From NCBI RefSeq assembly GCF_025291715.1, contig NZ_JAMBIZ010000001.1:186001-250000 (forward strand): 64,000 nt of DNA. The letters run 5' to 3'. Position 1 is the first letter of the stretch. Each line of letters begins with the position of its first letter. Made by a program: the position numbers and the translations under genes. Below the pieces are notes generated by a model. That model was not told the DNA's origin and did no database searches. It was given only the letters and a program-made list of their open reading frames with translations. Of the stretch, positions 1-64,000 are shown in pieces. Origin of the DNA: Metasolibacillus sp. GTDB taxonomy: Bacteria > Bacillota > Bacilli > Bacillales_A > Planococcaceae.

Positions 1-1
1 A

Positions 2-1135
2 ATCGGCTTAGGTGGTCCATTACAAGGCGTGCCGCGCGAGGATGGCTTCGATATTACAGTAGCGTCTGAAATTATGGCGGTTTTCTGTTTAGCGACAAGC
101 GTAGATGATTTAAAGCAGCGTTTAGCAAATATCGTAATTGGCTATACATATGACCGAGAGCCAGTATTTGTGCGCCAATTAGGTGTGGAAGGTGCCTTAA
201 CATTATTATTAAAAGAAGCATTTAAACCAAATTTAGTACAAACGCTTGGTGGCACACCAGCATTGATTCATGGTGGGCCGTTTGCCAATATTGCGCACGG
301 CTGTAACTCAGTAATTGCAACAGGGACTGCGCGTAAACTCGCTGATATCGTTGTGACAGAGGCTGGCTTCGGGGCAGATTTAGGCGCGGAAAAATTTATG
401 AACATTAAAGCGCGACAAAGCGGTATTTCTCCAGATGCAGTCGTTGTTGTGACAACAATTCGCGCATTAAAAATGCATGGCGGTGTTTCAAAATCGGAGC
501 TCACAATAGAAAATGCAGCAGCAGTGACGACGGGGATTGCCAACTTAGCACGCCATATTGAAAGCGTTCGTGCATTTGGTGTCGAGCCAGTGATCGCATT
601 AAATCGCTTTGTTGCAGATACAGAGGCAGAGTTAGCCGTTGTTTTAACATGGGCTAAGGAAAACGGTGTGCGCATCGCCCTTACAAATGTCTGGGAGCAA
701 GGCGGAAAAGGTGGCATCGAGCTTGCTGAAAAAGTGTTAGAAGTGCTAGCAAAAGAGCAGAATTTCCATCATTTATATGAGCTTTCTGAAACAGTAGAGC
801 AAAAAATTACGAAAATTGTTCAAAAAGTATATGGTGGTGCGGGCATCCATTTCACAGATAGTGCACAAAAGCAGCTGATGCAAATTAAAAAATTAGGCTG
901 GGATGGGCTGCCTGTTTGTATGGCAAAAACGCAATATTCCTTGACTGACCAACCTTCTTTATTAGGTCGACCGGAAAACTTTACGATTACGATTCGCGAA
1001 ATTGTGCCTAAATTAGGCGCGGGCTTTTTAGTGTGTTTAACGGGCGATATTATGACAATGCCTGGCTTACCAAAGCAGCCTGCCGCATTAAAAATGGACG
1101 TAACAGCGGATGGCCGCGCAGAAGGGTTGTTTTAA
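2..1135 (+). CDS. fhs: Formate--tetrahydrofolate ligase, C-terminal two thirds (5' end cut by window)
   Basis: This enzyme makes 10-formyltetrahydrofolate from formate, THF and ATP in cytosolic one-carbon metabolism. About 378 codons are present, against roughly 555-560 for the family, so about 180 N-terminal residues, including the ATP-binding P-loop, lie to the left of the window. The frame is open from base 2 with no start. Family signatures are clear: [11 protein letters not shown] at the edge, then [13 protein letters not shown] and [15 protein letters not shown], and near the C-terminus [16 protein letters not shown] followed by [10 protein letters not shown]. The gene stops one base before the ATG of the HD-domain gene, so the two are probably co-transcribed. 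Identity is very secure; only the missing 5' part is unknown. Confidence 0.97.
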
Positions 1136-1136
1136 G

Positions 1137-1766
1137 ATGAATGTGATTGAGCAATGTCAAAGGCTGGTGTATGCCATTTACGAGCAAATGGATGCAAGTC
1201 ATGATTTTCAGCATATTGAGCGAGTGTTAATGAATGCGGAAGCGATTTTACAAGCGGAGCCAACAGCGGACGAAAAAATCGTCAAGCTTGCGGTGTATTT
1301 ACATGATGTTAGCGATGCAAAATATGCTACAGATAAATCGGTACAAAATGATATTTTAGGGCAACTTATTTTAACGGATGCAGAGCGTCAACATATTGAG
1401 GATATTATCGAATCGGTCTCATTTAACGGTGGCAACTCACTTGAAGCTAAAACCATCGAGGCGAAAATTGTGCGTGATGCGGATCGTTTAGACGCAATTG
1501 GTGCTGTTGGTATTGCCCGTACATTTGCTTACGGCGGAGCAAAAGGGCGCAAGTTATACGATGATACGGAGGAAGCACGCTTTCAAATGACAGCAGATGA
1601 GTATCGCACAAAATCAACCGCATCTGTTACACACTTTTACGAGAAGCTGCTATTGTTAAAGGATTTAATGGTGACAGCAAAAGGGCGTGAAATGGCAGAA
1701 GCACGTCATGCGTTTATGGAGCAGTTTTTACAACAGCTTGCAAATGAGAAAAATGGCCATGCTTAA
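1137..1766 (+). CDS. HD-domain phosphohydrolase (YpgQ/YedJ type)
   Basis: This is a soluble 209-residue HD-superfamily metal-dependent phosphohydrolase. The metal-ligand pattern is visible: His22 and His26 in SHDFQHIERV, the His56-Asp57 pair in YLHDVSD, and a later Asp in RDADRLDAIGAVG. Family members of this size include B. subtilis YpgQ and E. coli YedJ; hydrolysis of nucleoside triphosphates is known for YpgQ, so that role is inferred here. The ATG at 1137 is chosen because it lies one base after the fhs stop and gives the usual family N-terminus. An in-frame ATG at 1110 would extend into fhs. A terminator follows, which closes an fhs-HD transcription unit. Confidence 0.85.
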   Translation: MNVIEQCQRLVYAIYEQMDASHDFQHIERVLMNAEAILQAEPTADEKIVKLAVYLHDVSDAKYATDKSVQNDILGQLILTDAERQHIEDIIESVSFNGGNSLEAKTIEAKIVRDADRLDAIGAVGIARTFAYGGAKGRKLYDDTEEARFQMTADEYRTKSTASVTHFYEKLLLLKDLMVTAKGREMAEARHAFMEQFLQQLANEKNGHA

Positions 1767-1770
1767 AAAT

Positions 1771-1817
1771 GGAGCTTGTTTGAAAAGGTTTTCCTTTTCA
1801 GACAGCTCCTTTTTTAT
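1771..1817 (+). terminator. Rho-independent terminator after the HD gene
   Basis: A GGAGCT/AGCTCC outer stem encloses TGAAAAGG/CCTTTTCA and is followed by a run of T residues. It sits 4 bases after the stop of the HD gene. Confidence 0.85.
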
Positions 1818-1877
1818 AGGCGGAAAGTAGTGATTCGCCTGCAAGGATATCATTTTCGCCCATGAAAATGTATCGTG

Positions 1878-2321
1878 CTACTCAATGTCCAATGCTGTGA
1901 CATAAGTAGCCGTACCCTCTTTCCAAGTAGCGACGATTTCAATAATGTACCCCCCTTTTTCCTCTATTTCTTCAAGGGAAGAATACGTTTTGACAATCGC
2001 TTGATTACGCCATAAATTGATTTCTACCTCTGTTGGCTCTTTTGTAAAATGTAAGCTTATAGGTGCTGCTAGATTTACATTTGCACTTTGGTCAATGGCA
2101 ACTATCTCATATGGAGGGGCATAGTCCGCCATAACATTAGTCGTTTGCCCTGAGCTCACATCAAAATAGCTCCAGCTATACGTTCCTCTATAAGTTTTAA
2201 TTTGCTCATCAGCAATTGTTAATTGGACAGCAGGGGGCTCCATATTCTGATTGGGGCTAGCAGGTTTGCCCACACAGCCAGCTACTAATAACAAGAGCAC
2301 TAAAATAAATCCGATTCGCAT
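1878..2321 (-). CDS. Small secreted lipoprotein of unknown function
   Basis: The product has 147 residues. A lipoprotein signal peptide is clear: Met-Arg, a hydrophobic run, then the lipobox VAGC with Cys16, so the mature protein should be lipid-anchored on the outer face of the membrane. After a short Pro/Asn linker the mature part is a compact domain of about 120 residues rich in beta-forming sequence, with YRGTYSWSYFD, APPYEIVAID and ISLHFTKEPTEVEINLW. No enzyme motif is seen and I do not recognise the family by name. A good ribosome binding site (GGAGTGATGG on the minus strand) precedes the ATG. It is a single gene, convergent with the HD gene. Confidence 0.75.
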   Translation of the reverse strand: MRIGFILVLLLLVAGCVGKPASPNQNMEPPAVQLTIADEQIKTYRGTYSWSYFDVSSGQTTNVMADYAPPYEIVAIDQSANVNLAAPISLHFTKEPTEVEINLWRNQAIVKTYSSLEEIEEKGGYIIEIVATWKEGTATYVTALDIE

Positions 2322-2412
2322 TGTCCATCACTCCTTTAGTAATTAGTCGGAGCTGCGAAAGGAAAGTTACAAAATGCGTATTAGCTTGCTTTTTATTCAT
2401 AATATGTTTTAC

Positions 2413-2727
2413 TCATACAAAGCGAATATCCTCTGAAATCTCCTGAATTGCTTGCCAGTCTTTAATGTGAATCATATCGTCTGTTCTACTAATAATTTGC
2501 TGCTCCGTCCACTTTTGCAGTACGCGGTTTAGATGGCGGCTTGTTGTGCCAATCAATGCAGCGATTTCCTGCAAGCTTTGCACTTTTAAATAATCATTTG
2601 CAATGTCAGGTGAGTCAATTGTACATAAATAGGCAGCAAATTTGACCGCAACGGAGGAAAGAGCATTCACACGTGATAATGTTGTACAAGTTTTTAATTT
2701 AAAGTTTAGCTTCTTTGCATAACACAA
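2413..2727 (-). pseudogene. C-terminal fragment of a Crp/Fnr-family (YeiL-like) regulator
   Basis: These 104 codons match only the C-terminal part of a Crp/Fnr regulator: the end of the dimerisation helix (RVNALSSVAVKFAAYL) followed by the winged helix-turn-helix (SLQEIAALIGTTSRHLNRVLQKW). Full proteins of this family have about 220 residues, with a cyclic-nucleotide-like sensor domain in front. No such domain is encoded upstream in any frame before the next gene. The ATG used here has no convincing ribosome binding site. The simplest reading is a remnant of a gene that lost its 5' half; a functional stand-alone DNA-binding domain is possible but less likely. Confidence 0.65.
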
Positions 2728-2867
2728 TTACGATAAGGGATAATGGTATTCTATAAATTTATATGGAAGTATACTTTCTCATTATGTATATTTGTATAAA
2801 AAGATTGCTAAGGAATTCATATAGTACATTAGAGTGAGGTATTGATAGAGAGGGAGAGGAGTTATAA

Positions 2868-3572
2868 GTGTTAAAGAAAATTTTGAGGTCCTATATGATG
2901 ATTTTTTGTTGGACAGGTTGCTGTGTTTTTCTATTTGCTTTTGTTAAAACATTACAAGAAGATTATTCAACTATTGGGCTATCCATATTTTTAATTGTAG
3001 CATCCTTGTTTTTACTTTGGGGAGGTATTCAATTTTGGAAAATGGGGAAAAGGAGCAAAAGAAAAACAACGAGCGAATCCGTATTAATTAAGTTAAAAAA
3101 TGAATGGCTAGTGAAAAGAAAGAAAAAGGCAGAAGCGAAGAAGCGAATAGAGCATCAGTATTTGGTACTGCAAGAGGATTTGAGGCTTTTGCAAGAAACA
3201 GTGGAACTGATGAAATCCGCTAAAAGTATTGATCTTTTGCTAGACAGATTTAATTTAGCTTGTAGAATGGCATCAAATATTGAGGAAGGAAAAAAGGCTG
3301 GTATTCCTTTTAATCATACATTCATGTCTGACAAAGAATTACGTGAATTAACTAATAGATTAATACCAATTGTAATAAATGATTCATATTTAAAAATGAA
3401 GATGGGGACATTTAAGTTAGACAGAAAAGAAGAACAGTTAGAGAGATTTGAAAGTTATCTGCACTTACTGAAAAAATATGAAAATGATATCGCTTTTGCT
3501 AGCAACTATATGAAGACTATTGCTAACGTAGAAGATGATATAAATCACTTAAAAAAAGCACAATTTACTTGA
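2868..3572 (+). CDS. Membrane protein with two N-terminal segments and a charged coiled-coil tail
   Basis: This is a 234-residue protein I cannot assign to a family. Two hydrophobic segments (about residues 9-27 and 35-54) form a hairpin in the membrane, leaving a long cytoplasmic tail. The tail starts with a very basic patch (MGKRSKRKTT, then VKRKKKAEAKKRIEH) and continues as heptad-rich helices, so a coiled coil is likely. The start is GTG at 2868, preceded by the strong purine tract GAGGGAGAGGAG. It is a single gene between the Crp fragment and the LD-carboxypeptidase, and its base composition is more AT-rich than its neighbours, which may point to recent acquisition. Confidence 0.7.
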   Translation: MLKKILRSYMMIFCWTGCCVFLFAFVKTLQEDYSTIGLSIFLIVASLFLLWGGIQFWKMGKRSKRKTTSESVLIKLKNEWLVKRKKKAEAKKRIEHQYLVLQEDLRLLQETVELMKSAKSIDLLLDRFNLACRMASNIEEGKKAGIPFNHTFMSDKELRELTNRLIPIVINDSYLKMKMGTFKLDRKEEQLERFESYLHLLKKYENDIAFASNYMKTIANVEDDINHLKKAQFT

Positions 3573-3624
3573 GATATTTTACGGCTGTCTATTAAGTTGC
3601 GCAGACAATTGGAGGAATGAACAA

Positions 3625-4581
3625 ATGAGGAAATTACAACAAGGCAATGAAATACGTGTGATTGCGCCGAGCCGCAGTGCACAGATTTTAGGTGAGGAAG
3701 GCATCAAAAAAGCGACACAAGCATTAGAAAATATGGGCTTCCGTGTAAGCTTTGGTGAATATATTTATACATGTGATATGCAAAGCTCTGCATCTATTGA
3801 GGAGCGTGTTGCAGACCTTCACGCTGCATTTGCGGATGACAATGTGAAAGCAATTTTAACGGCGATTGGTGGCTTTAATAGCAATGAGCTGCTACCGTAT
3901 TTAGATTATGAGCTGATTGCTCGTCATCCAAAAATCCTCTGTGGCTATAGCGATATTACAGCATTGGCAACAGCGATTCATCATAAGTGCGGATTTATTA
4001 CCTATTCAGGACCGCATTTTTCAAGCTTTCAAATGGCTGGTTTACAGGCATATCAAACAAAGTATTTTCGAGAATGCTTTATGAACGAAGCGCCATATGA
4101 CATTGAGCCATCCGAGAAATGGAGCGATGATTTATGGTTTTTAGATCAAGACAACAGGCAGTATGAGGCGACGGAATGGAAAGTGTATACAGAGGGACAG
4201 GCACAGGGCAAATTATATGGTGGCAATCTTTGCACATTGAATTTGCTACAAGGCACACCGTACATGCCTGAGCTAAAGGATTGCATTTTATTTGTTGAAG
4301 ATGACGAAGAAACAAAGCCTGAAACGTTTGCGCGCGATTTAACCTCATTGCTACAAGTGGCAAGCAATGTGAAGGCACTATTAATTGGGCGTTTTCAACG
4401 AGTGAGTAAAGTGACAAGTGAGCAGCTACGCTTTATTTTAGACAAACACCCGTTATTGCAAGACATCCCTGTCATGTATGATGTGGACTTTGGGCATACA
4501 CAGCCAATTATGACATTGCCAATCGGCGGAGAAATTGCGGTGGATACAGCTAGTAAAAAGATTTCAATAATACAATTTTAA
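3625..4581 (+). CDS. LD-carboxypeptidase, peptidase family S66 (LdcA/MccF)
   Basis: Family S66 serine peptidases cleave amide bonds to D- or modified residues: LdcA trims muropeptide tetrapeptides during wall recycling, and MccF inactivates microcin C. The protein has 318 residues, normal for the family, and no signal peptide, so it is cytoplasmic. Visible landmarks are the N-terminal IRVIAPSRSA, the nucleophile Ser109 in the elbow GYSD, a Glu-rich strand ILFVEDDEE that should supply the catalytic Glu, and His291 in FGHTQP. The start at 3625 has GGAGG at a good distance. It is monocistronic, with its own terminator. The order and length suit the MccF branch slightly better than wall-recycling LdcA, but substrate cannot be decided from sequence. 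Confidence 0.9.
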   Translation: MRKLQQGNEIRVIAPSRSAQILGEEGIKKATQALENMGFRVSFGEYIYTCDMQSSASIEERVADLHAAFADDNVKAILTAIGGFNSNELLPYLDYELIARHPKILCGYSDITALATAIHHKCGFITYSGPHFSSFQMAGLQAYQTKYFRECFMNEAPYDIEPSEKWSDDLWFLDQDNRQYEATEWKVYTEGQAQGKLYGGNLCTLNLLQGTPYMPELKDCILFVEDDEETKPETFARDLTSLLQVASNVKALLIGRFQRVSKVTSEQLRFILDKHPLLQDIPVMYDVDFGHTQPIMTLPIGGEIAVDTASKKISIIQF

Positions 4582-4586
4582 CAAGG

Positions 4587-4623
4587 GGCGTGTTCGAAAA
4601 TCATTTTTTTGAGCACGCCTTTA
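4587..4623 (+). terminator. Terminator after the LD-carboxypeptidase
   Basis: A GGCGTGTTC/GAGCACGCC stem (one G-U pair) with an AT-rich loop, 6 bases after the stop codon, followed by TTTA. Confidence 0.7.
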
Positions 4624-4628
4624 TACTG

Positions 4629-4663
4629 ATATCAGCGAGTTTTGAGGAAATATCGGCGACTTT
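4629..4663. repeat. Two tandem copies of an ATATC(A/G)GCGA(G/C)TTT unit
   Basis: ATATCAGCGAGTTT at 4629 recurs as ATATCGGCGACTTT at 4650, a period of 21 bases, in the gap between the LD-carboxypeptidase and yfmR. It is an intergenic repeat of unknown function. Confidence 0.5.
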
Positions 4664-4775
4664 CCAAAATCCTGCTGCTGATAAAGTCTAAATCTTGCTA
4701 AGACAACCTCAACCTGTGCAATTCCCTCGCATTTCCTCTATAATAAAAACAAATGCATGAAAGAGATGAGAATAG

Positions 4776-6662
4776 ATGAGTCATTTAATCGTATCGAATT
4801 TAACGAAAACGGTAGGCGATAAAACGTTATTTAACAATATCGAATTTACCATTTATGAGGGGGAGCGTGCGGGGCTAATCGGTATTAACGGTACAGGTAA
4901 GTCGACATTGCTATCAATTTTAGCAGGCACGCAGGAGGCTGATAAAATCGAGCTGGATCACCCGAATAAATATCGCGTCGCTTATTTAGAGCAGGATCCA
5001 ACCTTTGCGCAAGGAGAAACGGTGTTACAGGCTGTGTTCGCAGGAGATTCCCCCGTCTTACAATTAAACCGTACATATGAGGAGGCAGTTGCCAAATTAG
5101 CAGCTGACCCGACAAATGAAGCGTTGCAAAATCAATTATTTCACCTACAGCAGCGCATGGATACAGAGGGCGCATGGGATGTCAATGCGCTTGCCAAGCA
5201 GGCACTGACAAAGCTGGGTATTGATATGTTTGAGCATCATGTGACAGAGCTGTCAGGTGGACAACAAAAGCGTGTAGCACTTGCTCGCGTACTAATTGAG
5301 CCTGCGGATTTATATTTGCTGGATGAGCCAACTAACCATTTGGACATTGAATCGACAGAATGGCTACAGGAGATGGTGACACGTTTAAAGGGAGCGGTCA
5401 TTTTTATTACGCATGACCGTTACTTTTTAGATGAGGTAGCAACGCATATTTATGAGTTAGCCGATCAAACGCTGTATCGCCATACAGGGAATTATGCAGA
5501 CTACCTAGAAGCAAGAGCGATTCGGGAAGAAATGACAGCGGCGACACAGGCGAAGCTGCGCAACCGTTATCGCAATGAGCTGAAATGGATTCGTCGTGGT
5601 GCGAAGGCGAGAACGACGAAGCAAAAGGCACGCATCCAGCGCTTTGAGGAGCTGGATGATAAAATTGACCGCTCACACGATGATGCCAATTTAGAGCTAG
5701 GTCTTGCAACAACGCGCTTAGGAAAAAAGGTGCTAGAGGCGGAGAGCATTTCAAAGCAATTTGGTGAGCGCATTATTTTACAGGACTTTAGCTTTTTAAT
5801 TCAGCAAGGTGACCGTATCGGCATTATTGGGGCGAATGGGCATGGCAAATCGACGCTGCTCAATATGTTAGCAGGAGAGCTAGAGCCAGACAAAGGAGAG
5901 GTTATTGTTGGCTCAACCGTGAAGCGGCTGCATTTTAAGCAAGCATTGCCAAAAATGAATGAAAACCAGCGCATGATTGAATATGTGCGCGAGGCATCGA
6001 ATGATATTACCGATGCAGATGGCATTCGCTATAGTGCAGCGCAAATGCTGGAGCGCTTTTTATTCCCGCTACATACGCATGGCACGCCGATTGGCAAGCT
6101 GTCAGGCGGTGAACGCAAGCGACTACATTTACTGCGCTTATTAATGGAGCAGCCCAACGTCCTGTTACTTGACGAGCCAACGAATGATTTAGATATTGAA
6201 ACGCTCGGCGTGCTAGAGGACTTTATTGAGCAATTCCCTGGCGTTGTTATTACGATTTCCCACGACCGCTTCTTCCTAGACCGTATTGCGAAAAAGCTGT
6301 GGATACTAGATGGCAAAGGGCAAGTTGAGGAAAGCTTAATGGTTTACTCGGATTATTTAATAGAGAAAACACAGGTACAACAGCAGGCAATAAAAGAGGA
6401 AAAGCAAGACAAGCCGAAGCAGGAAAAAATCAAGCAAGAAAAGAAACGACTTAGCTTCAAGGAGCAAAAGGAATGGGAAACAATTGCAGCAGACATCGAA
6501 AAAGTTGAGCAGCAAATTATGGATACAGAAGATGGTATTGCGACAGCAGGTGCTGATTTTACAAAATTGCAGGAGCTAACGCAAAAGCTTGATGAACTCA
6601 ACGCAACATACGAGCACCTTATTGAGCGCTGGAGCTATTTAGATGAAATTGCCAACGGATAG
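4776..6662 (+). CDS. yfmR: ABC-F translation factor, YfmR/Uup type
   Basis: ABC-F proteins are soluble tandem ATPases that act in the ribosomal E site; YfmR of B. subtilis helps relieve ribosome stalling together with EF-P. This copy has 628 residues, matching the family. Cassette 1 has Walker A GINGTGKST (Lys42), signature LSGGQQKR and Walker B LYLLDEPTNHLD. A charged P-site tertiary-structure linker follows (NRYRNELKWIRRGAKARTTKQKAR). Cassette 2 has GANGHGKST, LSGGERKR and VLLLDEPTNDLD. The C-terminus is a Lys/Glu/Gln-rich coiled-coil domain as in Uup/YfmR. There are no membrane segments, so it is not a transporter. cvfC starts 12 bases downstream and is probably co-transcribed. Confidence 0.92.
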   Translation: MSHLIVSNLTKTVGDKTLFNNIEFTIYEGERAGLIGINGTGKSTLLSILAGTQEADKIELDHPNKYRVAYLEQDPTFAQGETVLQAVFAGDSPVLQLNRTYEEAVAKLAADPTNEALQNQLFHLQQRMDTEGAWDVNALAKQALTKLGIDMFEHHVTELSGGQQKRVALARVLIEPADLYLLDEPTNHLDIESTEWLQEMVTRLKGAVIFITHDRYFLDEVATHIYELADQTLYRHTGNYADYLEARAIREEMTAATQAKLRNRYRNELKWIRRGAKARTTKQKARIQRFEELDDKIDRSHDDANLELGLATTRLGKKVLEAESISKQFGERIILQDFSFLIQQGDRIGIIGANGHGKSTLLNMLAGELEPDKGEVIVGSTVKRLHFKQALPKMNENQRMIEYVREASNDITDADGIRYSAAQMLERFLFPLHTHGTPIGKLSGGERKRLHLLRLLMEQPNVLLLDEPTNDLDIETLGVLEDFIEQFPGVVITISHDRFFLDRIAKKLWILDGKGQVEESLMVYSDYLIEKTQVQQQAIKEEKQDKPKQEKIKQEKKRLSFKEQKEWETIAADIEKVEQQIMDTEDGIATAGADFTKLQELTQKLDELNATYEHLIERWSYLDEIANG

Positions 6663-6674
6663 GAGACGTGAAGA

Positions 6675-7802
6675 ATGAAAATACTTACAATTGAACCAAC
6701 ACCAAGTCCAAATTCAATGAAAGTGGTCATTGATCAAGAGCTGCCATTTGGCACAAGCTTTAACTACACGAAGGAGAGCGTAGCAGAAGCACCAGCCTTT
6801 ATTCAGGCAATTTTTGCCGTGGAAGGTGTTAAAGGCATTTATCATGTGGCAGATTTTTTAGCGGTAGAGCGCAATGCAAAATTTGCATGGGAAAATATTT
6901 TATCAGGCATCCGCACAGCCCTAGGAGAAAATGACACAACGAATTCTGTTGAAAATCAAGTCGCTGATCATTTCGGTGAAGTATATGTGCATGTGCAAAT
7001 GTTTAAAGGGCTTCCTTTGCAAGTCAAAGCCTTTGATAGCGAAGGGGAGGTGCGTGTTGCAACAGGTGAAGCTTATACGACGGCATTCCAGCAAATGCAA
7101 ACGAAAGATAGCGATGAAAACTATATTTTCCTACGTAAATGGGTTGATTATGGTGTACGCTATGGCGACAAGCAAGAAGTAGCAGAAAACGTCTTGCAAG
7201 AAATATGGGCGACCTTCCCAGCAGAGCGCATTCAAGCAATTGTAGAGGCGGCAAACAATAAAGCGAGCTATACGCCAGCCCCTCGTGAAAGGGTGACATT
7301 AGCGCAGCTACAGCAAACGCAAGATTGGCAGGAACGTTTCCAATTGCTTGACCAAATGCCTGACCCAGAGGTAGAAGACATTGAAATGCTGAGCTTTGCG
7401 CTACAGGATGACCAAATGGCAATTCGCCGCTTAGCAACCGTTTATTTAGGGATGATTGAAGATGAGGCAGTTGTTCCTGTGTTGGAGCAGGCATTGCAAG
7501 ATAAAAGTGCCGCAGTACGCCGAACAGCAGGGGACTGTATGAGCGATTTAGGCCTCGTTCAATTTGAAAATGCGATGATTCAAGCATTGCAGGATAAAAA
7601 CAAATTAGTGCGTTGGCGTGCCGCAATGTTTTTATATGAAACAGGAACGGAGCATGCGCTACAAGCGTTGCACCAAGCAGCGGAAGACAAAGAATTTGAA
7701 GTAAAGCTACAAGTGAAGATGGCGATTGCCCGTATCGAGCAGGGCGAGGAAGCAAAGGGCTCTGTTTGGAAACAGATGACGGATGTGCGCTCAGAAAATT
7801 AA
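6675..7802 (+). CDS. cvfC: Conserved virulence factor C family protein (YpgR-like; Nfu N-domain plus HEAT repeats)
   Basis: This 375-residue cytosolic protein has an N-terminal NifU/Nfu N-type domain (about residues 1-90, opening with EPTPSPNSMKVVID and containing EGVKGIYHVADFL) and a C-terminal half of HEAT-type helical repeats (about 220-365), seen as recurrent LQDDQMAIRRLA, LQDKSAAVRRTAG, LQDKNKLVRWRAA and AAEDKEFEVKLQVKMA. The architecture is that of S. aureus CvfC and B. subtilis YpgR. The Nfu CxxC iron-sulfur ligands are absent, so a cluster-carrying role is not supported; the biochemical function is unknown. It follows yfmR by 12 bases and ends at a strong bidirectional hairpin. In B. 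subtilis ypgR is next to ypgQ; here the YpgQ-like gene is 5 kb upstream. Confidence 0.88.
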   Translation: MKILTIEPTPSPNSMKVVIDQELPFGTSFNYTKESVAEAPAFIQAIFAVEGVKGIYHVADFLAVERNAKFAWENILSGIRTALGENDTTNSVENQVADHFGEVYVHVQMFKGLPLQVKAFDSEGEVRVATGEAYTTAFQQMQTKDSDENYIFLRKWVDYGVRYGDKQEVAENVLQEIWATFPAERIQAIVEAANNKASYTPAPRERVTLAQLQQTQDWQERFQLLDQMPDPEVEDIEMLSFALQDDQMAIRRLATVYLGMIEDEAVVPVLEQALQDKSAAVRRTAGDCMSDLGLVQFENAMIQALQDKNKLVRWRAAMFLYETGTEHALQALHQAAEDKEFEVKLQVKMAIARIEQGEEAKGSVWKQMTDVRSEN

Positions 7803-7803
7803 C

Positions 7804-7840
7804 AAAAAAACATATGGGTACATAGCCCATATGTTTTTTG
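7804..7840 (+). terminator. Strong terminator after cvfC
   Basis: ACATATGGG pairs with CCCATATGT around the loop TACATAG. The stem is flanked by A and T runs, so it can work in both directions. Confidence 0.88.
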
Positions 7841-7949
7841 TTATATATCTAAATAATCAAAATTATATGACTTTTAATAAAAAGGTGCTATAAGGTATTA
7901 TTTCGTATATACTAATACTCATATTTGTAAGAATGAGAAGGTGAGCATT

Positions 7950-9635
7950 ATGTCTATACGCACGAAAATTTTTATTAGCTTTGCAACTATTCTCCTAATG
8001 GTGTTGATTGTATCAGGAATAAATTATACACAGCTTCAGCGTGTTCAGTCGATGTATGAAAAGATGATTAACGAGGAGCAGGCAAATGTCTTAACGATTG
8101 CCGATATTCGCAATAATATGACGACACAAGGTATGATGATTCGACAATATGTAATTTCGGGTGATATGAGCATTTTGCCTGAAATTATTGAACAACGCGA
8201 GCAGATGAATGGGTTACTAGCAACATTAGAGCAAAATAATCAAGATACATATGTAAGTGAAGAGCTTTTAGCCATTGATGGCTATATGGAGGAATTTAAC
8301 TTGGCAATGGAGGATGCTATTTCGCAAACGAAAGCGATGAATTATGACCGTGCCAAGTCCATTATTGTCAATCAATTACGTCCACCAAACCAAAGCTTAA
8401 TCCAGCGTGCGACAAATTTAACAAAGCATTATGAAGCAAATTTAGAACAAATACAAAAGGAAGCAAAAACGGCTGCTAAATCGGCTTCTTTATTAAGTGC
8501 TATCGTCCTTGTGTTAAGCATTATTGTCGCAGTTATTATTAGCATTATCATGAGCAAAAACTTTTTAAATCCAATCAAGAAGCTACAATCGGCTTTAAGC
8601 GTCATTGCACAAGGCAATTTACAGCAGGATGACATACAAGTGAAATCAAAGGATGAATTTCGCGATTTAGCAGATTCATTTAATTTAATGAAAAATGAAT
8701 TGAAAACAGTGATTATATCAGTGGCAGAAAATACAACAAAATTATCTGATTCAAGTGAACAGCTAACGAAAAATACGAATGCGGTCGCTTCATCGGTTCA
8801 GCAAACTTCAGCAGTAGCAGATAAGCTAGCGATAGGCTCACATCATTCGGCAACTGCGGCGAATGAAAGCGCGACCGCAATGGATGAAACGGCGGAGGCT
8901 GTTCAAAAAATCGTTCACTCGACGGTTGCACTCCATACAAATGCATTAACGACACAAACGTTAGCAAGCGAAGGAAGCAGCAATATCGCAATAGCTGGGA
9001 AACAAATGCAGGAAATTCAACAATCGACTACTTTAACGAGCAATTTAATTGATCAATTAATCGCACGTTCCAATGAAATTGACCAAATTACAGCAGCAAT
9101 TACGGAAATTACAGAGCAAACGAATTTATTAGCATTGAATGCAGCAATCGAGGCAGCAAGAGCTGGCGAGCATGGCAAAGGCTTTTCCATTGTGGCAGAA
9201 GAAGTGCGCCGTTTAGCGGAACAATCCAAGCACTCTGCAGCAGCCATTGTCCAAGTGACAACGGCAATTAGACAAGATACGGAGCATATCGCACAAGCGA
9301 TTCATGATAGCGTGCAAAATGCTGCGACAGGGGTAACGATTGTACAAACAGCTGGAGAAACTTTCGGCAAAATTCATACAGCTATTGAGGAGATGGCAGA
9401 GGAAATTGGCGCAGTGTCCTCATTAACAGAGCATATTTCGGCAACGGCTGAGGAAGTAGCTGCATCCGTTACGCACATCGCAGCAGATGCCAATAATGCG
9501 GCAAGCTACACACAAGAGGTAGCGAGCATGGCTCAGCAGCAAGTCAATGTATTACAAGAATTAAATACGATATCTTCGGAATTAAAAAATCAATCTATGC
9601 ATTTACAAAATATTGTTGAAAAGTTTGAATGTTAA
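7950..9635 (+). CDS. Methyl-accepting chemotaxis protein with a 4HB-type sensor domain
   Basis: This transmembrane chemoreceptor signals to CheA/CheW. It has 561 residues from the ATG at 7950, which is preferred over GTG at 7941 because GAAGGTG then sits at normal spacing. Layout: TM1 about residues 7-27, an extracellular helical sensor of about 150 residues (four-helix bundle type; [13 protein letters not shown] resembles that class), TM2 about 183-205, a HAMP domain ([17 protein letters not shown]), then the long methyl-accepting coiled coil. The hallmark hairpin tip is present ([19 protein letters not shown], then [16 protein letters not shown]). The ligand cannot be inferred. It is monocistronic and ends at a terminator shared with the convergent transporter gene. 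Confidence 0.93.
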
Positions 9636-9640
9636 AAAAG

Positions 9641-9680
9641 AGCAGCTTGGTAAGGAATTATCCTTCCAAGCTGCTTTTTC
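9641..9680. terminator. Bidirectional terminator between the chemoreceptor and the EamA gene
   Basis: AGCAGCTTGG pairs with CCAAGCTGCT; A and T tracts flank the stem. The hairpin overlaps the last codons of the convergent transporter gene. Confidence 0.85.
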
Positions 9681-10536
9681 GCTGTGGCTTAAATAAAATA
9701 TACAGTATGCTGCCGAAAATGAGAATAATCCCAAGTATTTGCAAACTATCAGGTCTAAATGACAAAATTAAAATATCAAGTAAAATGGCAACGACAGGGT
9801 CGACAAAAACGAGCACAGAAACAATAATCGTCGATAAATTGCGAATGCTATCAAAAAATAAATAGTATACGAAGCCTGTATGTATAATGCCTGTCCCTAA
9901 AATAAATAGCCAATTTGTCATTGTCAGCCCTTCAAATACAGCAAAATCGCAAAAAGGTAGTAGCATGACAATGCCAATCGCTGTTTGGATAAATGTTAAT
10001 GCATAAGACGAAAGCCCGTTAATATTTTTGCTCGTAAACATCGTCAGCGCATAAAAAATGGCAGACAATAAAGCCCAAATGAAGCCTGAATTAAACAGCT
10101 GGTCGAGCGATTGAAAATGCTCGATACCAACGATTAAGATGCTACCAAAAAAGCAAATCGTAGTTGCCATAATCGCAGATAAGGTCATTTTTTCAGCAAG
10201 TAAAATGGCACCAAGTAACAGAACGAAAATAGGAGCTAAATTATAAATGGAAATCGCCACAGAAATGGACATTTCCTCAAATGCTTTAAATAAAAATACC
10301 CAGTTTAACACTAAAAAGATGCCGCATAATGCGGTTGTCCAAACTTGCTTTTTGTCCCAGCGCTCCGTTTTCAAACCGCCTGTTAATAGCCATAAGCTTC
10401 CTAAAAATAATGTCGCAAAAATACAGCGCACAAAAACAAGCTCTACTGCGGGAATGCCAGTATACTTTGTAAAAAAGCCAATCGAGCCAAATATCGCCAT
10501 CGAAACTGTTAATTTAATGATGGCTTGTACTTGCAT
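9658..10536 (-). CDS. EamA-type drug/metabolite transporter (DMT superfamily)
   Basis: This 292-residue inner-membrane permease has ten predicted hydrophobic segments arranged as two five-helix EamA repeats. Repeat 1 shows the usual VELVFVRCIFATLFLGSL helix and ILNWVFLFKAFEEMSISVA-type segment; repeat 2 ends with STIIVSVLVFVDPVVAILL, the typical Pro-containing helix near the end of these proteins. Members export amino acids, nucleobases or other metabolites; the substrate here is unknown. The start is ATG with AAGGAGG upstream on the minus strand. The gene is transcribed toward the chemoreceptor and shares its terminator. Confidence 0.88.
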   Translation of the reverse strand: MQVQAIIKLTVSMAIFGSIGFFTKYTGIPAVELVFVRCIFATLFLGSLWLLTGGLKTERWDKKQVWTTALCGIFLVLNWVFLFKAFEEMSISVAISIYNLAPIFVLLLGAILLAEKMTLSAIMATTICFFGSILIVGIEHFQSLDQLFNSGFIWALLSAIFYALTMFTSKNINGLSSYALTFIQTAIGIVMLLPFCDFAVFEGLTMTNWLFILGTGIIHTGFVYYLFFDSIRNLSTIIVSVLVFVDPVVAILLDILILSFRPDSLQILGIILIFGSILYILFKPQRKSSLEG

Positions 10537-10655
10537 CGCTAATTCCTCCTTTTAAAATATCTGTATTATACCATATGTTCTGAATTTTTAAAAAAATTAA
10601 TTTTTTTAAGCAATCATTGTATAATGTTACATATATTATACAAGGAGGTAAATAG

Positions 10656-11213
10656 ATGGCAAATAGGAGGCCAAATCGTTATGTGTTTTTTGTGATTGGT
10701 ACATGTTTACTCGTTTCTTCGCCAATCCTTATTTTTATCATTCCACGCATGATTCCGATAACATTTTATTTTGTCAAATACACATGGGTGTATTATGTGC
10801 CAATGGAAACATTTATAGTGTTTGCGATTGGCATTGCACTGCTTATTATTTGCTGTGCAATTTTATTTTTCGGAAAAATGAGAAGATGGGCGATTGTGTC
10901 AAGTGGTCTGTTGTTTTGCATAGCACTTTTTATGTTTTATGGCAGCTCTCGATGCTATCTGACAATGGCTGACGATGGTTTTACATACAGAGGGTTATTT
11001 GAGTATGAAAAGCAGCACGTAGGCTGGGAAAATGTCACACAAATTGAGCGTATTGAAGTACCAGTTGGTAAGAGTGGTAATGCTACATATTTAGTATCGC
11101 TTGATAATGGGGATGTGTTATCGTTCAAGGAAATCCCACATGTGCAAGAAAAGCGCAGCAAAATGCGTGTGAAATATGGGAAATATAATATTCCTGTGAT
11201 TTATACGAATTAA
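10656..11213 (+). CDS. Small membrane protein, first of a tandem paralogous pair
   Basis: The product has 185 residues. Three hydrophobic segments (about 10-30, 46-68 and 76-95) precede a C-terminal soluble domain of about 85 residues that contains a GLTYRG-like turn (DDGFTYRGLFEYEKQHVGW) and a strand pattern resembling bacterial PH-like domains. It is a clear paralogue of the next gene: the two share the N-terminal RYxFFxxGxCLLxFSPxxIFxIP pattern, CCAxLFFGK and the tail KYxIPVxYT. The start has AAGGAGG. A -10-like TATAAT at about 10619 lies upstream. I do not recognise a named family and no function can be assigned. Confidence 0.75.
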   Translation: MANRRPNRYVFFVIGTCLLVSSPILIFIIPRMIPITFYFVKYTWVYYVPMETFIVFAIGIALLIICCAILFFGKMRRWAIVSSGLLFCIALFMFYGSSRCYLTMADDGFTYRGLFEYEKQHVGWENVTQIERIEVPVGKSGNATYLVSLDNGDVLSFKEIPHVQEKRSKMRVKYGKYNIPVIYTN

Positions 11214-11253
11214 TTAAAATTTTTATGGACATGTTTTCAAAGGGGGATTATAC

Positions 11254-11826
11254 ATGGAAAGTAACGTATCACGTCGTTATATATTTTTTATATTGGGAGT
11301 TTGTTTGTTGATTTTTTCACCAGCGATTATTTTCTTTATTCCTTCTGTTATTCCAATGACTTTTTATTTTGAGAGGGATATGTGGTTTTATTACACACCG
11401 CTAGAAACTTATATTGTTTTTGGGATAGGGGTGGCACTATTGATTGCATGCTGTGCCGTGCTGTTCTTTGGGAAAAAGAAAAAAATCTCCATTCCATCAG
11501 GTGTTTTGTTGTTTATAGGAGCAATTGTTTTATTTTACGGAAGTGCTAAATGCTATATCGCAATGAATGATGAAGGACTTACATATAGAGGGGTATTTGG
11601 CTCTGACAAAAAGCATGCTAGCTGGGAAGATATTCAAGAGGTCGAGCTGATTGAAGTGCCGATGAATGAATCAGGAAGCTCAAAATTTATTGTGGAATTG
11701 AAGAATGGGGAAGTCATTACGTTTAAAGAAACAGTGCATGTGCAAGAGAGTCGAGGTGGTATGCGCTGGAAATATGAGGAATATAAAATTCCTGTTACTT
11801 ATACAGACGCAAGTGAGGTCAAATAA
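11254..11826 (+). CDS. Small membrane protein, second of a tandem paralogous pair
   Basis: This is a 190-residue paralogue of the gene just upstream, with the same three membrane segments followed by a soluble C-terminal domain (MNDEGLTYRGVFGSDKKH, then ELKNGEVITFKETVHVQES). The gap of 40 bases contains AAAGGGGG as ribosome binding site but no hairpin, so both genes are likely on one transcript. Similarity runs over the whole length, so this is a tandem gene duplication that has diverged. Function unknown. A bidirectional terminator separates it from proA. Confidence 0.75.
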   Translation: MESNVSRRYIFFILGVCLLIFSPAIIFFIPSVIPMTFYFERDMWFYYTPLETYIVFGIGVALLIACCAVLFFGKKKKISIPSGVLLFIGAIVLFYGSAKCYIAMNDEGLTYRGVFGSDKKHASWEDIQEVELIEVPMNESGSSKFIVELKNGEVITFKETVHVQESRGGMRWKYEEYKIPVTYTDASEVK

Positions 11827-11833
11827 ACATCAA

Positions 11834-11863
11834 GAGGCTGCCGAATTTTGGCAGCTCTCTTTC
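11834..11863. terminator. Bidirectional terminator before the proA end
   Basis: GAGGCTGCC/GGCAGCTCTC stem with loop GAATTTT, between the convergent ends of the paralogue pair and proA. Confidence 0.75.
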
Positions 11864-11865
11864 AT

Positions 11866-13116
11866 TTAGCTTCGTATTTGTCCGTTTCCATAAATGTAGT
11901 ATTTTGTTGATGTTAATGCTGGTAAGCCCATTGGTCCACGCGCATGTAGCTTTTGTGTCGAGATACCAACCTCTGCGCCATAGCCGAATTCAAAGCCATC
12001 TGTAAAGCGTGTGGATGCATTATGGTAAACTGCTGCCGCATCAATCATTGTTAAAAATAAATCGGCATGTGCTTGCGTCATAGTAATAATTGCTTCCGAA
12101 TGCTTTGTGCTATATCTTTGGATATGCTCAATTGCCTGCGTCACAGAATCAACGGTTTTAATACTTAACGACAATGCTAAAAACTCCTCCGCATAATGTG
12201 TTTCACTCGCTGGAATTGCCTGCTCGCACAACTCGCACACTACCTCATCTCCGTAAATTGTAATACTTAACTCTCGCAAAAAGGCAAAAAACTCGCTGCC
12301 ATACTGCTGTAAAAACTGGCGGTGCACGACTAGACTTTCCACCGCATTACATACGGAGGGACGCTGTGTTTTGGCATTTTGAATAATATCGCATACGATT
12401 TTAAACGGAGCAGTATCGTCAATAAAAATATGACAATTGCCTGCACCTGTTTCAAGCACGGGCACGCTTGCCTCGCGCACAACCGTATCAATTAAGTCTT
12501 TGCCACCACGTGGAATAAGTACATCTAAAAATTCATTTAAATGAAACAGTGATTTTGCTGTTTCTCTGCTTGTATCTTCTATTAAAAGAACAGCATCTAA
12601 TGGGAAGTTTACTTGCGCTAACGCCGTATGGATGGATGCAACTAAGGCTATATTCGAATGCTTCGCAGAGGAGCTACCTCGCAATAAAATGGCGTTGCCT
12701 GTTTTTAATGCTAATGTAGCAGCATCAATTGTCACGTTTGGACGAGCCTCATAAATCATCCCGATAACGCCAAGCGGTACACGCTTTTTTACAATCTGGA
12801 GCCCGTTTTCCTTCTCAATATTTTCAAGTGTTTCACCGACTGGGTCAGGTAGCCTAGCTAATAATTGAATGGCTTCACACATCGCTTGAATGCGTGTTTC
12901 ATTGAGCATAATGCGGTCAAGTACAGCTGTGGAAAGTCCTATATCAGCCCCTTGCTGTAAATCCAGTCGGTTTGCTTTGATAATGTTCTCCGCATCCATT
13001 TGTAATTGTCTAGAGATTGCTGCAAGTGCTTTATTTTTCTCGTCTGTTGTTTTCATATTCATAAGGATGCTTGCTTTTTTGGCACGTCGCCCTTTTTCTA
13101 TTACTTCATTTGCCAT
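11866..13116 (-). CDS. proA: Gamma-glutamyl phosphate reductase
   Basis: This is the second step of proline synthesis: NADPH-dependent reduction of glutamyl-5-phosphate to the semialdehyde. The protein has 416 residues, the usual length. Aldehyde-dehydrogenase-fold features are visible: VPLGVIGMIYEARPNVT, KTGNAILLRGSSSAKHSN, LIPRGGKDLI, and the catalytic Cys within QRPSVCNAVESLVVH. The C-terminal STRFTDGFEFGYGAEVGIST is typical of ProA. It lies 4 bases after the proB stop, so proB-proA form one operon under the T-box leader upstream of proB. Confidence 0.97.
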   Translation of the reverse strand: MANEVIEKGRRAKKASILMNMKTTDEKNKALAAISRQLQMDAENIIKANRLDLQQGADIGLSTAVLDRIMLNETRIQAMCEAIQLLARLPDPVGETLENIEKENGLQIVKKRVPLGVIGMIYEARPNVTIDAATLALKTGNAILLRGSSSAKHSNIALVASIHTALAQVNFPLDAVLLIEDTSRETAKSLFHLNEFLDVLIPRGGKDLIDTVVREASVPVLETGAGNCHIFIDDTAPFKIVCDIIQNAKTQRPSVCNAVESLVVHRQFLQQYGSEFFAFLRELSITIYGDEVVCELCEQAIPASETHYAEEFLALSLSIKTVDSVTQAIEHIQRYSTKHSEAIITMTQAHADLFLTMIDAAAVYHNASTRFTDGFEFGYGAEVGISTQKLHARGPMGLPALTSTKYYIYGNGQIRS

Positions 13117-13120
13117 CGAT

Positions 13121-14212
13121 TTAAACCTCCTTTAATTGTACCCAATAATCACGATGAATGACCTCGGGGGGCTGCTTCAATTCTGTACTGCGCTTGCCCA
13201 TTGCCTGCATGAGCTCCTCCTTCGAATACTTCACTTCACCGCGCCCAACACAGTGATGCTGGTAAAATACTTCGACAACATCGCCTTCCTTGAAATGCCC
13301 CTCCAATGCATAAACACCTGCGGGCAATAAGCTTTTCCCATCAGCTGTTAACGCCTTGACCGCACCTTCATCAATAAAAATTTTCCCTGCTACCTCAGAT
13401 AAGCGTAGCCATTGTCTGCGATTCGATAAAATGGATGCTGTTTCACTCGCAATATACGTGCCATCGCCATCGCCTGCTAAAATACGGAGCAGTTTGTCAG
13501 CACCAATGCCTTTGCCGATAAATACATGGCTGCCTGCCTCGATAGCATAGCGTGCGGCGAGTAGCTTCGATTCCATTCCACCAGTGCCAATCTTTGAGCT
13601 GCTACCAGATGTTACCTTAAGCAGCTCATCTGGTATATGTGTTAAGAAATCGAAGCGCTTAGCATCGGGATTTTTCATTGGATTCATTGTATATAAGCCA
13701 TTGACATCTGTTAAAATAATGAGCTGATCTGCATGCACAAGCCCTGCAACTAATGCGGACAGCATATCATTATCACCAAACGTCAGTTCAGCAACAGAAA
13801 TTGTGTCGTTTTCATTAATAATTGGCAAAACAGCACGCTCTAACAGCTCCGAAAAGGTCGCATGGGCATTTTGATAGCGCTCCTTTTCACTAAAATCGGT
13901 GCGCGTCAGCAACACCTGCGCAGAAACGATGTTATGCTGGAGAAATGCTTCGTTATAAAGCTGAATTAATAAGCTTTGCCCAACTGCCGCCGCTGCTTGC
14001 TTGCCTTTCATCGTGACAGGGCGAGAAGGGTAACCTAGTCTGCGAAAGCCTGCTGCCACTGCACCAGATGATACGAGCAGCACTTCATGACCGGCGAGCT
14101 TCAGCTTCGCAAGTGCCGCAATATGATCATTGAATTTTTCAACATCGATTTCTCCTTTATTGTTTGTCAGCGAGCTGCTCCCAATTTTTACAACAATGCG
14201 TTTGCGTTCCAT
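13121..14212 (-). CDS. proB: Glutamate 5-kinase with C-terminal PUA domain
   Basis: This is the first, committed step of proline synthesis: ATP-dependent phosphorylation of glutamate. The protein has 363 residues. The amino-acid kinase fold opens with RIVVKIGSSSLTN and includes VSSGAVAAGFRRLG, INENDTISV, FGDNDMLSALVA, TDVNGLYT and GTGGMESKLLAARYA. The C-terminal part (about 275-350, SLLPAGVYALEGHFKEGDVVEV) is the PUA domain found in the long form of ProB, often linked with feedback control by proline. The operon order proB-proA is as in B. subtilis. Transcription is controlled by the T-box leader immediately upstream. Confidence 0.97.
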   Translation of the reverse strand: MERKRIVVKIGSSSLTNNKGEIDVEKFNDHIAALAKLKLAGHEVLLVSSGAVAAGFRRLGYPSRPVTMKGKQAAAAVGQSLLIQLYNEAFLQHNIVSAQVLLTRTDFSEKERYQNAHATFSELLERAVLPIINENDTISVAELTFGDNDMLSALVAGLVHADQLIILTDVNGLYTMNPMKNPDAKRFDFLTHIPDELLKVTSGSSSKIGTGGMESKLLAARYAIEAGSHVFIGKGIGADKLLRILAGDGDGTYIASETASILSNRRQWLRLSEVAGKIFIDEGAVKALTADGKSLLPAGVYALEGHFKEGDVVEVFYQHHCVGRGEVKYSKEELMQAMGKRSTELKQPPEVIHRDYWVQLKEV

Positions 14213-14224
14213 ATTTGTTCCTCC

Positions 14225-14460
14225 TCATTAGAAAAAGCCCATTTCGTCCTAAATTGCTTAGGACGAAATGGGCTTCCGTGGTACCACCTAAATTGAATGC
14301 ATGTCGCGCATTCCACTTATCTCATAACGCTGAGTGAGCGCTTAGTTTGGCTAAGGGCGTGTTGAAGGAGGTTAGGCGGGTGGTCTATACGAATTTTACA
14401 GCCGACAATTCGCTCTCTGTTAATAGCCAGTTACCGCTTACTAGTCTTCAATAAGCAAAA
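14225..14460 (-). promoter_or_regulatory. T-box riboswitch of the proBA operon, likely tRNA-Pro specific
   Basis: The conserved T-box AGGTGGTACCACGG lies on the minus strand at 14289-14276 and is followed by a perfect 18-bp terminator stem. Upstream, Stem I can be drawn: TTGAAG pairs with CTTCAA (near 14362) and GCGG with CCGC, with the AG-rich motif AGAGAGC further in. The internal loop carries AGTA on its 5' side and TAACCTC on its 3' side, which places a CCT (proline) triplet at 14371-14369 where the specifier codon belongs. The T-box family and its tRNA sensing are established; the specifier assignment is my own folding by eye. Confidence 0.92.
14232..14275 (-). terminator. T-box leader terminator of proBA
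   Basis: A perfect 18-bp stem (AAGCCCATTTCGTCCTAA and its complement) around a 5-base loop, followed on the minus strand by TTTTTC. It competes with the T-box antiterminator. Confidence 0.92.
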
Positions 14461-14531
14461 TATATGTTACATAGCATGCATCATCCTATCAATTTTGTCA
14501 ATATTTATTTAGAATATTCCGATAAAGTGAA

Positions 14532-14669
14532 CCTTCAATCATTGGGGATTTTCCTCATCTCCCATTGATTGGTAGTTTCACCAATCGGGTTTTTACAGGC
14601 TGTTTGATTCCCCACTTCAACACTTTGATTTTATCTGCTGTTTTGAGATGGGGGTCTTACAGCCTGTTA
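14532..14669. repeat. Cluster of overlapping inverted repeats in the proB-sigma gap
   Basis: The 400-base gap between the T-box leader and the sigma gene has no credible ORF but is highly structured. CAATCATTGGGGA (about 14534) pairs with TCTCCCATTGATTG. That 3' arm overlaps a second hairpin, GATTGGT/ACCAATC (14568-14588). A third, larger imperfect repeat opens with ACAGGCTGT (about 14596) and closes with ACAGCCTGT (about 14659), with CCCCA/TGGGG inside. Mutually exclusive stems suggest either a regulatory RNA or the remnant of a small transposable element such as a MITE or IS200/IS605-type end. I cannot tell which. Confidence 0.55.
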
Positions 14670-14862
14670 ATACGGGATAAATAAAAATGTATTCATACTG
14701 AATTTTGCATAAAAATACATTTTACTTTATGGAAATATGCTTTTTTTATTATTTTTTTGCTGAAAATAGACTGCTTCGAAATTTGTCTGCTTGCTGCACG
14801 CTAGCTATAGTTGAAGCACCTAGGAATAAACCGCTTGTGCACAATGCAAAAGGACTTTTTTA

Positions 14863-15342
14863 ATGGACTTTGAACAATGTTATGAGCAGTACAAACCGTT
14901 AATTCAAAAGGTGTTATATCGCTGTCGTGTATACGGTCATTTTGATGAATTTCACCATATTGCAACAGTTGCATTATGGGAAGCGTTACAGTCATATGAT
15001 AGCAAAAAGGGAAGCTTTGAAACATATGCCTATTTTATGATGCGCTATCAAGTGATTGCGGAAATGCATAAGCAAAACAATCACCGCAATCGTCATCTAT
15101 TAATTGGAGATGATGTGTTGCAAACATTTATCGAGCATGAACAAAATGAGGTGTTTATTGAGATGCCAGCATTAGCCATTGCATGGGAGGAGCTGACACC
15201 AGAGGAGCGCTATATTTTGCATAGCTATTACATGCAGCAAAATAGCGATAAGGAAATTGCTGAAAGCTTACAATTGAAAACAGACACAGTGAAAAAAAGA
15301 AGACAGCGTTTATTAAAACGTTTGAAAAATCAAATACAATAA
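14863..15342 (+). CDS. Sigma-70 family RNA polymerase sigma factor (small, SigH/ECF-like)
   Basis: This is a 159-residue sigma factor. Region 2 is seen at the N-terminus (YEQYKPLIQKVLYRC, then FHHIATVALWEALQSYDSKKGSFETYAYFMMRYQVIAEM, which fits the region 2.2-2.4 helices). Region 4 is at the C-terminus, with ELTPEERYILHSYYMQQNSDKEIAESLQLKTDTVKKRRQR as the -35-binding helix-turn-helix. Regions 1 and 3 are absent, as in ECF and competence-type sigmas. No anti-sigma gene lies beside it, so its trigger is unknown. Overall it resembles small orphan sigma factors of Bacillales. It is monocistronic, with a terminator shared with the convergent gene. Confidence 0.88.
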   Translation: MDFEQCYEQYKPLIQKVLYRCRVYGHFDEFHHIATVALWEALQSYDSKKGSFETYAYFMMRYQVIAEMHKQNNHRNRHLLIGDDVLQTFIEHEQNEVFIEMPALAIAWEELTPEERYILHSYYMQQNSDKEIAESLQLKTDTVKKRRQRLLKRLKNQIQ

Positions 15343-15348
15343 ATAAAT

Positions 15349-15383
15349 GGCTGAAAAGCAGGCGAATATGCCGCTTTTCAGCC
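15349..15383. terminator. Bidirectional terminator after the sigma gene
   Basis: GGCTGAAAAGC pairs with GCTTTTCAGCC between two convergent genes. Confidence 0.8.
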
Positions 15384-15387
15384 ACTC

Positions 15388-15774
15388 TCATAATTTGCTA
15401 TAGAGCTGTTCAATAAATTGTGTGCGCTCCTCTGACGTTTGCTGGACATTATCAAGAAGCAATGCTCCAAGCTGATGGTTGTTGTTATCTCCAACTAAAA
15501 ATTGCAAATTTACCGACTGCTCTTCACATGTTCCTTTAAATTCAACAACAGCTTGCTCACGCTGAGTTTTGAAAAAGACCCATTTACCTTTTGTGCAAGA
15601 ATGGTCTAGCACCTCTTCAATCGTTGCTTCATTTTTTACACTAAATGATTGCTGCTTCATTTCATCTATGTATGGATTTGCTGTAATATCATCCTTTGGG
15701 CCATAAAAATAAACAAAAAGCCCAAGCATGCCGAGTGGTATAAGCCAAAAAATCGTACGTTTGCCAAATTTCAT
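15388..15774 (-). CDS. Membrane-anchored protein of unknown function
   Basis: The product has 128 residues, with one N-terminal hydrophobic helix (about 8-24) acting as an uncleaved signal anchor, so the remaining 100 residues face outward. The outside part holds two Cys residues (HSCTKGKW and FKGTCEEQS) that could form a disulfide, a reasonable trait for an extracytoplasmic domain. It ends with a helix rich in polar residues. A good ribosome binding site (AGGAGG on the minus strand) precedes the ATG. I do not recognise the family, though it looks like small secreted proteins that modify growth or competence; that is only a guess. Confidence 0.7.
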   Translation of the reverse strand: MKFGKRTIFWLIPLGMLGLFVYFYGPKDDITANPYIDEMKQQSFSVKNEATIEEVLDHSCTKGKWVFFKTQREQAVVEFKGTCEEQSVNLQFLVGDNNNHQLGALLLDNVQQTSEERTQFIEQLYSKL

Positions 15775-15889
15775 TTTTCTACCTCCTTATCAAGCATTAT
15801 AGCATTTGCTTATGATGTGCGAATAGTGAAAAAAATGAATTGATTTTTTCAAAAATATTCCTTAAAATGAAGTTGGAGGGGTGAATTGT

Positions 15890-16120
15890 TTGAATTTTAT
15901 GATTGTTTTTCCTATATTAATAGTTTGGATTTTTATTCATTCGGTTATTAGCCAAAAATATTATTGGAAAGCAAGTCTTGCTAGCATATGCTTATATTTT
16001 GTTTGCATTGTTGCGCTACGAGACATGCTACCATTTCTTATCATTTTTTATATGTCCGCAATTTATTTGACGATGATGAGCATTGGTTGTTATAAGCAAA
16101 GAATTACAGTACGAGGATAG
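15890..16120 (+). CDS. Small integral membrane protein
   Basis: The product is a very hydrophobic 76-residue protein of three predicted membrane segments, with only short polar turns (SQKYYWK and RDML). The TTG at 15890 is chosen because GGAGGGG is then 8 bases away; the in-frame GTG at 15881 overlaps that ribosome binding site. The stop codon lies inside the terminator hairpin. Function unknown; it looks like orphan small membrane proteins common in Bacillales. Confidence 0.6.
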   Translation: MNFMIVFPILIVWIFIHSVISQKYYWKASLASICLYFVCIVALRDMLPFLIIFYMSAIYLTMMSIGCYKQRITVRG

Positions 16121-16139
16121 GACAGCCTATCCTCGTTTA
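16113..16139 (+). terminator. Terminator overlapping the stop of the small membrane gene
   Basis: CGAGGATAGG pairs with CCTATCCTCG around ACAG, followed by TTTATT. Confidence 0.8.
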
Positions 16140-16149
16140 TTGCTATGTA

Positions 16150-16296
16150 TTAACGTTCGCTTAGCTTTTCCACAACTTCCTTCAACAACATATTCCTCTC
16201 GCGCTGTAGCTTGATCAGTGAAATCGCAAACCATATCCCAACAATAATTGGTAAAACATAAATAATTAATAATGGTAATATTGCTAAACCTGTCAA
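16150..16296 (-). CDS. Small single-span membrane protein (48 aa)
   Basis: A TTG start at 16296 is preceded by GGAGGG at 8 bases on the minus strand. The 48-residue product has one long hydrophobic helix (LAILPLLIIYVLPIIVGIWF) followed by a basic, amphipathic tail (KLQRERNMLLKEVVEKLSER). This is the layout of a membrane-anchored small helical protein. It is not recognised as a named family. The coding frame, the ribosome binding site and the fit between the two flanking genes support it as real. Confidence 0.6.
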   Translation of the reverse strand: MTGLAILPLLIIYVLPIIVGIWFAISLIKLQRERNMLLKEVVEKLSER

Positions 16297-16422
16297 TCTA
16301 TTTCCCTCCAATTCAATATTCTGTTTCATTATATATTAAATATGGAAAAAATAGAAATGTATTTAGAAAGAAATTTACAAACATATGTGCGTTTAATATA
16401 ATGGAAATAACAGAAGGGAGCG

Positions 16423-18477
16423 ATGTATAAAGTGAGAGCACTACTCATTGCCGAAAAGCCGTCGCTAATGCGAGATATTGAAAAAGTATATAAGCGGATG
16501 CAGTTGCCATACACAATTGACTTTGCCTCATTTGTGGGACATGTTGTGGAGTTAAAGGAGCCCCATGAATATAAAAAGGAATGGAAAAAGTGGGATTTAG
16601 CTGTTTTACCAATGATGCCTGAGCGCTACGAATTCCGCGTCAAAAAGACGGCCTATAAAGTGTACAAGGAGCTGGAGCAAAAGCTCAAAGCAGGACGCTA
16701 TGATTTTATTATTAATGCGTGTGACGCAGGAATGGAAGGTGAAAATATTTTTTATTCCTTTTATAAAAAAGTAGGCTGCAAGCTGCCTGTTAAACGATTT
16801 TGGACATCGCAAACTACGGATAGTGCTATCCAAAAGGCATTAACGCATTTATTAGATGAAAATGATGCATTAATTCGTAATTTGCGCAATGCGGCGATGT
16901 ATCGCATGATATTTGACTGGCTGATTGGCTTAAATTTAACACGTGTTGCCACAGTGAAGGGCGGGCGTACAATTAAAGTAGGGCGTGTTATGACGCCAAC
17001 CCTTGCGATTGTTGTGCAGCGAGAGCTGGAAATTCGCAACTTCAAGCCAGAGCCCTATGCGCAGATTGAACTACAGCTACCTGAAATGACTGCATTATGG
17101 TTTGATCCAATCCAAAACACGAATAAAATACAGCCTGACAAAGTGCAGGAAATCGTCGCACGTATTACAGCAACAGCGCTTGTGAAAGAGCTAAACACAG
17201 AGCGTAAAATATTGCCTGCACCACCGCTTCATTCATTGTTAGAGCTGCAAAAGGAAGCGAATAAATTTTACGGCTTTACATCTGCCACGACATTGAAAAT
17301 TGCGCAAAGCTTATATGAAAAAAAGCTCATCACTTATCCACGTACAGAATCAAAGCATTTACCAACAGCCTTTGCCGCAAATATTGCCGCACATTTACAA
17401 GCGATACGTGCAGTGGAACAATATAAAGAAGTGACGGCTAGCATTTTAGGCAATCCACAAAAAATTCAACAGGTCACTGCCTCAAAGCGCTATGTTGATG
17501 ATAAGAAATTGACCGACCATCATGCCATTACAGTAACAGATGTAGCAGTGGGACACAAAAAGCTAACAGAGGCAGAATGGAAAGTATACCATCTTATTTG
17601 TAAACGACTTTTAGCGATTTTTTTACCTGCCTACACATTCGATAAAACAACTGTCATTTTACAATCAGGTGGTGAGCTCTTTAAGCAAACAGGCAATGCG
17701 ATTGTTGAAAAAGGTTACACAGTTCTATATGAAGCATTTCGAAAAAAAGGCGAGCATCCACTGCCGTCTTTACAAGTAGATCAGCTATTGCCGATTGAAG
17801 ATGTACAAGTGCTGTCAAAAATGACAGAGCCACCACCGCGTTACACAGATAGCACGCTGCTCGATGCGATGTTCCATGCAGGGCGCTTTGTGGAGGATGC
17901 ACAGCTACAAAAAATATTAAAGGATGCAGAAGGAATTGGTACCTCCGCTACACGTGCCGAAATTATTGAAAAGCTATTAACAATCGGAATGCTAGCACGT
18001 CAAGGGAAAGCACTAGCCGCCACAGACTTCGGCATTGATGTCATCGCAAGCTTAGCTCATCATGATGTCGTTTCACCAGTATTAACAGCCGTTTGGAGCA
18101 AAAAGCTGAAAGACATTGTTGATGGTGGTTTAAATGCTACTGCCTTTTACCGTGAAATGCTTGCCTTTGTAGAAGACACAACGGCACGTATGAAAGCATT
18201 GCAAATGGAGGTCGCTGAAAAGGAAATTGTCATCGTAGGAAGCTGCCCGCTATGTAAGGAGCCTGTTATAGAAGGCTTCCGTGCCTATGCATGTCAAAAC
18301 AAAGCATGTAAATTTGCGATTAGCAAAGTGCTGATGAAAGGTAAAGTAACGCCAACAGACGCAAAAAAGCTACTCACAGGCAAAGAAACCCGCGAAATCC
18401 GCTTCACATGGAAAAGCGGTAAAAAGGGCAAGGCTCGCTTGAAATTGCAGGAGGGGAAGTTAGAGTTTATTTTTTAG
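16423..18477 (+). CDS. Type IA DNA topoisomerase (topoisomerase III-like)
   Basis: This enzyme relaxes or decatenates DNA by single-strand passage. It has 684 residues. The Toprim domain opens with LLIAEKPSLMRD and continues to NACDAGMEGENIF. The catalytic tyrosine is Tyr305 in ITYPRTESKHLP; VGRVMTPTLAIVVQRE and the GIGTSATRAEIIEKL segment are typical of TopB. The C-terminal end has a four-Cys zinc-binding motif (CPLCKEP, then CQNKAC) and a topo-C repeat. Oddly the Toprim acidic motif reads DAGMEGE where DPDREGE is usual, so the second Asp and the Arg are replaced. B. subtilis-type TopB is similar in size. The start may be GTG at 16432, giving MRALLIAEKPS, because the ATG is only 2 bases from GGGAG. 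Confidence 0.88.
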   Translation: MYKVRALLIAEKPSLMRDIEKVYKRMQLPYTIDFASFVGHVVELKEPHEYKKEWKKWDLAVLPMMPERYEFRVKKTAYKVYKELEQKLKAGRYDFIINACDAGMEGENIFYSFYKKVGCKLPVKRFWTSQTTDSAIQKALTHLLDENDALIRNLRNAAMYRMIFDWLIGLNLTRVATVKGGRTIKVGRVMTPTLAIVVQRELEIRNFKPEPYAQIELQLPEMTALWFDPIQNTNKIQPDKVQEIVARITATALVKELNTERKILPAPPLHSLLELQKEANKFYGFTSATTLKIAQSLYEKKLITYPRTESKHLPTAFAANIAAHLQAIRAVEQYKEVTASILGNPQKIQQVTASKRYVDDKKLTDHHAITVTDVAVGHKKLTEAEWKVYHLICKRLLAIFLPAYTFDKTTVILQSGGELFKQTGNAIVEKGYTVLYEAFRKKGEHPLPSLQVDQLLPIEDVQVLSKMTEPPPRYTDSTLLDAMFHAGRFVEDAQLQKILKDAEGIGTSATRAEIIEKLLTIGMLARQGKALAATDFGIDVIASLAHHDVVSPVLTAVWSKKLKDIVDGGLNATAFYREMLAFVEDTTARMKALQMEVAEKEIVIVGSCPLCKEPVIEGFRAYACQNKACKFAISKVLMKGKVTPTDAKKLLTGKETREIRFTWKSGKKGKARLKLQEGKLEFIF

Positions 18478-18584
18478 TTTGGAAACAACTGTATTTTACA
18501 GATTATTTACTAACACTACCGAAAGAACTTACTAAAAAAATTAAACCAAGAAATATTGCAATTTATGAAGAGAGGGGCCTACAA

Positions 18585-18782
18585 ATGGAATCGATTCGAA
18601 GGGAAGACCTATCTCCAACATTCGCCTACGTGTATGATAGGATTTATGAGGATGGAATTGAACAAAAAGCTCGTGAAATTGCAGTTCGCTTAATCAAGGA
18701 AGGCTTTTTAGAAGATGAATGGATTGCCGATGTAACGGGCCTGTCTGTGGAGCAGGTTCAGGAAATTAGAAAAAATGGATAA
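18585..18782 (+). CDS. Short protein resembling the C-terminal tail of Rpn/PD-(D/E)XK transposase-like nucleases
   Basis: The product has 65 residues and carries AREIAVRLIKEGFLEDEWIADVTGLSVEQVQEIRK, the helix-turn-helix-like tail that ends many Rpn-family (recombination-promoting nuclease) proteins. The nuclease domain that should precede it, about 200 residues, is missing. The ATG has GAGAGGGG upstream, so the piece may still be expressed, but a gene remnant is the simplest view. A terminator follows its stop at once. Confidence 0.55.
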   Translation: MESIRREDLSPTFAYVYDRIYEDGIEQKAREIAVRLIKEGFLEDEWIADVTGLSVEQVQEIRKNG

Positions 18783-18790
18783 TGATTATG

Positions 18791-18819
18791 AAAAGCTTGC
18801 ACCATGGTGCAGGCTTTTT
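18791..18819 (+). terminator. Terminator after the Rpn-tail gene
   Basis: AAAAGC-TGCACC pairs with GGTGCA-GCTTTT around AT, then T residues. Confidence 0.75.
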
Positions 18820-18957
18820 CATTTTGTTAAAAAGAATGCTAGATTTTTCGAGCTAAAAATAAACTTTACTAATCAACTCAGATTTCTATTGTTTTTTATA
18901 GTATATGCGTTTACAATAATGCTCTGTATAGTAATTTATGAAAACTTATCTGAATTG

Positions 18958-19100
18958 TTTTATCTTGGTGCAGTGGGTGTCCAAACTCCCACTGCACCAA
19001 GATAAAAGCCTCCGGCGGATGTCACAGATTTTGAAAAAGAGCTTTTCAAGCAAGCTTGAAAAAAATCTGGACGCAATTACGCCGAGGCGTAATTGATTGA
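18958..19100. repeat. Intergenic structured repeat: 20-bp perfect hairpin plus two further hairpins
   Basis: The gap 18783-19298 has no credible gene. TTTTATCTTGGTGCAGTGGG (18958-18977) is followed after 10 bases by its exact complement (18988-19007). Next comes a unit beginning GCCTCCGGCGGATG, containing AGATTTT...AAAATCT arms that enclose TTTTCAAGC/GCTTGAAAA, and ending in the perfect hairpin CAATTACGC/GCGTAATTG. I recall repeats of this kind in Lysinibacillus-type intergenic regions; that is memory, not a search. Downstream to 19298 only AT-rich leader sequence of the kinase gene is seen. Confidence 0.65.
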
Positions 19101-19298
19101 TAGCTAGAATTTTTGCACTTTTTTGAATGAAAAACCATATAATAAGTGCAAATGTTTTGAAAATGTTCATTTTTTATAAAAAAAACACAAACTTATTGGA
19201 AATAGTATTGACGTATTTCTGATAAGTTTGTACACTGTGTAAAATCAAATGTTTTTTCAGGGGATACAATAATATTATAAGGTAAGGGATTTGGTAGA

Positions 19299-20657
19299 AT
19301 GATTGTATGTAAATTTGGTGGAACTTCTGTTGCGAACGCTGAGCAAATTAAAAAAGTTGCGAATATTGTAAAGGCGAACCCAGCAAGAAAAATTATTGCG
19401 GTATCTGCTCCCGGCAAACGCACGGACGATGATATTAAAGTAACTGATTTATTAATTGATCTTGCGGATAGCGCATTGCACAATATAGATGTTGAATTGA
19501 AGTTGAATAGAGTGATTGAACGCTATGCTGATATTGCAGCAGAATTAGGGTTAGATGATATTATTATCAAGATTATCGAAGCTGATTTGCGAGAACGTTT
19601 AGCGGCGGATCAATCAGAAAAAGCACAATTTATCGATAGCATTAAGGCAAGTGGTGAGGATAATAATGCCAAGCTAATCGCAGCTTATTTCAGTTCAATC
19701 GGAATGCCTGCCAAATATATAAGCCCAAAAGAAGGTTTAATCGTTAACGATTTACCAGAAAGAACTTTTGCTTTGCCTGAAACCTATGATAATTTAAAGA
19801 AGCTTGCAAACGTGGAGGAAATTATTGTCTTCCCAGGCTTCTTCGGTTATACAAAGGCAGGGGTGCTACGTACATTTGATCGTGGCGGCTCTGATATTAC
19901 TGGTTCGATTTTAGCTTCTGCAGTTGGTGCAGAGCTTTATGAAAACTTTACAGACGTTGATTGCGTCTTTTCAGCAAATCCGAAAGTGGTGAATTGTCCA
20001 ATGGAAATTAAGGAAATCACATACCGTGAAATGCGTGAACTTTCATACGCAGGGTTCTCTGTATTTCATGATGAAGCGTTAATGCCTGTTTATAAACAAG
20101 GAATTCCAGTAAATATTAAAAACACAAATAATCCTGCTGCACCTGGTACACGTATTGTGCCGAAGCGCCCAGCAACAGGTAGCCCTGTAACAGGCATTGC
20201 GACGGATAGCGGGTTTTCTATTTTGTATGTATCGAAATATTTGATGAATCGTGAAGTTGGCTTTGGCAGACGTTTGCTGCAAATTATCGAGGAAGAAAAT
20301 ATTTCATATGAGCATACACCATCTGGACTTGATGATATTTCAGTTATTATGCGCTCTCACCAATTAAATGATGAGGTTGAAGCACGAATTATGAAGCGTG
20401 TGAAAGAAGAGCTGCAAGCGGAGGATGTGCATTTCCGCCACGATTTCTCAATGGTCGTGATCGTTGGAGAAGGTATGCGTCATAACACAGGCTTAGCGGC
20501 TCGTGCAGCAACAGCTATTTCCAATACAGGTGCCAATATTGAAATGATTAATCAAGGCTCTTCAGAGGTTAGTCTTGTGTTCGGTGTGCTAAGCCAATAT
20601 GAGAATCAAATTTTAAAAGCGCTATATGAAGAGTTTTTTGCCCATACAACAGTTTAA
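19299..20657 (+). CDS. Aspartate kinase (aspartokinase III type)
   Basis: The enzyme phosphorylates aspartate, the entry step to lysine, threonine and methionine synthesis. It has 452 residues, the length of monofunctional aspartokinase III (YclM/LysC type) rather than the shorter alpha/beta enzymes. Motifs: KFGGTSVANAEQIKK at the N-terminus, FPGFFGYTKAGVLRTFDRGGSDITGSI and NFTDVDCVFSANPKVV in the kinase domain, and two C-terminal ACT modules (GFSILYVSKYLMNREVGF and SMVVIVGEGMRHNTGLAARA) that bind the feedback amino acid. No lysine riboswitch is seen in the 130-base leader. Monocistronic, with a strong terminator. Confidence 0.94.
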   Translation: MIVCKFGGTSVANAEQIKKVANIVKANPARKIIAVSAPGKRTDDDIKVTDLLIDLADSALHNIDVELKLNRVIERYADIAAELGLDDIIIKIIEADLRERLAADQSEKAQFIDSIKASGEDNNAKLIAAYFSSIGMPAKYISPKEGLIVNDLPERTFALPETYDNLKKLANVEEIIVFPGFFGYTKAGVLRTFDRGGSDITGSILASAVGAELYENFTDVDCVFSANPKVVNCPMEIKEITYREMRELSYAGFSVFHDEALMPVYKQGIPVNIKNTNNPAAPGTRIVPKRPATGSPVTGIATDSGFSILYVSKYLMNREVGFGRRLLQIIEEENISYEHTPSGLDDISVIMRSHQLNDEVEARIMKRVKEELQAEDVHFRHDFSMVVIVGEGMRHNTGLAARAATAISNTGANIEMINQGSSEVSLVFGVLSQYENQILKALYEEFFAHTTV

Positions 20658-20662
20658 AAATA

Positions 20663-20698
20663 AGAGAGCGGTCTTGAAAACAAGACCGCCTCTTTTTT
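20663..20698 (+). terminator. Terminator after aspartate kinase
   Basis: CGGTCTTG/CAAGACCG stem with an AAAA loop and outer AGAG/CTCT, then six T residues. Confidence 0.88.
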
Positions 20699-20736
20699 GT
20701 CTTGCGGGCGAATTTCATAGTTTAATGAGCGAATCA

Positions 20737-21288
20737 TTACTGGCAACGATACACTAATTGCACTACACCTGATGAAAACGTTCTTGTGTTAACTAATTGT
20801 AAGTTTAAACGATCTGCTATATTTGTGAATAGCGGCTTGCCTTCACCTAAAACAACAGGATGAATGGATAAACGGAATTCATCAACAAGCCCTAAATGGA
20901 TAAAGGTTGTAATCAGGCTAGCGCCGCCATAAAGCCAAATGTTTTTACCAGGCTTTGTTTTAAGTGCTGTCATTTCCTCGGCAATATTTTCTTGAATGAA
21001 AATGGCTTTGCTGTCATCTTGCTGCCGTGTTTTTGAAAAGACGTATTTCTCTTTGCTATGGACAATCGCCCAAAATTGTTTTTCCTCCTCATTCGTTTCA
21101 GGTGTAAAATGCCCCCATAGATCGTAGCTTTTTCTGCCATATAAAATTGTATCAATGTCATTCAAAAAGTCGGTGAAATTCATATCAGGCTCCATAATGC
21201 ACCAATCAATTTCTCCATTTTTCCCTTCAATAAAGCCATCTAACGTCACTGCTAAATCTAAAATGATTTTTCTTTCGTTATTTTGCAT
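20737..21288 (-). CDS. Dihydrofolate reductase-fold protein (RibD C-terminal family)
   Basis: This 183-residue protein has the DHFR/RibD-C fold, seen in ILDLAVTLDGFIEGKNGEIDW, DTILYGRKSYDLW, NIWLYGGASLITTFIHLGLVDEF and HPVVLGEGKPLF. Such proteins (YwjB and YyaP type) are predicted NADPH-dependent reductases whose substrates are mostly unknown. They are not the housekeeping DHFR, and resistance to trimethoprim should not be assumed. It is a single gene. The start ATG is preceded by AAGGAG on the minus strand. Confidence 0.85.
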   Translation of the reverse strand: MQNNERKIILDLAVTLDGFIEGKNGEIDWCIMEPDMNFTDFLNDIDTILYGRKSYDLWGHFTPETNEEEKQFWAIVHSKEKYVFSKTRQQDDSKAIFIQENIAEEMTALKTKPGKNIWLYGGASLITTFIHLGLVDEFRLSIHPVVLGEGKPLFTNIADRLNLQLVNTRTFSSGVVQLVYRCQ

Positions 21289-21422
21289 ATTCTTACTCCT
21301 TTTGCTTTAAGGTGAAGAGTTTGATTTTATCATTGTAAGGGGAAAGAAACAATGTAGAGAGCTGAGCTTTCTTGCATACAAGTTGTCGCTTTTTGCGTAA
21401 AATAGAATCTGGAGGTGAGTGG

Positions 21423-23201
21423 ATGGAGCGCATTTTGCGTATCACTCGACTAGTTTTTCATAATATTTACATGTATCGAGTAGATTATATTCGCGTCTTT
21501 TTGGCGATTCGACTTTTTCAATTGCTTATTGCCCTACCGTCTATTTCATTACTAATAACTGCTACATTACATATTTTAAAAATCGATAGCATTACAGAGG
21601 GAAATATCGTACAGCTCCTCGCACATCCGCTGTTTTTATTTGTGCTGACGCTAATTATTTTAATTGTTCTGTTGTTTATTTATTATGAAATGGGCATGCT
21701 CATTTTGCTTGCATATCATCAGCAAAGGGGTATTTCCTATACATTGCAGCAGCTATGGCGCCGTCTAAATCAAAAGGTTGTCTACTTTGTGAGCTTTGAA
21801 ACAGGCTTGCTGTTTCTTTATTTAATACTAGTAATGCCACTGATTTCTTCTATATTGCCATCTACTATTACACAAAGCTTAAGCATCCCTGATTTTATTG
21901 TAGATGAGCTTATGACATCCTCAAAAGGGCGCATGTTGTATATAGTTGGTATGCTGCTGTTGTTTGTAATTGGTTTGCGTTTTATTTTGACGATGCCGTA
22001 TTTTACAATTTACCAATGGACGACCATTTCACAGGCGGTTAAAATGAGCTGGCAATTTTCGAAACGCCGTTTATTTGAGCTTGTTGGTATGTTAGCAATA
22101 ATACTCGTGCTGCATATTAGCTTAACGATTATTTTATTAGCTCTAACATTTTTACCACTATTCATTATTGAGCGGGTGATGCCAAGCTGGGCACTTGTTA
22201 CAGCAGCCTTTACATTGACGTTTGCACAAGGGCTGTTGCTGCTTTTATTTACGTTATTACAGGCTGTTTTTTCACAGCTTGTTGTACTTGTTGCCTTTCG
22301 TTTAACGCGACAGCCACCTATTGAGCTTCAGCATGAATCTTTCCGTGAAACGATAATGCACTGGGCGATTATTTGTACGATTTTTGTTTATTTTTTAATG
22401 AGTGCTGTACAGGTGATTAATTTAGAGAAGGCATTGTATGAGCCAACAACGAAAATAATTGCCCATCGAGGGTTTATGGAAAAAGGTGTAGAAAATACGA
22501 TAAGCTCACTTGTTGCCTCAGCACAAGCAGGGGCTGATATGGTAGAAATCGATATACAGCAAACGAGGGATGGGCAATTTGTTGTCTTCCATGATGCGAC
22601 ATTAGCGAGAATGGCTGGACGTAAAGAAATAACGCATCAACTCACATTAAATGAACTAACGAATATGACAGTAAGAGCAGGCAAATTGCAGGATAAAATT
22701 CCTTCCTTAGAGGAAATGCTGCAAAAAAGTGAGGAGCTTAATATGCCATTACTGATTGAAATAAAGCCTCATGGAAATGAAACAGAGGACTATTTGCAGC
22801 GTTTAATTGAGCTGCTTGTGAAGTATGATGCACTGGAAAAGCATTATATTCAATCGTTAGATAGCGAGGTTATTTGGCGATTAAATGAATTAGAGCCTCG
22901 TTTAAAGGTAGGGCTTGTTTTTGCGCTTTATATTGGTAGAATCCCACCGATCGAAGCTGATTTTATCGCCATACAGCAGGACGTTGCATCAGGTCGATTG
23001 ATCGAACAAGCGAAACAGAGCGAAATGGAGCTGTTTATTTGGACGGTCAATACGGAGCGTGATATGCAATACTTTTTAGAGCAAGGCGTGGATGGGCTAA
23101 TTACCAATCATCCAGATACAGCGAAGGACAGTCGTACGATGCTAAGTAATGCAACCTATTTTTTAAAGCGTATTTATAATAAATTGACGATATTATTTTA
23201 A
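21423..23201 (+). CDS. Glycerophosphodiester phosphodiesterase with an N-terminal membrane domain
   Basis: The enzyme hydrolyses glycerophosphodiesters to glycerol-3-phosphate and an alcohol. It has 592 residues from the ATG at 21423, which GGAGGTG supports; upstream in-frame codons lack a ribosome binding site. The first 340 residues form about eight membrane helices (the GPDPase membrane-domain family). The rest is a GDPD barrel with the catalytic pair His in AHRGFMEKG and His in VFHDATL, plus metal ligands in VEIDIQQTRDG. Further landmarks are LLIEIKPHG and the terminal GVDGLITNHPDTA. The active domain should lie on the outer face. It is followed after 10 bases by the tubby-like gene, so they are probably co-transcribed. 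Confidence 0.9.
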   Translation: MERILRITRLVFHNIYMYRVDYIRVFLAIRLFQLLIALPSISLLITATLHILKIDSITEGNIVQLLAHPLFLFVLTLIILIVLLFIYYEMGMLILLAYHQQRGISYTLQQLWRRLNQKVVYFVSFETGLLFLYLILVMPLISSILPSTITQSLSIPDFIVDELMTSSKGRMLYIVGMLLLFVIGLRFILTMPYFTIYQWTTISQAVKMSWQFSKRRLFELVGMLAIILVLHISLTIILLALTFLPLFIIERVMPSWALVTAAFTLTFAQGLLLLLFTLLQAVFSQLVVLVAFRLTRQPPIELQHESFRETIMHWAIICTIFVYFLMSAVQVINLEKALYEPTTKIIAHRGFMEKGVENTISSLVASAQAGADMVEIDIQQTRDGQFVVFHDATLARMAGRKEITHQLTLNELTNMTVRAGKLQDKIPSLEEMLQKSEELNMPLLIEIKPHGNETEDYLQRLIELLVKYDALEKHYIQSLDSEVIWRLNELEPRLKVGLVFALYIGRIPPIEADFIAIQQDVASGRLIEQAKQSEMELFIWTVNTERDMQYFLEQGVDGLITNHPDTAKDSRTMLSNATYFLKRIYNKLTILF

Positions 23202-23211
23202 GGAGCTTACA

Positions 23212-23742
23212 ATGAATCAATATACGTATCAATTAACAGGAAATATTGCCTCGACAGAAAAAGTAGCTATTAACAATGAGGCTGGTGAAACGGTCAGTTA
23301 TGTGGCACGTGTTTATAGCAATAGATTGAAACGGCTTGTCGATGGCTATTTTGATTATCGCTATTTCCTCACATATGAGGTGAGGAATATGCGGGAGGAG
23401 CCAACATTCCGTATTACTAAAAAGATTCGTCGAGGCAAGCTTTGGTTTGAGGCGTTTTCTTATACGCAGGACAAGCGCTATACAGTCACATATGAAAACT
23501 GGCGCATCGGCTTACCAGAGCTAGCCATTCATTGGTCAAATGGCACGATGAAAATTGATAAACAGATGGAAGGATGGTCAAGCTTTTTAGTGAATGACGA
23601 AGTGGTTGCACGCTGGCAGGCGGTATACAAGGAGCAGGAGGATACTTTTGATGTCACCTTGCAAATTGAACCGAATAGCCCTATCCAGCAAGTGGATTTT
23701 TTCGCAGCCATTAGCCAAGCCACATTATTTATAGGTTCGTAA
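23212..23742 (+). CDS. Tubby C-terminal-domain-like protein
   Basis: This 176-residue soluble protein consists of repeated short beta strands with conserved aromatic and basic residues (GYFDYRYFLTYEV, FRITKKIRRGKLWFEAFSY, RYTVTYENWRI and DEVVARWQAVYKE). That layout matches the tubby-like/LURP-one-like barrel annotated in many Bacillales as a tubby C-terminal-like domain protein, which may bind phospholipids. Function unproven. It lies 10 bases after the phosphodiesterase gene with AAGGAGC as ribosome binding site, which suits a lipid-linked role for the pair; that link is an inference. Confidence 0.65.
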   Translation: MNQYTYQLTGNIASTEKVAINNEAGETVSYVARVYSNRLKRLVDGYFDYRYFLTYEVRNMREEPTFRITKKIRRGKLWFEAFSYTQDKRYTVTYENWRIGLPELAIHWSNGTMKIDKQMEGWSSFLVNDEVVARWQAVYKEQEDTFDVTLQIEPNSPIQQVDFFAAISQATLFIGS

Positions 23743-23755
23743 GGAGAGATAGAAA

Positions 23756-23899
23756 ATGAATGTTATTTTTGCACTAACAACAACAGGTGAACAGCTTTTA
23801 GAAATGGTATCAACAGATGTAGCAGGCTTATTAGCTGCAGTACAAGGAGAGAGCGTAACATTTCCGTTACCGTTAGTAAATAGACTAACGATTGCGTAA
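23756..23899 (+). CDS. Small 47-aa protein, last chromosomal gene before the element
   Basis: The ATG at 23756 is preceded by AAGGAG and lies 13 bases after the tubby-like gene. The 47-residue product (MNVIFALTTTGEQLLEMVST and so on) has no membrane segment and no motif I recognise. The coding frame, spacing and ribosome binding site suggest a third gene in the phosphodiesterase operon. Its terminator marks the chromosome/element border. Confidence 0.6.
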   Translation: MNVIFALTTTGEQLLEMVSTDVAGLLAAVQGESVTFPLPLVNRLTIA

Positions 23900-23937
23900 G
23901 AATATAGATATATCAAGGTTTCTAAAGCATGGCAAAG

Positions 23938-23971
23938 CCACTTGAAATTCTAGTTTTTCAAGTGGTTTTTT
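23938..23971 (+). terminator. Terminator at the chromosome/element junction
   Basis: CCACTTGAAA pairs with TTTCAAGTGG and is followed by TTTTTT. The 3' arm contains the stop codon of the oppositely oriented integrase (23960-23958). Confidence 0.8.
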
Positions 23972-25817
23972 CATGATTATAATGATAGCGTGTTAATGTC
24001 GATTGTCCTGTTTTGATAATTTGCTCACTTGTAATTAATTCTTTTAACAAAATATATATGCTACCTATAGTAATATTTGTTGCTTTTTGAAGCTCACTTC
24101 TTGTAGCAGAACCATTTTCTTTTAAGTATTCCAATACAGCTTCTTTGTATTCTCTATATTGCATATGAGCTGGAGCTGGGGCTTTGCTATCCAACAAAGC
24201 TTTATAAGCAAATGTATGAGTAATGCCGTTCTTGAAAGTAATCGAATGTATACGTTTATCAATTACAACAATACGTGAAATGATTTCCCTTACAAAATCA
24301 GCCATAACTTCTCTACCAACAGTATCCTCAAGTTCACGATAATTTATAAAACGAACTTGCTCCATTTCTTTGGTAATTAAAAAATGTTGAGCATTATCAA
24401 CGAAAACTTCACTTATATTTTCATTGTTTTTATTAAGTTCATACAATTTATCATCTATTTTTTCAAGAAAATTTATTATTTCGCGCTTTTGAAGTACATA
24501 TTCTGTTTCACTCATGTCATTTTCGTCAAATAGATATAGATTTTTTAAGCGTTTTAATGATGTTTCATATTTTTTCCTTTCTCTGGTTAAACGTTCTACT
24601 TCTAAATTAGTTACAACCTTATCAGATTGCTTAGTCACAGTATACTCGTAATCATTTCTTCCGCGAGTAAGTATTCTGTATGTGTCTTTTAGCGCTGTGG
24701 TATCTATACCAACTACATCAAGAAACGGATTCCCGCGTAATAAAGCTCTTTCTATGTCTCTTATACTATGATTAGCAGTTATGCGGTGCTGCAACCGTAT
24801 TAAATTAGATACATAGTTAAAAATAAAAGGAGCAACAACCATATCGCTAACATAGTTATCACAACTTTTTGCTACATTTAAGTTCATACAAATATAGCGT
24901 GAAGGGCGATAACCATTTTTTCGAGGTCCATCTAAGCCAGACGATAATAACATATTACACTTCCCACAATAAATCATTTTAGAAAATATATGAGTATGAA
25001 TATTTGCGCGTTTTACATCTGTTAGTCCTCGGTAATTATCATCTAAAAGCTTATTTACACGAAGAAATTGTTCTTTATCTATGATTGCTGGATGGTTATT
25101 TTCAATTTTTATATCTTTATATTTATAAGTACCTATATAGAATTCATTTCGTAAAACATCACGAACAGTTTTCGCTTGCCATTCGCCACCAAATTGGGTG
25201 CTGATATTTTCTTCTCTTAGCTTTTGGGAAACTATTCTTGTAGATTTGACAGATTCATAAAGGTTGAAAATATCTTTTACAATAGCAACAGTATTGACAT
25301 CTACAACAGGAAATGAATTATCCGAATTTTTCGCATAACCTATTGGGACAGCACCACCATTCCAGATTCCCTGCTGTGCACGATCTAACATGACCGCAGT
25401 TACACGTTCTGAAGATAGTTGACGTTCCAATTCTGCAAACACCAGAATAATTTTCAACACTGCTTCACCTATAGGTGTAGATGTATCGAATTGTTCATTT
25501 TTGGATACAAAAGTAACGCCATAATCTTTCAATTCCTCATACATAACAGTGAAGTCTTTTAAATTTCTCGAAATACGATCAATCTTCCAAACAATTAGAT
25601 GCGTAAATTCACCTTCTTTAATACGCTGCATCATTTCTTGATATTTAGGGCGTTTAGTATTTTTAGCAGAGTAACCAGCATCTTCAAATACAACTGTTTC
25701 TTCAATATTTAGTGCATATTTAGCGTAATTTTCTAAATCTTTGCGTTGTAATGGCAACGAATCTTTATCAACTTGATGAGACGTACTTACCCGTATGTAT
25801 AATGCTGCTTTTTTCAT
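23958..25817 (-). CDS. Large serine recombinase (site-specific integrase)
   Basis: Integrates and excises the element by serine recombination between att sites. It has 619 residues. The N-terminal resolvase domain has the nucleophile Ser11 in YIRVSTSHQ, Arg-rich active-site segments (DAGYSAKNTKRPKY, VWKIDRISRNLKDF) and ELERQLSSERV. Then follow the recombinase domain (VVDVNTVAIVKDIFNLY and TVRDVLRNEFYIG), a zinc ribbon with Cys pairs (YCGKC and later ICMN/SCDNY), a long coiled coil (about 400-470) and a C-terminal winged-helix-like segment (TRSELQKATNITIGSIYILLKEL), which is unusual and may add DNA binding. AGGAGG precedes the ATG. The last codon lies in the host gene's terminator. Confidence 0.95.
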   Translation of the reverse strand: MKKAALYIRVSTSHQVDKDSLPLQRKDLENYAKYALNIEETVVFEDAGYSAKNTKRPKYQEMMQRIKEGEFTHLIVWKIDRISRNLKDFTVMYEELKDYGVTFVSKNEQFDTSTPIGEAVLKIILVFAELERQLSSERVTAVMLDRAQQGIWNGGAVPIGYAKNSDNSFPVVDVNTVAIVKDIFNLYESVKSTRIVSQKLREENISTQFGGEWQAKTVRDVLRNEFYIGTYKYKDIKIENNHPAIIDKEQFLRVNKLLDDNYRGLTDVKRANIHTHIFSKMIYCGKCNMLLSSGLDGPRKNGYRPSRYICMNLNVAKSCDNYVSDMVVAPFIFNYVSNLIRLQHRITANHSIRDIERALLRGNPFLDVVGIDTTALKDTYRILTRGRNDYEYTVTKQSDKVVTNLEVERLTRERKKYETSLKRLKNLYLFDENDMSETEYVLQKREIINFLEKIDDKLYELNKNNENISEVFVDNAQHFLITKEMEQVRFINYRELEDTVGREVMADFVREIISRIVVIDKRIHSITFKNGITHTFAYKALLDSKAPAPAHMQYREYKEAVLEYLKENGSATRSELQKATNITIGSIYILLKELITSEQIIKTGQSTLTRYHYNHEKTT

Positions 25818-26316
25818 AAATTATTCCTCCTATAATTTTTATGACTTATTAAAAATAAAATAAATATGAGTATCCTTGTTTTAGTCTATATTTAATGGAG
25901 TGATTTTTGTCATTTAGCAAAATTATTAATGAAATAAAGAATTTTTAAGAAAAATCATTTATTGTATTTACCTAGTTTAGAAAAATATTTATTTAAAAGA
26001 AAATTATTCTACTACAATTGAATCAATTTCATAATTCGATTTATTTTAAATAAATGCGAATATTTGATTTTATAATAGACAATTTCACCTTTATAATCCG
26101 AATATTTTTTGTTATTTAGTCGATTACAATCTTAATTATTCGTGTTTTTCGAGTAAAAAGGCATTTATGAAATTGACTCAATTATATTAAATTTAGATAT
26201 AAAATTGGCATAAGGAAAAATTGTATGGGCTTGGTAAAATATGAAGACCATAGATACAATTTCATAATTGAAACAGAACTTACGTTCTGTTAATATATAC
26301 CCAAGAGGTGATAATA
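25818..26316. promoter_or_regulatory. AT-rich non-coding control region with repeated dyads
   Basis: No gene is credible here. AATTGA-A-TCAATT (26016-26028) and AATTGA-C-TCAATT (26171-26183) are the same 13-bp dyad. With flanking bases they form an inverted pair (AATTGARTCAATTTCATAA and complement). A third variant, CAATT-TCAT-AATTG, is at 26258-26270. The region separates the divergent integrase and the next gene. Promoters and operator sites for both, or accessory sites for the integrase, are expected. Confidence 0.55.
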
Positions 26317-26496
26317 GTGAAAATCGAACTAAAAGACGCACTAGAAAAACTATTGGTAGAATACAATAGTAATTACACTGAAAATCATCTGAGAATTGTC
26401 GAAATGGTGTTACAGATTGAAAACATTGCTGCATTGAATTTTTTGTATTGTTTATCTAAGGATTTTCTACATGAGGAAAAGAGGCAACCTAATTAA
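26317..26496 (+). CDS. Small acidic helical protein (59 aa)
   Basis: The start is GTG at 26317 with AGAGGTG at normal spacing. The product (KIELKDALEKLLVEYNSNYT and so on) is predicted all-helical, with one Cys, and has no membrane segment or DNA-binding motif that I can see. It is transcribed away from the integrase and has its own terminator over the stop codon. Position next to the integrase suggests a possible accessory or excision-related role, but that is only a guess. Confidence 0.55.
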   Translation: MKIELKDALEKLLVEYNSNYTENHLRIVEMVLQIENIAALNFLYCLSKDFLHEEKRQPN

Positions 26497-26515
26497 ATTA
26501 GGTTGCTTCTTTTTA
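26482..26515 (+). terminator. Terminator after the small acidic gene
   Basis: GGCAACCTAAT pairs with ATTAGGTTGC, followed by TTCTTTTT. Confidence 0.85.
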
Positions 26516-26539
26516 ATTTTAAGTTTTTATAAAACTGAG

Positions 26540-26914
26540 CTATATTTTGTCCTCTTCATCTTCAATTAGAGAACTTAAAAATTGAGCAAATGCCTTCTTT
26601 TGATTTTTAGTTAGTTTACTAGCATTAATCATTATATCTTTGATGAGATCATCTCCTTGCAAAGTAGCGTCAACTAGGATTTTACTAAGAATTTTATCCT
26701 TAATGTTTGCTACAAACATTTCCCCATTACCTGTACGTAACCATTCTTCTGAAGCATTAAATTTTCGACAAATATCATCTACAAGTCTGTTAGTGAATAT
26801 TTTTGTTCCCTTCTCTAACGCTGAGATGTGTGCTTGCGACAAATTTAATTTGTTTGCCATATCAGTTTGATTTAGTCCGACCTGTAATCTTAGTTGTTTA
26901 AAACGTTCATTCAA
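26540..26914 (-). CDS. XRE-family repressor (cI/ImmR-like)
   Basis: This is a 124-residue DNA-binding regulator. The N-terminal helix-turn-helix is clear: RFKQLRLQVGLNQTDMANKLNLSQAHISALEKG, followed by VDDICRKFNASEEWLRTG, the usual end of this domain. The C-terminal 60 residues are helical and acidic and probably dimerise. There is no peptidase or Ser-Lys autocleavage motif. TTG at 26914 is the likely start, because AAGGGGGG is then 7 bases away. It is divergent from the 27072 gene, with a strong promoter in between, the standard layout of a lysogeny switch. Confidence 0.88.
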   Translation of the reverse strand: MNERFKQLRLQVGLNQTDMANKLNLSQAHISALEKGTKIFTNRLVDDICRKFNASEEWLRTGNGEMFVANIKDKILSKILVDATLQGDDLIKDIMINASKLTKNQKKAFAQFLSSLIEDEEDKI

Positions 26915-26987
26915 GGTATACCCCCCCTTCATTTAATAATAGTACACCACGAAATATTTCTAAGCAATAAATTTTAACATGTAAATA

Positions 26988-27016
26988 TTGACTTTGTATT
27001 CTGTTTAAATTATATT
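26988..27016 (+). promoter_or_regulatory. Sigma-A-type promoter driving the 27072 gene
   Basis: TTGACT at 26988-26993, a 17-base spacer, and TATATT at 27011-27016. It is located between the repressor and the first rightward gene. The palindrome GAAATATTTC at 26951-26960 lies just upstream and could be an operator. Confidence 0.7.
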
Positions 27017-27071
27017 TTAAATATATATTATTATATCTAAGAAATAATATTGATAGAAAGGAGTGTTTAAA

Positions 27072-27257
27072 ATGGCATATACAGAAGAAATCTCATTTGA
27101 GGAAATGTTAGAAATTTTAGAAATGGTAAAAAAATTGGACACCCCCAAAAAATGGGTTGCTAAAGGGTTTTTGATGGGGATGCAGGCAGATCAATCTTTA
27201 ACAGTCAAGAGGGAATCAAAAGAGAGTGCAAAACAAGCGGATGAATGCGACTCATAA
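27072..27257 (+). CDS. Small protein next to the repressor (61 aa)
   Basis: The ATG at 27072 has AAAGGAG at 8 bases. The product is an acidic N-terminal helix (EEISFEEMLEILEMVKKLD), a basic centre (TPKKWVAKGFLMGMQAD), and a polar tail. No helix-turn-helix is seen, so a Cro-like role is not supported. Its place just across from the repressor suggests that it is the first product of the repressor-controlled transcript. A weak hairpin (GGGGTA/TACCCTT) follows. Confidence 0.6.
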   Translation: MAYTEEISFEEMLEILEMVKKLDTPKKWVAKGFLMGMQADQSLTVKRESKESAKQADECDS

Positions 27258-27303
27258 TAAGCAAAAAGGGGTACGCCATTTTTTGGATATACCCTTGTTG
27301 AAT

Positions 27304-27939
27304 TTAACTATTCTTTAATAGATATCTTAAATAGTTTGTAGCTTTTTCGCTGATTGAACCTTCTTCATGACAATAAAACGAAAAATCATAGTATAGAGGA
27401 GAAATGTTAAAGGCTACATAGTTCTTTTTGAGACCATCTATTATTCTGTTTGGATAAAGCACAGTGTATTCATTGATGTAATCACACTCTAACATCCGTT
27501 CACCACAGTTATTACAATAGTTGTTAAATTCGACATTCGTAAGTTCATCTGGTTGAAAACAATTTGTCAAGGAACACATCCAATTGGTCATTTCTATATT
27601 GGATTCTATGATACTTCCAAAAAGCGTTAAATTCTTATGTCGAGTATATCGATGATTCCCTAGATGTTCTTTGTAGTCACTACTAGCAAAGACACCAACA
27701 AGATTTTGATGTTCGCAAGAATGGCAGTAAACATAACCTAAAATGAAATACGATTCTCTAGGATTGAAGATGTATCTTTTAAAGTCGCTATCAAGAAATT
27801 TTTGAAAGGGTGCTAAATTGCAAATGTAATCAGGAATATACCAAGTTTTTGCATTAGGGTTCCATCTTGCACCATGCGATTTAATAAATTCTCGTGTTTC
27901 TTGTGACTCATAAACTGGAACGTTAAGTTTGATTGGCAA
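27304..27939 (-). CDS. DUF5710-domain protein with Cys pairs
   Basis: TTG at 27939 is preferred: AGGAGG lies 10 bases upstream and the DUF5710 domain then begins at residue 2 (PIKLNVPVYESQETREFIKSHGARWNPNAKTWYIPD). This domain occurs in mobile-element primase-like and DNA-processing proteins. The remaining 150 residues hold CHSCEHQ and CNNCGERMLEC, which look like two zinc-knuckle pairs. It has 211 residues. Its function is unknown; an ssDNA-linked role is possible because of the domain's usual company. It is transcribed leftward, tail to tail with the 27072 gene. Confidence 0.65.
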   Translation of the reverse strand: MPIKLNVPVYESQETREFIKSHGARWNPNAKTWYIPDYICNLAPFQKFLDSDFKRYIFNPRESYFILGYVYCHSCEHQNLVGVFASSDYKEHLGNHRYTRHKNLTLFGSIIESNIEMTNWMCSLTNCFQPDELTNVEFNNYCNNCGERMLECDYINEYTVLYPNRIIDGLKKNYVAFNISPLYYDFSFYCHEEGSISEKATNYLRYLLKNS

Positions 27940-28014
27940 TTCGAGAGAACCTCCTATCTGAGTATTTATTTGTATAAACAATAGGGTTATAACAAGTTTT
28001 CTGTACCATGTGAT

Positions 28015-28233
28015 TTAATGCCTAGTAGGATCGTTGGAACGCCCAACAAGGTAGTCTAGTGAAACGTTAAAGTAGTCAGCTAATATTACAGCTTTTTCTA
28101 AAGGTGGGGTTGTTTCACCTTTGATATACCTTTGAACAACCCTTATTTGAACATTTAACAGGTCAGCTATAACCTGATTTGAAATGCCTTTATGCTCTCT
28201 TAATTGTAAAAGGCGTTTTGCAAAGTTATCCAA
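28015..28233 (-). CDS. XRE-family HTH regulator (72 aa)
   Basis: TTG at 28233 with AAAGGAG at 8 bases gives a 72-residue protein that is almost only a helix-turn-helix domain: FAKRLLQLREHKGISNQVIADLLNVQIRVVQRYIKGETTPPLEKAVILADYFNVSLDYLVGR. It is divergent from another HTH gene at 28335, with two perfect palindromic operators between them. This suggests a second regulatory switch, with one or both proteins binding those palindromes. Confidence 0.85.
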   Translation of the reverse strand: MDNFAKRLLQLREHKGISNQVIADLLNVQIRVVQRYIKGETTPPLEKAVILADYFNVSLDYLVGRSNDPTRH

Positions 28234-28264
28234 AAAGAAAACTCCTTTAAAAAACATTTGACTA

Positions 28265-28281
28265 ACGTCATTAAATGACGT
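28265..28281. promoter_or_regulatory. Palindromic operator 1
   Basis: ACGTCATTAAATGACGT is a perfect 17-bp palindrome about the central base, upstream of the leftward HTH gene. Confidence 0.8.
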
Positions 28282-28296
28282 TAAAATAAACACAAG

Positions 28297-28313
28297 GCGT
28301 CATTAAATGACGT
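28297..28313. promoter_or_regulatory. Palindromic operator 2
   Basis: The 15-bp core CGTCATTAAATGACG repeats operator 1 exactly. The centres are 32 bp apart, about three helical turns, so both sites face the same side of the helix. Confidence 0.8.
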
Positions 28314-28334
28314 TTTAAAAAGTAAGGGGTGGTG

Positions 28335-28583
28335 ATGTTGTTACTTAAAAAACTCCGAGTAAAACAAGGTCTTACTCAAAGTGATGTTGCTCAATTCATT
28401 GGTATTAGCACAAGGCAATATCAACGAGTAGAAGCTGGCAAAGCCTTTTTATCACAAAGTAATTTAAACAAACTGGAAGATATGTTCAGACTTCCGCAAC
28501 GTGTACTTTTGGCGAAGAACGTTGCGGAGATTCCTGAATACTATCATGTTTACATACTTGGTACAGAAAACTGTTACTTCTAG
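28335..28583 (+). CDS. XRE-family HTH regulator (82 aa)
   Basis: The 82-residue protein opens directly with a helix-turn-helix: LLKKLRVKQGLTQSDVAQFIGISTRQYQRVEAGKAFLSQSNLNKLEDMFRLP. A short C-terminal extension ends in TENCYF. ATG at 28335 is taken, with AAGGGG upstream; TTG at 28338 is a close alternative. It faces the 28015 regulator across the two palindromes and is the first gene of the rightward block of accessory genes, so it may be a Cro-like partner. Confidence 0.82.
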   Translation: MLLLKKLRVKQGLTQSDVAQFIGISTRQYQRVEAGKAFLSQSNLNKLEDMFRLPQRVLLAKNVAEIPEYYHVYILGTENCYF

Positions 28584-28690
28584 TATACAGAAAAAGTTGA
28601 TATTACGCATTGAGTAAAAGTTTAAATAGATGTTACCCGTTTAGTAAAACTCTAAGAAAAGAAACTAAATTTCAAAAGGGGATGGAGATA

Positions 28691-28876
28691 ATGGCAAAAG
28701 CAAAAAATTCAACCAATGAATTTAATGGTAGCCGTATTGAAAAATTATGGGCAGCTCTTAACAAGTATGGCATTTACACAGAAGATGAATTACAAAAAGC
28801 CATTCAAGAAATGCAACCTTTGAACATCAGTTGTATGGTTGCACCTATTAACAATAATAATAAAAAAGCAAATTAG
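28691..28876 (+). CDS. Small basic/acidic helical protein (61 aa)
   Basis: The ATG at 28691 has GGGGATGGAG upstream. The product contains SRIEKLWAALNKYGIYTEDELQKAIQEMQPLNI, a helix-turn-helix-like pair of helices, and ends in an Asn-rich tail. It is common in style to small phage or element proteins, but I do not recognise the family. The next gene follows by 13 bases, so they are co-transcribed. Confidence 0.6.
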   Translation: MAKAKNSTNEFNGSRIEKLWAALNKYGIYTEDELQKAIQEMQPLNISCMVAPINNNNKKAN

Positions 28877-28889
28877 GAGGATTAGTTAT

Positions 28890-29117
28890 ATGACACCATT
28901 ATTAGTCCAAGCTATCGGACACACAACAGGGAAAATTTACGTAGAAGGTACAAAAGCAGATTGTTTGAAGAAGCTACAGCAAAAATATCCATCATGTGGT
29001 TCATACAGTACATCCAATGGTAGGGATGGAATGACTCTCCCTGAGCCAATGAAATTTATTCGTGTTGGAGGTGAAGAGCCATGTCAACGTTTCTACAACG
29101 CATTATGGACAGTTTAG
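28890..29117 (+). CDS. Small conserved element protein (75 aa)
   Basis: TTAGGAGG at 7-8 bases supports the ATG at 28890. The product (TPLLVQAIGHTTGKIYVEGT, then KADCLKKLQQKYPSCGSY) looks like a small alpha-beta domain with two Cys. Similar small proteins sit in the early regions of Bacillales phages and elements; none has a known function that I can name. It overlaps the next gene by 37 bases in another frame. Confidence 0.6.
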   Translation: MTPLLVQAIGHTTGKIYVEGTKADCLKKLQQKYPSCGSYSTSNGRDGMTLPEPMKFIRVGGEEPCQRFYNALWTV

Positions 29118-29698
29118 AAGAGCAAGCTGATTGGAATGTGACAACAACGGTAAGTCGTATGGATTTAATACAGCTTGTAGATGCTTATCACAACATACTG
29201 GAGCAACAGGGGGAGAAATTTGTAGAAAAAAAGACTGATATAGAAATTGGTAATATGGCTCTTGTTCAAAATAGTCGAAAACATTGGTTTTGTGAAATTG
29301 AAGATATTTACACATCTGAAATTGGTGAACCCAATCTCTATAAATTAAAAGGATCAGGTTTGTATACAAAAGATCAATTGACTGTAAGTAAATATCATGA
29401 AACTTTTACTGATTTAGGTTTAGCGATTGCTGAGAATTTGGTAGAGCGTATCAATGCACATGGAGGTGAAGCTTGGATTTCAATAAGTTGGCATGATTAT
29501 GGTCAAAAGTGGTCATGGGAAACAATCCTATGTAAGAACAATTCATTAGGTATGACTGTTCAGTTACTCAGCCCACGTGATTTCAGGGAAATGAACGATG
29601 GCACATTTAATCGTCATACTAAGGTGCTCGAATTAGCAGGAGTATTGAATGAGGCAACTAGAGAGACGAAACCAAAGGATGCCGATTATGGGCGTTAG
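29081..29698 (+). CDS. Uncharacterised element protein (205 aa)
   Basis: The ATG at 29081 follows GGAGGTG and overlaps the end of the previous gene. The product has no membrane segment and no known motif. It has an N-terminal helical part (MDSLEEQADWNVTTTVSRMDLI), a beta-rich middle (ALVQNSRKHWFCEIEDIYT) and a Trp-rich segment (AWISISWHDYGQKWSWETIL). Function unknown. It ends just before a structured non-coding region. Confidence 0.6.
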   Translation: MSTFLQRIMDSLEEQADWNVTTTVSRMDLIQLVDAYHNILEQQGEKFVEKKTDIEIGNMALVQNSRKHWFCEIEDIYTSEIGEPNLYKLKGSGLYTKDQLTVSKYHETFTDLGLAIAENLVERINAHGGEAWISISWHDYGQKWSWETILCKNNSLGMTVQLLSPRDFREMNDGTFNRHTKVLELAGVLNEATRETKPKDADYGR

Positions 29699-29717
29699 AC
29701 AAAAAATTACATCACAT

Positions 29718-29813
29718 GAGCGAGGGAGACAACTCGCTCCCATCAAGTAGCTTACAACTCTACTAAACCCCCTTATCGACAATAAGTAGTGGAGTTGTTG
29801 GTTACTTGATGGG
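29718..29813. repeat. Nested hairpin structure in a 160-base gap
   Basis: GAGCGAG/CTCGCTC (29718-29739) is followed at once by a long stem. CCCATCAAGTA (from 29739) pairs with TACTTGATGGG (to 29813). Inside it ACAACTC pairs with GAGTTGT, and CTTAT with ATAAG. The arms share a C at 29739, so the two hairpins could form side by side or compete. No T run follows, so a simple terminator is unlikely; a replication or transfer origin element, or an ncRNA, are alternatives. Confidence 0.6.
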
Positions 29814-29859
29814 AAACCTATAAACAGAAAAATGAAAACAAAAGAAGGGATTGAATCTA

Positions 29860-30255
29860 ATGGATCAATTGAAAGAATTTGTTGCACTTTGTGAAGAAAA
29901 AGAAAGTTATAGTACATCAGGGTTTTTATTTTGTCAGTCGGATAATGAAAAGTTAATTGAACTAACTGCCCTTATTAAACAAAGAGCATTGGAGTTAAAT
30001 ATTTTATCTATTTATAAGATAGGTGAGAATTATGTAATTAGTTTATATGGGTTAGATGAAATACAAAAATACTGTTCAGAGGGGCAAGAGGTACAACACT
30101 CTCTTCCTGACATTAGTAAAGAAAATGACTCACTTCTTTATCACAAGTATGAGGTGCAGGTTGAAAATTTTAAATTAACTACAATGGTTTCAGAGTATAA
30201 ACCTGACATGGAAAAGCGAGTTAAAACGGTGAAAAAAAATATTGAAAGAGAGTAA
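29860..30255 (+). CDS. Uncharacterised element protein (131 aa)
   Basis: The ATG at 29860 has GAAGGGA upstream. The product is acidic and largely helical at the N-terminus (QLKEFVALCEEKES), with a middle strand pair (NILSIYKIGENYVISLYG) and a basic tail (KRVKTVKKNIERE). No motif is recognised. It lies right after the nested hairpin and is followed by the Rha-like gene at 18 bases, which suggests one transcript. Confidence 0.55.
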   Translation: MDQLKEFVALCEEKESYSTSGFLFCQSDNEKLIELTALIKQRALELNILSIYKIGENYVISLYGLDEIQKYCSEGQEVQHSLPDISKENDSLLYHKYEVQVENFKLTTMVSEYKPDMEKRVKTVKKNIERE

Positions 30256-30273
30256 AGGGAAGGAGGAGCTGAT

Positions 30274-30864
30274 ATGACACTCCAACAATTATTAAATCAA
30301 CAAGAAATTGTGTATGTAGAAAAAGGCGCAGCCTTTACAAATAGTCGTATCGTTAGTGAAGTTTTTCAAAAAGGGCATGACAAGGTTCTACGAGATATTC
30401 GAGGTCTAAAATGTTCGGAAGCATTTAAACTCGCCAATTTTGGAGAGTGCGATTACACCAATGCGCAAGGGCGAAAAATGCCTATGTATACACTTAGTTT
30501 TGATGGGTTTGTCATGTTAGCAATGGGTTACACAGGAGAGAAAGCCATGCAATTTAAAGAGCTATACATAGCAGCGTTTAATCGCACACATAAATTGTTG
30601 GCTGAACAAAATCAAACATTATTATCAAGTGAACAAAAACAAATAAGTAGGTTGGTGCAGTGTGTTATTAAACAAGCCTATCCACAACTTACAACTGCTG
30701 CTAGACAAAAATATTACACGGCTTTGTATAAAGCATTGCGTCAACAATTTGCTGTGATGTCTTACAAAGATATTCCACGTAGCAAATTGTTAGATGCTAT
30801 CTCATTTATAGAGAATTGGGGCTCACCAAAATTGGAGAGTGTACTTATTGATACTAATAAATAA
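30274..30864 (+). CDS. Rha-family regulatory protein with ORF6C-like tail
   Basis: The 196-residue protein has the Rha N-domain of phage regulators: NSRIVSEVFQKGHDKVLRDIRGLKCSEAFKLANFGECDYTNAQGRKMPMYTLSFDGFVMLAMGYTGEKAMQFKELYIAAFN. The last 60 residues (TAARQKYYTALYKALRQQFAVMSYKDIPRSKLLDAISFIENWG) are an ORF6C-type domain. Rha-like proteins interfere with phage growth when the host lacks a matching factor, but the molecular role is unclear. AAGGAGGAG precedes the ATG. The tail is repeated as a separate gene just downstream. Confidence 0.82.
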   Translation: MTLQQLLNQQEIVYVEKGAAFTNSRIVSEVFQKGHDKVLRDIRGLKCSEAFKLANFGECDYTNAQGRKMPMYTLSFDGFVMLAMGYTGEKAMQFKELYIAAFNRTHKLLAEQNQTLLSSEQKQISRLVQCVIKQAYPQLTTAARQKYYTALYKALRQQFAVMSYKDIPRSKLLDAISFIENWGSPKLESVLIDTNK

Positions 30865-30891
30865 TTAAATACTAAAAAAGGAGATGGTGTT

Positions 30892-31131
30892 ATGGAAAAA
30901 CAGTTACAAATGATTCCTTCACAGCCGTTGCAGCAAGGAGAACAAATACGTATACGTAAAGCTGTTTCAGAACGAGTATACACTTTAACAAAAATACCAG
31001 ACGCACGGCAAGTATTGTTCAAATCTCTTTTTAGAGCATTAAAAGAGCGATATGGTGTCGATTCGTATAAAGATATTCCACGTTACCAAATGCAAAACGC
31101 ATTACATTTTATAGCAAAATGGAGAGGTTAA
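30892..31131 (+). CDS. Stand-alone ORF6C-like domain protein (79 aa)
   Basis: The C-terminal half (DARQVLFKSLFRALKERYGVDSYKDIPRYQMQNALHFIAKW) matches the tail of the Rha-like protein upstream, sharing SYKDIPR and the spacing around it. The Rha N-domain is absent. This looks like a partial duplication, or a domain that evolved as a separate gene. AAAGGAGATGG precedes the ATG; 27 bases separate the two genes. Confidence 0.68.
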   Translation: MEKQLQMIPSQPLQQGEQIRIRKAVSERVYTLTKIPDARQVLFKSLFRALKERYGVDSYKDIPRYQMQNALHFIAKWRG

Positions 31132-31154
31132 GTTAGATAGTGAGGTGATTCTAA

Positions 31155-31661
31155 TTGTCAAGAATAATTGAGGAACAAAAAATTTTAAGTATTGTTGGCA
31201 AGACAGCAATGGAAGACGATAAAGGACGAATTATTAACTGGGTTTTAGAACATTGTATTTCAAAATACTTTGAAATGTCTTTACGTGCACATTCTAAATC
31301 TTTACCTAGCTTAACCAGTCGTATTTCTGACATACCTAGTAGTCGGAGTAATGAATTTTTTAGTAAAACCGAGGCAGCAGCCATTGAAAGAGTATCAGCT
31401 GGTGAATGGCTGCGCATTTTTCATGTCAATTTGGACGGATTACCAGCTGCACATAAGCAAATTATTGAACAAAAATATTTACAACGTGCTCCAGATGGAC
31501 GCTATAGATCGGATTTAATTGTTTATCAGGAATTAAATGTGGGACGTACAACATACTACCGAATGAAAAAAGAGGCGCTTTATTGGCTGGGTGTAACTTT
31601 AATAGAAGAAAAAATTTTTGAAAATACTGAAACAGTTCTGGAAGGAGATTGGGAATGCTAA
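31155..31661 (+). CDS. ArpU-like transcriptional regulator
   Basis: The 168-residue protein starts at TTG 31155, with GAGGTGA upstream. The C-terminal half has the features of ArpU/sigma region 4-like phage late regulators: GLPAAHKQIIEQKYLQRAP, DLIVYQELNVGRTTYYRMKKEALYWLG, which form a helix-turn-helix reading. The N-terminal half is unassigned. Such proteins regulate late or structural gene transcription in phages; here it could control the downstream accessory or transfer genes. Its stop overlaps the start of the next gene. Confidence 0.6.
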   Translation: MSRIIEEQKILSIVGKTAMEDDKGRIINWVLEHCISKYFEMSLRAHSKSLPSLTSRISDIPSSRSNEFFSKTEAAAIERVSAGEWLRIFHVNLDGLPAAHKQIIEQKYLQRAPDGRYRSDLIVYQELNVGRTTYYRMKKEALYWLGVTLIEEKIFENTETVLEGDWEC

Positions 31662-32032
31662 ACATCCTGAAAAAAATATCAGAAAAAAAGTGTGAAAATT
31701 GTGGCGTGATTCTTCAAAAAGATGGCACTAGACAGATTAATTTAAAGGAATTTGAGTTAATTAATTACGATAAAGCTTTAAGGGAAATTATTGAGTCCCC
31801 TCGTCCATCATATCTAATTAAAGTCCTTATTTGTGAATCTTGTCATATTACTTTGGAGCAGATAGTAGAAAAAAGACGTGAAATAGAGTGTGAGGCAGAA
31901 AATAGACAGAGAATCCGACAGCAGAAAAAAGAAGAGGAACAACGATACCTAGATGCGTTGAGAAAACAAGTGGAATTAAAAACACTAGAAAAACAAGCTG
32001 TCGAATTAGGCATAAATTTAAAGGAATTATGA
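31655..32032 (+). CDS. Zinc-finger/coiled-coil element protein (125 aa)
   Basis: GAAGGAG at 7 bases supports the ATG at 31655, which overlaps the end of the ArpU-like gene. Two CxxC pairs, CENCGV near residue 13 and CESCH near 67, form a likely zinc-binding unit. The C-terminal 55 residues are a charged coiled coil rich in Glu, Arg and Gln. No named family is recognised. A role in nucleic acid binding is possible. Confidence 0.55.
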   Translation: MLNILKKISEKKCENCGVILQKDGTRQINLKEFELINYDKALREIIESPRPSYLIKVLICESCHITLEQIVEKRREIECEAENRQRIRQQKKEEEQRYLDALRKQVELKTLEKQAVELGINLKEL

Positions 32033-32063
32033 ATTTTTTCAATTTCAGAAAGGATGCATAAAT

Positions 32064-32345
32064 ATGACAACTTATTCAGAAGAAATGGAAAAGTTAGGAC
32101 AAGTTACAATTTTTGATTTGTTGCCATCTTCATCAACTCATACAAATATATTTTCAATTGGAGATCGTGTTCGCGTTGTCATTACAGCTGAAAGCGATCC
32201 AGAATCATATTATTACTTGGAAAGTTATCTACCTATTGTTTTTAAAAAAAGAGGCGAAATTATTGAGGTACTAGGTAATCAACTATATCTAGTAGATTTC
32301 GCTGGTGAACGTCATCTTTTTAAAGAGCATGAAATTGCTTTGTAA
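32064..32345 (+). CDS. Small SH3-like/KOW-like domain protein (93 aa)
   Basis: The product has 93 residues. The C-terminal 65 form short strands with the turns GDRVRVVITA, KRGEIIEVLGNQLYLVDFAGERHLFKEHEI, an SH3-like barrel pattern often used to bind nucleic acid or as a modifier domain. The N-terminus (EKLGQVTIFDLLPSS) has a short motif like the terminal peptides that bind DNA sliding clamp or SSB, but this is only a resemblance. AGAAAGGATG precedes the ATG. Confidence 0.55.
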   Translation: MTTYSEEMEKLGQVTIFDLLPSSSTHTNIFSIGDRVRVVITAESDPESYYYLESYLPIVFKKRGEIIEVLGNQLYLVDFAGERHLFKEHEIAL

Positions 32346-32359
32346 GGGGAGGAATCTAT

Positions 32360-32464
32360 ATGGATTATCAAATTGCTTCTTTTTATAAAAAATGGGTTGC
32401 AGATGGTTATATTGATCAATTAAAAAAAGGGATTAATAGGCCTTATTTTAAGCCTAATAAATGA
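32360..32464 (+). CDS. Very small basic protein (34 aa)
   Basis: ATG at 32360 with AAGGGGAGG upstream. The product (MDYQIASFYKKWVADGYIDQ, then LKKGINRPYFKPNK) is reminiscent in size and style of XkdX-like mini proteins of phages, but the match is weak. It fits exactly between the neighbouring genes. Confidence 0.45.
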   Translation: MDYQIASFYKKWVADGYIDQLKKGINRPYFKPNK

Positions 32465-32485
32465 TATTAATTGAGGCGTTGTATT

Positions 32486-33235
32486 ATGGATAATGAAAAA
32501 ATTGATGCAATATTGCGGAAAGTAAAAGGCTTATTAGCTATTGCAGAAGATAATGCAAATGATGAAGAAGCTCAGTCAGCTTTTGTAAGAGCACAGATAT
32601 TAATGATGAAATACAATATCGATCAGCGTGAAGTGGAGAATCGATTAGAAGAAGATGCTTCAACCATTGAAGATTTTGGCACTGTCTATAAGACATTGTA
32701 TTGGTTTGAAAGAGCACTTGCGATAGTAATTGCTAAAAATTTTCGTGTTAAAAACTTTTAAAATTGGAAGCGACATAAAGGTGATTCAAAACTAAAGAGA
32801 AGAATAGTATTTTTCGGTTTAGCAGCAGATGTAAAAATTGCAAAGGAAGTGTACATCCTAGCGAATGAAGCATTACTATTTTATGCGAATCGTTATGTGG
32901 ACCACTATTATTCTATCACTTCGGAAAGTCGCAATCGAGCGAATACGTTACGAATAAAGAATGCCTATATGCTTGGGTTTATCGAAGGTTTAGAAATGAA
33001 ATTAGAGGAGCAACGTAATCAATTGCAGCAAGAATACGGTTTAGTAGTTTTAATGCCTGTAGTGGTAGAGGAAAGATATAAAAAAATTGAAAGTGGTTTT
33101 ACTGGCAATGCTAATCCTTTCCAATTGCCTAATATTGATTCAATTAATGAAAGTTTAGCATATAAAAGAGGGTTGGAAGATGGAGAAACAATCGACTATA
33201 CCCAATCTACAATTCATGATGAAATTGTCATTTGA
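32486..33235 (+). pseudogene. DUF2786 protein gene interrupted by one in-frame stop codon
   Basis: Codons 1-91 encode a DUF2786 domain (IDAILRKVKGLLAIAEDNANDEEAQSAFVRAQILMMKYNID). A TAA at 32759-32761 then ends the frame. The same frame reads on without another stop as NWKRHKGDSKLKRRIVFFGLAADVKIAKEVYILANEALLFYANRYVD, which is the continuation normally joined to DUF2786 (DUF7168-type). One base change, such as AAA to TAA, explains the break. Total length without the stop would be 249 residues. The second half could only be translated from an internal start at 32849. Sequencing error, readthrough or true inactivation are all possible. Confidence 0.8.
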
Positions 33236-33264
33236 ACCTAGAAATAGCAGAGGGGGAGTATAAA

Positions 33265-33711
33265 TTGCGAGTTAACCATTTAAAGCCATTATATAAACAA
33301 TTAAAAGATGGGAAATTACATCTTGCTTTTGCTTATCAACACCTTTCAATTATCAAAGACGATAAGGAGTTTCATTTTATTCCTTTAGATGGAAAAGAAA
33401 TGGTTGTTAATTTGAAGACTTATAAAATCGAGAATGTGTCAGATGTATTTGTATTCCAAAATGGTAGTCATTTTATGCGTTTGCCACTTTATCAATTATT
33501 GTGCTTCCCAAATATTTATGATTATTTGTTGCCAATCATTGAGGAAAAAATAGTTAATCATCATGACTGTAATAAGGATGAAATAAACGAAGAAACAAAT
33601 GAATTGATGAAAGAAATTATGCAATTTCATCAAGAAAATTTAATTGACAAACTCTTAGATGCTAAAGATTTCGATGGTCTAAAAACAGTAATGGAATCAA
33701 CAAGGGGGTAA
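33265..33711 (+). CDS. Uncharacterised element protein (148 aa)
   Basis: GAGGGGGAG at 6 bases marks TTG 33265 as the likely start; an earlier in-frame TTG at 33232 lacks a ribosome binding site. The product is a mixed alpha-beta protein (LAFAYQHLSIIKDDKEFHFI, VVNLKTYKIENVSDVFVFQN) with a helical, charged C-terminus. No motif is recognised. It lies between the broken DUF2786 gene and a membrane protein gene, 3 bases from the latter. Confidence 0.55.
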   Translation: MRVNHLKPLYKQLKDGKLHLAFAYQHLSIIKDDKEFHFIPLDGKEMVVNLKTYKIENVSDVFVFQNGSHFMRLPLYQLLCFPNIYDYLLPIIEEKIVNHHDCNKDEINEETNELMKEIMQFHQENLIDKLLDAKDFDGLKTVMESTRG

Positions 33712-33714
33712 ATG

Positions 33715-34233
33715 ATGCTAACAATACTATCATTTTTAAAAAAATTATTATCTTGGATTATGGTTTTATCGGTACTTTACTTGAGTCACGAAGGAGTACA
33801 AGTTTTTATAAACGAGATTCGAAGTATGAATGATATTGATATCGTTAAACAAATTCGTGGAATATATGGAGCATTTATTATCATTACAATTTCAATTTTG
33901 GCTATTACAAAAATCATTTTCAAAACTAGGATATCTGCTGACGCATTTTTCTTTGCTTTCAGTATGTTAGCAATATTAGCCCTTGCTTTTAAAGGAAATG
34001 ATGATGCAGCTAGTTTTGTAATACTTAGTTATCTATCTATGTCTGTACTAATTATTCTTATTGAAAAATACTTTGAGAGTAAGCTGAAGGTTAATCGAAT
34101 TGGATGGGTATATGGGGCATATGGTGGACTTCGAGCTGCAAAAACACCTCAAATTGATGAAGTATTAAATAACACTAATACTGCGTCAAATGATAGCAAT
34201 TTCACAGAGGGATCAAAGGATTCAGGAAGCTAG
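33715..34233 (+). CDS. Four-segment membrane protein (172 aa)
   Basis: Hydrophobic stretches at about residues 5-25, 48-70, 76-95 and 100-120 suggest four membrane helices, followed by a polar tail with a Gly/Tyr-rich segment (RIGWVYGAYGGLRAAKTPQ). Function unknown. ATG at 33715 is favoured over 33712 by spacing to AAGGGGG. The gene abuts the stop of the previous one. Confidence 0.6.
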   Translation: MLTILSFLKKLLSWIMVLSVLYLSHEGVQVFINEIRSMNDIDIVKQIRGIYGAFIIITISILAITKIIFKTRISADAFFFAFSMLAILALAFKGNDDAASFVILSYLSMSVLIILIEKYFESKLKVNRIGWVYGAYGGLRAAKTPQIDEVLNNTNTASNDSNFTEGSKDSGS

Positions 34234-34270
34234 ATGCTCTAGCTAAAAGTACACAAGTCATTATATTAAT

Positions 34271-34316
34271 AGTTGAACAGTAGGCATTAATATGTAATAG
34301 TGCCTACGATTGAACT
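34271..34316. ncRNA. 46-nt imperfect hairpin, copy 1 of a covarying pair
   Basis: AGTTGAACAGTAGGCA, a 14-base loop, and TGCCTACGATTGAACT pair at 13 of 16 positions, with fixed mismatches G-G, C-A and A-G. A second copy lies at 36938-36983 with the same mismatches and compensatory changes. It sits in a 200-base gap with no ORF, 119 bases before the next start codon. No T run follows. A class of ncRNA, cis element or recombination site is possible. Confidence 0.5.
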
Positions 34317-34434
34317 ACTAATTAAGGAATAACTTGTCTATTTTATTATTTTGACAAAATAGAAGAAGGGAGAGCTAGAGGGATAATCAGTAAGAAAATT
34401 GACTAGACTTGATGCGGCGGAAGGAGAATTTAGG

Positions 34435-34683
34435 ATGAGGTTTCGAAAAAAGCACATTGAAATCGAAGCGATTCAGTGGAATGGCGAAAATAACGAAGAA
34501 ATAATGCAATTTTTAGGTATGGGGGACGCTGGAGATTACTTCCTTACAAAAAAATATATTGGCATACATACACTAGAGGGCATCATGAAAGCTAGTGTTG
34601 GTGACTACATCATTAAAGGTATACAAGGAGAATTTTCCCCATGTAAGCCTGATATTTTCGAACAGAATTACGAAAAAATTTAA
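34435..34683 (+). CDS. Conserved small phage-type protein (82 aa)
   Basis: GGAAGGAG upstream supports ATG 34435. The product follows the pattern of a widespread phage protein: RFRKKHIEIEAIQWNGEN, then IHTLEGIMKASVGDYIIKGIQGEFSPCKPDIFEQNYE. This family, often called a PGDxxV-type or hypothetical phage protein, has no known function. It shows that this part of the element shares genes with Bacillales phages. Confidence 0.75.
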   Translation: MRFRKKHIEIEAIQWNGENNEEIMQFLGMGDAGDYFLTKKYIGIHTLEGIMKASVGDYIIKGIQGEFSPCKPDIFEQNYEKI

Positions 34684-34732
34684 TAAACACAATGACAATT
34701 ATTACTAGCGATTTCTCAAAAGGAGGGTTTAC

Positions 34733-34930
34733 TTGAATTCGCATACAAGCTTGACCAACTTTATTGTTGCCGTGAATGAATTAGGTATAGATTCGTATGC
34801 TTGGATTGTTATTATTTTGACATTTGGTTTCTTGGGAATGTTTTTAGAAAAATTTAAAGAATATGCTTTTTGGAAATGCTTCATTTTAGGTGTAGTTATA
34901 GCAAGTTTGGCAGCAATTTTGATAAAGTGA
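34733..34930 (+). CDS. Small two-segment membrane protein (65 aa)
   Basis: TTG start with AAAGGAGGG upstream. Two hydrophobic segments (AWIVIILTFGFLGMFL and FWKCFILGVVIASLAAILI) are separated by a short charged turn. Function unknown; holin-like size and layout, but no lysis genes are nearby. Confidence 0.55.
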   Translation: MNSHTSLTNFIVAVNELGIDSYAWIVIILTFGFLGMFLEKFKEYAFWKCFILGVVIASLAAILIK

Positions 34931-34978
34931 AAAATTTGCATTATAACCATTTTATTAAAAAAGAAAGAGGAATTTTAC

Positions 34979-35161
34979 ATGAGTAACTATAACAGTGTAG
35001 GAATGATGAATGATGGAACAATCTTAGTTGTTGTAAGAGAGGAAAATACACCGATTGAAGCCTGTTTTGATAGAGTAAATGGTCTTAAAGTTGGTAATAT
35101 GAGTTTGCCTAACCCTACTAAAAATAAAGAACATATTATTAAAATCGTATTTAAAGCTTAA
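34979..35161 (+). CDS. Small element protein (60 aa)
   Basis: ATG start with GAGGAA upstream. The product (MSNYNSVGMMNDGTILVVVR and so on) is a short mixed strand protein without membrane segments, cysteine-rich sites or known motif. It is followed by the next small gene after 28 bases. Confidence 0.45.
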   Translation: MSNYNSVGMMNDGTILVVVREENTPIEACFDRVNGLKVGNMSLPNPTKNKEHIIKIVFKA

Positions 35162-35189
35162 TGACAGAGAAAAAGAGGATGGGGAATTA

Positions 35190-35450
35190 ATGAATAAAAA
35201 TCAAAAGTTAGAACCAAGATTTTGTTATCGTATTTCTGCAAATGCAGGATTAGCTCATGATGGGGAGGGTAATAACGCTCCATGTTTTACACAAGCTAAT
35301 TTCGAAGGTGGAAATCTTTTAAGAAAAGTGGATTATGATTCTGCCCATGAAAAATTAAAAATAGATTTATCAAAACAATTAAATATTCCAATAGAATATT
35401 TCGAGTGTATAAGTCAGGAGGAATTTGACAAAAACCATCAAGATGATTAA
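35190..35450 (+). CDS. Small element protein (86 aa)
   Basis: ATG with GAGGATGGGG upstream. Contains RFCYRISANAGLAHDGEGNNAPCFTQAN and a helical C-terminus (HEKLKIDLSKQLNIPIEYFECISQEEFD). Not recognised as a named family. The Cys residues are not in metal-binding pairs. Confidence 0.5.
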   Translation: MNKNQKLEPRFCYRISANAGLAHDGEGNNAPCFTQANFEGGNLLRKVDYDSAHEKLKIDLSKQLNIPIEYFECISQEEFDKNHQDD

Positions 35451-35529
35451 GCAATTTAATAAAAGTAGTAGTTTTTTAGCAATATGTCAGCTGGTAAATA
35501 TCAAAAAAATATCATGAGGTGAAGGCAAA

Positions 35530-35931
35530 ATGACAAACGAAGAAAGATTGGCACTTTTAAACAGCATGGAAGTTATTGAAGTAGATGCCAATGGTGATGG
35601 AGTAATTTATGTAGATGTTGCCTATAACGCTGAGAATATCGAAAAGCTCTCAAAAGTTGTAGGGGATGTTCACACGTATTTAAAAAAATATGGTGATATT
35701 GACGGAAAGAAAGAGACTATTGATATCAGTATAGCAGCATTTGAACACGCTGGCGCAGAGTATTATCACGAAGGCGCATTCGTTATTTTTACAAAAGAAC
35801 AATTACTTGAAATGTATGAGGGCGAAAGGGGTAAGTGTATAGCAGTTGAAAGTGAATTAAAGAATTTCACTTCACAGTTTAACCTTGTGAAAGAGCATGT
35901 TCAAACAGCTTTAAATGCTATTGGTAATTAA
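35530..35931 (+). CDS. Element protein (133 aa)
   Basis: ATG at 35530 with ATGAGGTGAAGG upstream. N-terminal strands (MEVIEVDANGDGVIYVDVAY), a helical middle (AENIEKLSKVVGDVHTYLKK) and a C-terminal helix. No motif is recognised; size and style fit small phage proteins. The next gene starts 31 bases downstream. Confidence 0.5.
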   Translation: MTNEERLALLNSMEVIEVDANGDGVIYVDVAYNAENIEKLSKVVGDVHTYLKKYGDIDGKKETIDISIAAFEHAGAEYYHEGAFVIFTKEQLLEMYEGERGKCIAVESELKNFTSQFNLVKEHVQTALNAIGN

Positions 35932-35962
35932 GCACAATGCCAATTTGGTGGAGGGGAAGTTT

Positions 35963-36154
35963 ATGAAGGTTTATGCTGGTGAATATATTGAAGAAATTGA
36001 GACTGGAAAAAAGTTAAGAGTAGAACATGATTTTGAAATAGAAATAGACACACCAATGTCTCATGCATTTGATTTCTTAGCAAAATATTCAGAAAGTGGA
36101 GTAGTTAGGGGATTCCTTCTAAGTGATGAAGGTGATATTTGGGAAAGAGTTTAG
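35963..36154 (+). CDS. Small element protein (63 aa)
   Basis: ATG 35963 with GGTGGAGGGG at normal spacing. The product is a small acidic strand-rich protein (KVYAGEYIEEIETGKKLRVE, then LLSDEGDIWERV). Function unknown. Confidence 0.5.
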   Translation: MKVYAGEYIEEIETGKKLRVEHDFEIEIDTPMSHAFDFLAKYSESGVVRGFLLSDEGDIWERV

Positions 36155-36213
36155 CTACTCATAATGACCATTTTAAGCAGTGACCAAAATTAAAAATAGA
36201 GGTGAACGAAATT

Positions 36214-36582
36214 ATGTTAAATAAACAAGACATAGAGCTAATAGAGTACATGGACTATCAAGTAATGAATAATGGTATGGAAGGATGGTTAAGTAATCGA
36301 GCTTATGAAAAAGTATTTGAATTCATTGAAATATTAAAAAAAAGAAATTCGGAATTGGATCAACAAGTAGCTTCTATTTTTACTAAAGCTACTGTATCAG
36401 GGTTAGGGCATTACCAACATAAAGATTCAGTATTTATTCCTGAAGTCAAAGAAATGTATGATAAATATGAAAAAGAAATCGATGAATGCAGTAAACAATA
36501 TCAGCAAATCGCTAAAGATTTCTTGAATAGTTATGGGTTAGAAGATTACCATACTAAATTCATAAAAAATATTAATAGTTAA
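36214..36582 (+). CDS. Helical element protein (122 aa)
   Basis: AGAGGTGA at 8 bases marks ATG 36214. The protein is predicted all-helical (DIELIEYMDYQVMNNGMEGWLSNRAYEKVFEFIEILKKRNSELDQQVASIF), with charged heptads, so it may be a coiled coil. No motif recognised. After its stop, about 190 bases carry no complete gene, although 36598-36683 keeps an open reading of about 28 codons lacking a start, perhaps a decayed small gene. Confidence 0.5.
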   Translation: MLNKQDIELIEYMDYQVMNNGMEGWLSNRAYEKVFEFIEILKKRNSELDQQVASIFTKATVSGLGHYQHKDSVFIPEVKEMYDKYEKEIDECSKQYQQIAKDFLNSYGLEDYHTKFIKNINS

Positions 36583-36771
36583 TAAGGAAGTAATACTTAG
36601 ATATAGGATTAGAATTTAGTTATGGTCAAGTAGATATAGAGGAATTTAAATTTAATTCTACTATGATTTCTACTCAAAACTGAACAAATATAAAAAATAT
36701 CTTAGTAAAGATAATGGCACTATTCAAGCAGCAAATTACCTTTGTGCTTGTCATAACAAGGAGGATATGTG

Positions 36772-36936
36772 TTGAATTTCCTAATTTTACTAGGGATTGC
36801 ATTCATCGGGTTAGTAATCACTATAACAAGCTTAGATTTTTTTGGAGATAGACAAAATTATGGAACTACAACTGCAATAGGTTTTAGTATAACTTTCCTT
36901 GCTGTGGTATTCATCGGGTTAGTATTTATATTTTAA
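36772..36936 (+). CDS. Small two-segment membrane protein with internal repeat (54 aa)
   Basis: TTG 36772 with AAGGAGG upstream. Two hydrophobic segments (LILLGIAFIGLVITI and FSITFLAVVFIGLVFIF) surround a polar loop. The DNA string ATTCATCGGGTTAGTA occurs in both segments, a clear internal repeat. The gene ends one base before the second 46-nt hairpin. Function unknown. Confidence 0.55.
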   Translation: MNFLILLGIAFIGLVITITSLDFFGDRQNYGTTTAIGFSITFLAVVFIGLVFIF

Positions 36937-36937
36937 G

Positions 36938-36983
36938 AGCTGAACAACAGGCATTGATTTTGCCTAGTGCCTGTGATTGAGCT
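36938..36983. ncRNA. 46-nt imperfect hairpin, copy 2 of a covarying pair
   Basis: AGCTGAACAACAGGCA, a 14-base loop, and TGCCTGTGATTGAGCT. It keeps the three mismatches of copy 1 (34271) but changes T-A to C-G at pair 3, G-C to A-T at pair 10 and T-A to C-G at pair 11. It starts one base after the stop of the small membrane gene and ends 28 bases before the next start codon. Confidence 0.5.
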
Positions 36984-37011
36984 TTTAATAAAAATGAAAG
37001 GAGTGGCAGGG

Positions 37012-38160
37012 ATGAAAGTATTAGATGGAATCCAGTTTTTTGATGCAGAGCAACAATACTTAAAACTTTATGAATACGAACTAGAGCATGAAGCGCATAA
37101 AAAACTAACTGCTGCTTCCGTTGTTACATATCTTTTATTACGATCTGTTTGTGATAGTGCAGGTCAAATTTATGAAGCTGATTTCAATTTAAAAGAACTA
37201 AGCAACAAGTACAGCTTGCCATATAGCTCAATACATAATGGCTATCACCGATTATTTGATATTGGATTATTAACAATTAAACGCATTGCTGGACATACAT
37301 ATATTACAATGCCAATGGTCGCTGCTCATTTACCTGATAAAGAAGACAGTGAAATTAGCAGTTATTTTCGCATACCTCGAATGCTCTTTAAAGGTGGCTT
37401 TTTAAAGCAATTTATTAAGTCACGAGATGTTCGTGGTTTATTAGGGGTGCTTGATTTATTAAATGGTTTATTCCGCGAATGGGGACGTAAACGTAGTACA
37501 ACGTTAAAACGTAAAAAAGAAACGTTAATGAAGAAAATTAAGCAATCAAAATATGCCTTTAAAAACTGGCTACAGCGTGTATTATCAAATGAAGTGGATA
37601 GTCCAATTGTTGTAAAAGGGGAAACAGGCGAGCTATTTGAATTAGCTCTTGCTGAAGCTGCTTTTGTAGAACGTGAAAAAGATGATGAATTTGAGCAATT
37701 CAATGCAGCGACACGCAATACATTGTTGAGTTTTATCAAATCAAGTCATATTAAATATCGTCAAGAGGATATTGAGGACTTCCAGTGGGTATGCCAACAA
37801 GAATTAACAGAGCCAATTTATAAGGGAATCGCAGAATTTATTTCTTACGAACAAGATTATGCAAATAAAGTAGCTGACGGAATAATATATGTGGACGGAC
37901 CAGGACCAAGCACTGAACAATTACGTTTAAAGTCACTGCTAAGATCAAGAAAATTATTAGTGCCTGAAATTTTAAGCGCAACCATTGTAGCTGTTGAACA
38001 GAAATCGAAGTCGCTTAAAATAAAGAGCTTGGGGGCATACTTTAGAAAAACGTTGCGTATTCAAATTCGCGCAGCATTAAAAGAAGATATCGGATTAAGA
38101 CTAGCCATTGCCGAATCGTATAGAGAGAAAAATCTCCCTGTGCCAGTGCAATTTAGTTAA
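37012..38160 (+). CDS. Winged-helix-like element protein, possible replication or control factor (382 aa)
   Basis: ATG 37012 with AAAGGAG gives a 382-residue protein. The N-terminal part has a winged-helix reading (AASVVTYLLLRSVCDSAGQIYEADFNLKELSNKYSLPYSSIHNGYHRLFDIGLLTI), followed by FRIPRMLFKGGF, similar in spirit to plasmid initiators but not the RepA_N family pattern. A basic segment follows (RKRSTTLKRKKETLMKKIKQ). The C-terminal half has no motif I know. It is the largest gene of this block, placed just before the repeat-rich non-coding region, which would suit an initiator that binds there. That is inference; a transcription regulator is equally possible. Confidence 0.6.
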   Translation: MKVLDGIQFFDAEQQYLKLYEYELEHEAHKKLTAASVVTYLLLRSVCDSAGQIYEADFNLKELSNKYSLPYSSIHNGYHRLFDIGLLTIKRIAGHTYITMPMVAAHLPDKEDSEISSYFRIPRMLFKGGFLKQFIKSRDVRGLLGVLDLLNGLFREWGRKRSTTLKRKKETLMKKIKQSKYAFKNWLQRVLSNEVDSPIVVKGETGELFELALAEAAFVEREKDDEFEQFNAATRNTLLSFIKSSHIKYRQEDIEDFQWVCQQELTEPIYKGIAEFISYEQDYANKVADGIIYVDGPGPSTEQLRLKSLLRSRKLLVPEILSATIVAVEQKSKSLKIKSLGAYFRKTLRIQIRAALKEDIGLRLAIAESYREKNLPVPVQFS

Positions 38161-38169
38161 AAATAATGA

Positions 38170-38200
38170 GCCTTTTTCAAAAATATTATTTGAAAAGGGC
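38170..38200 (+). terminator. Hairpin after the 37012 gene
   Basis: GCCTTTTTCAAA pairs with TTTGAAAAGGGC around AATATTA, about 10 bases after the stop codon. The 3' tail is weak (TATTTC). Confidence 0.55.
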
Positions 38201-38275
38201 TATTTCTCATGGAATCATCGATTTTTTTGCGAATCCACAAAGTGATTATCATAAATTTGATAAGTATAAAACCAG

Positions 38276-38300
38276 AATGCAGCTGAAGCTGCATTTTTTA
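38276..38300 (+). terminator. Second terminator after the 37012 gene
   Basis: AATGCAGCT/AGCTGCATT stem around GA, then a long T-rich tail. Confidence 0.75.
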
Positions 38301-38623
38301 TTTTTTTCATCAATTTATTTCACCTTGTGGATTACATTTCATCTTGTAGATAAGAAGAGTTGCAAAAAATTAAATTTAATTCATCTTGTGTATAGTTTTA
38401 ATCATTTTTATCGAAAAAATGAACAATAGAATTAGTGAAGTGAATAATTTATTTAATGGAGATAATATCAGTTGAAAATTTATTGGTTTATCCAATCTTC
38501 AGTTAAAAATGTTGGTACGTATGCATTTGTAGGTACTCATCAGACTCTCTATTTATATATGTATTACTATTTATTGTTTTCTATTTATTGATTTTTTCTT
38601 TCTATTACCTCTCCTATAAGTTT

Positions 38624-38671
38624 CTAATTATGATGCAATGGCTTATCAGCAAAACGATGCATCATAATTAG
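38624..38671. repeat. 14-bp perfect inverted repeat, oriT-like hairpin candidate
   Basis: CTAATTATGATGCA at 38624-38637 pairs with TGCATCATAATTAG at 38658-38671 across a 20-base spacer. Hairpins of this size next to transfer operons often belong to oriT. Confidence 0.6.
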
Positions 38672-38776
38672 GAGCTGGAAAGGCTGCGCTTTTATCAAAG
38701 AAAATGAGAAAAGCCTGTCCCTCCTTATGGTATGCAATAATTAATAAACTCATGGAGAGTAATGTGAACAATTACC

Positions 38777-38810
38777 GTACAAAAACCTGTACAAAATCGG
38801 TACAAAAACC
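38777..38810. repeat. Three tandem GTACAAA iteron-like units
   Basis: GTACAAAAACCT, GTACAAAATCG and GTACAAAAACC follow one another with periods of 12 and 11 bases. The last also forms CGGT-ACAAAA-ACCG followed by TGCTTTTTTT, which could be a terminator. Confidence 0.6.
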
Positions 38811-38892
38811 GTGCTTTTTTTGCAAAAATATGTGGTAAATTATTAGTATCAGAAAATATAGGCGAAAGCGTGTGTACATGTAACGTCTATAT

Positions 38893-38945
38893 AAAGACCT
38901 TCCAAACTTTGCATCTGCAAGGTTTATGGGAGGTCTTTTCTTTTT
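38893..38945 (+). terminator. Nested hairpin with T tail before the transfer operon
   Basis: AAAGACCTTCC pairs with GGGAGGTCTTT, with AAACTTTGCA/TGCAAGGTTT inside, followed by TCTTTTTC. It lies 30 bases before the 38975 gene, so it may be an attenuator of the operon. Confidence 0.65.
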
Positions 38946-38974
38946 CTGAAATATAGTAATAAGGAGAGAAGAAA

Positions 38975-40183
38975 ATGGAGATTGTAAATGTAGCTCAATT
39001 TTCAGATGCCTACTCAAAATTGTACAAAGAGTGGCAAGAAAACCCTGCTGAATTCGATCCAACAAGCCGAGTATCTTTACATCGTAGTAACACAACAAAT
39101 TTGATTCGGCTAGGAACCTTTACAGGAAAGGAGGAGGACCTCGAATTTCATGAAAAATCAGATGTAGCGATTCGAATCATTGATTTTAATGATTTGCTAG
39201 AGCACGCTCATACGTCAGGTGTTCATTTGGCTATACATGATTCTTTCCGACAGGATGTTAGCCATAAAGCAGCAGTATTAGAAACATGTGCTGACCAATT
39301 GGTAGCTCATGGCATTGATGAAAATGATGCAAAGCAAATTATCCATGAAAACTCAAAGCACAAAGGAAAGTTTACTCAGAAAAATGTAGAAGAGATTCTG
39401 GAGTTTACTGAAAAAGTGCTTCAAGAGAAAAAGGATCATGCTGTAGAAGTAGAAAATGAAACACCATTAAATGAACAACCTCCAGCAGCTGAAGCAATTT
39501 CTGAAAAAGAGCAGCAATTAAAAGAAGAATTGCAAAGGCACGGTGAAGAATTAACGCAAATTATCGAAACATATGTTGTTGGCAATCAGCAGGGGCAAGC
39601 GTATTTAACAAAAGATGATGCAGAACAAATGCTGGATGCACATTTTACACGCATTACGGATTATATTCAGGATCATTTCGGGCAACCAAAAAAGCAATCA
39701 TTTGCAGAGCGTTTTGACGCATTTAAAAGCGATTTAAAAGGGTTTGCTAATGGATTTAAAGAAAACCTTGTGAATCGTTCTACAAAGGCGAAAGAGGCTG
39801 TAAACGATCGCGTAGAGGTTGTTAAAATGGCTGCTAAATCTAAAATTAAAGCAGGTATTTCTACTATTAATGAAAAGGTTAAAAATTTAACTAACTCTGT
39901 GGATCGGATGCTAGAGCCTAAAGTGGCAGAAAGTCTTGCTGTGGAAATGGAACAAGTAGTAACCCATACACATGAGCCAGAGCAATCAAGCGGTGAACCA
40001 AATGAGCCAACGCAAGCAGCTACGCCACTAAATAATGAAAGTAAATCCGTATCAAAAGAAGAGGCCTTGCAGCATGTGCAGCAAGAAGTAAAACGTCATG
40101 ATGAAGCTTTACAGCAAATTATGACACCAACAACGAAAAAAGCAGGCAAAAGCAAAAAAAGTGCTAAAGCACTTGAGCGCTAA
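38975..40183 (+). CDS. Uncharacterised first gene of the transfer operon (402 aa)
   Basis: ATG 38975 with AAGGAGAG upstream. The first 120 residues form a mixed domain (SKLYKEWQENPAEFDPTS, VAIRIIDFNDLLEHAHTSGVHLAIHDS). The rest is very polar: Glu/Gln-rich helices, a basic stretch with KSDLKGFANGFKENLVNRS and repeated Lys/Val/Ala-rich helices, ending in KKAGKSKKSAKALER. Neither membrane segments nor enzyme motifs are seen. The long basic, helical tail could bind DNA or a membrane surface. I do not recognise the family. Confidence 0.6.
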   Translation: MEIVNVAQFSDAYSKLYKEWQENPAEFDPTSRVSLHRSNTTNLIRLGTFTGKEEDLEFHEKSDVAIRIIDFNDLLEHAHTSGVHLAIHDSFRQDVSHKAAVLETCADQLVAHGIDENDAKQIIHENSKHKGKFTQKNVEEILEFTEKVLQEKKDHAVEVENETPLNEQPPAAEAISEKEQQLKEELQRHGEELTQIIETYVVGNQQGQAYLTKDDAEQMLDAHFTRITDYIQDHFGQPKKQSFAERFDAFKSDLKGFANGFKENLVNRSTKAKEAVNDRVEVVKMAAKSKIKAGISTINEKVKNLTNSVDRMLEPKVAESLAVEMEQVVTHTHEPEQSSGEPNEPTQAATPLNNESKSVSKEEALQHVQQEVKRHDEALQQIMTPTTKKAGKSKKSAKALER

Positions 40184-40214
40184 TATTGCATGGTTTTTAA
40201 AGAGTAATTTAATC

Positions 40215-40245
40215 GAAGGGACTCTCTGTTTGAAGAGTTCCTTTT
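40215..40245 (+). terminator. Terminator-like hairpin after the 38975 gene
   Basis: GAAGGGACTCT pairs with AGAGTTCCTTTT. It is one of a set of related hairpins in this operon. Confidence 0.65.
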
Positions 40246-40275
40246 GTTCAATGTATTTGAAAGGAGGTGTGAATA

Positions 40276-40800
40276 GTGGAGAATCATGTACGTGTGGATG
40301 GTAAATGGCTCAATTTCGATGATCTAGTTGAATCGATGAATGCTGAATTATGCGCAGAAATTTATTCTATTGAAGCATTCGATAATGACCAAGAGTTTGT
40401 TGAATTTTATACGCAACTAGCCTTTAAAGAGGACCCATCATTTATAGAAGCTTTAAGGTATCGATTTAAAGTAGATGTTAAAGAGGTGGACCCGTATGAG
40501 GCAATATTGGTCATTCAAGAAAATTTTGGTCTATCATCAAACAAGGTTGAATGGGAGCATGAGAGTTTCCTTAATTTGTTAGCAGAAAATGCCCCTGAAG
40601 ACTATCAAAAATATTTGTTTTACAAGCATTTATATCAACGACAAAATCTTGAATTGGAATATGAAGCAGGAGAAGAGTACGGTATCCCATCTGCGAAAGT
40701 TGGCGATGTTTTGGTTGTTGAAGAAAAAATTGACTTCCAAAATGAGCAGCAACAAAATCCAGTGAAAAAGAAAAATAATGATCATGAATATGATCGCTAA
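40276..40800 (+). CDS. Uncharacterised acidic transfer-operon protein (174 aa)
   Basis: GTG 40276 with AAAGGAGGTG upstream. The protein is acidic, with no membrane segment: ELCAEIYSIEAFDNDQEFVEFYTQ, FKVDVKEVDPYEAILVIQENFGL, EHESFLNLLAENAPEDYQKYLFYKHL. It ends in a polar tail. Not recognised. A hairpin follows at once. Confidence 0.55.
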   Translation: MENHVRVDGKWLNFDDLVESMNAELCAEIYSIEAFDNDQEFVEFYTQLAFKEDPSFIEALRYRFKVDVKEVDPYEAILVIQENFGLSSNKVEWEHESFLNLLAENAPEDYQKYLFYKHLYQRQNLELEYEAGEEYGIPSAKVGDVLVVEEKIDFQNEQQQNPVKKKNNDHEYDR

Positions 40801-40830
40801 GGACTCGCCAAATATGGAGAGTTCTTTTTT
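40801..40830 (+). terminator. Terminator-like hairpin after the 40276 gene
   Basis: GGACTCGCC/GGAGAGTTC stem with AAATAT loop and seven T residues, directly after the stop codon. Confidence 0.75.
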
Positions 40831-40856
40831 TATTCATTAAAAGGAGATGAAGAGTT

Positions 40857-41021
40857 TTGAGTATTTTTAAATCAGATTTGTTTTTAACAATTATTGCTTT
40901 GGCTATATTTGGTCTTGTCATTGCATTTGTCAATGGCGTGTTTGATCCGTTATTAGGTGATGTTGGAGAAGGAATGCGATCATTCGTGAGAAGTAAATTT
41001 GCTGAAATTACAGGCATTTAG
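40857..41021 (+). CDS. Small single-span membrane protein (54 aa)
   Basis: TTG 40857 with AAAGGAGATGA upstream. One membrane helix (LFLTIIALAIFGLVIAFVNG) and a short polar tail (LLGDVGEGMRSFVRSKFAEI). It lies among transfer genes before a VirB2-like gene and could be an accessory to the pilin-like protein; that is a guess. Confidence 0.55.
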   Translation: MSIFKSDLFLTIIALAIFGLVIAFVNGVFDPLLGDVGEGMRSFVRSKFAEITGI

Positions 41022-41062
41022 ATAATTGATGAATTTAGAAGAATGCAAGTGGAGGAATTATT

Positions 41063-41266
41063 ATGAGTTCTACTGGATCAAAAGGACGTTCAAAAGTGGC
41101 ACAAAAGCCTAATGGCTTTACTGAAATGGAATCTCTAGTTAAGGAGATTTTTGAAGGGCAGGACATGTCCTATCATGAATGGCTGCATGAGCAACACCAA
41201 GCATTCATTTTAGAATTTAGCTTAAAAAATAAGGGCAGTATTGCCTCGTTAGCAAAAAAGGAGTGA
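41063..41266 (+). CDS. Small transfer-operon protein (67 aa)
   Basis: ATG 41063 with GGAGGA upstream. The basic N-terminus (SSTGSKGRSKVAQKPNG) is followed by an amphipathic helical domain (EMESLVKEIFEGQDMSYHEWLHEQHQAFILEF). Not recognised. It overlaps nothing and is 7 bases before the VirB2-like gene. Confidence 0.5.
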   Translation: MSSTGSKGRSKVAQKPNGFTEMESLVKEIFEGQDMSYHEWLHEQHQAFILEFSLKNKGSIASLAKKE

Positions 41267-41273
41267 TACTAAG

Positions 41274-41519
41274 ATGCAAGAAACAGCAACATTAATTAAT
41301 AGTATTGCAAAAGATGTACAGTCGCTTGCACCAGCTGTTGCAGGTATTGCATTAGTTATTATTGGGCTTGTTTGGATGTTTGCGAAGGACCCAAACAAAA
41401 AAGAAGGTGCACAACAATGGCTAACAAATGTTGGAATTGGCTTTATGATTGTCTATTTAGCTGCAACTTTAGTTGCATGGGGAACTGCGAAAGTAGCAGG
41501 GCTAGGAGGCTTTAGCTAG
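41274..41519 (+). CDS. VirB2/TrbC-like pilin subunit candidate
   Basis: ATG 41274, 81 residues. Two hydrophobic helices (LAPAVAGIALVIIGLVWMFAK and GIGFMIVYLAATLVAWGTAKV) are joined by a short basic/acidic turn (DPNKKEGAQQWL), the layout of VirB2/TrbC-type conjugative pilins and of small T4SS core components in Gram-positive elements. There is no long cleavable signal peptide. Its place in the operon supports a transfer role. A holin-like protein would look similar, but lysis genes are absent. Confidence 0.68.
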   Translation: MQETATLINSIAKDVQSLAPAVAGIALVIIGLVWMFAKDPNKKEGAQQWLTNVGIGFMIVYLAATLVAWGTAKVAGLGGFS

Positions 41520-41536
41520 AAGGGAGTGGCTATAAA

Positions 41537-42526
41537 TTGAGAAAATTATTCATTCGTTTTAATGATGAAGGGGATCATTTTCGAGAAATTGACGAGGATC
41601 GCAATTACTTTTTAGTTGAGGCAGAAGAATTAGTTGAAAAGCTAAGACAACGATTAACGAAAGAAAAAAGAGTTGCTTCTAAGCCATTTGAGTTTTGGAT
41701 GGATGGAAAATGTCTGGTGATAAGTCATGTAGATTTTAACCAAACAACAAGCCTGCAAAAGCAACTTGAACAAACGATGTTAAGTTTCGGAAGTTGGGAT
41801 GAAGAACTGCGCCATCAGTATATTAATAAATTGATAGAATTAGCTGAGGAGGAGAGGCAGCTCTTTGTAAATAAAGAATTTGCTCTATTCGCTATTCGAA
41901 ATGATCAAATATTTGGTGTACCATCATTTACACCATTTCCGATACTTTTAGATATCAATCAACTTTATTTGTTATATCAAAGCCTGCAACCACTTGTGAA
42001 AACAGGTTTTTACACAGAATTGGAACGAATGATTACTGCAATAAAGTCTACGGTCTACAAAACAATTGACAAAGTTGGTAAATCAGACGAAGTACAACAA
42101 CAAATTGGTTTAGCACAACGACAAAAAGCGTTACAACAAGCTTTTGCTGCTTGGCTATCTGTGAATAACCATTCATTTGTACAGTATACATGTGCTAGTT
42201 TTCAGTCAGTGGGGAAAGAGCGTATTGATGCCCTTTGTCCGAATTTTAAATTGTATCAAAATATACAACAAATACTTTTCACTGCATATGTAAATCAATA
42301 TAGTTTTGCTCAGGGCTACGAGCAAAATCTATTATTGTTCGAAGCATTATATGAGAAATATAATGCGATTTTGGAGCAAGGATTTGCCCTTATAGATGAT
42401 TCAATGGTTGAATCACTCGTCCTCACACCTGTGCTGCAACAATTCCGTAGAAGTATTGAAGAAGCATTACAAAAAGCTGAGGAAACTGAAAATGAGCAAG
42501 AATCGGTTAACCTATCAGTCGATTAA
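41537..42526 (+). CDS. Uncharacterised transfer-operon protein (329 aa)
   Basis: TTG 41537 with AGAAGGGAG upstream. The protein is predicted soluble and helical ([69 protein letters not shown]). No motif is recognised. Its last 35 bases overlap the next gene, which suggests translational coupling and joint function with the Toprim protein. Confidence 0.6.
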
Positions 42527-43883
42527 TGATATGCTTGCTGATTTAAATGCACAGGATCGAGGGCGTTATTACATTTGTAGTTGTCCAGAGTGTCAGGAAC
42601 AAGAAGCGTTTATATATAAGAACAATTTAAATTTTATACAGTGTAACCGTGAAAATACTTGCGGGGAACGCTTTCTGTTACAAATTGCAGAAAAAAATGA
42701 GGACTATACGTATCAAGAAAAAATAGAGCAAGAAAAAGGACTAACCGTTAAACAAGCAAAGCAATTAGATCAATTTACAGAATTGATGCAACATTTTTTA
42801 CACCATATTCAAAGTGAAGCTTTGGACAATGGTTATCGTGGGTTATCACGAGAAACGACAACACCATTCATTGCAGATTTTCGCGATGCGGGTGTTTCAT
42901 TTATGTTCGAGTATGCTGGTGAATTACTCCCAAAAGATTATTCGACAAATTACTGGATGTGTCAAAGAAATTTAGTATCACCGATTTTTGGAGAAGATGG
43001 GCGTGTAGATCGGATTTTACTTCGTTCTACAATAAATCCAGATATTCAACCAAAGGAGCTGCAATTAATTGTGAATCCCTCCAATAAAGCGAGGGATTTT
43101 TTTGTGGATATTCCTGAACAGACACAAACAATTGTGATTAGTGAGGCTTTATTGGATGGTTTGTCATTTCGTGAAATAGATAAGGAAATAGGCGTTATGG
43201 CATTGACAGGTTCTCGTAAATGGCGAAATCTTTGTTCATACTTAAAAGAGCAGGCTTCACAGTATCAGGATAAAAAATTCCTTATTGCTATGGACGATGA
43301 TGTGGCTGGATATAAAGCAGCATTGGAGGTTGCCAATTGTTTAGAGGAAATGGAAGCAGACTACCAACTGTTTAGTTACCCTGAAGCCCAAAAAGATGCC
43401 AACGCCTTTCTAGTCGAGAATCCGAAGCGATTTGAACGCGATGTTCAATTGTTTCAACAACGCTTTTTATCAGAAGACAGAAGTTATATTGATGTCAAAA
43501 GAGAGATGAAACAAGTAGTGATTTGTCATTCTAATGTAGATGCACTTGCCTTTCGTAGTGTAGATGCAAATTTAGGCGTTATGGCTATACAGCATCAAGG
43601 CAAGGACAAAGAAATCGAAGAGCGATTGAATCGCTGGATGCAAAGTCGAGATATGTTGGATAAGACATTTTTAGTAGCACTTCCAAATACACCAGAAGGA
43701 CAGACAGAGACGAATAAAGTAATAGATTTACTACAAAAAAATGGACTGAAATACCAAGCATTTGATTATACGAATGTACCTTATGTAACACCGTCTGAAT
43801 TTGTTTTATCTGACCGTAAAACTTTTGAACGTCATAGGTCTTTCCAGTCTTCAATAACCCAACAGAAGCCATATGAACGGTAA
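42492..43883 (+). CDS. Toprim-domain primase-like protein
   Basis: ATG 42492 with GAGGAA upstream; 463 residues. An N-terminal zinc-finger-like region ([31 protein letters not shown]) resembles the CHC2/zinc domain of primases. The Toprim domain holds [14 protein letters not shown] and [16 protein letters not shown], which give the catalytic Glu and the Asp cluster. A second, partly similar half ([27 protein letters not shown]) looks like a degenerate Toprim repeat without the acidic cluster. Such proteins prime the complementary strand after transfer. The usual AEP or DnaG catalytic core is not evident, so priming activity is inferred. Confidence 0.72.
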
Positions 43884-43898
43884 GAAAGAGGTGAGAAT

Positions 43899-44324
43899 TT
43901 GCCAGCGTTTTTAAAGGTTTCTATTTTAATTGCAATCGTCTTTGTTTTTGTTACAGCTGTTATCTATTTTGGCTCAACACAACGTCTAACAGTTCGTACA
44001 ATCACTGAAACGGATAATATTATTGAAAATGTGAATGTGGGTGTGCTTCGAGCTGAAACCACCCAAGATGGTACGTTGCAAGAAGAAGCATATATTGTGC
44101 AAGAAGAATTAAGACAAAATTTAATCATGGAAATTGCTTCCGTACAAAAAAACATGCCTTACGATGTAAAAGTAGACTATGTATTTACAGATGCAGCTGG
44201 ACAAGCAACCAAAGAGCAAACTGCAATTCGTGGAATTTATTATCGGATGCAATATGTTGATAAGAACGGTAATATAAAAGGTTCTGCTGAAAAGCATTTG
44301 ATGCTAAACGAATTATCAAACTAA
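43899..44324 (+). CDS. Membrane-anchored extracytoplasmic protein of the transfer operon (141 aa)
   Basis: TTG 43899 with GAAAGAGGTG upstream. One N-terminal helix (FLKVSILIAIVFVFVTAVIYFG) anchors a 110-residue outer domain with strand pattern (LTVRTITETDNIIENVNVGV, DVKVDYVFTDAAGQATKEQ, IYYRMQYVDKNGN). No type IV prepilin Gly-Phe/Glu5 site is seen. It may be a minor pseudopilin-like or VirB8-like piece of the channel. Together with the 44378 gene it forms a pair of similar layout. Confidence 0.58.
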   Translation: MPAFLKVSILIAIVFVFVTAVIYFGSTQRLTVRTITETDNIIENVNVGVLRAETTQDGTLQEEAYIVQEELRQNLIMEIASVQKNMPYDVKVDYVFTDAAGQATKEQTAIRGIYYRMQYVDKNGNIKGSAEKHLMLNELSN

Positions 44325-44326
44325 CT

Positions 44327-44356
44327 GCACTCACCAAATTTGGTGAGTGCTTTTTT
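44327..44356 (+). terminator. Terminator after the 43899 gene
   Basis: GCACTCACC pairs perfectly with GGTGAGTGC around AAATTT, followed by six T residues. Confidence 0.85.
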
Positions 44357-44377
44357 ATGTAGGAGGTGAAAAGCTGC

Positions 44378-44719
44378 GTGTCTAACATGAAGAGTTTTAT
44401 TTTCGCGTTATTGATTATTGTTCTATTTGTCTTTCCACATTTTTTGACATTTACAATTGATACGTTTCAACAACAATTTTTTATGAAAGTAACAACAGAA
44501 ATTCCTGAGCTTGTGAAAGCAGAGGGGGGGATATCCCCACTCGTTAAGGAACTGACAAATAAATTGGAAAGGACAGGCATTCAAATAACCTATTCACAAT
44601 CAGATATTGTGCGTTTTGGCGATGAAATTGTCATTCGCTATCAATATGAATATCCCAATGTAAAAGGCATGATCCAGCTAGAAACACAAAATGTAGTCAC
44701 CATTATGAAACGAGAATAA
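44378..44719 (+). CDS. Membrane-anchored extracytoplasmic protein, second of a pair (113 aa)
   Basis: GTG 44378 is taken, with AGGAGG 11 bases upstream; ATG 44387 is also possible. One N-terminal helix (FIFALLIIVLFVFPHFLTFTI) is followed by an outer domain with ITYSQSDIVRFGDEIVIRYQYEYPNVKGMIQL. The layout mirrors the gene before. Function unknown; the position next to VirD4 suggests part of the transfer apparatus. Confidence 0.58.
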   Translation: MSNMKSFIFALLIIVLFVFPHFLTFTIDTFQQQFFMKVTTEIPELVKAEGGISPLVKELTNKLERTGIQITYSQSDIVRFGDEIVIRYQYEYPNVKGMIQLETQNVVTIMKRE

Positions 44720-44736
44720 AGGAAAGGAGCGAGAAG

Positions 44737-46947
44737 ATGGGATATCAGCTATTAGGGAAGCTGGCAAAACCAAAAATGTTGCTTGTTTTTTCGGTTTTGT
44801 ATAGTGCTGTTATGTTTTTGTTAGCGAATATTGTACTTGCTTTTATACAAGCCCTTGTAGTTGCATTTCAACAATTTCAAGTAGATCAAAGCTTAACACT
44901 TCAAATGAGATGGCAAAGTATGTGGGACTTTCAAAAAGACATACTCCCTTTTTATTTAGCTTTTGCCTTTCTTAGTTTAATAGGACTCATCAAGTTTATT
45001 TACAAAATACGGATGAGTTATACAGATTTAAATGAAGGCCAGCATGGTACAAGCGAATTTGAACAGATGAAGCAGTTGAAAAAGCAATATAAAATCATCC
45101 CAGCAGCGCATGAGGAGTATGATGGAGACGGTGGTATCATCATTTCTGCTTTGCAAGAAAAAGGTCGTCCGTACCGATTGTTAATTGATAATGGACCAGT
45201 CCATACAATCGTAATTGGTATCACACGTTCAGGTAAAGGGGAAACTTTTGTTTTTCCCATGATTGACGTACAGAGTCGATCTAAGAATAAGCCCTCGCTT
45301 GTTGTTAATGATCCGAAAGGTGAGTTAGCAGCTGCAAGTTATGATACATTGATTGCTCGTGGCTATGATGTATATGTCTTTAATTTACTACAACAGTACA
45401 TGGGAATGGGCTTTAATCCACTAACAATTGTTGTGGACGCTTGGAAAAAAGGGGATAGCAGTTTGGCGCAACAATACGCCAACAGTGTAGCGTTTATGCT
45501 ATACAATGATCCCAATGCAAAGGACCCATTTTGGAATAACTCTGCAAAATCATTAGTGACAGCCATTATATTAGCATTGGTGGAAGATTCTTTGTTAGTT
45601 GGTCGAGAGGAAACCGTTAACCTTTATTCTGTAGCTAATTTCTTAGCAACGTTAGGAAGTGACACAGATGAAGAAACAGAAGAGAATGCACTTGATTTAT
45701 TCTTCAGAGAACGTGATGAAAATAATCCAGCACGTATGATGTATGCCACAAGTAACTTTGCAGCTGGTAATACAAGGGCAAGTATTTTCTCAACCGCAAT
45801 GGACAAGCTTCAAATCTTTACATTAGAACCAAATGCAAAAATGACGAGTTATAACAGCTTAGATTTGACGGAAATTGGTTTTGGTGATAAGCCAATTGCT
45901 GTGTTCATGGTTACACCTGACTTTGATGAATCTAACCATGTATTATCAAGTATTTTTATCAGCCAAATGTACCGCGTGAATGCAGAAAAAGCTACGTTAA
46001 GCCCTAGTGGTAAAATGAAGCGTCAAGTACATGCTTTACTTGATGAGGTAGGGAACATGCCAGCAATTGATGGATTATCTAGCATGGTAACTGTTGGTGC
46101 AGGGAGAGGTTTCCGTTTCCATTTAATTATCCAAGCTTATTCTCAATTAAAGGGGAAATATGGAGAAAACGATGCAGATACTATCATTGGTAACTGTTCT
46201 AATCAAATTTATATTTTGACAAAAGATGAGGGAACTGCAAAACAATTTTCGAGTATGGTTGGTACTAAAACCATCACAGATATAAGTCGTAGTGGGAATC
46301 TCTTATCTATGGATAAAACTCATAGTGAATCTACAAAAGAACGTGAATTGTTAAAGCATGACGAACTCATGCAATTACTAGAGGGCGAATCAGTCGTTGT
46401 TCGTTCAAATAAGCGTCAAGATAATAAATTTAAGAAGATTAAACCTAAGCCTATTTTTAACACAGGCAAAACAGCAGCCAAGTTTCGTCATGAATATTTA
46501 GCAGATGATTTTGATAATAGTAAATCCATTTTAAATTTACCAATACTCTCACCAATGTATCATCGCTTAAAAATGTCAGATATCGTATTTACTTCTAAAA
46601 CGGATCGTGATTTATACATTCGTATGAAGTATGTCATGGGGAATAAAGTTTTCGAGGAATTGACAACCATTTTGCATACTTTTGTTCCAAAAGACTATAT
46701 GGATGAAATGGAGCAATGGTCATTTTTACACTTGTTAAGCTTTTTAGCGTATACACCTGAATTGGAGATGCCTAAACCTGTAGAGGCGCAAATATTTAAG
46801 CGATTAGAAAAATATTTGTCACAAAAGACGCTTGAAATGTGGAGGAACACTTTACATGATCAGCAAGAAAAATGGGATTTGGAAAATGAAGACGAGGAAG
46901 AATCACTCTTCCAAATACAAAAACAAATTAGAGAAGGGGAAATATAA
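44737..46947 (+). CDS. VirD4-type conjugative coupling protein
   Basis: This membrane ATPase brings the relaxase-DNA complex to the secretion channel. It has 736 residues. Two N-terminal membrane segments (about 10-40 and 65-90) are followed by the motor domain with Walker A GITRSGKGE (about 162-170), NDPKGELAA (typical of VirD4/TraG), and Walker B ALLDEVGNMP (about 432-441). Other signs are GRGFRFHLIIQAYSQLKGKYG and ILTKDEGTAKQFSSMVG. A helical C-terminal region of about 150 residues extends beyond the motor and may bind substrates. AAAGGAGCGAG precedes the ATG; the next gene overlaps by one base. Confidence 0.94.
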   Translation: MGYQLLGKLAKPKMLLVFSVLYSAVMFLLANIVLAFIQALVVAFQQFQVDQSLTLQMRWQSMWDFQKDILPFYLAFAFLSLIGLIKFIYKIRMSYTDLNEGQHGTSEFEQMKQLKKQYKIIPAAHEEYDGDGGIIISALQEKGRPYRLLIDNGPVHTIVIGITRSGKGETFVFPMIDVQSRSKNKPSLVVNDPKGELAAASYDTLIARGYDVYVFNLLQQYMGMGFNPLTIVVDAWKKGDSSLAQQYANSVAFMLYNDPNAKDPFWNNSAKSLVTAIILALVEDSLLVGREETVNLYSVANFLATLGSDTDEETEENALDLFFRERDENNPARMMYATSNFAAGNTRASIFSTAMDKLQIFTLEPNAKMTSYNSLDLTEIGFGDKPIAVFMVTPDFDESNHVLSSIFISQMYRVNAEKATLSPSGKMKRQVHALLDEVGNMPAIDGLSSMVTVGAGRGFRFHLIIQAYSQLKGKYGENDADTIIGNCSNQIYILTKDEGTAKQFSSMVGTKTITDISRSGNLLSMDKTHSESTKERELLKHDELMQLLEGESVVVRSNKRQDNKFKKIKPKPIFNTGKTAAKFRHEYLADDFDNSKSILNLPILSPMYHRLKMSDIVFTSKTDRDLYIRMKYVMGNKVFEELTTILHTFVPKDYMDEMEQWSFLHLLSFLAYTPELEMPKPVEAQIFKRLEKYLSQKTLEMWRNTLHDQQEKWDLENEDEEESLFQIQKQIREGEI

Positions 46948-47657
46948 TGATTCGAGAATTGTTGACAGAGCATTTACGAGATGTTCATCTCGCATTTTTT
47001 CAACTGCCTAAAAAACAGTTCATGATAAAACGGTTTTTGAACAGCAGTCTGTTCTCACTGTTTTTGTGTATAATTATTTCGCTTACGAAAGCAGAAGTGA
47101 TTTGGTATCTAGGTTTACCAATCGCTTTTTTTGTTGGCTGGAAATTACCTTACCTTCGTATATTAATGGAGAAGAACACAGCTGATGTCAAAAATGCCTT
47201 TTTGTTTTTGCCATTTTCGAATAGCTTCATGGTGTTACTACCTAATGTAAATGGAAATGTATATCAAGCATTAAAATTAACTCTTCCTTATACAGCTGCA
47301 CCGTTAGATAAAAAATTAAAGGAATTAATAGAAAAAATTGAAAAAGGGAATAATCGTCAAGATTATTTGGACTTTGCAAAATATATAGGCTCGCCAGAAG
47401 CCTACATGATTATGAATATGATTTATCAATTTAGTGAGCAAGGTATTCAAAAAGAATCAATTCAAACTTTGCAACGATATATCCAAAATATGCAAGAAAA
47501 TAAGGTGGACCAATTAATTGAAACAAAGATGGATACAAGTTTCAAAATCTCCTTTTTGCCAGTATTGCTCTCGCTATTTATAGTGGGAGCTTTTATTGTG
47601 CTGATATTTGCTCACTATTTCAAAACAATCGCAGATGCGCTAGATGTATTAATTTAA
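46947..47657 (+). CDS. TadC/T2SSF-like membrane platform protein
   Basis: 236 residues; its start overlaps the VirD4 stop by one base. Two membrane helices near the N-terminus (about 32-45 and 52-65), a cytoplasmic helical domain of about 130 residues, and a final membrane segment (FLPVLLSLFIVGAFIVLIFA). This is the layout of half of a T2SSF/TadB-TadC platform protein. It is one of two such genes that flank the CpaF-like ATPase, as tadB and tadC follow tadA in Tad loci. Sequence similarity to the known Pfam model cannot be tested here, so the assignment rests on topology and order. Confidence 0.55.
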   Translation: MIRELLTEHLRDVHLAFFQLPKKQFMIKRFLNSSLFSLFLCIIISLTKAEVIWYLGLPIAFFVGWKLPYLRILMEKNTADVKNAFLFLPFSNSFMVLLPNVNGNVYQALKLTLPYTAAPLDKKLKELIEKIEKGNNRQDYLDFAKYIGSPEAYMIMNMIYQFSEQGIQKESIQTLQRYIQNMQENKVDQLIETKMDTSFKISFLPVLLSLFIVGAFIVLIFAHYFKTIADALDVLI

Positions 47658-47673
47658 TGTGAGGTGAGGGTAG

Positions 47674-47937
47674 ATGACAGGACAAACGACAAGACAAACA
47701 TTTGAAATTGTTGAACAAGTGAGCGTTTTACGCATAGCAGAAACAGGGTGGACTAGGGAGTTGGGAATGGTTACTTGGTATAACAAACCAACCTCTATTG
47801 ATGTGCGTTGGTGGTCACCAGATAAGAGCAAAGCAGGTAAAGGTATTTCCATGACATCAGACGAAGCAAAACGTCTTTTTGAAGGTTTAAAAGTGATATT
47901 TGAAAAAGGGGGAAATGTTGATGGACAGGAACTCTAA
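47674..47937 (+). CDS. YdbC/PC4-family nucleic acid binding protein
   Basis: The 87-residue protein follows the YdbC/PC4 (p15) fold pattern: FEIVEQVSVLRIAETGWTRELGMVTWYNKPTSIDVRWWSPDKSKAGKGISMTSDEAKRLFEGL. Bacterial YdbC-type proteins bind single-stranded DNA and RNA as dimers. In a transfer operon it may protect or handle transferred single strands; that role is inference. GAGGTGAGG precedes the ATG. Its end overlaps the start of the VirB4-like fragment. Confidence 0.8.
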   Translation: MTGQTTRQTFEIVEQVSVLRIAETGWTRELGMVTWYNKPTSIDVRWWSPDKSKAGKGISMTSDEAKRLFEGLKVIFEKGGNVDGQEL

Positions 47938-48112
47938 CAATCTAAAAATTGATGAAATGCGTGGCATTTACTTTGGAACAACATTCTCTACAGGGAATGT
48001 TGTTTTTGATTTTTATGAACAGCCCCGTTTCTATAATGCAGTTGTAATAGGGACAATGGGCGCTGGTCAGGGGTTTAACTTTATCAATCGTGAAAAGGAG
48101 TGGAAGAAGTGA
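47921..48112 (+). pseudogene. Fragment homologous to the VirB4 P-loop region
   Basis: The ATG at 47921 has AAAGGGGG upstream; 63 residues. Residues 16-50 (YFGTTFSTGNVVFDFYEQ, RFYNAVVIGTMGAGQG) match the VirB4 protein at 62434-62560 of this window (YLGTTFSGGNVVFDLFHK, RFYNAVVAGLMGAGKS). The Walker lysine and following Ser/Thr are replaced (MGAGQGF), so it cannot act as an ATPase, and the rest of VirB4 is absent. It is a piece of a duplicated gene that still has a start signal and overlaps both neighbours. It might be a decoy peptide or simple debris. Confidence 0.7.
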
Positions 48113-49245
48113 ACACTGAAGAACAAAGAATTCATACTATTTTGAGTGGTAGTTTTCTAGGTCCATATTTGGAGGTAGAAAGTATAACAGACATTAAATT
48201 CAATGGGACTCGCCTAAGAATCAAAGATAATGAAAGAGCACCATATTATCCAGAAAAACAGCCAACAGAGGATGATGTCAAAAAGCTAATCAAATTAATT
48301 GCAGATGTGATGGGGCTAACATTTACCTATGAAGAGCCACGTTTGAATACAGAGATTGGTTTTTTACGTATCAGTGCACTTCATAAACGAATTAGCCCAG
48401 ATGGTACAGTTCTTTCAGTACGTATTTCACGCCCACGTTTAGCGATTCAATCGGTAGAAAGCTTGGTTGGTGCTAATTATGAAGCAGTGGAGCAACTATT
48501 TCGTGTTTTGATGTTGGCTGAATTAAGTCTAGTGCTCTCTGGAAGAACAAATGCAGGAAAAACAGAGTTTCAAAAGTTGCTTGTGGGTTACATGGCTGAA
48601 AATGCGAGTATTTTCTTAATTGAAGATACGAGAGATAGTCATATTAAAGCATTATATCCAGATCGAGATATTATCAGTGTGAAAACAATAAAAGATGTAT
48701 ATGAAATGTCAGACTCGGTTAAAGATGGTCTACGAAACGATCCAGACTATTTAATGCCAGCAGAAGTAAGAAGTGGAGAAACAGCCGATGCATTAGATGC
48801 AGTCAAAACAGACCATGCGGTTATCAAAACGATTCATGCACCAAGCGCAATGGATATTCCACGTCGTGCCATTCCGATGATTCGTCAATCGCCATCTTAT
48901 ACAAGAGCAAGTGATGTAAGCATTGGAAATGAATATGTTCGTTTCTTTCGATTCGCTGCTTATTTAAAAAGCGAACGAAACAAAGAGCAAAAAACTATGC
49001 GCTATCTAAAAGAGTTAGTGGAGTTTGATGGTTATACAGAAAAAGGTGCTGAAGGACGTTATCTCTACCGAGTTGTAAAAGAGTTTGCTCCTGAAACGGG
49101 TTTATATGTCCAAAAGCAGCATTTTGGAAAGCTTTCTGATCGAACACTTGAAGAATTAGAAGATAAAGAATTGGTTCATCTAGTGCCACCTATCTTTTTA
49201 TCAGATAACTATATTCGAAAACTGAGTAAAGCGGGTGTTCTATAA
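48109..49245 (+). CDS. CpaF/TadA-VirB11 family secretion ATPase
   Basis: GTG 48109 with AAAAGGAG at 8 bases; 378 residues. The N-terminal domain has GPYLEVESITDIKFNGTRLRI. The ATPase core has Walker A LSGRTNAGKTEFQ (about 145-153), the Asp box IFLIEDTRD, a Walker B segment NDPDYLMPAEVRSGETADALD and the His box AVIKTIHAPSA, in the order of TadA/CpaF/VirB11. Such hexameric motors power pilus assembly or T4SS function. It lies between two platform-like membrane genes, an order like Tad loci. The usual Gly of the GExR motif is Ala here (AEVR). Confidence 0.9.
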   Translation: MNTEEQRIHTILSGSFLGPYLEVESITDIKFNGTRLRIKDNERAPYYPEKQPTEDDVKKLIKLIADVMGLTFTYEEPRLNTEIGFLRISALHKRISPDGTVLSVRISRPRLAIQSVESLVGANYEAVEQLFRVLMLAELSLVLSGRTNAGKTEFQKLLVGYMAENASIFLIEDTRDSHIKALYPDRDIISVKTIKDVYEMSDSVKDGLRNDPDYLMPAEVRSGETADALDAVKTDHAVIKTIHAPSAMDIPRRAIPMIRQSPSYTRASDVSIGNEYVRFFRFAAYLKSERNKEQKTMRYLKELVEFDGYTEKGAEGRYLYRVVKEFAPETGLYVQKQHFGKLSDRTLEELEDKELVHLVPPIFLSDNYIRKLSKAGVL

Positions 49246-49986
49246 ATGAAACAATTAGTAAAGGAGGCACGCCATTTATTTTATGGCTGGGAACTTGCCC
49301 TTTATTTTATTTTTTGGTTTGTTGCAAATTGGCAACTATTCTATTTTATATCAAGTAATGTGCAACTTAGCCTAGTTATTGGCGTGATAGGAGCTGTCTT
49401 TTTCTTTTTTGTTTTCACGATTCAGACACGTAAATTGACAACACATCAAAAACATTTATCTGAATTACTAAACTATGTGATTAATGTAGTTTTCTATTTG
49501 CAGACAGGTGAAAATATCCTATATGCACTGAAAGCTACAAGGGAACATATGCATCCCGATATTCAGAAAAAAATCGATCAAAGCATTGAACACTTAGAAC
49601 AAAAGGCTGAATTACAAACATCACAATTTGAAGAGTTTGATTTCCCGATTCTGAATCAATTTCACCAAAATTTAGCGATTAGCTATGAATATGGTGGGAA
49701 TAAAGAAGAGCTATTTGGACAAGTTCAGCAAAATATGGTATTTGAGCTGCGAAAGCGGGATGAATTATATCGAAAGCGGAAAGGGTTTGCCATGAATGTG
49801 TATGCGTTGCTTGGCATGGTGTTGCTCATACCTATCATGCTAAAAACAAACGTGAATTCTTTATGGATACTTTTTTTAGAAGCAGGCTTTGTTAGTCAAT
49901 CTGTGTTGTTCATTTTGTATATGGGTATCTTATGGACACTCTATTTAGTGCAAAAGAAAAATATGGATATTTCGGTACGTAATTAA
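49246..49986 (+). CDS. TadB/T2SSF-like membrane platform protein
   Basis: 246 residues, starting one base after the ATPase stop. Two N-terminal membrane helices (WELALYFIFWFVANWQLFYFI and LSLVIGVIGAVFFFFVFTI), then a cytoplasmic helical domain with the T2SSF-like HLSELLNYVINVVFYLQTGENILYALKATREHM, and two C-terminal helices. Together with the 46947 gene it resembles the TadB/TadC pair that forms the inner-membrane platform with the ATPase. The assignment rests on layout and order. A terminator-like hairpin follows. Confidence 0.62.
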   Translation: MKQLVKEARHLFYGWELALYFIFWFVANWQLFYFISSNVQLSLVIGVIGAVFFFFVFTIQTRKLTTHQKHLSELLNYVINVVFYLQTGENILYALKATREHMHPDIQKKIDQSIEHLEQKAELQTSQFEEFDFPILNQFHQNLAISYEYGGNKEELFGQVQQNMVFELRKRDELYRKRKGFAMNVYALLGMVLLIPIMLKTNVNSLWILFLEAGFVSQSVLFILYMGILWTLYLVQKKNMDISVRN

Positions 49987-49995
49987 AATAACAAG

Positions 49996-50030
49996 ATAGG
50001 GATTCGCCAAAATCGGTGAGTCCTATTTTA
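49996..50030 (+). terminator. Terminator-like hairpin after the Tad-like genes
   Basis: ATAGG-ATTC-CC pairs with GGTGAGTCCTAT around an AAAATC loop, followed by TTTTA; related to the other operon hairpins. Confidence 0.7.
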
Positions 50031-50191
50031 ATTGAAATCGAAAAAGCATAAAGAAATCCTAGAAATGTAATTTATGGATTGATATTTGTAAGAATTATGA
50101 TATCATATTTGTAATGAGTAACTTCCTATTTAATAGTGGTGAGTTACAGGTGATCTTTTTTGAAAATAATACCTAACAGGGGGATTTTAAT

Positions 50192-51379
50192 ATGCATAAA
50201 AAATTATTTATTGCTGCATTAGCAGCATCGATTGCACTACCAGCTATTGTTGTACCTGTTTCGACAGAAGCAGCAACTTACAGCAAGACTTTTAAAGACG
50301 TTTCCAAGAGTAGCCCATATTATGACAGCATTCACACAATGACTGAAAAAGGAATTATCAGTGGCTATGAAGATGGTACTTTTAAACCAAACGAAACATT
50401 AACTCGTAAACATGCAGCTGCATTATTAAATCGTGCTGTTTCTGTCAAAGCGACAAAAAATGTAGATGCACCAAAAGACTTACCTAAAACAAATGCTTAT
50501 TATAATGATTTAATGAAGCTGGTGAATGCTGGTTTACTTGATGTGGATGCAAAAGGTAATATCAATCCAAATGCATCATTAACACGTGGAGAAATGGCGA
50601 AGATTTTAGCTACAGCATTTAATCTAAAAGGAGCTAAACATCCTTTGACAGATGTTTCATCGAAGTACAATAGTTATGTAGCTGCGTTATATGAAAATGA
50701 TGTAACGACAGGCTATGAAGATAAAACGTTTAAAGAAAAAGGATCATTAACACGTGCACATTATGCCGTATTTATGTATCGTGCAATGGGCTTGGAAAAA
50801 GCAGGTGGTGATATTGCACAAAAGCCAACAACACCATCGAAAAAAATTACGATGAGTAGTACAGAAAAGGAAATTAATGAGTATATTAAATCAAGTCCGT
50901 TGTTTAAAAAAGGTATTGATATGCCGTTATCATTAGCTTTAAAAGAGTATTACGGATTTAAAAAGGTTATTGTCAATGCGGAAGACATTTTGAAGAACAC
51001 AAATTTAAAGGTGACAAAGTTCAGTGTAAATGCTTTCCATTTTAATAATGATAATTGGAAATCTGTAGATAGACTTTTGGGTGCGCAGGTTATTTATGAA
51101 AGTGCTCCTTCAAATAGATTCCAAAATATCGCGTTTGACTATACACAACCTGATTCACAAATAGTGGCGAAATCCATTTTAAGTACTGTATTTGGTGAGG
51201 ATTTTGATACAGAGGCCCTCGGACGTATGATTGATGAGAAAGTAGCGGAAGGGTTAGAAAAACGGAACCAAAAAGTTTTTGACAATATTGAACATATCGA
51301 GATGGGCAAATACAAAATTCGATTAGGTGTCGATAGAAACAGTGAGCGTGACCATTTTTGGATGGATATCGAACAATAA
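50192..51379 (+). CDS. Secreted S-layer-homology (SLH) domain protein
   Basis: 395 residues. A signal peptide (KKLFIAALAASIALPAIV, cut near residue 28) is followed by three SLH motifs: KTFKDVSKSSPYYDSIHTM...GYEDGTFKPNETLTRKHAA, DLPKTNAYYNDLMKLVNAGL...NPNASLTRGEMAKIL, and LTDVSSKYNSYVAALYENDV...SLTRAHYAVFMYR. SLH triplets bind pyruvylated wall polymer and anchor proteins at the cell surface. The C-terminal 180 residues are a unique domain with no motif I recognise. It may hold a partner on the donor wall, perhaps the giant protein encoded next. GGGGG precedes the ATG. Confidence 0.88.
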   Translation: MHKKLFIAALAASIALPAIVVPVSTEAATYSKTFKDVSKSSPYYDSIHTMTEKGIISGYEDGTFKPNETLTRKHAAALLNRAVSVKATKNVDAPKDLPKTNAYYNDLMKLVNAGLLDVDAKGNINPNASLTRGEMAKILATAFNLKGAKHPLTDVSSKYNSYVAALYENDVTTGYEDKTFKEKGSLTRAHYAVFMYRAMGLEKAGGDIAQKPTTPSKKITMSSTEKEINEYIKSSPLFKKGIDMPLSLALKEYYGFKKVIVNAEDILKNTNLKVTKFSVNAFHFNNDNWKSVDRLLGAQVIYESAPSNRFQNIAFDYTQPDSQIVAKSILSTVFGEDFDTEALGRMIDEKVAEGLEKRNQKVFDNIEHIEMGKYKIRLGVDRNSERDHFWMDIEQ

Positions 51380-51399
51380 AATAAGGAACAGGTGATGAA

Positions 51400-54300
51400 A
51401 TGATGAAGAAGTATTTTTCGATTCTTTTAATATTCATCCTTGTGTTTAGTGGCTTTCCTCCTCAACTTTTTGGGGAGGTTTTTTCGTCTACGAAAACACA
51501 AGCAGCGAATGAAGTACCGTTTTTTGATGGGGACACACATTTAAAGATAGAGCGATTAATTCCAGGAGGGGACACAGAATTTAGACGTGTTGACAGTAAG
51601 GGGTTATCGGGGGTGCAATATTTGGGGGACTATCGGTATGCGACTATTTATGATGGAAAATTAACAGGTAGTCCATCAAGTGATAATACAACCTTTAATG
51701 TAAGTGGAAAATCTGTAAGAGCTTACGCTGGAGATAAGTGGTATCATATTGTACCGAAAAGTTTAGGGACGGCACGTAATTTAATTCGCATAGAAGATTT
51801 GACAGAAAATGAGTTTGTCAATCGTTACGGTGGTAGTAAAGAAAACTATAAGAATTTAACAAGATTCACTGTAATGGATATGAAGGGCAGAGATTATGGT
51901 GATTTCCGCTACATCGGTGACATTGTGAAAAAAGCTGGTGGTTTTGCTGAAAATACAAGTGCGAGCTTTGATAGCACCAACCCTACACGCTTACGTATAC
52001 TGCGCACAGCGCATCCAAATATCTCAAGTTTCAACGTTAGTGCAACAAATACAGATGTTGGAAAGGCTGTGACATTTGATTTCACAGCATTTGAGTACAA
52101 TTATGGTGGCAATAAGCTTGATTACACGTTGATTATTACTGACGCAGAGGGAAAAGAAGTAGGACGTAAGGTGCAATCTGTCTCATCGACAAAAAATGCT
52201 TCAGGAGGTTTAGCTTCGCAGGATCGTGCACATACAGGTAAATACGATGCAAAAAATTTCTTTTCCTTCACACCTGCTACAGCTGGTAAATTTACAGCAA
52301 CATTGACTGTAACTGACGGTGTTTACCGTTCTTCTACAGCTTTAGTCAAAACATTCACAGCAAAGCAAAAAGGACAAGCATATTTAGAGGTGACACCTCC
52401 AACAATCACAATTCCGAAAGACCATAAAGCGTCTTACCAAGCATTTTACACGGATGCAACGGGTAAAAGGACTGAAGTAACTGATAAAGCTATATGGAAA
52501 GCTATTAAAACAGATATAGCAGCGACATCAGGAAAAGGACTATTCACAGGTTTAAAAGAGGGCAAAACACAAGTAGAAGCAAGTTATCAAGGTGCTAAAG
52601 ATCAAGCAGAGTTAATTGTATCGTCAACGCCAGCGCCCGAAGAACCAGAACCTGAGCCTGAAGAGCCAAACATTCCTCCAACTGTAGAGTTAATTGTGCC
52701 ACCAGAAGTAACAGTTGGTCAAAAGTTTTGTGCAGTAGCAAATGCTCATGATGAAGATGGTGAAATTGTAGCATATGGCTGGGATTACACAGGTCGTGGC
52801 GATCCAACAGGTAGACAAACATGTGGTTTGTATTACGAAGAGGAAGGCGAAAAAACGGTAACCGTTGTGGTAAGGGATGATGATGGTGACACAGCAATGG
52901 ACACTAAAAAAATCATTGTCACAAGACCAATGCCAAATGCTCATTTTGTAGCAAGTGGCACTTTTAAAGAAAACCGAAAAATTAGTATTGAAGCAGCACA
53001 TCCATATGAAGGAGAAAATGATGCAGCTTTAAAAGCATACCCGCTTGTTAAGCAAACTTGGACAATTGTAACCGTTGATTCAGCAAAGCAAGACAAATTA
53101 AGAATCGTACAAGATATTAGTGGAAACGTACCACATACACAAGTAATTGATATGTTGCTCAAAACAACAGGAGAAATTCGAGTAACACGTTATGTAGAAA
53201 ATAGTGTAGGTGACCATGCAACATATACCGTGACGTTAAATGTCATTCCTGATCTTGAGCCTGTTGCAAACTTTGAGGTGGCGTCAACGATATACAGAGA
53301 ACCCATTGACGAAACAGCAGCACAAGCAACTATCGAAATTCAAGATAAATCGTATTCGCCAGATGATATGATTCAAAAACGGATTTGGAGAGTGGCACAT
53401 GATTCAAATAATGATGGACGTTTTGACGACGAGCAATTCGTTGTGTTTGATGAAAATAATACAGAACTGGCTAAATATCTGACATCTAAAGTTGGGAAAT
53501 ATCAGATTGAGCTAGAAGTGTTTGAGAAGTACATTCATGAAACAATCCCAGCGTTCGTTGATCTAACATTTAACAAGGCTACTACAGATTTGCGACATGA
53601 TAATACTGATGAAAAAGCAATAGCCACAAAAATTGTGGAAGTTGATAATTTAGCGCCAGTTGCTACGGTTGGATTGAAAGATCAAAAACAAACTGTGGAA
53701 GTACAATATGATGTTGTAGATTCTCCATACAATGAATCACAGCTAAAATCTATGACACCGTACCTCAATAATTTGCTTGAAAAACACAATTTACAAGCAA
53801 ATGTAACCTTTGCAACAAGCAAAACCATTGAGCATCAAGTTTTTGCTGACGGATATGATAAAAGTTATATCCTTACCGAAGATGGAAAAGTTTATGGTGC
53901 TGGGGGAGGGATTATTGGAAATGGAAGTACGACAGGGGTTTTAGATGCTAATGGTAATATGATTACCCCATACGTTGAGATTCCATTGCCTGCCAAAGTC
54001 AAACAAATAACAGCTAAAAACCGTACTTCAACTCACTTTTTACTAGAAGATGGATCGGTATATGGTACAGGTTCTAATAGCGCGAGGCTTTACTCTAGGT
54101 ACGATAAAAATGGTGCTTATATAGCTGGAGTAATCGATATTGGGGGGATAGGTGATGGGACAACAACACCTAGATTGTCTCCTGTTAAAATTGATTTACC
54201 TAAAAAAGTAGTCAAAATGGATAGTATTAATTTCATCACTGTATTTTTACTAGAAGATGGATCGGTATATGGTACAGGGAATTTTGTATATGACGGCAAT

Positions 54301-57300
54301 CTGAATATATTTAATAAAAAAGAATTGGATATTCCTTCAGACAAGCCAAGAGATTTAAAAATCCCTATCAAAGTAAAAGACCTCGCTGTTGGATATAGTG
54401 ATGCAGGTTACTATTTGATAGTATTTGACGAAAATGATGTGGCTTATGGTTTGGGGAGTGAAGCAGCTTTTCCTTCCGTAAGATATTGGGTTCCAGGAGA
54501 GGGTAATTTAGATTCTGTTAATCGTTATGCTTGGAAAAGGTTAGATTTTCAAAATATTGAGAAGGTAGTTACAAAAACAAGTGCTAGTTATAGTGGTGGG
54601 AACGCTGTACTTGACCTTCAAAATTTATATATCAGAAAAAACGGAAATGTTGAATATGCACGAAAACAAAGCTTTTCTAGTCATGGTACGCACCGTACTT
54701 ATTGGAATATGATGCAATTTGGAATTCCAGAGCCAATAAAAGATGCAGCGATAGGCTTTACAAGCGATAGCATACATTTTATCACTAGAAGTAATGAAGT
54801 ATATGGTATAGGTTATAACAATTTTGGGCAATTGGGCATACCTATAGGTACTGTATTTAAATCTGGCTACTATGAATATACAGATTATGCTCCAGACCCA
54901 GTAAAATTAAATATTCCTTTCAAGGTAGTACAAATATCAAAAGGGCAACAATATACGCATATGTTGGCTGAAAATGGAATTCCCTATGTAGTTGGTCAAA
55001 ATTTAAATGCGAATCTAGGTGTAAATACCAAAGACCATGTACCTCAGCTAACTAGAATTGAAGGTTTAAATATTAAATTTAAACGTAATGCAGAATTCAA
55101 GCAGCAGTCTTCTTCCATGTATATGACGACTTTTTCTAATAAAAAGCTAAGTTTGATTGATATACAAGAGAAAATGAAAAATGCTCGTGGCTATTATGTA
55201 GGGGTTACAACAAGAGAAAACCAATCGAATGTAGAAACTATCATCCAAAATAATAGTAATAAAGGGGCATTTTTTGATATTGGTCCATCCTACAATGACG
55301 CTAATTTACGTGCAAAAATTGAAGAACTAGCTAACTACATCATCAAAACACAAAATAACAATGCCATTGAAATTGAATTTTTACTTGATTCAGCATCAAC
55401 AGGTATTAGTGCAGCTATGTTAGAAAGTAAAATCAATGCTATCGTTAAACCACAGGTGGAGGATAATACTTCTGCACCTTTTGAAGCACGTGTACGTGAG
55501 TTAACAAATGCATATCAATTTAGCGATGTGCAACTAAGTGCTAAAAATAACTTTATAGTAGGATTAAAAAATGATGCGTATTCAGCTGACATGGAAAAGC
55601 AAGTGATTGCTACAAACCTTGTTAACAATGCGCATTTTTTAGGTGTTAGTGGAACTGTGAATCAAGGAACAATCAATAGGATGGTTGCAAAGTCCATGCA
55701 CAAAGGATCGTATATTAACAATACAAATATTGATGCAGCTTTAAATGAAGTTTCAACTTACATTTTAAATGAATTGGCAAATAGCAGAGGTATCACAGAA
55801 CTATTCATAACTAATGAGGAGCAAGTGGATTATGAAGCCCATTACTCCGATTATGAAAAGGACCCTATATTAGAAGATTATTGGAAATTTAAGCATGAGC
55901 TTAATTTCTTTGAAAGCGAAACGGGTGTAATTGCTGATAATCAACAACAAAGGCAAAGCCCATATCGTCATTTTGGGTTGACGGGGCGTTATCAAGTGTT
56001 TTATGCAGCACAGGACGATCCATTAACGCGCTATTTTGCGCCGAATACAATTTCACCATTTGTAGATTACCGTAAGTGGTCCAATGAAGCCGATAATTTA
56101 AAAATTTATGTGCATAAAATGCCATCTGCTGAATTTACATTTACAGTGGACGAAATGACAGGAAAAGTCGATATCTTATCTGTTGCGCACGATGAAGATA
56201 AAGCCAGTATTAATGTAGGTTTTGGGGATGGTCTACAATCGCAACGTTTTGATTATCGTACTAAAGGTGGAGAATGGATTGATGGTGTACCAAGTCACCT
56301 AGAAGTAGATGTTGAATATGATGTGCGAAATAGTGTCATTGATTTTCAAGGAAAAGCAGCTGAAGTCATCAAAACGCTGTCTTTAAAAAATTTGCCCCCA
56401 GTTGCAAGATTTGAAACGGATAAACCAATCTATGAAGTAGGTGATTTTGTTGTACTAAAAAATACTTCGTACGATCCTAATAACGATAATCTAATTGCTG
56501 AATGGTCTTATAAATTAAGAGAAGAATCAACTTATAAGCCATTAGGCACGGGTAAGTTCACTTCAGGAACAGCTGAGGAAGGTTGGCATACAATGATCCC
56601 TCGTATTGCTTGTGACAAACCAATTAATGAATCTTGTTTTTACGACATACATCTCAAAGTAACCGATACGCATGGCTTATTTGATGAAACTGTACAAACT
56701 GTAGAAGTACAGAGCGTAGAGAAAAGCATTGCACCAACAGAAGGGACTGTATATTGGGAACTTCAACGTTTAAAGGAAGATGAGGATAGTTATGTTGTCA
56801 TGAATGTGGAATTTGAAGTACCAGAGGGCAAGCATTATGCTACACGTGCTCCCTTACATGTATTATCCTATGGCTCAACAAATATTTCACAGATACAACC
56901 TATTAATATTCAAGTTGCTGGAGCAAGTGTGAAAGGACAAACAATGTCATATCAATTTAGCTATGAATATGCTGAAGAACCCATTGGGTGGAAAACAACC
57001 AGCTGTATAAACGGTATTTGCGAATGGGAATTTGATTACGCTCCTGATTGGAGCAAAATGAAAGTATTGGAGTTAGCAGGTTCTTTAGCTATTGATCATT
57101 CCATGAAAGATACAATTCAAGCATCGACATTTTCAGAGATTTTAGAGCGAGAATGGGTAGTAGGTCGTGAAGATAAGTGGGATGTAGTAGCAGAGAGGCT
57201 TGTAAATTCAAATGTATTTCATGAGCGTTATCAACAAGCTACAAGTAGTATGTATGAAGACCATTTACAATTAAAAACTCAAACAATGATGCCAGCAAAG

Positions 57301-58119
57301 CCAGATACATTGAGATATCAAGTATCTTTACCATCTGCAATTCAAACCGAAGCATCATTCTATCCGTTAAAAAAATCACAAAGCCACGGAAAATTTATAG
57401 CAGCTGAGCTAGATGAAAATCTTCAAGAAGAATTTGCAGATGGTATACAGCTACAACAATTAGAGCTAGATGACAAAGGAATGAATGGTGCGAATCGTGT
57501 ATTTGAAGCGAATTATGTATCTGATTTATTCTTTATTACTAAATCGTTAGGCTTTATATCAGGCTATCCGTATGCAGAACAAGTGCAACAAGCTATTGTC
57601 AATGACCAGCCATTGCCAGCCTATGATGATGTGATGAAGGTAGGTATTGCAAAAGGAGAGAAAGACTTTGCTCGTTATACAGAGAACAAAGTACCTTTTA
57701 AAGATGAATGGATGTATACAGAAGATGAAGCAAAATTTGCTTCGTTGCAGCGCTACGCAATTCCTGTAAATCCATACTCAGAATTACAATCAAATGAGGT
57801 ATATGAAAATGAGTTTGAGTTAGTGGATATGGGGTTAAATGATTTGCGTTTTGAATTTAAACAAACATTTTCATTTGAACATTATTTGTTCGGCTCTGGT
57901 TATGACGATGCTTGGATTATCGGTCAGCAAGGTTCACTTTCAGGACCACCTTTCAAACAAGAAGATATTGCAGGGACAATTATTTTAACACAAGATCAAA
58001 TACTTGAAATTGGAAAACTCTATTATGAACGGATGAATGAGCCTTATAATAAGATTCATAATTTCCGTTACATGGATCGCACGTACCCAGATCAAGTACG
58101 AGAGATTTTAAATAATTAA
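51400..58119 (+). CDS. Giant secreted multidomain surface protein (2239 aa) with RCC1-like and PKD-like repeats
   Basis: A signal peptide (KKYFSILLIFILVFSG) leads a 2239-residue protein. Segments visible by eye: a Big2/Ig-like domain at about 325-410; an Asp-rich PKD-like domain at about 420-507 (VELIVPPEVTVGQKFCAVANAHDEDGEIVAYGWDYTG); RCC1-type repeats at about 808-1210 (YILTEDGKVYGAG, FLLEDGSVYGTG, and YGIGYNNFGQLGI); a region with two repeats each ending in SNVETII- and GISAAMLESKI-like helices; another PKD-like domain near 1663-1767. There is no LPXTG, SLH or membrane anchor at the C-terminus, so it may be held by another protein. A mating-contact or adhesion role is likely but inferred. 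ATG 51403 may be the real start. Confidence 0.85.
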   Translation: MMKKYFSILLIFILVFSGFPPQLFGEVFSSTKTQAANEVPFFDGDTHLKIERLIPGGDTEFRRVDSKGLSGVQYLGDYRYATIYDGKLTGSPSSDNTTFNVSGKSVRAYAGDKWYHIVPKSLGTARNLIRIEDLTENEFVNRYGGSKENYKNLTRFTVMDMKGRDYGDFRYIGDIVKKAGGFAENTSASFDSTNPTRLRILRTAHPNISSFNVSATNTDVGKAVTFDFTAFEYNYGGNKLDYTLIITDAEGKEVGRKVQSVSSTKNASGGLASQDRAHTGKYDAKNFFSFTPATAGKFTATLTVTDGVYRSSTALVKTFTAKQKGQAYLEVTPPTITIPKDHKASYQAFYTDATGKRTEVTDKAIWKAIKTDIAATSGKGLFTGLKEGKTQVEASYQGAKDQAELIVSSTPAPEEPEPEPEEPNIPPTVELIVPPEVTVGQKFCAVANAHDEDGEIVAYGWDYTGRGDPTGRQTCGLYYEEEGEKTVTVVVRDDDGDTAMDTKKIIVTRPMPNAHFVASGTFKENRKISIEAAHPYEGENDAALKAYPLVKQTWTIVTVDSAKQDKLRIVQDISGNVPHTQVIDMLLKTTGEIRVTRYVENSVGDHATYTVTLNVIPDLEPVANFEVASTIYREPIDETAAQATIEIQDKSYSPDDMIQKRIWRVAHDSNNDGRFDDEQFVVFDENNTELAKYLTSKVGKYQIELEVFEKYIHETIPAFVDLTFNKATTDLRHDNTDEKAIATKIVEVDNLAPVATVGLKDQKQTVEVQYDVVDSPYNESQLKSMTPYLNNLLEKHNLQANVTFATSKTIEHQVFADGYDKSYILTEDGKVYGAGGGIIGNGSTTGVLDANGNMITPYVEIPLPAKVKQITAKNRTSTHFLLEDGSVYGTGSNSARLYSRYDKNGAYIAGVIDIGGIGDGTTTPRLSPVKIDLPKKVVKMDSINFITVFLLEDGSVYGTGNFVYDGNLNIFNKKELDIPSDKPRDLKIPIKVKDLAVGYSDAGYYLIVFDENDVAYGLGSEAAFPSVRYWVPGEGNLDSVNRYAWKRLDFQNIEKVVTKTSASYSGGNAVLDLQNLYIRKNGNVEYARKQSFSSHGTHRTYWNMMQFGIPEPIKDAAIGFTSDSIHFITRSNEVYGIGYNNFGQLGIPIGTVFKSGYYEYTDYAPDPVKLNIPFKVVQISKGQQYTHMLAENGIPYVVGQNLNANLGVNTKDHVPQLTRIEGLNIKFKRNAEFKQQSSSMYMTTFSNKKLSLIDIQEKMKNARGYYVGVTTRENQSNVETIIQNNSNKGAFFDIGPSYNDANLRAKIEELANYIIKTQNNNAIEIEFLLDSASTGISAAMLESKINAIVKPQVEDNTSAPFEARVRELTNAYQFSDVQLSAKNNFIVGLKNDAYSADMEKQVIATNLVNNAHFLGVSGTVNQGTINRMVAKSMHKGSYINNTNIDAALNEVSTYILNELANSRGITELFITNEEQVDYEAHYSDYEKDPILEDYWKFKHELNFFESETGVIADNQQQRQSPYRHFGLTGRYQVFYAAQDDPLTRYFAPNTISPFVDYRKWSNEADNLKIYVHKMPSAEFTFTVDEMTGKVDILSVAHDEDKASINVGFGDGLQSQRFDYRTKGGEWIDGVPSHLEVDVEYDVRNSVIDFQGKAAEVIKTLSLKNLPPVARFETDKPIYEVGDFVVLKNTSYDPNNDNLIAEWSYKLREESTYKPLGTGKFTSGTAEEGWHTMIPRIACDKPINESCFYDIHLKVTDTHGLFDETVQTVEVQSVEKSIAPTEGTVYWELQRLKEDEDSYVVMNVEFEVPEGKHYATRAPLHVLSYGSTNISQIQPINIQVAGASVKGQTMSYQFSYEYAEEPIGWKTTSCINGICEWEFDYAPDWSKMKVLELAGSLAIDHSMKDTIQASTFSEILEREWVVGREDKWDVVAERLVNSNVFHERYQQATSSMYEDHLQLKTQTMMPAKPDTLRYQVSLPSAIQTEASFYPLKKSQSHGKFIAAELDENLQEEFADGIQLQQLELDDKGMNGANRVFEANYVSDLFFITKSLGFISGYPYAEQVQQAIVNDQPLPAYDDVMKVGIAKGEKDFARYTENKVPFKDEWMYTEDEAKFASLQRYAIPVNPYSELQSNEVYENEFELVDMGLNDLRFEFKQTFSFEHYLFGSGYDDAWIIGQQGSLSGPPFKQEDIAGTIILTQDQILEIGKLYYERMNEPYNKIHNFRYMDRTYPDQVREILNN

Positions 58120-58124
58120 TTTAT

Positions 58125-58157
58125 AAAAGGATTTACCAAAAATGGTGAGTCCTTTTT
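58125..58157 (+). terminator. Terminator-like hairpin after the giant gene
   Basis: AAAAGGATTTACC pairs with GGTGAGTCCTTTT around AAAAAT, followed by T residues. Confidence 0.78.
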
Positions 58158-58193
58158 GTTTTCAAAAAATGTAAAGGGAGGAGGAGTTTTAAG

Positions 58194-60749
58194 TTGAATG
58201 ACCAAGAAATTATTGAGAAGCATAAAATCTTAGACTCTATTTTACATCTGAATGATGGGTTTATGTGGCAAGATGTATTACGAGCTTTTGGTGGATTTAT
58301 CGTTTCAGCGCTTAGTTGGTTTAATCGAACAATAGAGACGATTGTCACGAAGTTTATAACGTTAAACGATTTTTATAAGACAGGAGCAGTTGGAGCGTTT
58401 ATGGACAATGCACGACCATTTATTTGGGTCGTGTTTTTTGTTGCACTTGTTGTTCTTGGTTTCCAGTTTATGTTTAATAAAATTGAGAAGCGAAATGAAG
58501 TGTTATTAAATATTGTCATGGCGCTTTGCTTTATCGTGATTATTCCTGATTTAATGTCTAATATACAAAAGATTGTTGGAGCAGGCATTGAAGAGATTAA
58601 GCCAAAAAATGAATCTTTAGCGAGTAATATGATCAAAAGTAATGTTGCCGATCTTCTTTACTATGCTGAAAAAAACTTTGAATTTGCTAATGGTACAAGC
58701 CGAGGGGATGCCAATACTCCCCCTAGACCATTTAATAAAGATAATAATACAGGGACACCAGATTACACATTTGCGAATCGCCTTTCAGCAACGCACGATC
58801 TGAAAATTCCATACACACAAAAACTTGATTTACACGATGATGATGGATGGATATTTAAGGCAGATTGGGTAAAGGGATTAAGTAAATCTTCAAAAGATGT
58901 ATTAAGTCATAAATCAGTCCCAACGGGTGTAGGGAAAGGTTATCAAGTAGAGGAGTTAGCAAAAAATAAAATAAGAGGGACTGAAATAGGAAGGGAAACT
59001 TATTATCGCTATCACGTGAACTGGTTTACTTTAATTATGACCTTACTTATTACAAATTTTGCGCTAGCTATTACAGCTATTAAAATTGGACGATCTATTT
59101 TTGATTTAGCATTTCATCAAATTTTTGGTGTGTTTATTGCAGCTTCTGATTTGACAGGTGGACAACGGACTAAAAAAGTTCTTATTGAAATTCTAAACAC
59201 CTTTGTAGTCATGGCTGTAATGATTGCTTTAATTCAATTGTTTATTCTTTTTGTTACGTGGGCAAATTCTTGGCGCTATGAAGTAGGAACTTTAGGAGTA
59301 ATAATCCTCTTGATTGCTGGTGCTTGGGCATTGATTGATGCACCAGATATTGTACAACGTCAATTAGGAATTGATGCTGGCTTACGCAATGGCTGGCAAG
59401 CAATGATGGGAGCATATGCTGCTAGTAAAGTTGCATCTGGAGGAGCAAAAGCACTTGGTGGCGCAGGGATGAAATCTGCTGCAACAGCAGGTGGTGGCGC
59501 AAACTTTATGCGTCGTATGGTACAAGGGATGCGAACACAAGCCCAAACACCAATTTCTTCGTCTTCATCTACACAAACTGGTCAAAGAGGTGCAAGTGGT
59601 GTTCCTAAAGTACCAAGTAGCCAAAATGGTGGAACAGGGGGACAATCAACAACAGGGCAACAACAGGGAAATTCGGGTGTTGGACCAACTTCACAAGGTT
59701 CGCAAGCAATGCCTACATCTAATAATAATACAGGGAATGCAGGAGATTCTGCGCAAGGTACAACACAGGCTGCACAGAATAATACCAACACTTCTGTGGC
59801 AACAGTACCAGCTACTCCAACTAATCAAGGAGCATCTGAAGGAACTAAAGAACAAAATGGTCAAGGGAGTTTATCTAGTCAGCAGAGGGCAGAACAAAGA
59901 GCACAAAGAAGAAATCAATCTTCAGACGCTACTAAAGGGCAAACAAGCAATCAAAGTGCCAATACAGTACCATCAAAACAAGTAAATGGAGATCAGCAAA
60001 CAGCAATCCCTGCTAATGATACACCAATAAATAAGACAGATGTAAAAGAAATGCCAACACAAGATAGCTCACAAAATATAGGGCAAAAAGGAGGTACAGA
60101 GATACCATCAAGTGGAGCAGTCTCACAGGGGAATCAAAATACAATAAGCCCATCTGAAGGAACGCCGAATAGCCAACAGCAAAAGGTTGCTGAAATTCCA
60201 TCAAATAAAACAGGAGGACAAGTTGCTCAAGGAGGTAATACACCAACTTCAGCACAGAATAGTGTTGCTGATACCAAAGGCCATAAAGAAACAGCAGCTA
60301 CTATACCAACAAACGAAAGTGGTCCATCTAATAATCAAGTAGATATACCTGCTATACCAACTAACCAAAGTACAAGTACTGTTCAACAACCAACAAATGC
60401 ACCAGCTGTAAACAATGAATCAACACAGTCCATTCCTTCCGAAACATCAACGGGTGGTACTAATCAGGAGCAAAGACAAAATAGACGTCAGCAACATATG
60501 GCACAACGTGCTACTAATCAACTAAATGTAGCACAGCAAACTCCACATGGGCAATCGAATCAAGCACCATTTGGACATAAACAAGCTGTGCATAAAAATA
60601 CGATTATAGGGGGAAATCGTAATGTGCAAAAATTGAAAGAACAAGTAACAAGAGCAGGAAATTCAGGCTTTACGCTGGGGCAAAATATTCGCCGTGCAAC
60701 AAATGTCTTTAATAAGAAAGATAAAAAAGACGAAGGGGGCAATAAATAA
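58194..60749 (+). CDS. VirB6-like polytopic channel protein with a long Gln/Asn/Ser/Thr-rich tail (851 aa)
   Basis: TTG 58194 with GGGAGGAGGAG upstream. The N-terminal 400 residues hold about five hydrophobic segments (FIWVVFFVALVVLGFQFMF, LLNIVMALCFIVIIPDLM, TLIMTLLITNFALAITAI, FVVMAVMIALIQLFILFV, VGTLGVIILLIAGAWAL), the layout of VirB6/TrbL proteins. The C-terminal part from about 430 to 800 is low-complexity, rich in Gln, Asn, Ser, Thr and Pro, and probably disordered, followed by a basic end (KKDKKDEGGNK). Such tails in VirB6-like proteins may reach outward or bind partners. Its position before the VirB3-like and VirB4 genes supports the assignment. The next start overlaps by one base. 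Confidence 0.75.
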   Translation: MNDQEIIEKHKILDSILHLNDGFMWQDVLRAFGGFIVSALSWFNRTIETIVTKFITLNDFYKTGAVGAFMDNARPFIWVVFFVALVVLGFQFMFNKIEKRNEVLLNIVMALCFIVIIPDLMSNIQKIVGAGIEEIKPKNESLASNMIKSNVADLLYYAEKNFEFANGTSRGDANTPPRPFNKDNNTGTPDYTFANRLSATHDLKIPYTQKLDLHDDDGWIFKADWVKGLSKSSKDVLSHKSVPTGVGKGYQVEELAKNKIRGTEIGRETYYRYHVNWFTLIMTLLITNFALAITAIKIGRSIFDLAFHQIFGVFIAASDLTGGQRTKKVLIEILNTFVVMAVMIALIQLFILFVTWANSWRYEVGTLGVIILLIAGAWALIDAPDIVQRQLGIDAGLRNGWQAMMGAYAASKVASGGAKALGGAGMKSAATAGGGANFMRRMVQGMRTQAQTPISSSSSTQTGQRGASGVPKVPSSQNGGTGGQSTTGQQQGNSGVGPTSQGSQAMPTSNNNTGNAGDSAQGTTQAAQNNTNTSVATVPATPTNQGASEGTKEQNGQGSLSSQQRAEQRAQRRNQSSDATKGQTSNQSANTVPSKQVNGDQQTAIPANDTPINKTDVKEMPTQDSSQNIGQKGGTEIPSSGAVSQGNQNTISPSEGTPNSQQQKVAEIPSNKTGGQVAQGGNTPTSAQNSVADTKGHKETAATIPTNESGPSNNQVDIPAIPTNQSTSTVQQPTNAPAVNNESTQSIPSETSTGGTNQEQRQNRRQQHMAQRATNQLNVAQQTPHGQSNQAPFGHKQAVHKNTIIGGNRNVQKLKEQVTRAGNSGFTLGQNIRRATNVFNKKDKKDEGGNK

Positions 60750-61096
60750 TGTATGAGATTCCAAAGGAAATTAAATCTAAGCCTAAATTATTTGGTTTGG
60801 AAATCAAGGAGCTAATCATAGTTGTGATTAGCTTCTTTTTATTTTTTACAATTTTACGTGATCTGGTTCATGGTGTATTAGTTGTTCCATATATGCTTGT
60901 CGCAAGTTTTACATTGTTGTGGTTTGTAATGCCTTCTGGTAACAATCCGCGAAAAAAAAACTATCAATCAATTTTCTTATATTTTAAGCATAAACAACGT
61001 TCTAGCTATCATGCATTAGATATTCAAAAAATAATGAATGAGCAGAATAAGCATTTATTTGAGGATGGTGAGACTTCAAATGAGCGAAGATATTAA
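60749..61096 (+). CDS. VirB3-like membrane protein (DUF5592-type)
   Basis: 115 residues. MYEIPKEIKSKPKLFGLEIKEL is the N-terminal pattern of the DUF5592 family of Gram-positive conjugation loci. Two hydrophobic segments follow (LIIVVISFFLFFTIL and VVPYMLVASFTLLWFVM) and a basic tail, the layout of VirB3/PrgI-like proteins that sit beside VirB4. The start overlaps the stop of the VirB6-like gene by one base. Confidence 0.72.
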   Translation: MYEIPKEIKSKPKLFGLEIKELIIVVISFFLFFTILRDLVHGVLVVPYMLVASFTLLWFVMPSGNNPRKKNYQSIFLYFKHKQRSSYHALDIQKIMNEQNKHLFEDGETSNERRY

Positions 61097-61712
61097 GCCA
61101 ATTATTGTACCTTCTTATACAGAGGAAAAAGGTACTAAAAAGAAATTCTTCCGTTTTGAAAACCGTAAAAAGAAGAAGGCGAAAAAGCAAGTTAAAAAAC
61201 AGTACGTATTGCGTAAAACACCTGAATTAGTGCCTTTTTTAAAATATGGAGCTAACGAAAACATTGTGATGAAAAATGATCTACACATGGATTTGTTTCA
61301 GATTACACCAAAGGACTTGCAATCTTTAACGGATGAGGAACTGGAAATGCATGTCTTACTTGAAGCACGTTTTAATCGTAGTACAACTGCTGGATATAAA
61401 ATCATTGCATTAAACTTCCCATCAAATATGGAAAAGCAGCGACAATACTGGCTACGCAAAAAGGAGCGAGCTACAAGTCCATTACAAGTACGTTTCATTG
61501 ATAGAAAAATTTTTGAATTTAACTTTTTAGAGCAAGAAAGACCGAATCGTGAATTTTTCTTATTTCTATATGCACCATCTGAACAATTGTTAGAAGATTT
61601 AAAAAATCAAGCGATTCGTGGGATGCGTCAGACATTTCCGTTGCAGAAATTAACTGTAGATAAAAAACAAGATGTTTTATTTTTGCTAAATAACCCGAAC
61701 TCAAAATTGTAA
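61080..61712 (+). CDS. Conjugation protein, possibly the detached N-terminal domain of VirB4
   Basis: ATG 61080 with GGATGGTGAG upstream gives 210 residues and overlaps the previous gene by 17 bases. After a basic leader (KKKFFRFENRKKKKAKKQVKK) there is a mixed domain (DLHMDLFQITPKDLQSLTDEELEMHVLLEARF, YKIIALNFPSNMEKQRQYWLRKKE, FNFLEQERPNREFFLFLYA) that reads like the N-terminal, membrane-proximal domain of VirB4/TraC proteins. The VirB4 ATPase gene follows after 19 bases. Split VirB4 genes occur in Gram-positive elements; the assignment here is inference from position and pattern. Confidence 0.6.
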   Translation: MSEDIKPIIVPSYTEEKGTKKKFFRFENRKKKKAKKQVKKQYVLRKTPELVPFLKYGANENIVMKNDLHMDLFQITPKDLQSLTDEELEMHVLLEARFNRSTTAGYKIIALNFPSNMEKQRQYWLRKKERATSPLQVRFIDRKIFEFNFLEQERPNREFFLFLYAPSEQLLEDLKNQAIRGMRQTFPLQKLTVDKKQDVLFLLNNPNSKL

Positions 61713-61731
61713 TTGTGAAAGGAGATACTAC

Positions 61732-63717
61732 ATGCTTGCTAAGCTTATTCCACCTCGGTTTAGAGGTGTAGAGAAAGAATCAGTAGAAGAGAAAGAAAAG
61801 ATAGCAGCTAAAAATAAGAACTATGATCCACTTTTTTTAGCTGCTATTCAGCCACAAGGTGGGGTGCAACCAAAAGATAAATATATCCAAAAAGGTGATG
61901 GCTATGAGGCTTGTATTCATATTTGGGATTATCCAACCAAAGTGTCTCCGCTTTGGTTAGAAAAGTTATTTTCAATGCGTGAAGTAATTGTTGTAGAAGA
62001 CGTGGTGACTATGCCACGTGATGAAACGGTTAGTGCAATCAATAAATCGATGTTGGAACAAACAATGCGTTATTCAAATAGTAAAAAACAGTCGCAAAAA
62101 ATGGATGCTGAAAATAGTTTCCAAGAATTAGAGCGACTTTACCATGAAATTGCCCAAATGGGCGAGGTAGTGAAGCTTGTTGATATTCGTTTATATGTTC
62201 ATGCAAAGACCATACATGAACTTGAGCAAAAAGTTCAACTTGTTGAAACAGACTTACGTTCCTATGGATTCAAAGGTACGATTTTCTTAAATGAAACAAC
62301 TTGGGAATGGCAATCTCTATTCCTTCCTTATGAAGAGCAACAAAAGCTCCCTAACCAAAGAGAAGGTAAAGGGATGCAAGGATTAACATTAGCAGCAGGA
62401 CTACCCTATCATTTTTCAGAATTAAATGATCCAACAGGGAGCTACTTAGGAACCACATTTTCAGGAGGAAATGTGGTTTTTGATCTTTTTCATAAAGATA
62501 AACAGCGACGTTTTTATAATGCAGTTGTCGCAGGGTTGATGGGTGCAGGTAAATCTACATTATTAAAAAAGTTGACTGTTGATAATGCCTGTCGACAAAA
62601 TATTATTCGTGGATTTGATGTGGTTGGGGAATTTGAAACGGTAGTTAGTGAACTTGGTGGTCACATGATTAGTTTAGATGGTAGTCAAGGGATTTTAAAT
62701 CCCTTACAAATCTATCGTCAAGAAGATGGCTCTAAAGAAAAATCAAAGCAAAAAAGTGAAGAGCTTTGTTTTATGCAACATCTGTCAAAAGTCGCTAAAT
62801 TTTATCAATTTATAGCTAGTCAACCATCTGCTGAAGATTTAGAAGAGTTCAAAAAAGTAACACGTACTTTTTATGGATCACTAGGATTTCTGGAACGTAT
62901 TCAGCAAGGTGAAAGTGTTACAGACTTATCAAATGAATCTTACCCTATTTTTAGTGATTTATTAAACTTCGTGCAACAAGAACTATATGAAGATGTAGAG
63001 CGCCGTCTTATTCGAACAGAATTGTCAATTGCTCGTGCAAACCGATTAGAACGAATTGAATTGATTCTTGATAATGTTGTACACACATATGGCTATTTAT
63101 TTAATGGCCATACTTCTATCCCTGATTTTACAGATGAACAAGTGATTATGTTTTCTGTACGCCGATTGACGAACTTAGAAAAGAATATTTTCAATGCACA
63201 GATGTTTAATGCATTTACATTGATTTGGGATAATCTGATTTCAATTGGTGCACCCCAAATGCGAGCAATGTATGAGGATGCGAATTTTAACTTCGATGAT
63301 GCGATTCGATTTTTTGTAGTCATCGATGAATCACATCGATTTATTAATGCTGACAATCCGTTGGCTGTAGATTTCGTAGTTGATTATGAAAGGGAAGCGC
63401 GAAAATATCTTGGTGGTATCGTGTTAGCCAGTCAATCTATTCGAGATTATGTACCTGAACATGCGAATGATGAAGTTGTATCGAAGATAAAGAAGTTGTT
63501 TGAATTAACACAATATAAATTTATCATGCAACAAGATGCCAATGCTTTAGATGCAATACGTACCATTTTCGAAGGTCAGATTTCTGAAAGTGAGTTGGCT
63601 CAAATACCACAGCTTCAGCAAGGTGATTGCTTCTTATCTATCAGTGGTGTAGGGAACTTAATGTTTACAGTTGAAGCATCCGATGAAGAAATTGCGTTGT
63701 TTAGAGGAGGTATGTAA
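61732..63717 (+). CDS. VirB4-type T4SS ATPase
   Basis: 661 residues. AAAGGAG precedes the ATG. The N-terminal 200 residues are the VirB4 N-domain (VVEDVVTMPRDETVSAINKS, LYVHAKTIHELEQKVQLVETDLRSYG). The motor domain has Walker A NAVVAGLMGAGKSTLLKKL (about 260-280), FDVVGEFETVVSELGG, LNPLQIY, and Walker B FFVVIDESHRF (about 527-537), followed by ARKYLGGIVLASQS and KFIMQQDANALD, all typical for VirB4/TraE. Energises pilus or channel assembly. A degenerate duplicate of its P-loop region lies at 47921. Confidence 0.95.
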   Translation: MLAKLIPPRFRGVEKESVEEKEKIAAKNKNYDPLFLAAIQPQGGVQPKDKYIQKGDGYEACIHIWDYPTKVSPLWLEKLFSMREVIVVEDVVTMPRDETVSAINKSMLEQTMRYSNSKKQSQKMDAENSFQELERLYHEIAQMGEVVKLVDIRLYVHAKTIHELEQKVQLVETDLRSYGFKGTIFLNETTWEWQSLFLPYEEQQKLPNQREGKGMQGLTLAAGLPYHFSELNDPTGSYLGTTFSGGNVVFDLFHKDKQRRFYNAVVAGLMGAGKSTLLKKLTVDNACRQNIIRGFDVVGEFETVVSELGGHMISLDGSQGILNPLQIYRQEDGSKEKSKQKSEELCFMQHLSKVAKFYQFIASQPSAEDLEEFKKVTRTFYGSLGFLERIQQGESVTDLSNESYPIFSDLLNFVQQELYEDVERRLIRTELSIARANRLERIELILDNVVHTYGYLFNGHTSIPDFTDEQVIMFSVRRLTNLEKNIFNAQMFNAFTLIWDNLISIGAPQMRAMYEDANFNFDDAIRFFVVIDESHRFINADNPLAVDFVVDYEREARKYLGGIVLASQSIRDYVPEHANDEVVSKIKKLFELTQYKFIMQQDANALDAIRTIFEGQISESELAQIPQLQQGDCFLSISGVGNLMFTVEASDEEIALFRGGM

Positions 63718-64000
63718 ATGAATCGTACAATGATGTTCAAATTTCTTTTATTGTTATTTATTGGGCTAGTGCTGTTAGCTCTAGTTTTTTATAATCGATT
63801 TTTTAATGGAAGAGAGAACAGCGATTTTGAGGTGGGGACAGGCTATATTCATATGGAGTCTAATACAACAGAAAGAACTAATTCCCATGAAAATGAGAAG
63901 AAAGAAGAGGTTCAAATTGTAGAAACAAATGATGAAAAAAAAGATACTAAAGTGTTAGAGATTAACCCAGATATGGGGAGTTCGAAGTCGACTAAAGAGT
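63718..64000 (+). CDS. Membrane-anchored transfer protein, 3' end outside window
   Basis: ATG 63718 with GAGGAGG upstream, directly after the VirB4 stop. The visible 94 residues begin with a hydrophobic helix (FKFLLLLFIGLVLLALVFY) then a polar, Glu/Asn/Lys-rich linker. This is the layout of a signal-anchored protein of T4SS loci such as a VirB1-like hydrolase or VirB8-like protein, whose defining domains would lie beyond the right edge. Identity cannot be settled here. Confidence 0.6.
   Translation, partial: MNRTMMFKFLLLLFIGLVLLALVFYNRFFNGRENSDFEVGTGYIHMESNTTERTNSHENEKKEEVQIVETNDEKKDTKVLEINPDMGSSKSTKE

What the first reader, a model, noticed from the sequence alone, without database searches (positions are those of the whole stretch)
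40857..64000. Conjugation locus that joins a T4SS core with a Tad-like ATPase/platform unit
Within one operon the window shows VirB2-like, VirD4, VirB6-like, VirB3-like and VirB4 genes together with a CpaF/VirB11 ATPase flanked by two TadB/TadC-like membrane proteins. Standard Gram-positive T4SS loci lack a VirB11 ATPase, and Tad loci lack VirB4/VirD4. A machine that pairs both may assemble a pilus-like structure for mating in a thick-walled, S-layered cell. The ATPase assignments are seen in motifs; the platform roles are inferred from topology and order.
Basis: partly seen in the sequence, partly recalled or inferred. Interest (0 to 1): 0.72.

Follow-up and report, generated by a model that had tools for sequence, protein, structure and literature searches.

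The report
Conjugation locus with built-in pilus cassette
A 59-kb mobile DNA element in a Gram-positive bacterium carries a DNA-transfer machine with a second, separable set of genes built in that looks able to assemble a thin surface filament, a part that reviews say such machines lack.

Summary
The window contains most of a ~59.2-kb integrative conjugative element (serine recombinase, MobP2 relaxase; empty site seen in a same-species genome). Its T4SS is of the pLS20 class (CD1115-type VirD4, pLS20_p028 VirB6, DUF5592/VirB3, VirB4, VirB2-like pilin). Inside the operon is a Tad-like type IV filament unit: a CpaF/TadA-type ATPase (48100), a TadB-like protein (49246), a TadC-like protein (46947, T2SSF fold supported by AlphaFold/Foldseek), a conserved single-TM "pseudopilin" pair (43899, 44378), and a 54-aa prepilin-like protein (40857). 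The unit is modular: it recurs in about 12 pLS20-type T4SS loci, including pLS20 itself, is absent from other T4SSs of the same class, and stands alone in five genomes without any related VirB4. This argues that it is a self-sufficient filament cassette rather than a VirB11 add-on. The likely role, mating-pair contact or wall crossing, is inferred. Homology of the small proteins to canonical Flp/TadE pilins was tested and not shown. The combination is not unique to this window: pLS20's ATPase is already labelled virB11/tadA. The complete, separable cassette seems unrecognised in the papers I could search.

The parts
23958..25817 (-). large serine recombinase (integrase) at the left end of the element
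   Evidence: Resolvase 131.6 bits and Recombinase 73 bits, both over cut-off; left junction at window 23868/23869 from comparison with the empty site in G066
40857..41021 (+). 54-aa prepilin-like protein (short polar leader, K-S/G cleavage-like site, one TM, amphipathic tail); TTG start, AAGGAG upstream
   Evidence: homologues in the T4SS-embedded loci of this gene order (except L040, where it was not found) and in most free-standing modules, in 1-3 tandem copies; homology to Flp not shown
41063..41266 (+). 67-aa conserved protein (positionally like DUF5415)
   Evidence: conserved in order; no Pfam hit
41274..41519 (+). VirB2-like T4SS pilin
   Evidence: PF18895 48.0 bits, TrbC 34.8 bits
41537..42526 (+). 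conserved protein of the locus, unknown
   Evidence: conserved in order
42396..43883 (+). Toprim-domain (primase-like) protein; true start probably downstream of 42396
   Evidence: Toprim_2 49.1 bits
43899..44324 (+). pseudopilin-like protein A (141 aa, one N-terminal TM)
   Evidence: conserved next to the filament genes in embedded and free-standing loci; no named family
44378..44719 (+). pseudopilin-like protein B (113 aa, GTG start, AGGAGG upstream), DUF4320-like
   Evidence: AlphaFold: 48-residue N-terminal helix then helix and 3 strands, pLDDT 82.6; profile match to pLS20-type DUF4320-like proteins 80.7%; no PDB match
44737..46947 (+). VirD4 coupling ATPase, CD1115 family
46947..47657 (+). 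TadC-like inner-membrane platform protein (T2SSF fold)
   Evidence: hhalign to canonical TadC 97.2%, E 3.5e-11; AlphaFold pLDDT 82.0; Foldseek SpoIIIAB prob 1.00, PilC 0.95, EpsF 0.85
47674..47937 (+). PC4/YdbC-like ssDNA-binding protein
   Evidence: PF02229 30.3 bits, cut-off 25
48100..49245 (+). CpaF/TadA-type hexameric secretion ATPase (start at 48100 or 48109)
   Evidence: T2SSE 68.5 bits; TadA model 76.7 > TrbB 64.5 > VirB11 51.9 bits, all under the equivalog cut-offs; Walker A GRTNAGKT and invariant E/R/H motif residues
49246..49986 (+). TadB-like inner-membrane platform protein
   Evidence: T2SSF 22.7 bits; hhalign to canonical TadB 98.0%, E 2.6e-13
50192..51379 (+). secreted S-layer-homology (SLH) surface protein
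   Evidence: 3 SLH domains, 115.9 bits
51400..58119 (+). 2239-aa secreted surface protein (RCC1-like, PKD domains), probable adhesin
   Evidence: relatives lie beside the filament genes in most embedded and free-standing loci
58194..60749 (+). VirB6-like channel protein, pLS20_p028 family
   Evidence: 373.8 bits, cut-off 150
60749..61096 (+). VirB3-like protein (DUF5592/PrgI)
61038..61712 (+). conserved T4SS-locus protein, unknown (true start downstream of 61038)
   Evidence: conserved in order
61732..63717 (+). VirB4 ATPase
63718..64000 (+). start of a one-TM protein in the VirB8-like position (ends in L003 at 350)
   Evidence: read across the window end; relative annotated DUF6556 in B. badius

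Best explanation
The locus is the transfer operon of a ~59.2-kb serine-recombinase ICE. It joins two machines. Machine 1 is a pLS20-class conjugative T4SS (VirD4, VirB6-like, VirB3-like, VirB4, VirB2-like, a lysozyme/M23 wall hydrolase and a MobP2 relaxase). It nicks and exports single-stranded DNA. Machine 2 is a reduced Tad-like type IV filament cassette. A CpaF/TadA-type ATPase turns a TadB/TadC-like membrane platform, which would polymerise a very small prepilin (54 aa) primed or capped by the two pseudopilin-like proteins. In relatives, protein B carries C-terminal extensions of roughly 280-830 aa, as expected of a tip adhesin. The giant RCC1/PKD and SLH surface proteins would serve attachment. 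The only prepilin peptidase the assembly shows is a host A24 enzyme. I propose that the filament brings donor and recipient together, or pushes through the wall, so that the T4SS channel can work. Shown: gene content, the TadA/B/C-like identities, conservation as a unit, occurrence without T4SS, and purifying selection. Inferred: that a filament is made, which protein is the subunit, prepilin processing, and its role in mating.
For: ATPase type. Tree: the unit's ATPases and pLS20's form one group (support 93/88), apart from canonical Tad CpaF and from VirB11/TrbB. Platforms. The unit is conserved as a set in T4SS loci and in pLS20 and Listeria in another order. Modularity: free-standing units in G056, G269, G558, Siminovitchia, Cytobacillus and a Peribacillus plasmid. 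None of those five genomes, nor that plasmid record, holds a VirB4 relative at E <= 1e-10. Two T4SSs of the same class lack the unit. Small proteins: tandem identical copies and a shared leader M-x-E-x-K-G/S. Pilin-like and pseudopilin B share their first 18 residues in a profile match (58%) where most control pairs score 5% or less. Protein B has C-terminal extensions (394-941 aa in all) in G032, G039, G056 and Siminovitchia. All unit genes are intact with pN/pS 0.24-0.48 against the nearest relative; T4SS genes give 0.14-0.34. ICE boundaries. Relaxase. Host A24 peptidase.
Against: No profile match of the 54-aa protein to Flp (1.6%) or of protein B to TadE (2.5%). The predicted fold of protein B finds no pilin in the PDB. 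The prepilin-like proteins lack the Glu at +5, and the window's own copies have Ser where relatives have Gly at the presumed cleavage site. CpaB/RcpC, TadZ and a dedicated TadV peptidase are absent from the unit. The Foldseek E-values for the platform are not significant on their own. In the P. asahii plasmid a VirD4-like fragment follows the unit, so that free-standing case may be a decayed T4SS locus.
Confidence: 0.6

Rival explanations
1. The ATPase works as the T4SS's own VirB11: it docks on VirB4 to switch between pilus assembly and DNA transfer. The TadB/TadC-like proteins are extra inner-membrane scaffold of the T4SS, and no separate filament exists.
For: pLS20 literature calls the gene virB11 and lists it as a T4SS component (PMC11730352). 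VirD4 lies inside the gene set in the window's order.
Against: T2SSF-type platforms are not part of known T4SSs. The ATPase profile is nearer to TadA/CpaF/FlaI. The set lives without any related VirB4 in five genomes, and T4SS loci of this class exist without it.
Confidence: 0.2
2. Cargo reading: an adhesion pilus useful to the host cell (surface colonisation, aggregation) that only travels with the element and is not needed for its transfer.
For: It occurs free-standing. A Cutibacterium acnes plasmid that bears a tad locus next to conjugation genes is described mainly for its adhesive Flp pili (PMC5696575).
Against: VirD4 sits between the pseudopilin and platform genes, and the order is conserved in at least eight elements. 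pLS20 virB11 is transcribed with the conjugation genes.
Confidence: 0.12
3. A T2SS-like pseudopilus: the cassette is a piston that pushes the large surface proteins (SLH, RCC1/PKD) or wall enzymes out through the wall, and does not build a long pilus.
For: The large surface-protein genes travel with the unit in most loci. The candidate subunits are very short.
Against: These surface proteins have ordinary N-terminal export-like hydrophobic segments. Tandem copies of the small subunit suggest demand for a polymer.
Confidence: 0.08

Closest known systems
pLS20-family conjugation system (Bacillus subtilis natto plasmid pLS20)
   Same: CD1115-type VirD4, pLS20_p028 VirB6, DUF5592, VirB4, lysozyme-type hydrolase and MobP2 relaxase; same ATPase/TadB/TadC/pseudopilin set; tandem small TM proteins; ATPase annotated tadA or virB11
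   Different: Different gene order (pseA-CpaF-TadB-TadC-pseB grouped ahead of VirD4); the ATPase is about 34% identical; pLS20 is a plasmid with a thioester adhesin; here it is an ICE with VirD4 between the pseudopilin and platform genes and an inserted PC4 gene
Tad/Flp pilus (type IVc pilus; Caulobacter cpa, Aggregatibacter tad)
   Same: CpaF/TadA-type ATPase, TadB and TadC platform pair
   Different: No CpaB/RcpC, TadZ, TadV or secretin; subunits lack the Flp motif and Glu+5; Flp and TadE homology tested and not shown
Conjugative plasmids of Cutibacterium acnes with a tad locus
   Same: Conjugation genes (FtsK-like, VirB4, TcpC-like) next to a tad locus on one Gram-positive element (PMC5696575)
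   Different: A tad locus beside the transfer genes rather than interleaved in a pLS20-class operon; a different transfer system
SpoIIIA-SpoIIQ channel of sporulating Bacillus
   Same: A T2SS/T4SS-type ATPase (SpoIIIAA) and a GspF/TadB-C-like protein (SpoIIIAB), in a cell-cell channel (PMC2703783); SpoIIIAB is the best fold match of 46947
   Different: No VirB4/VirD4, one platform protein, not a DNA-transfer system
Ups pili of Sulfolobus
   Same: Type IV filaments that hold cells together (PMC6668835); 49246 has a weak UpsF hit, E 0.0011
   Different: Archaeal, with no VirB-type T4SS in the locus; the UpsF hit is far below cut-off. That the contact serves DNA exchange is my own knowledge

Membership tests
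pLS20-class conjugative T4SS with MobP2 relaxase | CD1115-type VirD4 coupling ATPase | tested here: met
   459 bits, cut-off 250
pLS20-class conjugative T4SS with MobP2 relaxase | pLS20_p028-type VirB6 and DUF5592/VirB3 | tested here: met
   373.8 and 38.4 bits, over cut-offs 150 and 26.7
pLS20-class conjugative T4SS with MobP2 relaxase | VirB4 ATPase | tested here: met
   Pfam 24.5 bits, cut-off 21; 70% identical to the B. badius VirB4
pLS20-class conjugative T4SS with MobP2 relaxase | MobP2 relaxase in the same element | tested here: met
   378.3 bits, cut-off 200; MobL 333 bits
pLS20-class conjugative T4SS with MobP2 relaxase | self-transfer | not testable with these tools
   needs a mating assay
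Tad/Flp pilus | TadA/CpaF ATPase | tested here: inconclusive
   Best curated model is TadA TIGR03819 (76.7 bits) but its equivalog cut-off is 373; the tree puts it beside, not within, canonical CpaF
Tad/Flp pilus | TadB and TadC platform pair | tested here: met
   hhalign 98.0% and 97.2% to TadB and TadC of canonical loci
Tad/Flp pilus | Flp major pilin (Flp motif, Glu+5) | tested here: not met
   1.6% against Bacillaceae-type Flp; no Glu+5
Tad/Flp pilus | TadE/TadF pseudopilins | tested here: not met
   2.5% against one TadE, though a DUF4320-annotated gene lies in a Tad-like locus of Exiguobacterium (its own match to protein B is only 3.4%) and a Robertmurraya Tad-locus protein matches at 71.5%
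Tad/Flp pilus | CpaB/RcpC, TadZ, dedicated TadV peptidase | tested here: not met
   not in the locus; a single A24 peptidase elsewhere in the genome
VirB11 (P-type T4SS ATPase) | groups with VirB11/TrbB | tested here: not met
   VirB11 model 51.9 bits, cut-off 250; outside the VirB11/TrbB group in the tree
Type IV filament superfamily in the broad sense | ATPase + T2SSF platform + prepilins with a cleavable leader | tested here: inconclusive
   ATPase and platform met; leader and TM architecture suggestive; cleavage and pilin fold not shown

The most novel reading that the evidence does not exclude
A whole class of Gram-positive conjugation machines, common on Bacillus and found on Listeria and probably Enterococcus plasmids, builds a mating filament with a Tad-like type IV pilus cassette. 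This would be the long-missing Gram-positive conjugative pilus, acquired as an exchangeable module separate from the T4SS.
Probability: 0.4. Interest if true: 0.85.

Novelty: new variant of a known kind. Interest (0 to 1): 0.62.

Why it matters
Current accounts say Gram-positive T4SSs universally lack a VirB11-type ATPase (PMC12857230) and appear to lack a pilus (PMC11730352, PMC8092201), so how donors hold recipients is open. Here the ATPase comes with platform proteins and candidate subunits as a cassette that also exists alone. That gives named, knockable genes, including in the well-studied pLS20 plasmid, with which to ask whether Gram-positive mating uses a type IV filament. It also warns that MOB/MPF typing can misread these plasmids: pLS20, pNARUSE and a Listeria plasmid are typed MPF_T.

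Tried and rejected
(1) Standard VirB11: rejected by profile scores and tree.
(2) Canonical Tad pilus locus: rejected as a membership claim. Flp, TadE, CpaB, TadZ and TadV are missing or not demonstrable.
(3) Proof of a pilin fold for protein B: AlphaFold gives a long N-terminal helix plus a small sheet, but Foldseek found nothing convincing.
(4) First naming of the platforms from phmmer and position was reversed by the profile comparison.
(5) Viral-contig scan: no relatives. Genome contigs gave only five loci, so the structure alignments are shallow.
One alignment request failed for a wrong start.
(7) Literature: no paper among those searched describes the pLS20 unit as a Tad-like cassette, but subscription papers and preprints are not held.
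(8) pseA against a Robertmurraya Tad-locus protein: no match.
(9) The conjugation region of a Paraclostridium sordellii plasmid came up as a search hit and was not used further.
Full report
WHAT IS THERE. The window lies in a 306-kb contig of a 3.8-Mb Bacillota genome. Comparison with a same-species genome lacking the element (G066) gives the empty site. Chromosomal identity (98-99%) ends at window 23868 and resumes at L003 19060 (contig 269060), with two bases shared at the junction. The element is therefore about 59.2 kb. A large serine recombinase sits at its left end and a MobP2 relaxase in its right half, so it is an ICE. The finding covers its transfer operon, which continues beyond the window with a one-TM protein in the VirB8-like position, a lysozyme/M23 wall hydrolase, a ribbon-helix-helix-like protein and the relaxase.

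T4SS CORE. VirB2-like, VirD4, VirB6-like, VirB3-like and VirB4 genes all pass curated cut-offs. VirD4 and VirB6 belong to the CD1115 and pLS20_p028 families, so this is a pLS20-class system.

ATPASE. The 48100 product is a T2SSE ATPase with intact Walker A and the invariant E, R and H residues of the family. The TadA model outscores TrbB and VirB11 (76.7, 64.5, 51.9 bits; all below equivalog cut-offs). Its family profile scores archaeal GspE2, CpaF and FlaI structures above VirB11 (95, 92, 84 against 75 bits). In a maximum-likelihood tree the ATPases of this unit and of pLS20-type plasmids form one group (93/88), apart from the canonical Tad CpaF and VirB11/TrbB rows.

PLATFORM. On their own the 46947 and 49246 products fall below the T2SSF cut-off. 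Profile-profile comparison with TadB and TadC from Tad loci of the same bacterial family and of Robertmurraya gives 49246 = TadB-like (98.0%, E 2.6e-13; TadC score lower) and 46947 = TadC-like (97.2%, E 3.5e-11; TadB score lower). The AlphaFold model of 46947 (pLDDT 82) has as its best solved structures SpoIIIAB, PilC, EpsF and OutF, all of the GspF kind, at target TM-scores of 0.61-0.67. The Foldseek E-values alone would not be significant, but the agreement of the top hits is telling.

Upstream lie a 54-aa one-TM protein (40857, TTG start with AAGGAG), and two one-TM proteins of 141 aa (43899) and 113 aa (44378; GTG start with AGGAGG). Relatives of these accompany the ATPase and platform genes in the other loci. 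The small protein occurs in up to three tandem, near-identical copies. It shares the leader M-x-E-x-K-G/S and its first 18 residues with the 113-aa protein (profile 58%, most controls 5% or less). In G032, G039, G056 and Siminovitchia the 113-aa type also occurs with large C-terminal extensions, 394 to 941 aa in all. That suggests prepilins and a tip adhesin. But homology to Flp and TadE could not be shown, no pilin was found by fold, and the window's own copies have Ser instead of Gly at the presumed cleavage site. The only A24 prepilin peptidase in the genome lies on another contig.

MODULARITY. This is the main result. Three states exist. (a) T4SS with the cassette: the window, G065, G039, G032, B. 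badius pPM400, P. larvae, pBS72 and B. subtilis WH60A share the window's order; pLS20/pNARUSE, Virgibacillus, P. bifermentans and Listeria have another order. (b) T4SS of the same class without it: an Exiguobacterium and a S. saprophyticus plasmid. (c) The cassette without a T4SS: G056, G269, G558, Siminovitchia thermophila, Cytobacillus horneckiae and a Peribacillus asahii plasmid (in G269 and G558 some genes fall on the cut between fetched stretches). None of those five genomes, nor that plasmid record, has a VirB4 relative at E <= 1e-10. The P. asahii case carries a VirD4-like fragment and may be a decayed locus. Free-standing and embedded forms are intermingled in the ATPase tree, so the association probably changed more than once. 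The closest form of the cassette is rare in genomes: 6 of 261 in the family, 6 of 399 in a class sample, 2 of 398 in a phylum sample, the weakest of these hits being doubtful. All its genes are intact and under purifying selection between the window and G065 (pN/pS 0.24-0.48 against 0.14-0.34 for T4SS genes).

HOW IT MOST LIKELY WORKS. CpaF would drive the TadB/TadC-like platform to polymerise the small subunit, with the pseudopilin-like proteins as initiator or tip. The filament and the large surface proteins hold the recipient, and VirB4/VirD4 with the channel export the DNA. Polymerisation itself and everything after it is inference. The strongest rival is a VirB11-like role of the ATPase inside the T4SS.

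AGAINST WHAT IS KNOWN. A 2025 review says Gram-positive T4SSs universally lack VirB11 homologues (PMC12857230). pLS20 papers call the gene virB11 and state that Gram-positive systems seem to lack pili (PMC11730352; PMC8092201). The public record of pLS20 already names the ATPase tadA. A Gram-positive plasmid with a tad locus beside conjugation genes is known in Cutibacterium acnes (PMC5696575). So this is not a new kind of machine. It is a variant whose Tad-like part appears to have been overlooked as a complete and separable cassette, as far as the searchable papers show.

Noticed in passing
window 47900-48112: A 70-aa ORF between the PC4 gene and cpaF copies a stretch of VirB4 (57% identity over 46 aa to 61732-63717) but its Walker A lysine is lost (GAGQG). 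It was not detected at this place in G065 or G039: a decayed duplicate or a small decoy.
   Followed up: partly
window 30429, 30825, 40807, 44329, 50006, 58135: Dispersed hairpin family ACCAAAwwTGGTGAGT, several followed by T-runs; 7 matches against 0.28 expected. Terminator-like hairpins inside the transfer operon suggest processive antitermination, as I recall being described for pLS20.
   Followed up: partly
L039 9342-10094; L045 5097-5556; L047 5645-6041: Tandem identical or near-identical copies of the 53-64-aa prepilin-like gene.
   Followed up: yes
L049 17150-19975; L045 8988-10847; L053 5475-9206: Pseudopilin B proteins with long C-terminal extensions (584-941 aa in all), the L049 one carrying many copies of a DTRVYKYRGxVTKP-like repeat: probable tip adhesins.
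   Followed up: partly
window 40276-40797: 174-aa ORF just upstream of the operon with a sub-threshold AcrIC5 hit (20.7 bits, cut-off 27).
   Followed up: no
window 51400-58119: 2239-aa secreted RCC1/PKD protein; an RCC1 propeller on a filament-linked surface protein recalls the PilY1 propeller. Relatives beside other copies of the cassette had no RCC1 hit.
   Followed up: partly
L038, L070, L071: pNARUSE, pLS20 and a Listeria plasmid are typed MPF_T in PLSDB although Gram-positive; the TadA-like ATPase may mislead the typing.
   Followed up: no
L072 1-15462: Exiguobacterium plasmid pEYLC1.2 carries a Tad-like locus (CpaB, AAA ATPase, CpaF, two further genes in the TadB/TadC position, DUF4320) beside a DUF87 ATPase and a lysozyme gene: possibly another Tad/conjugation hybrid.
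   Followed up: no
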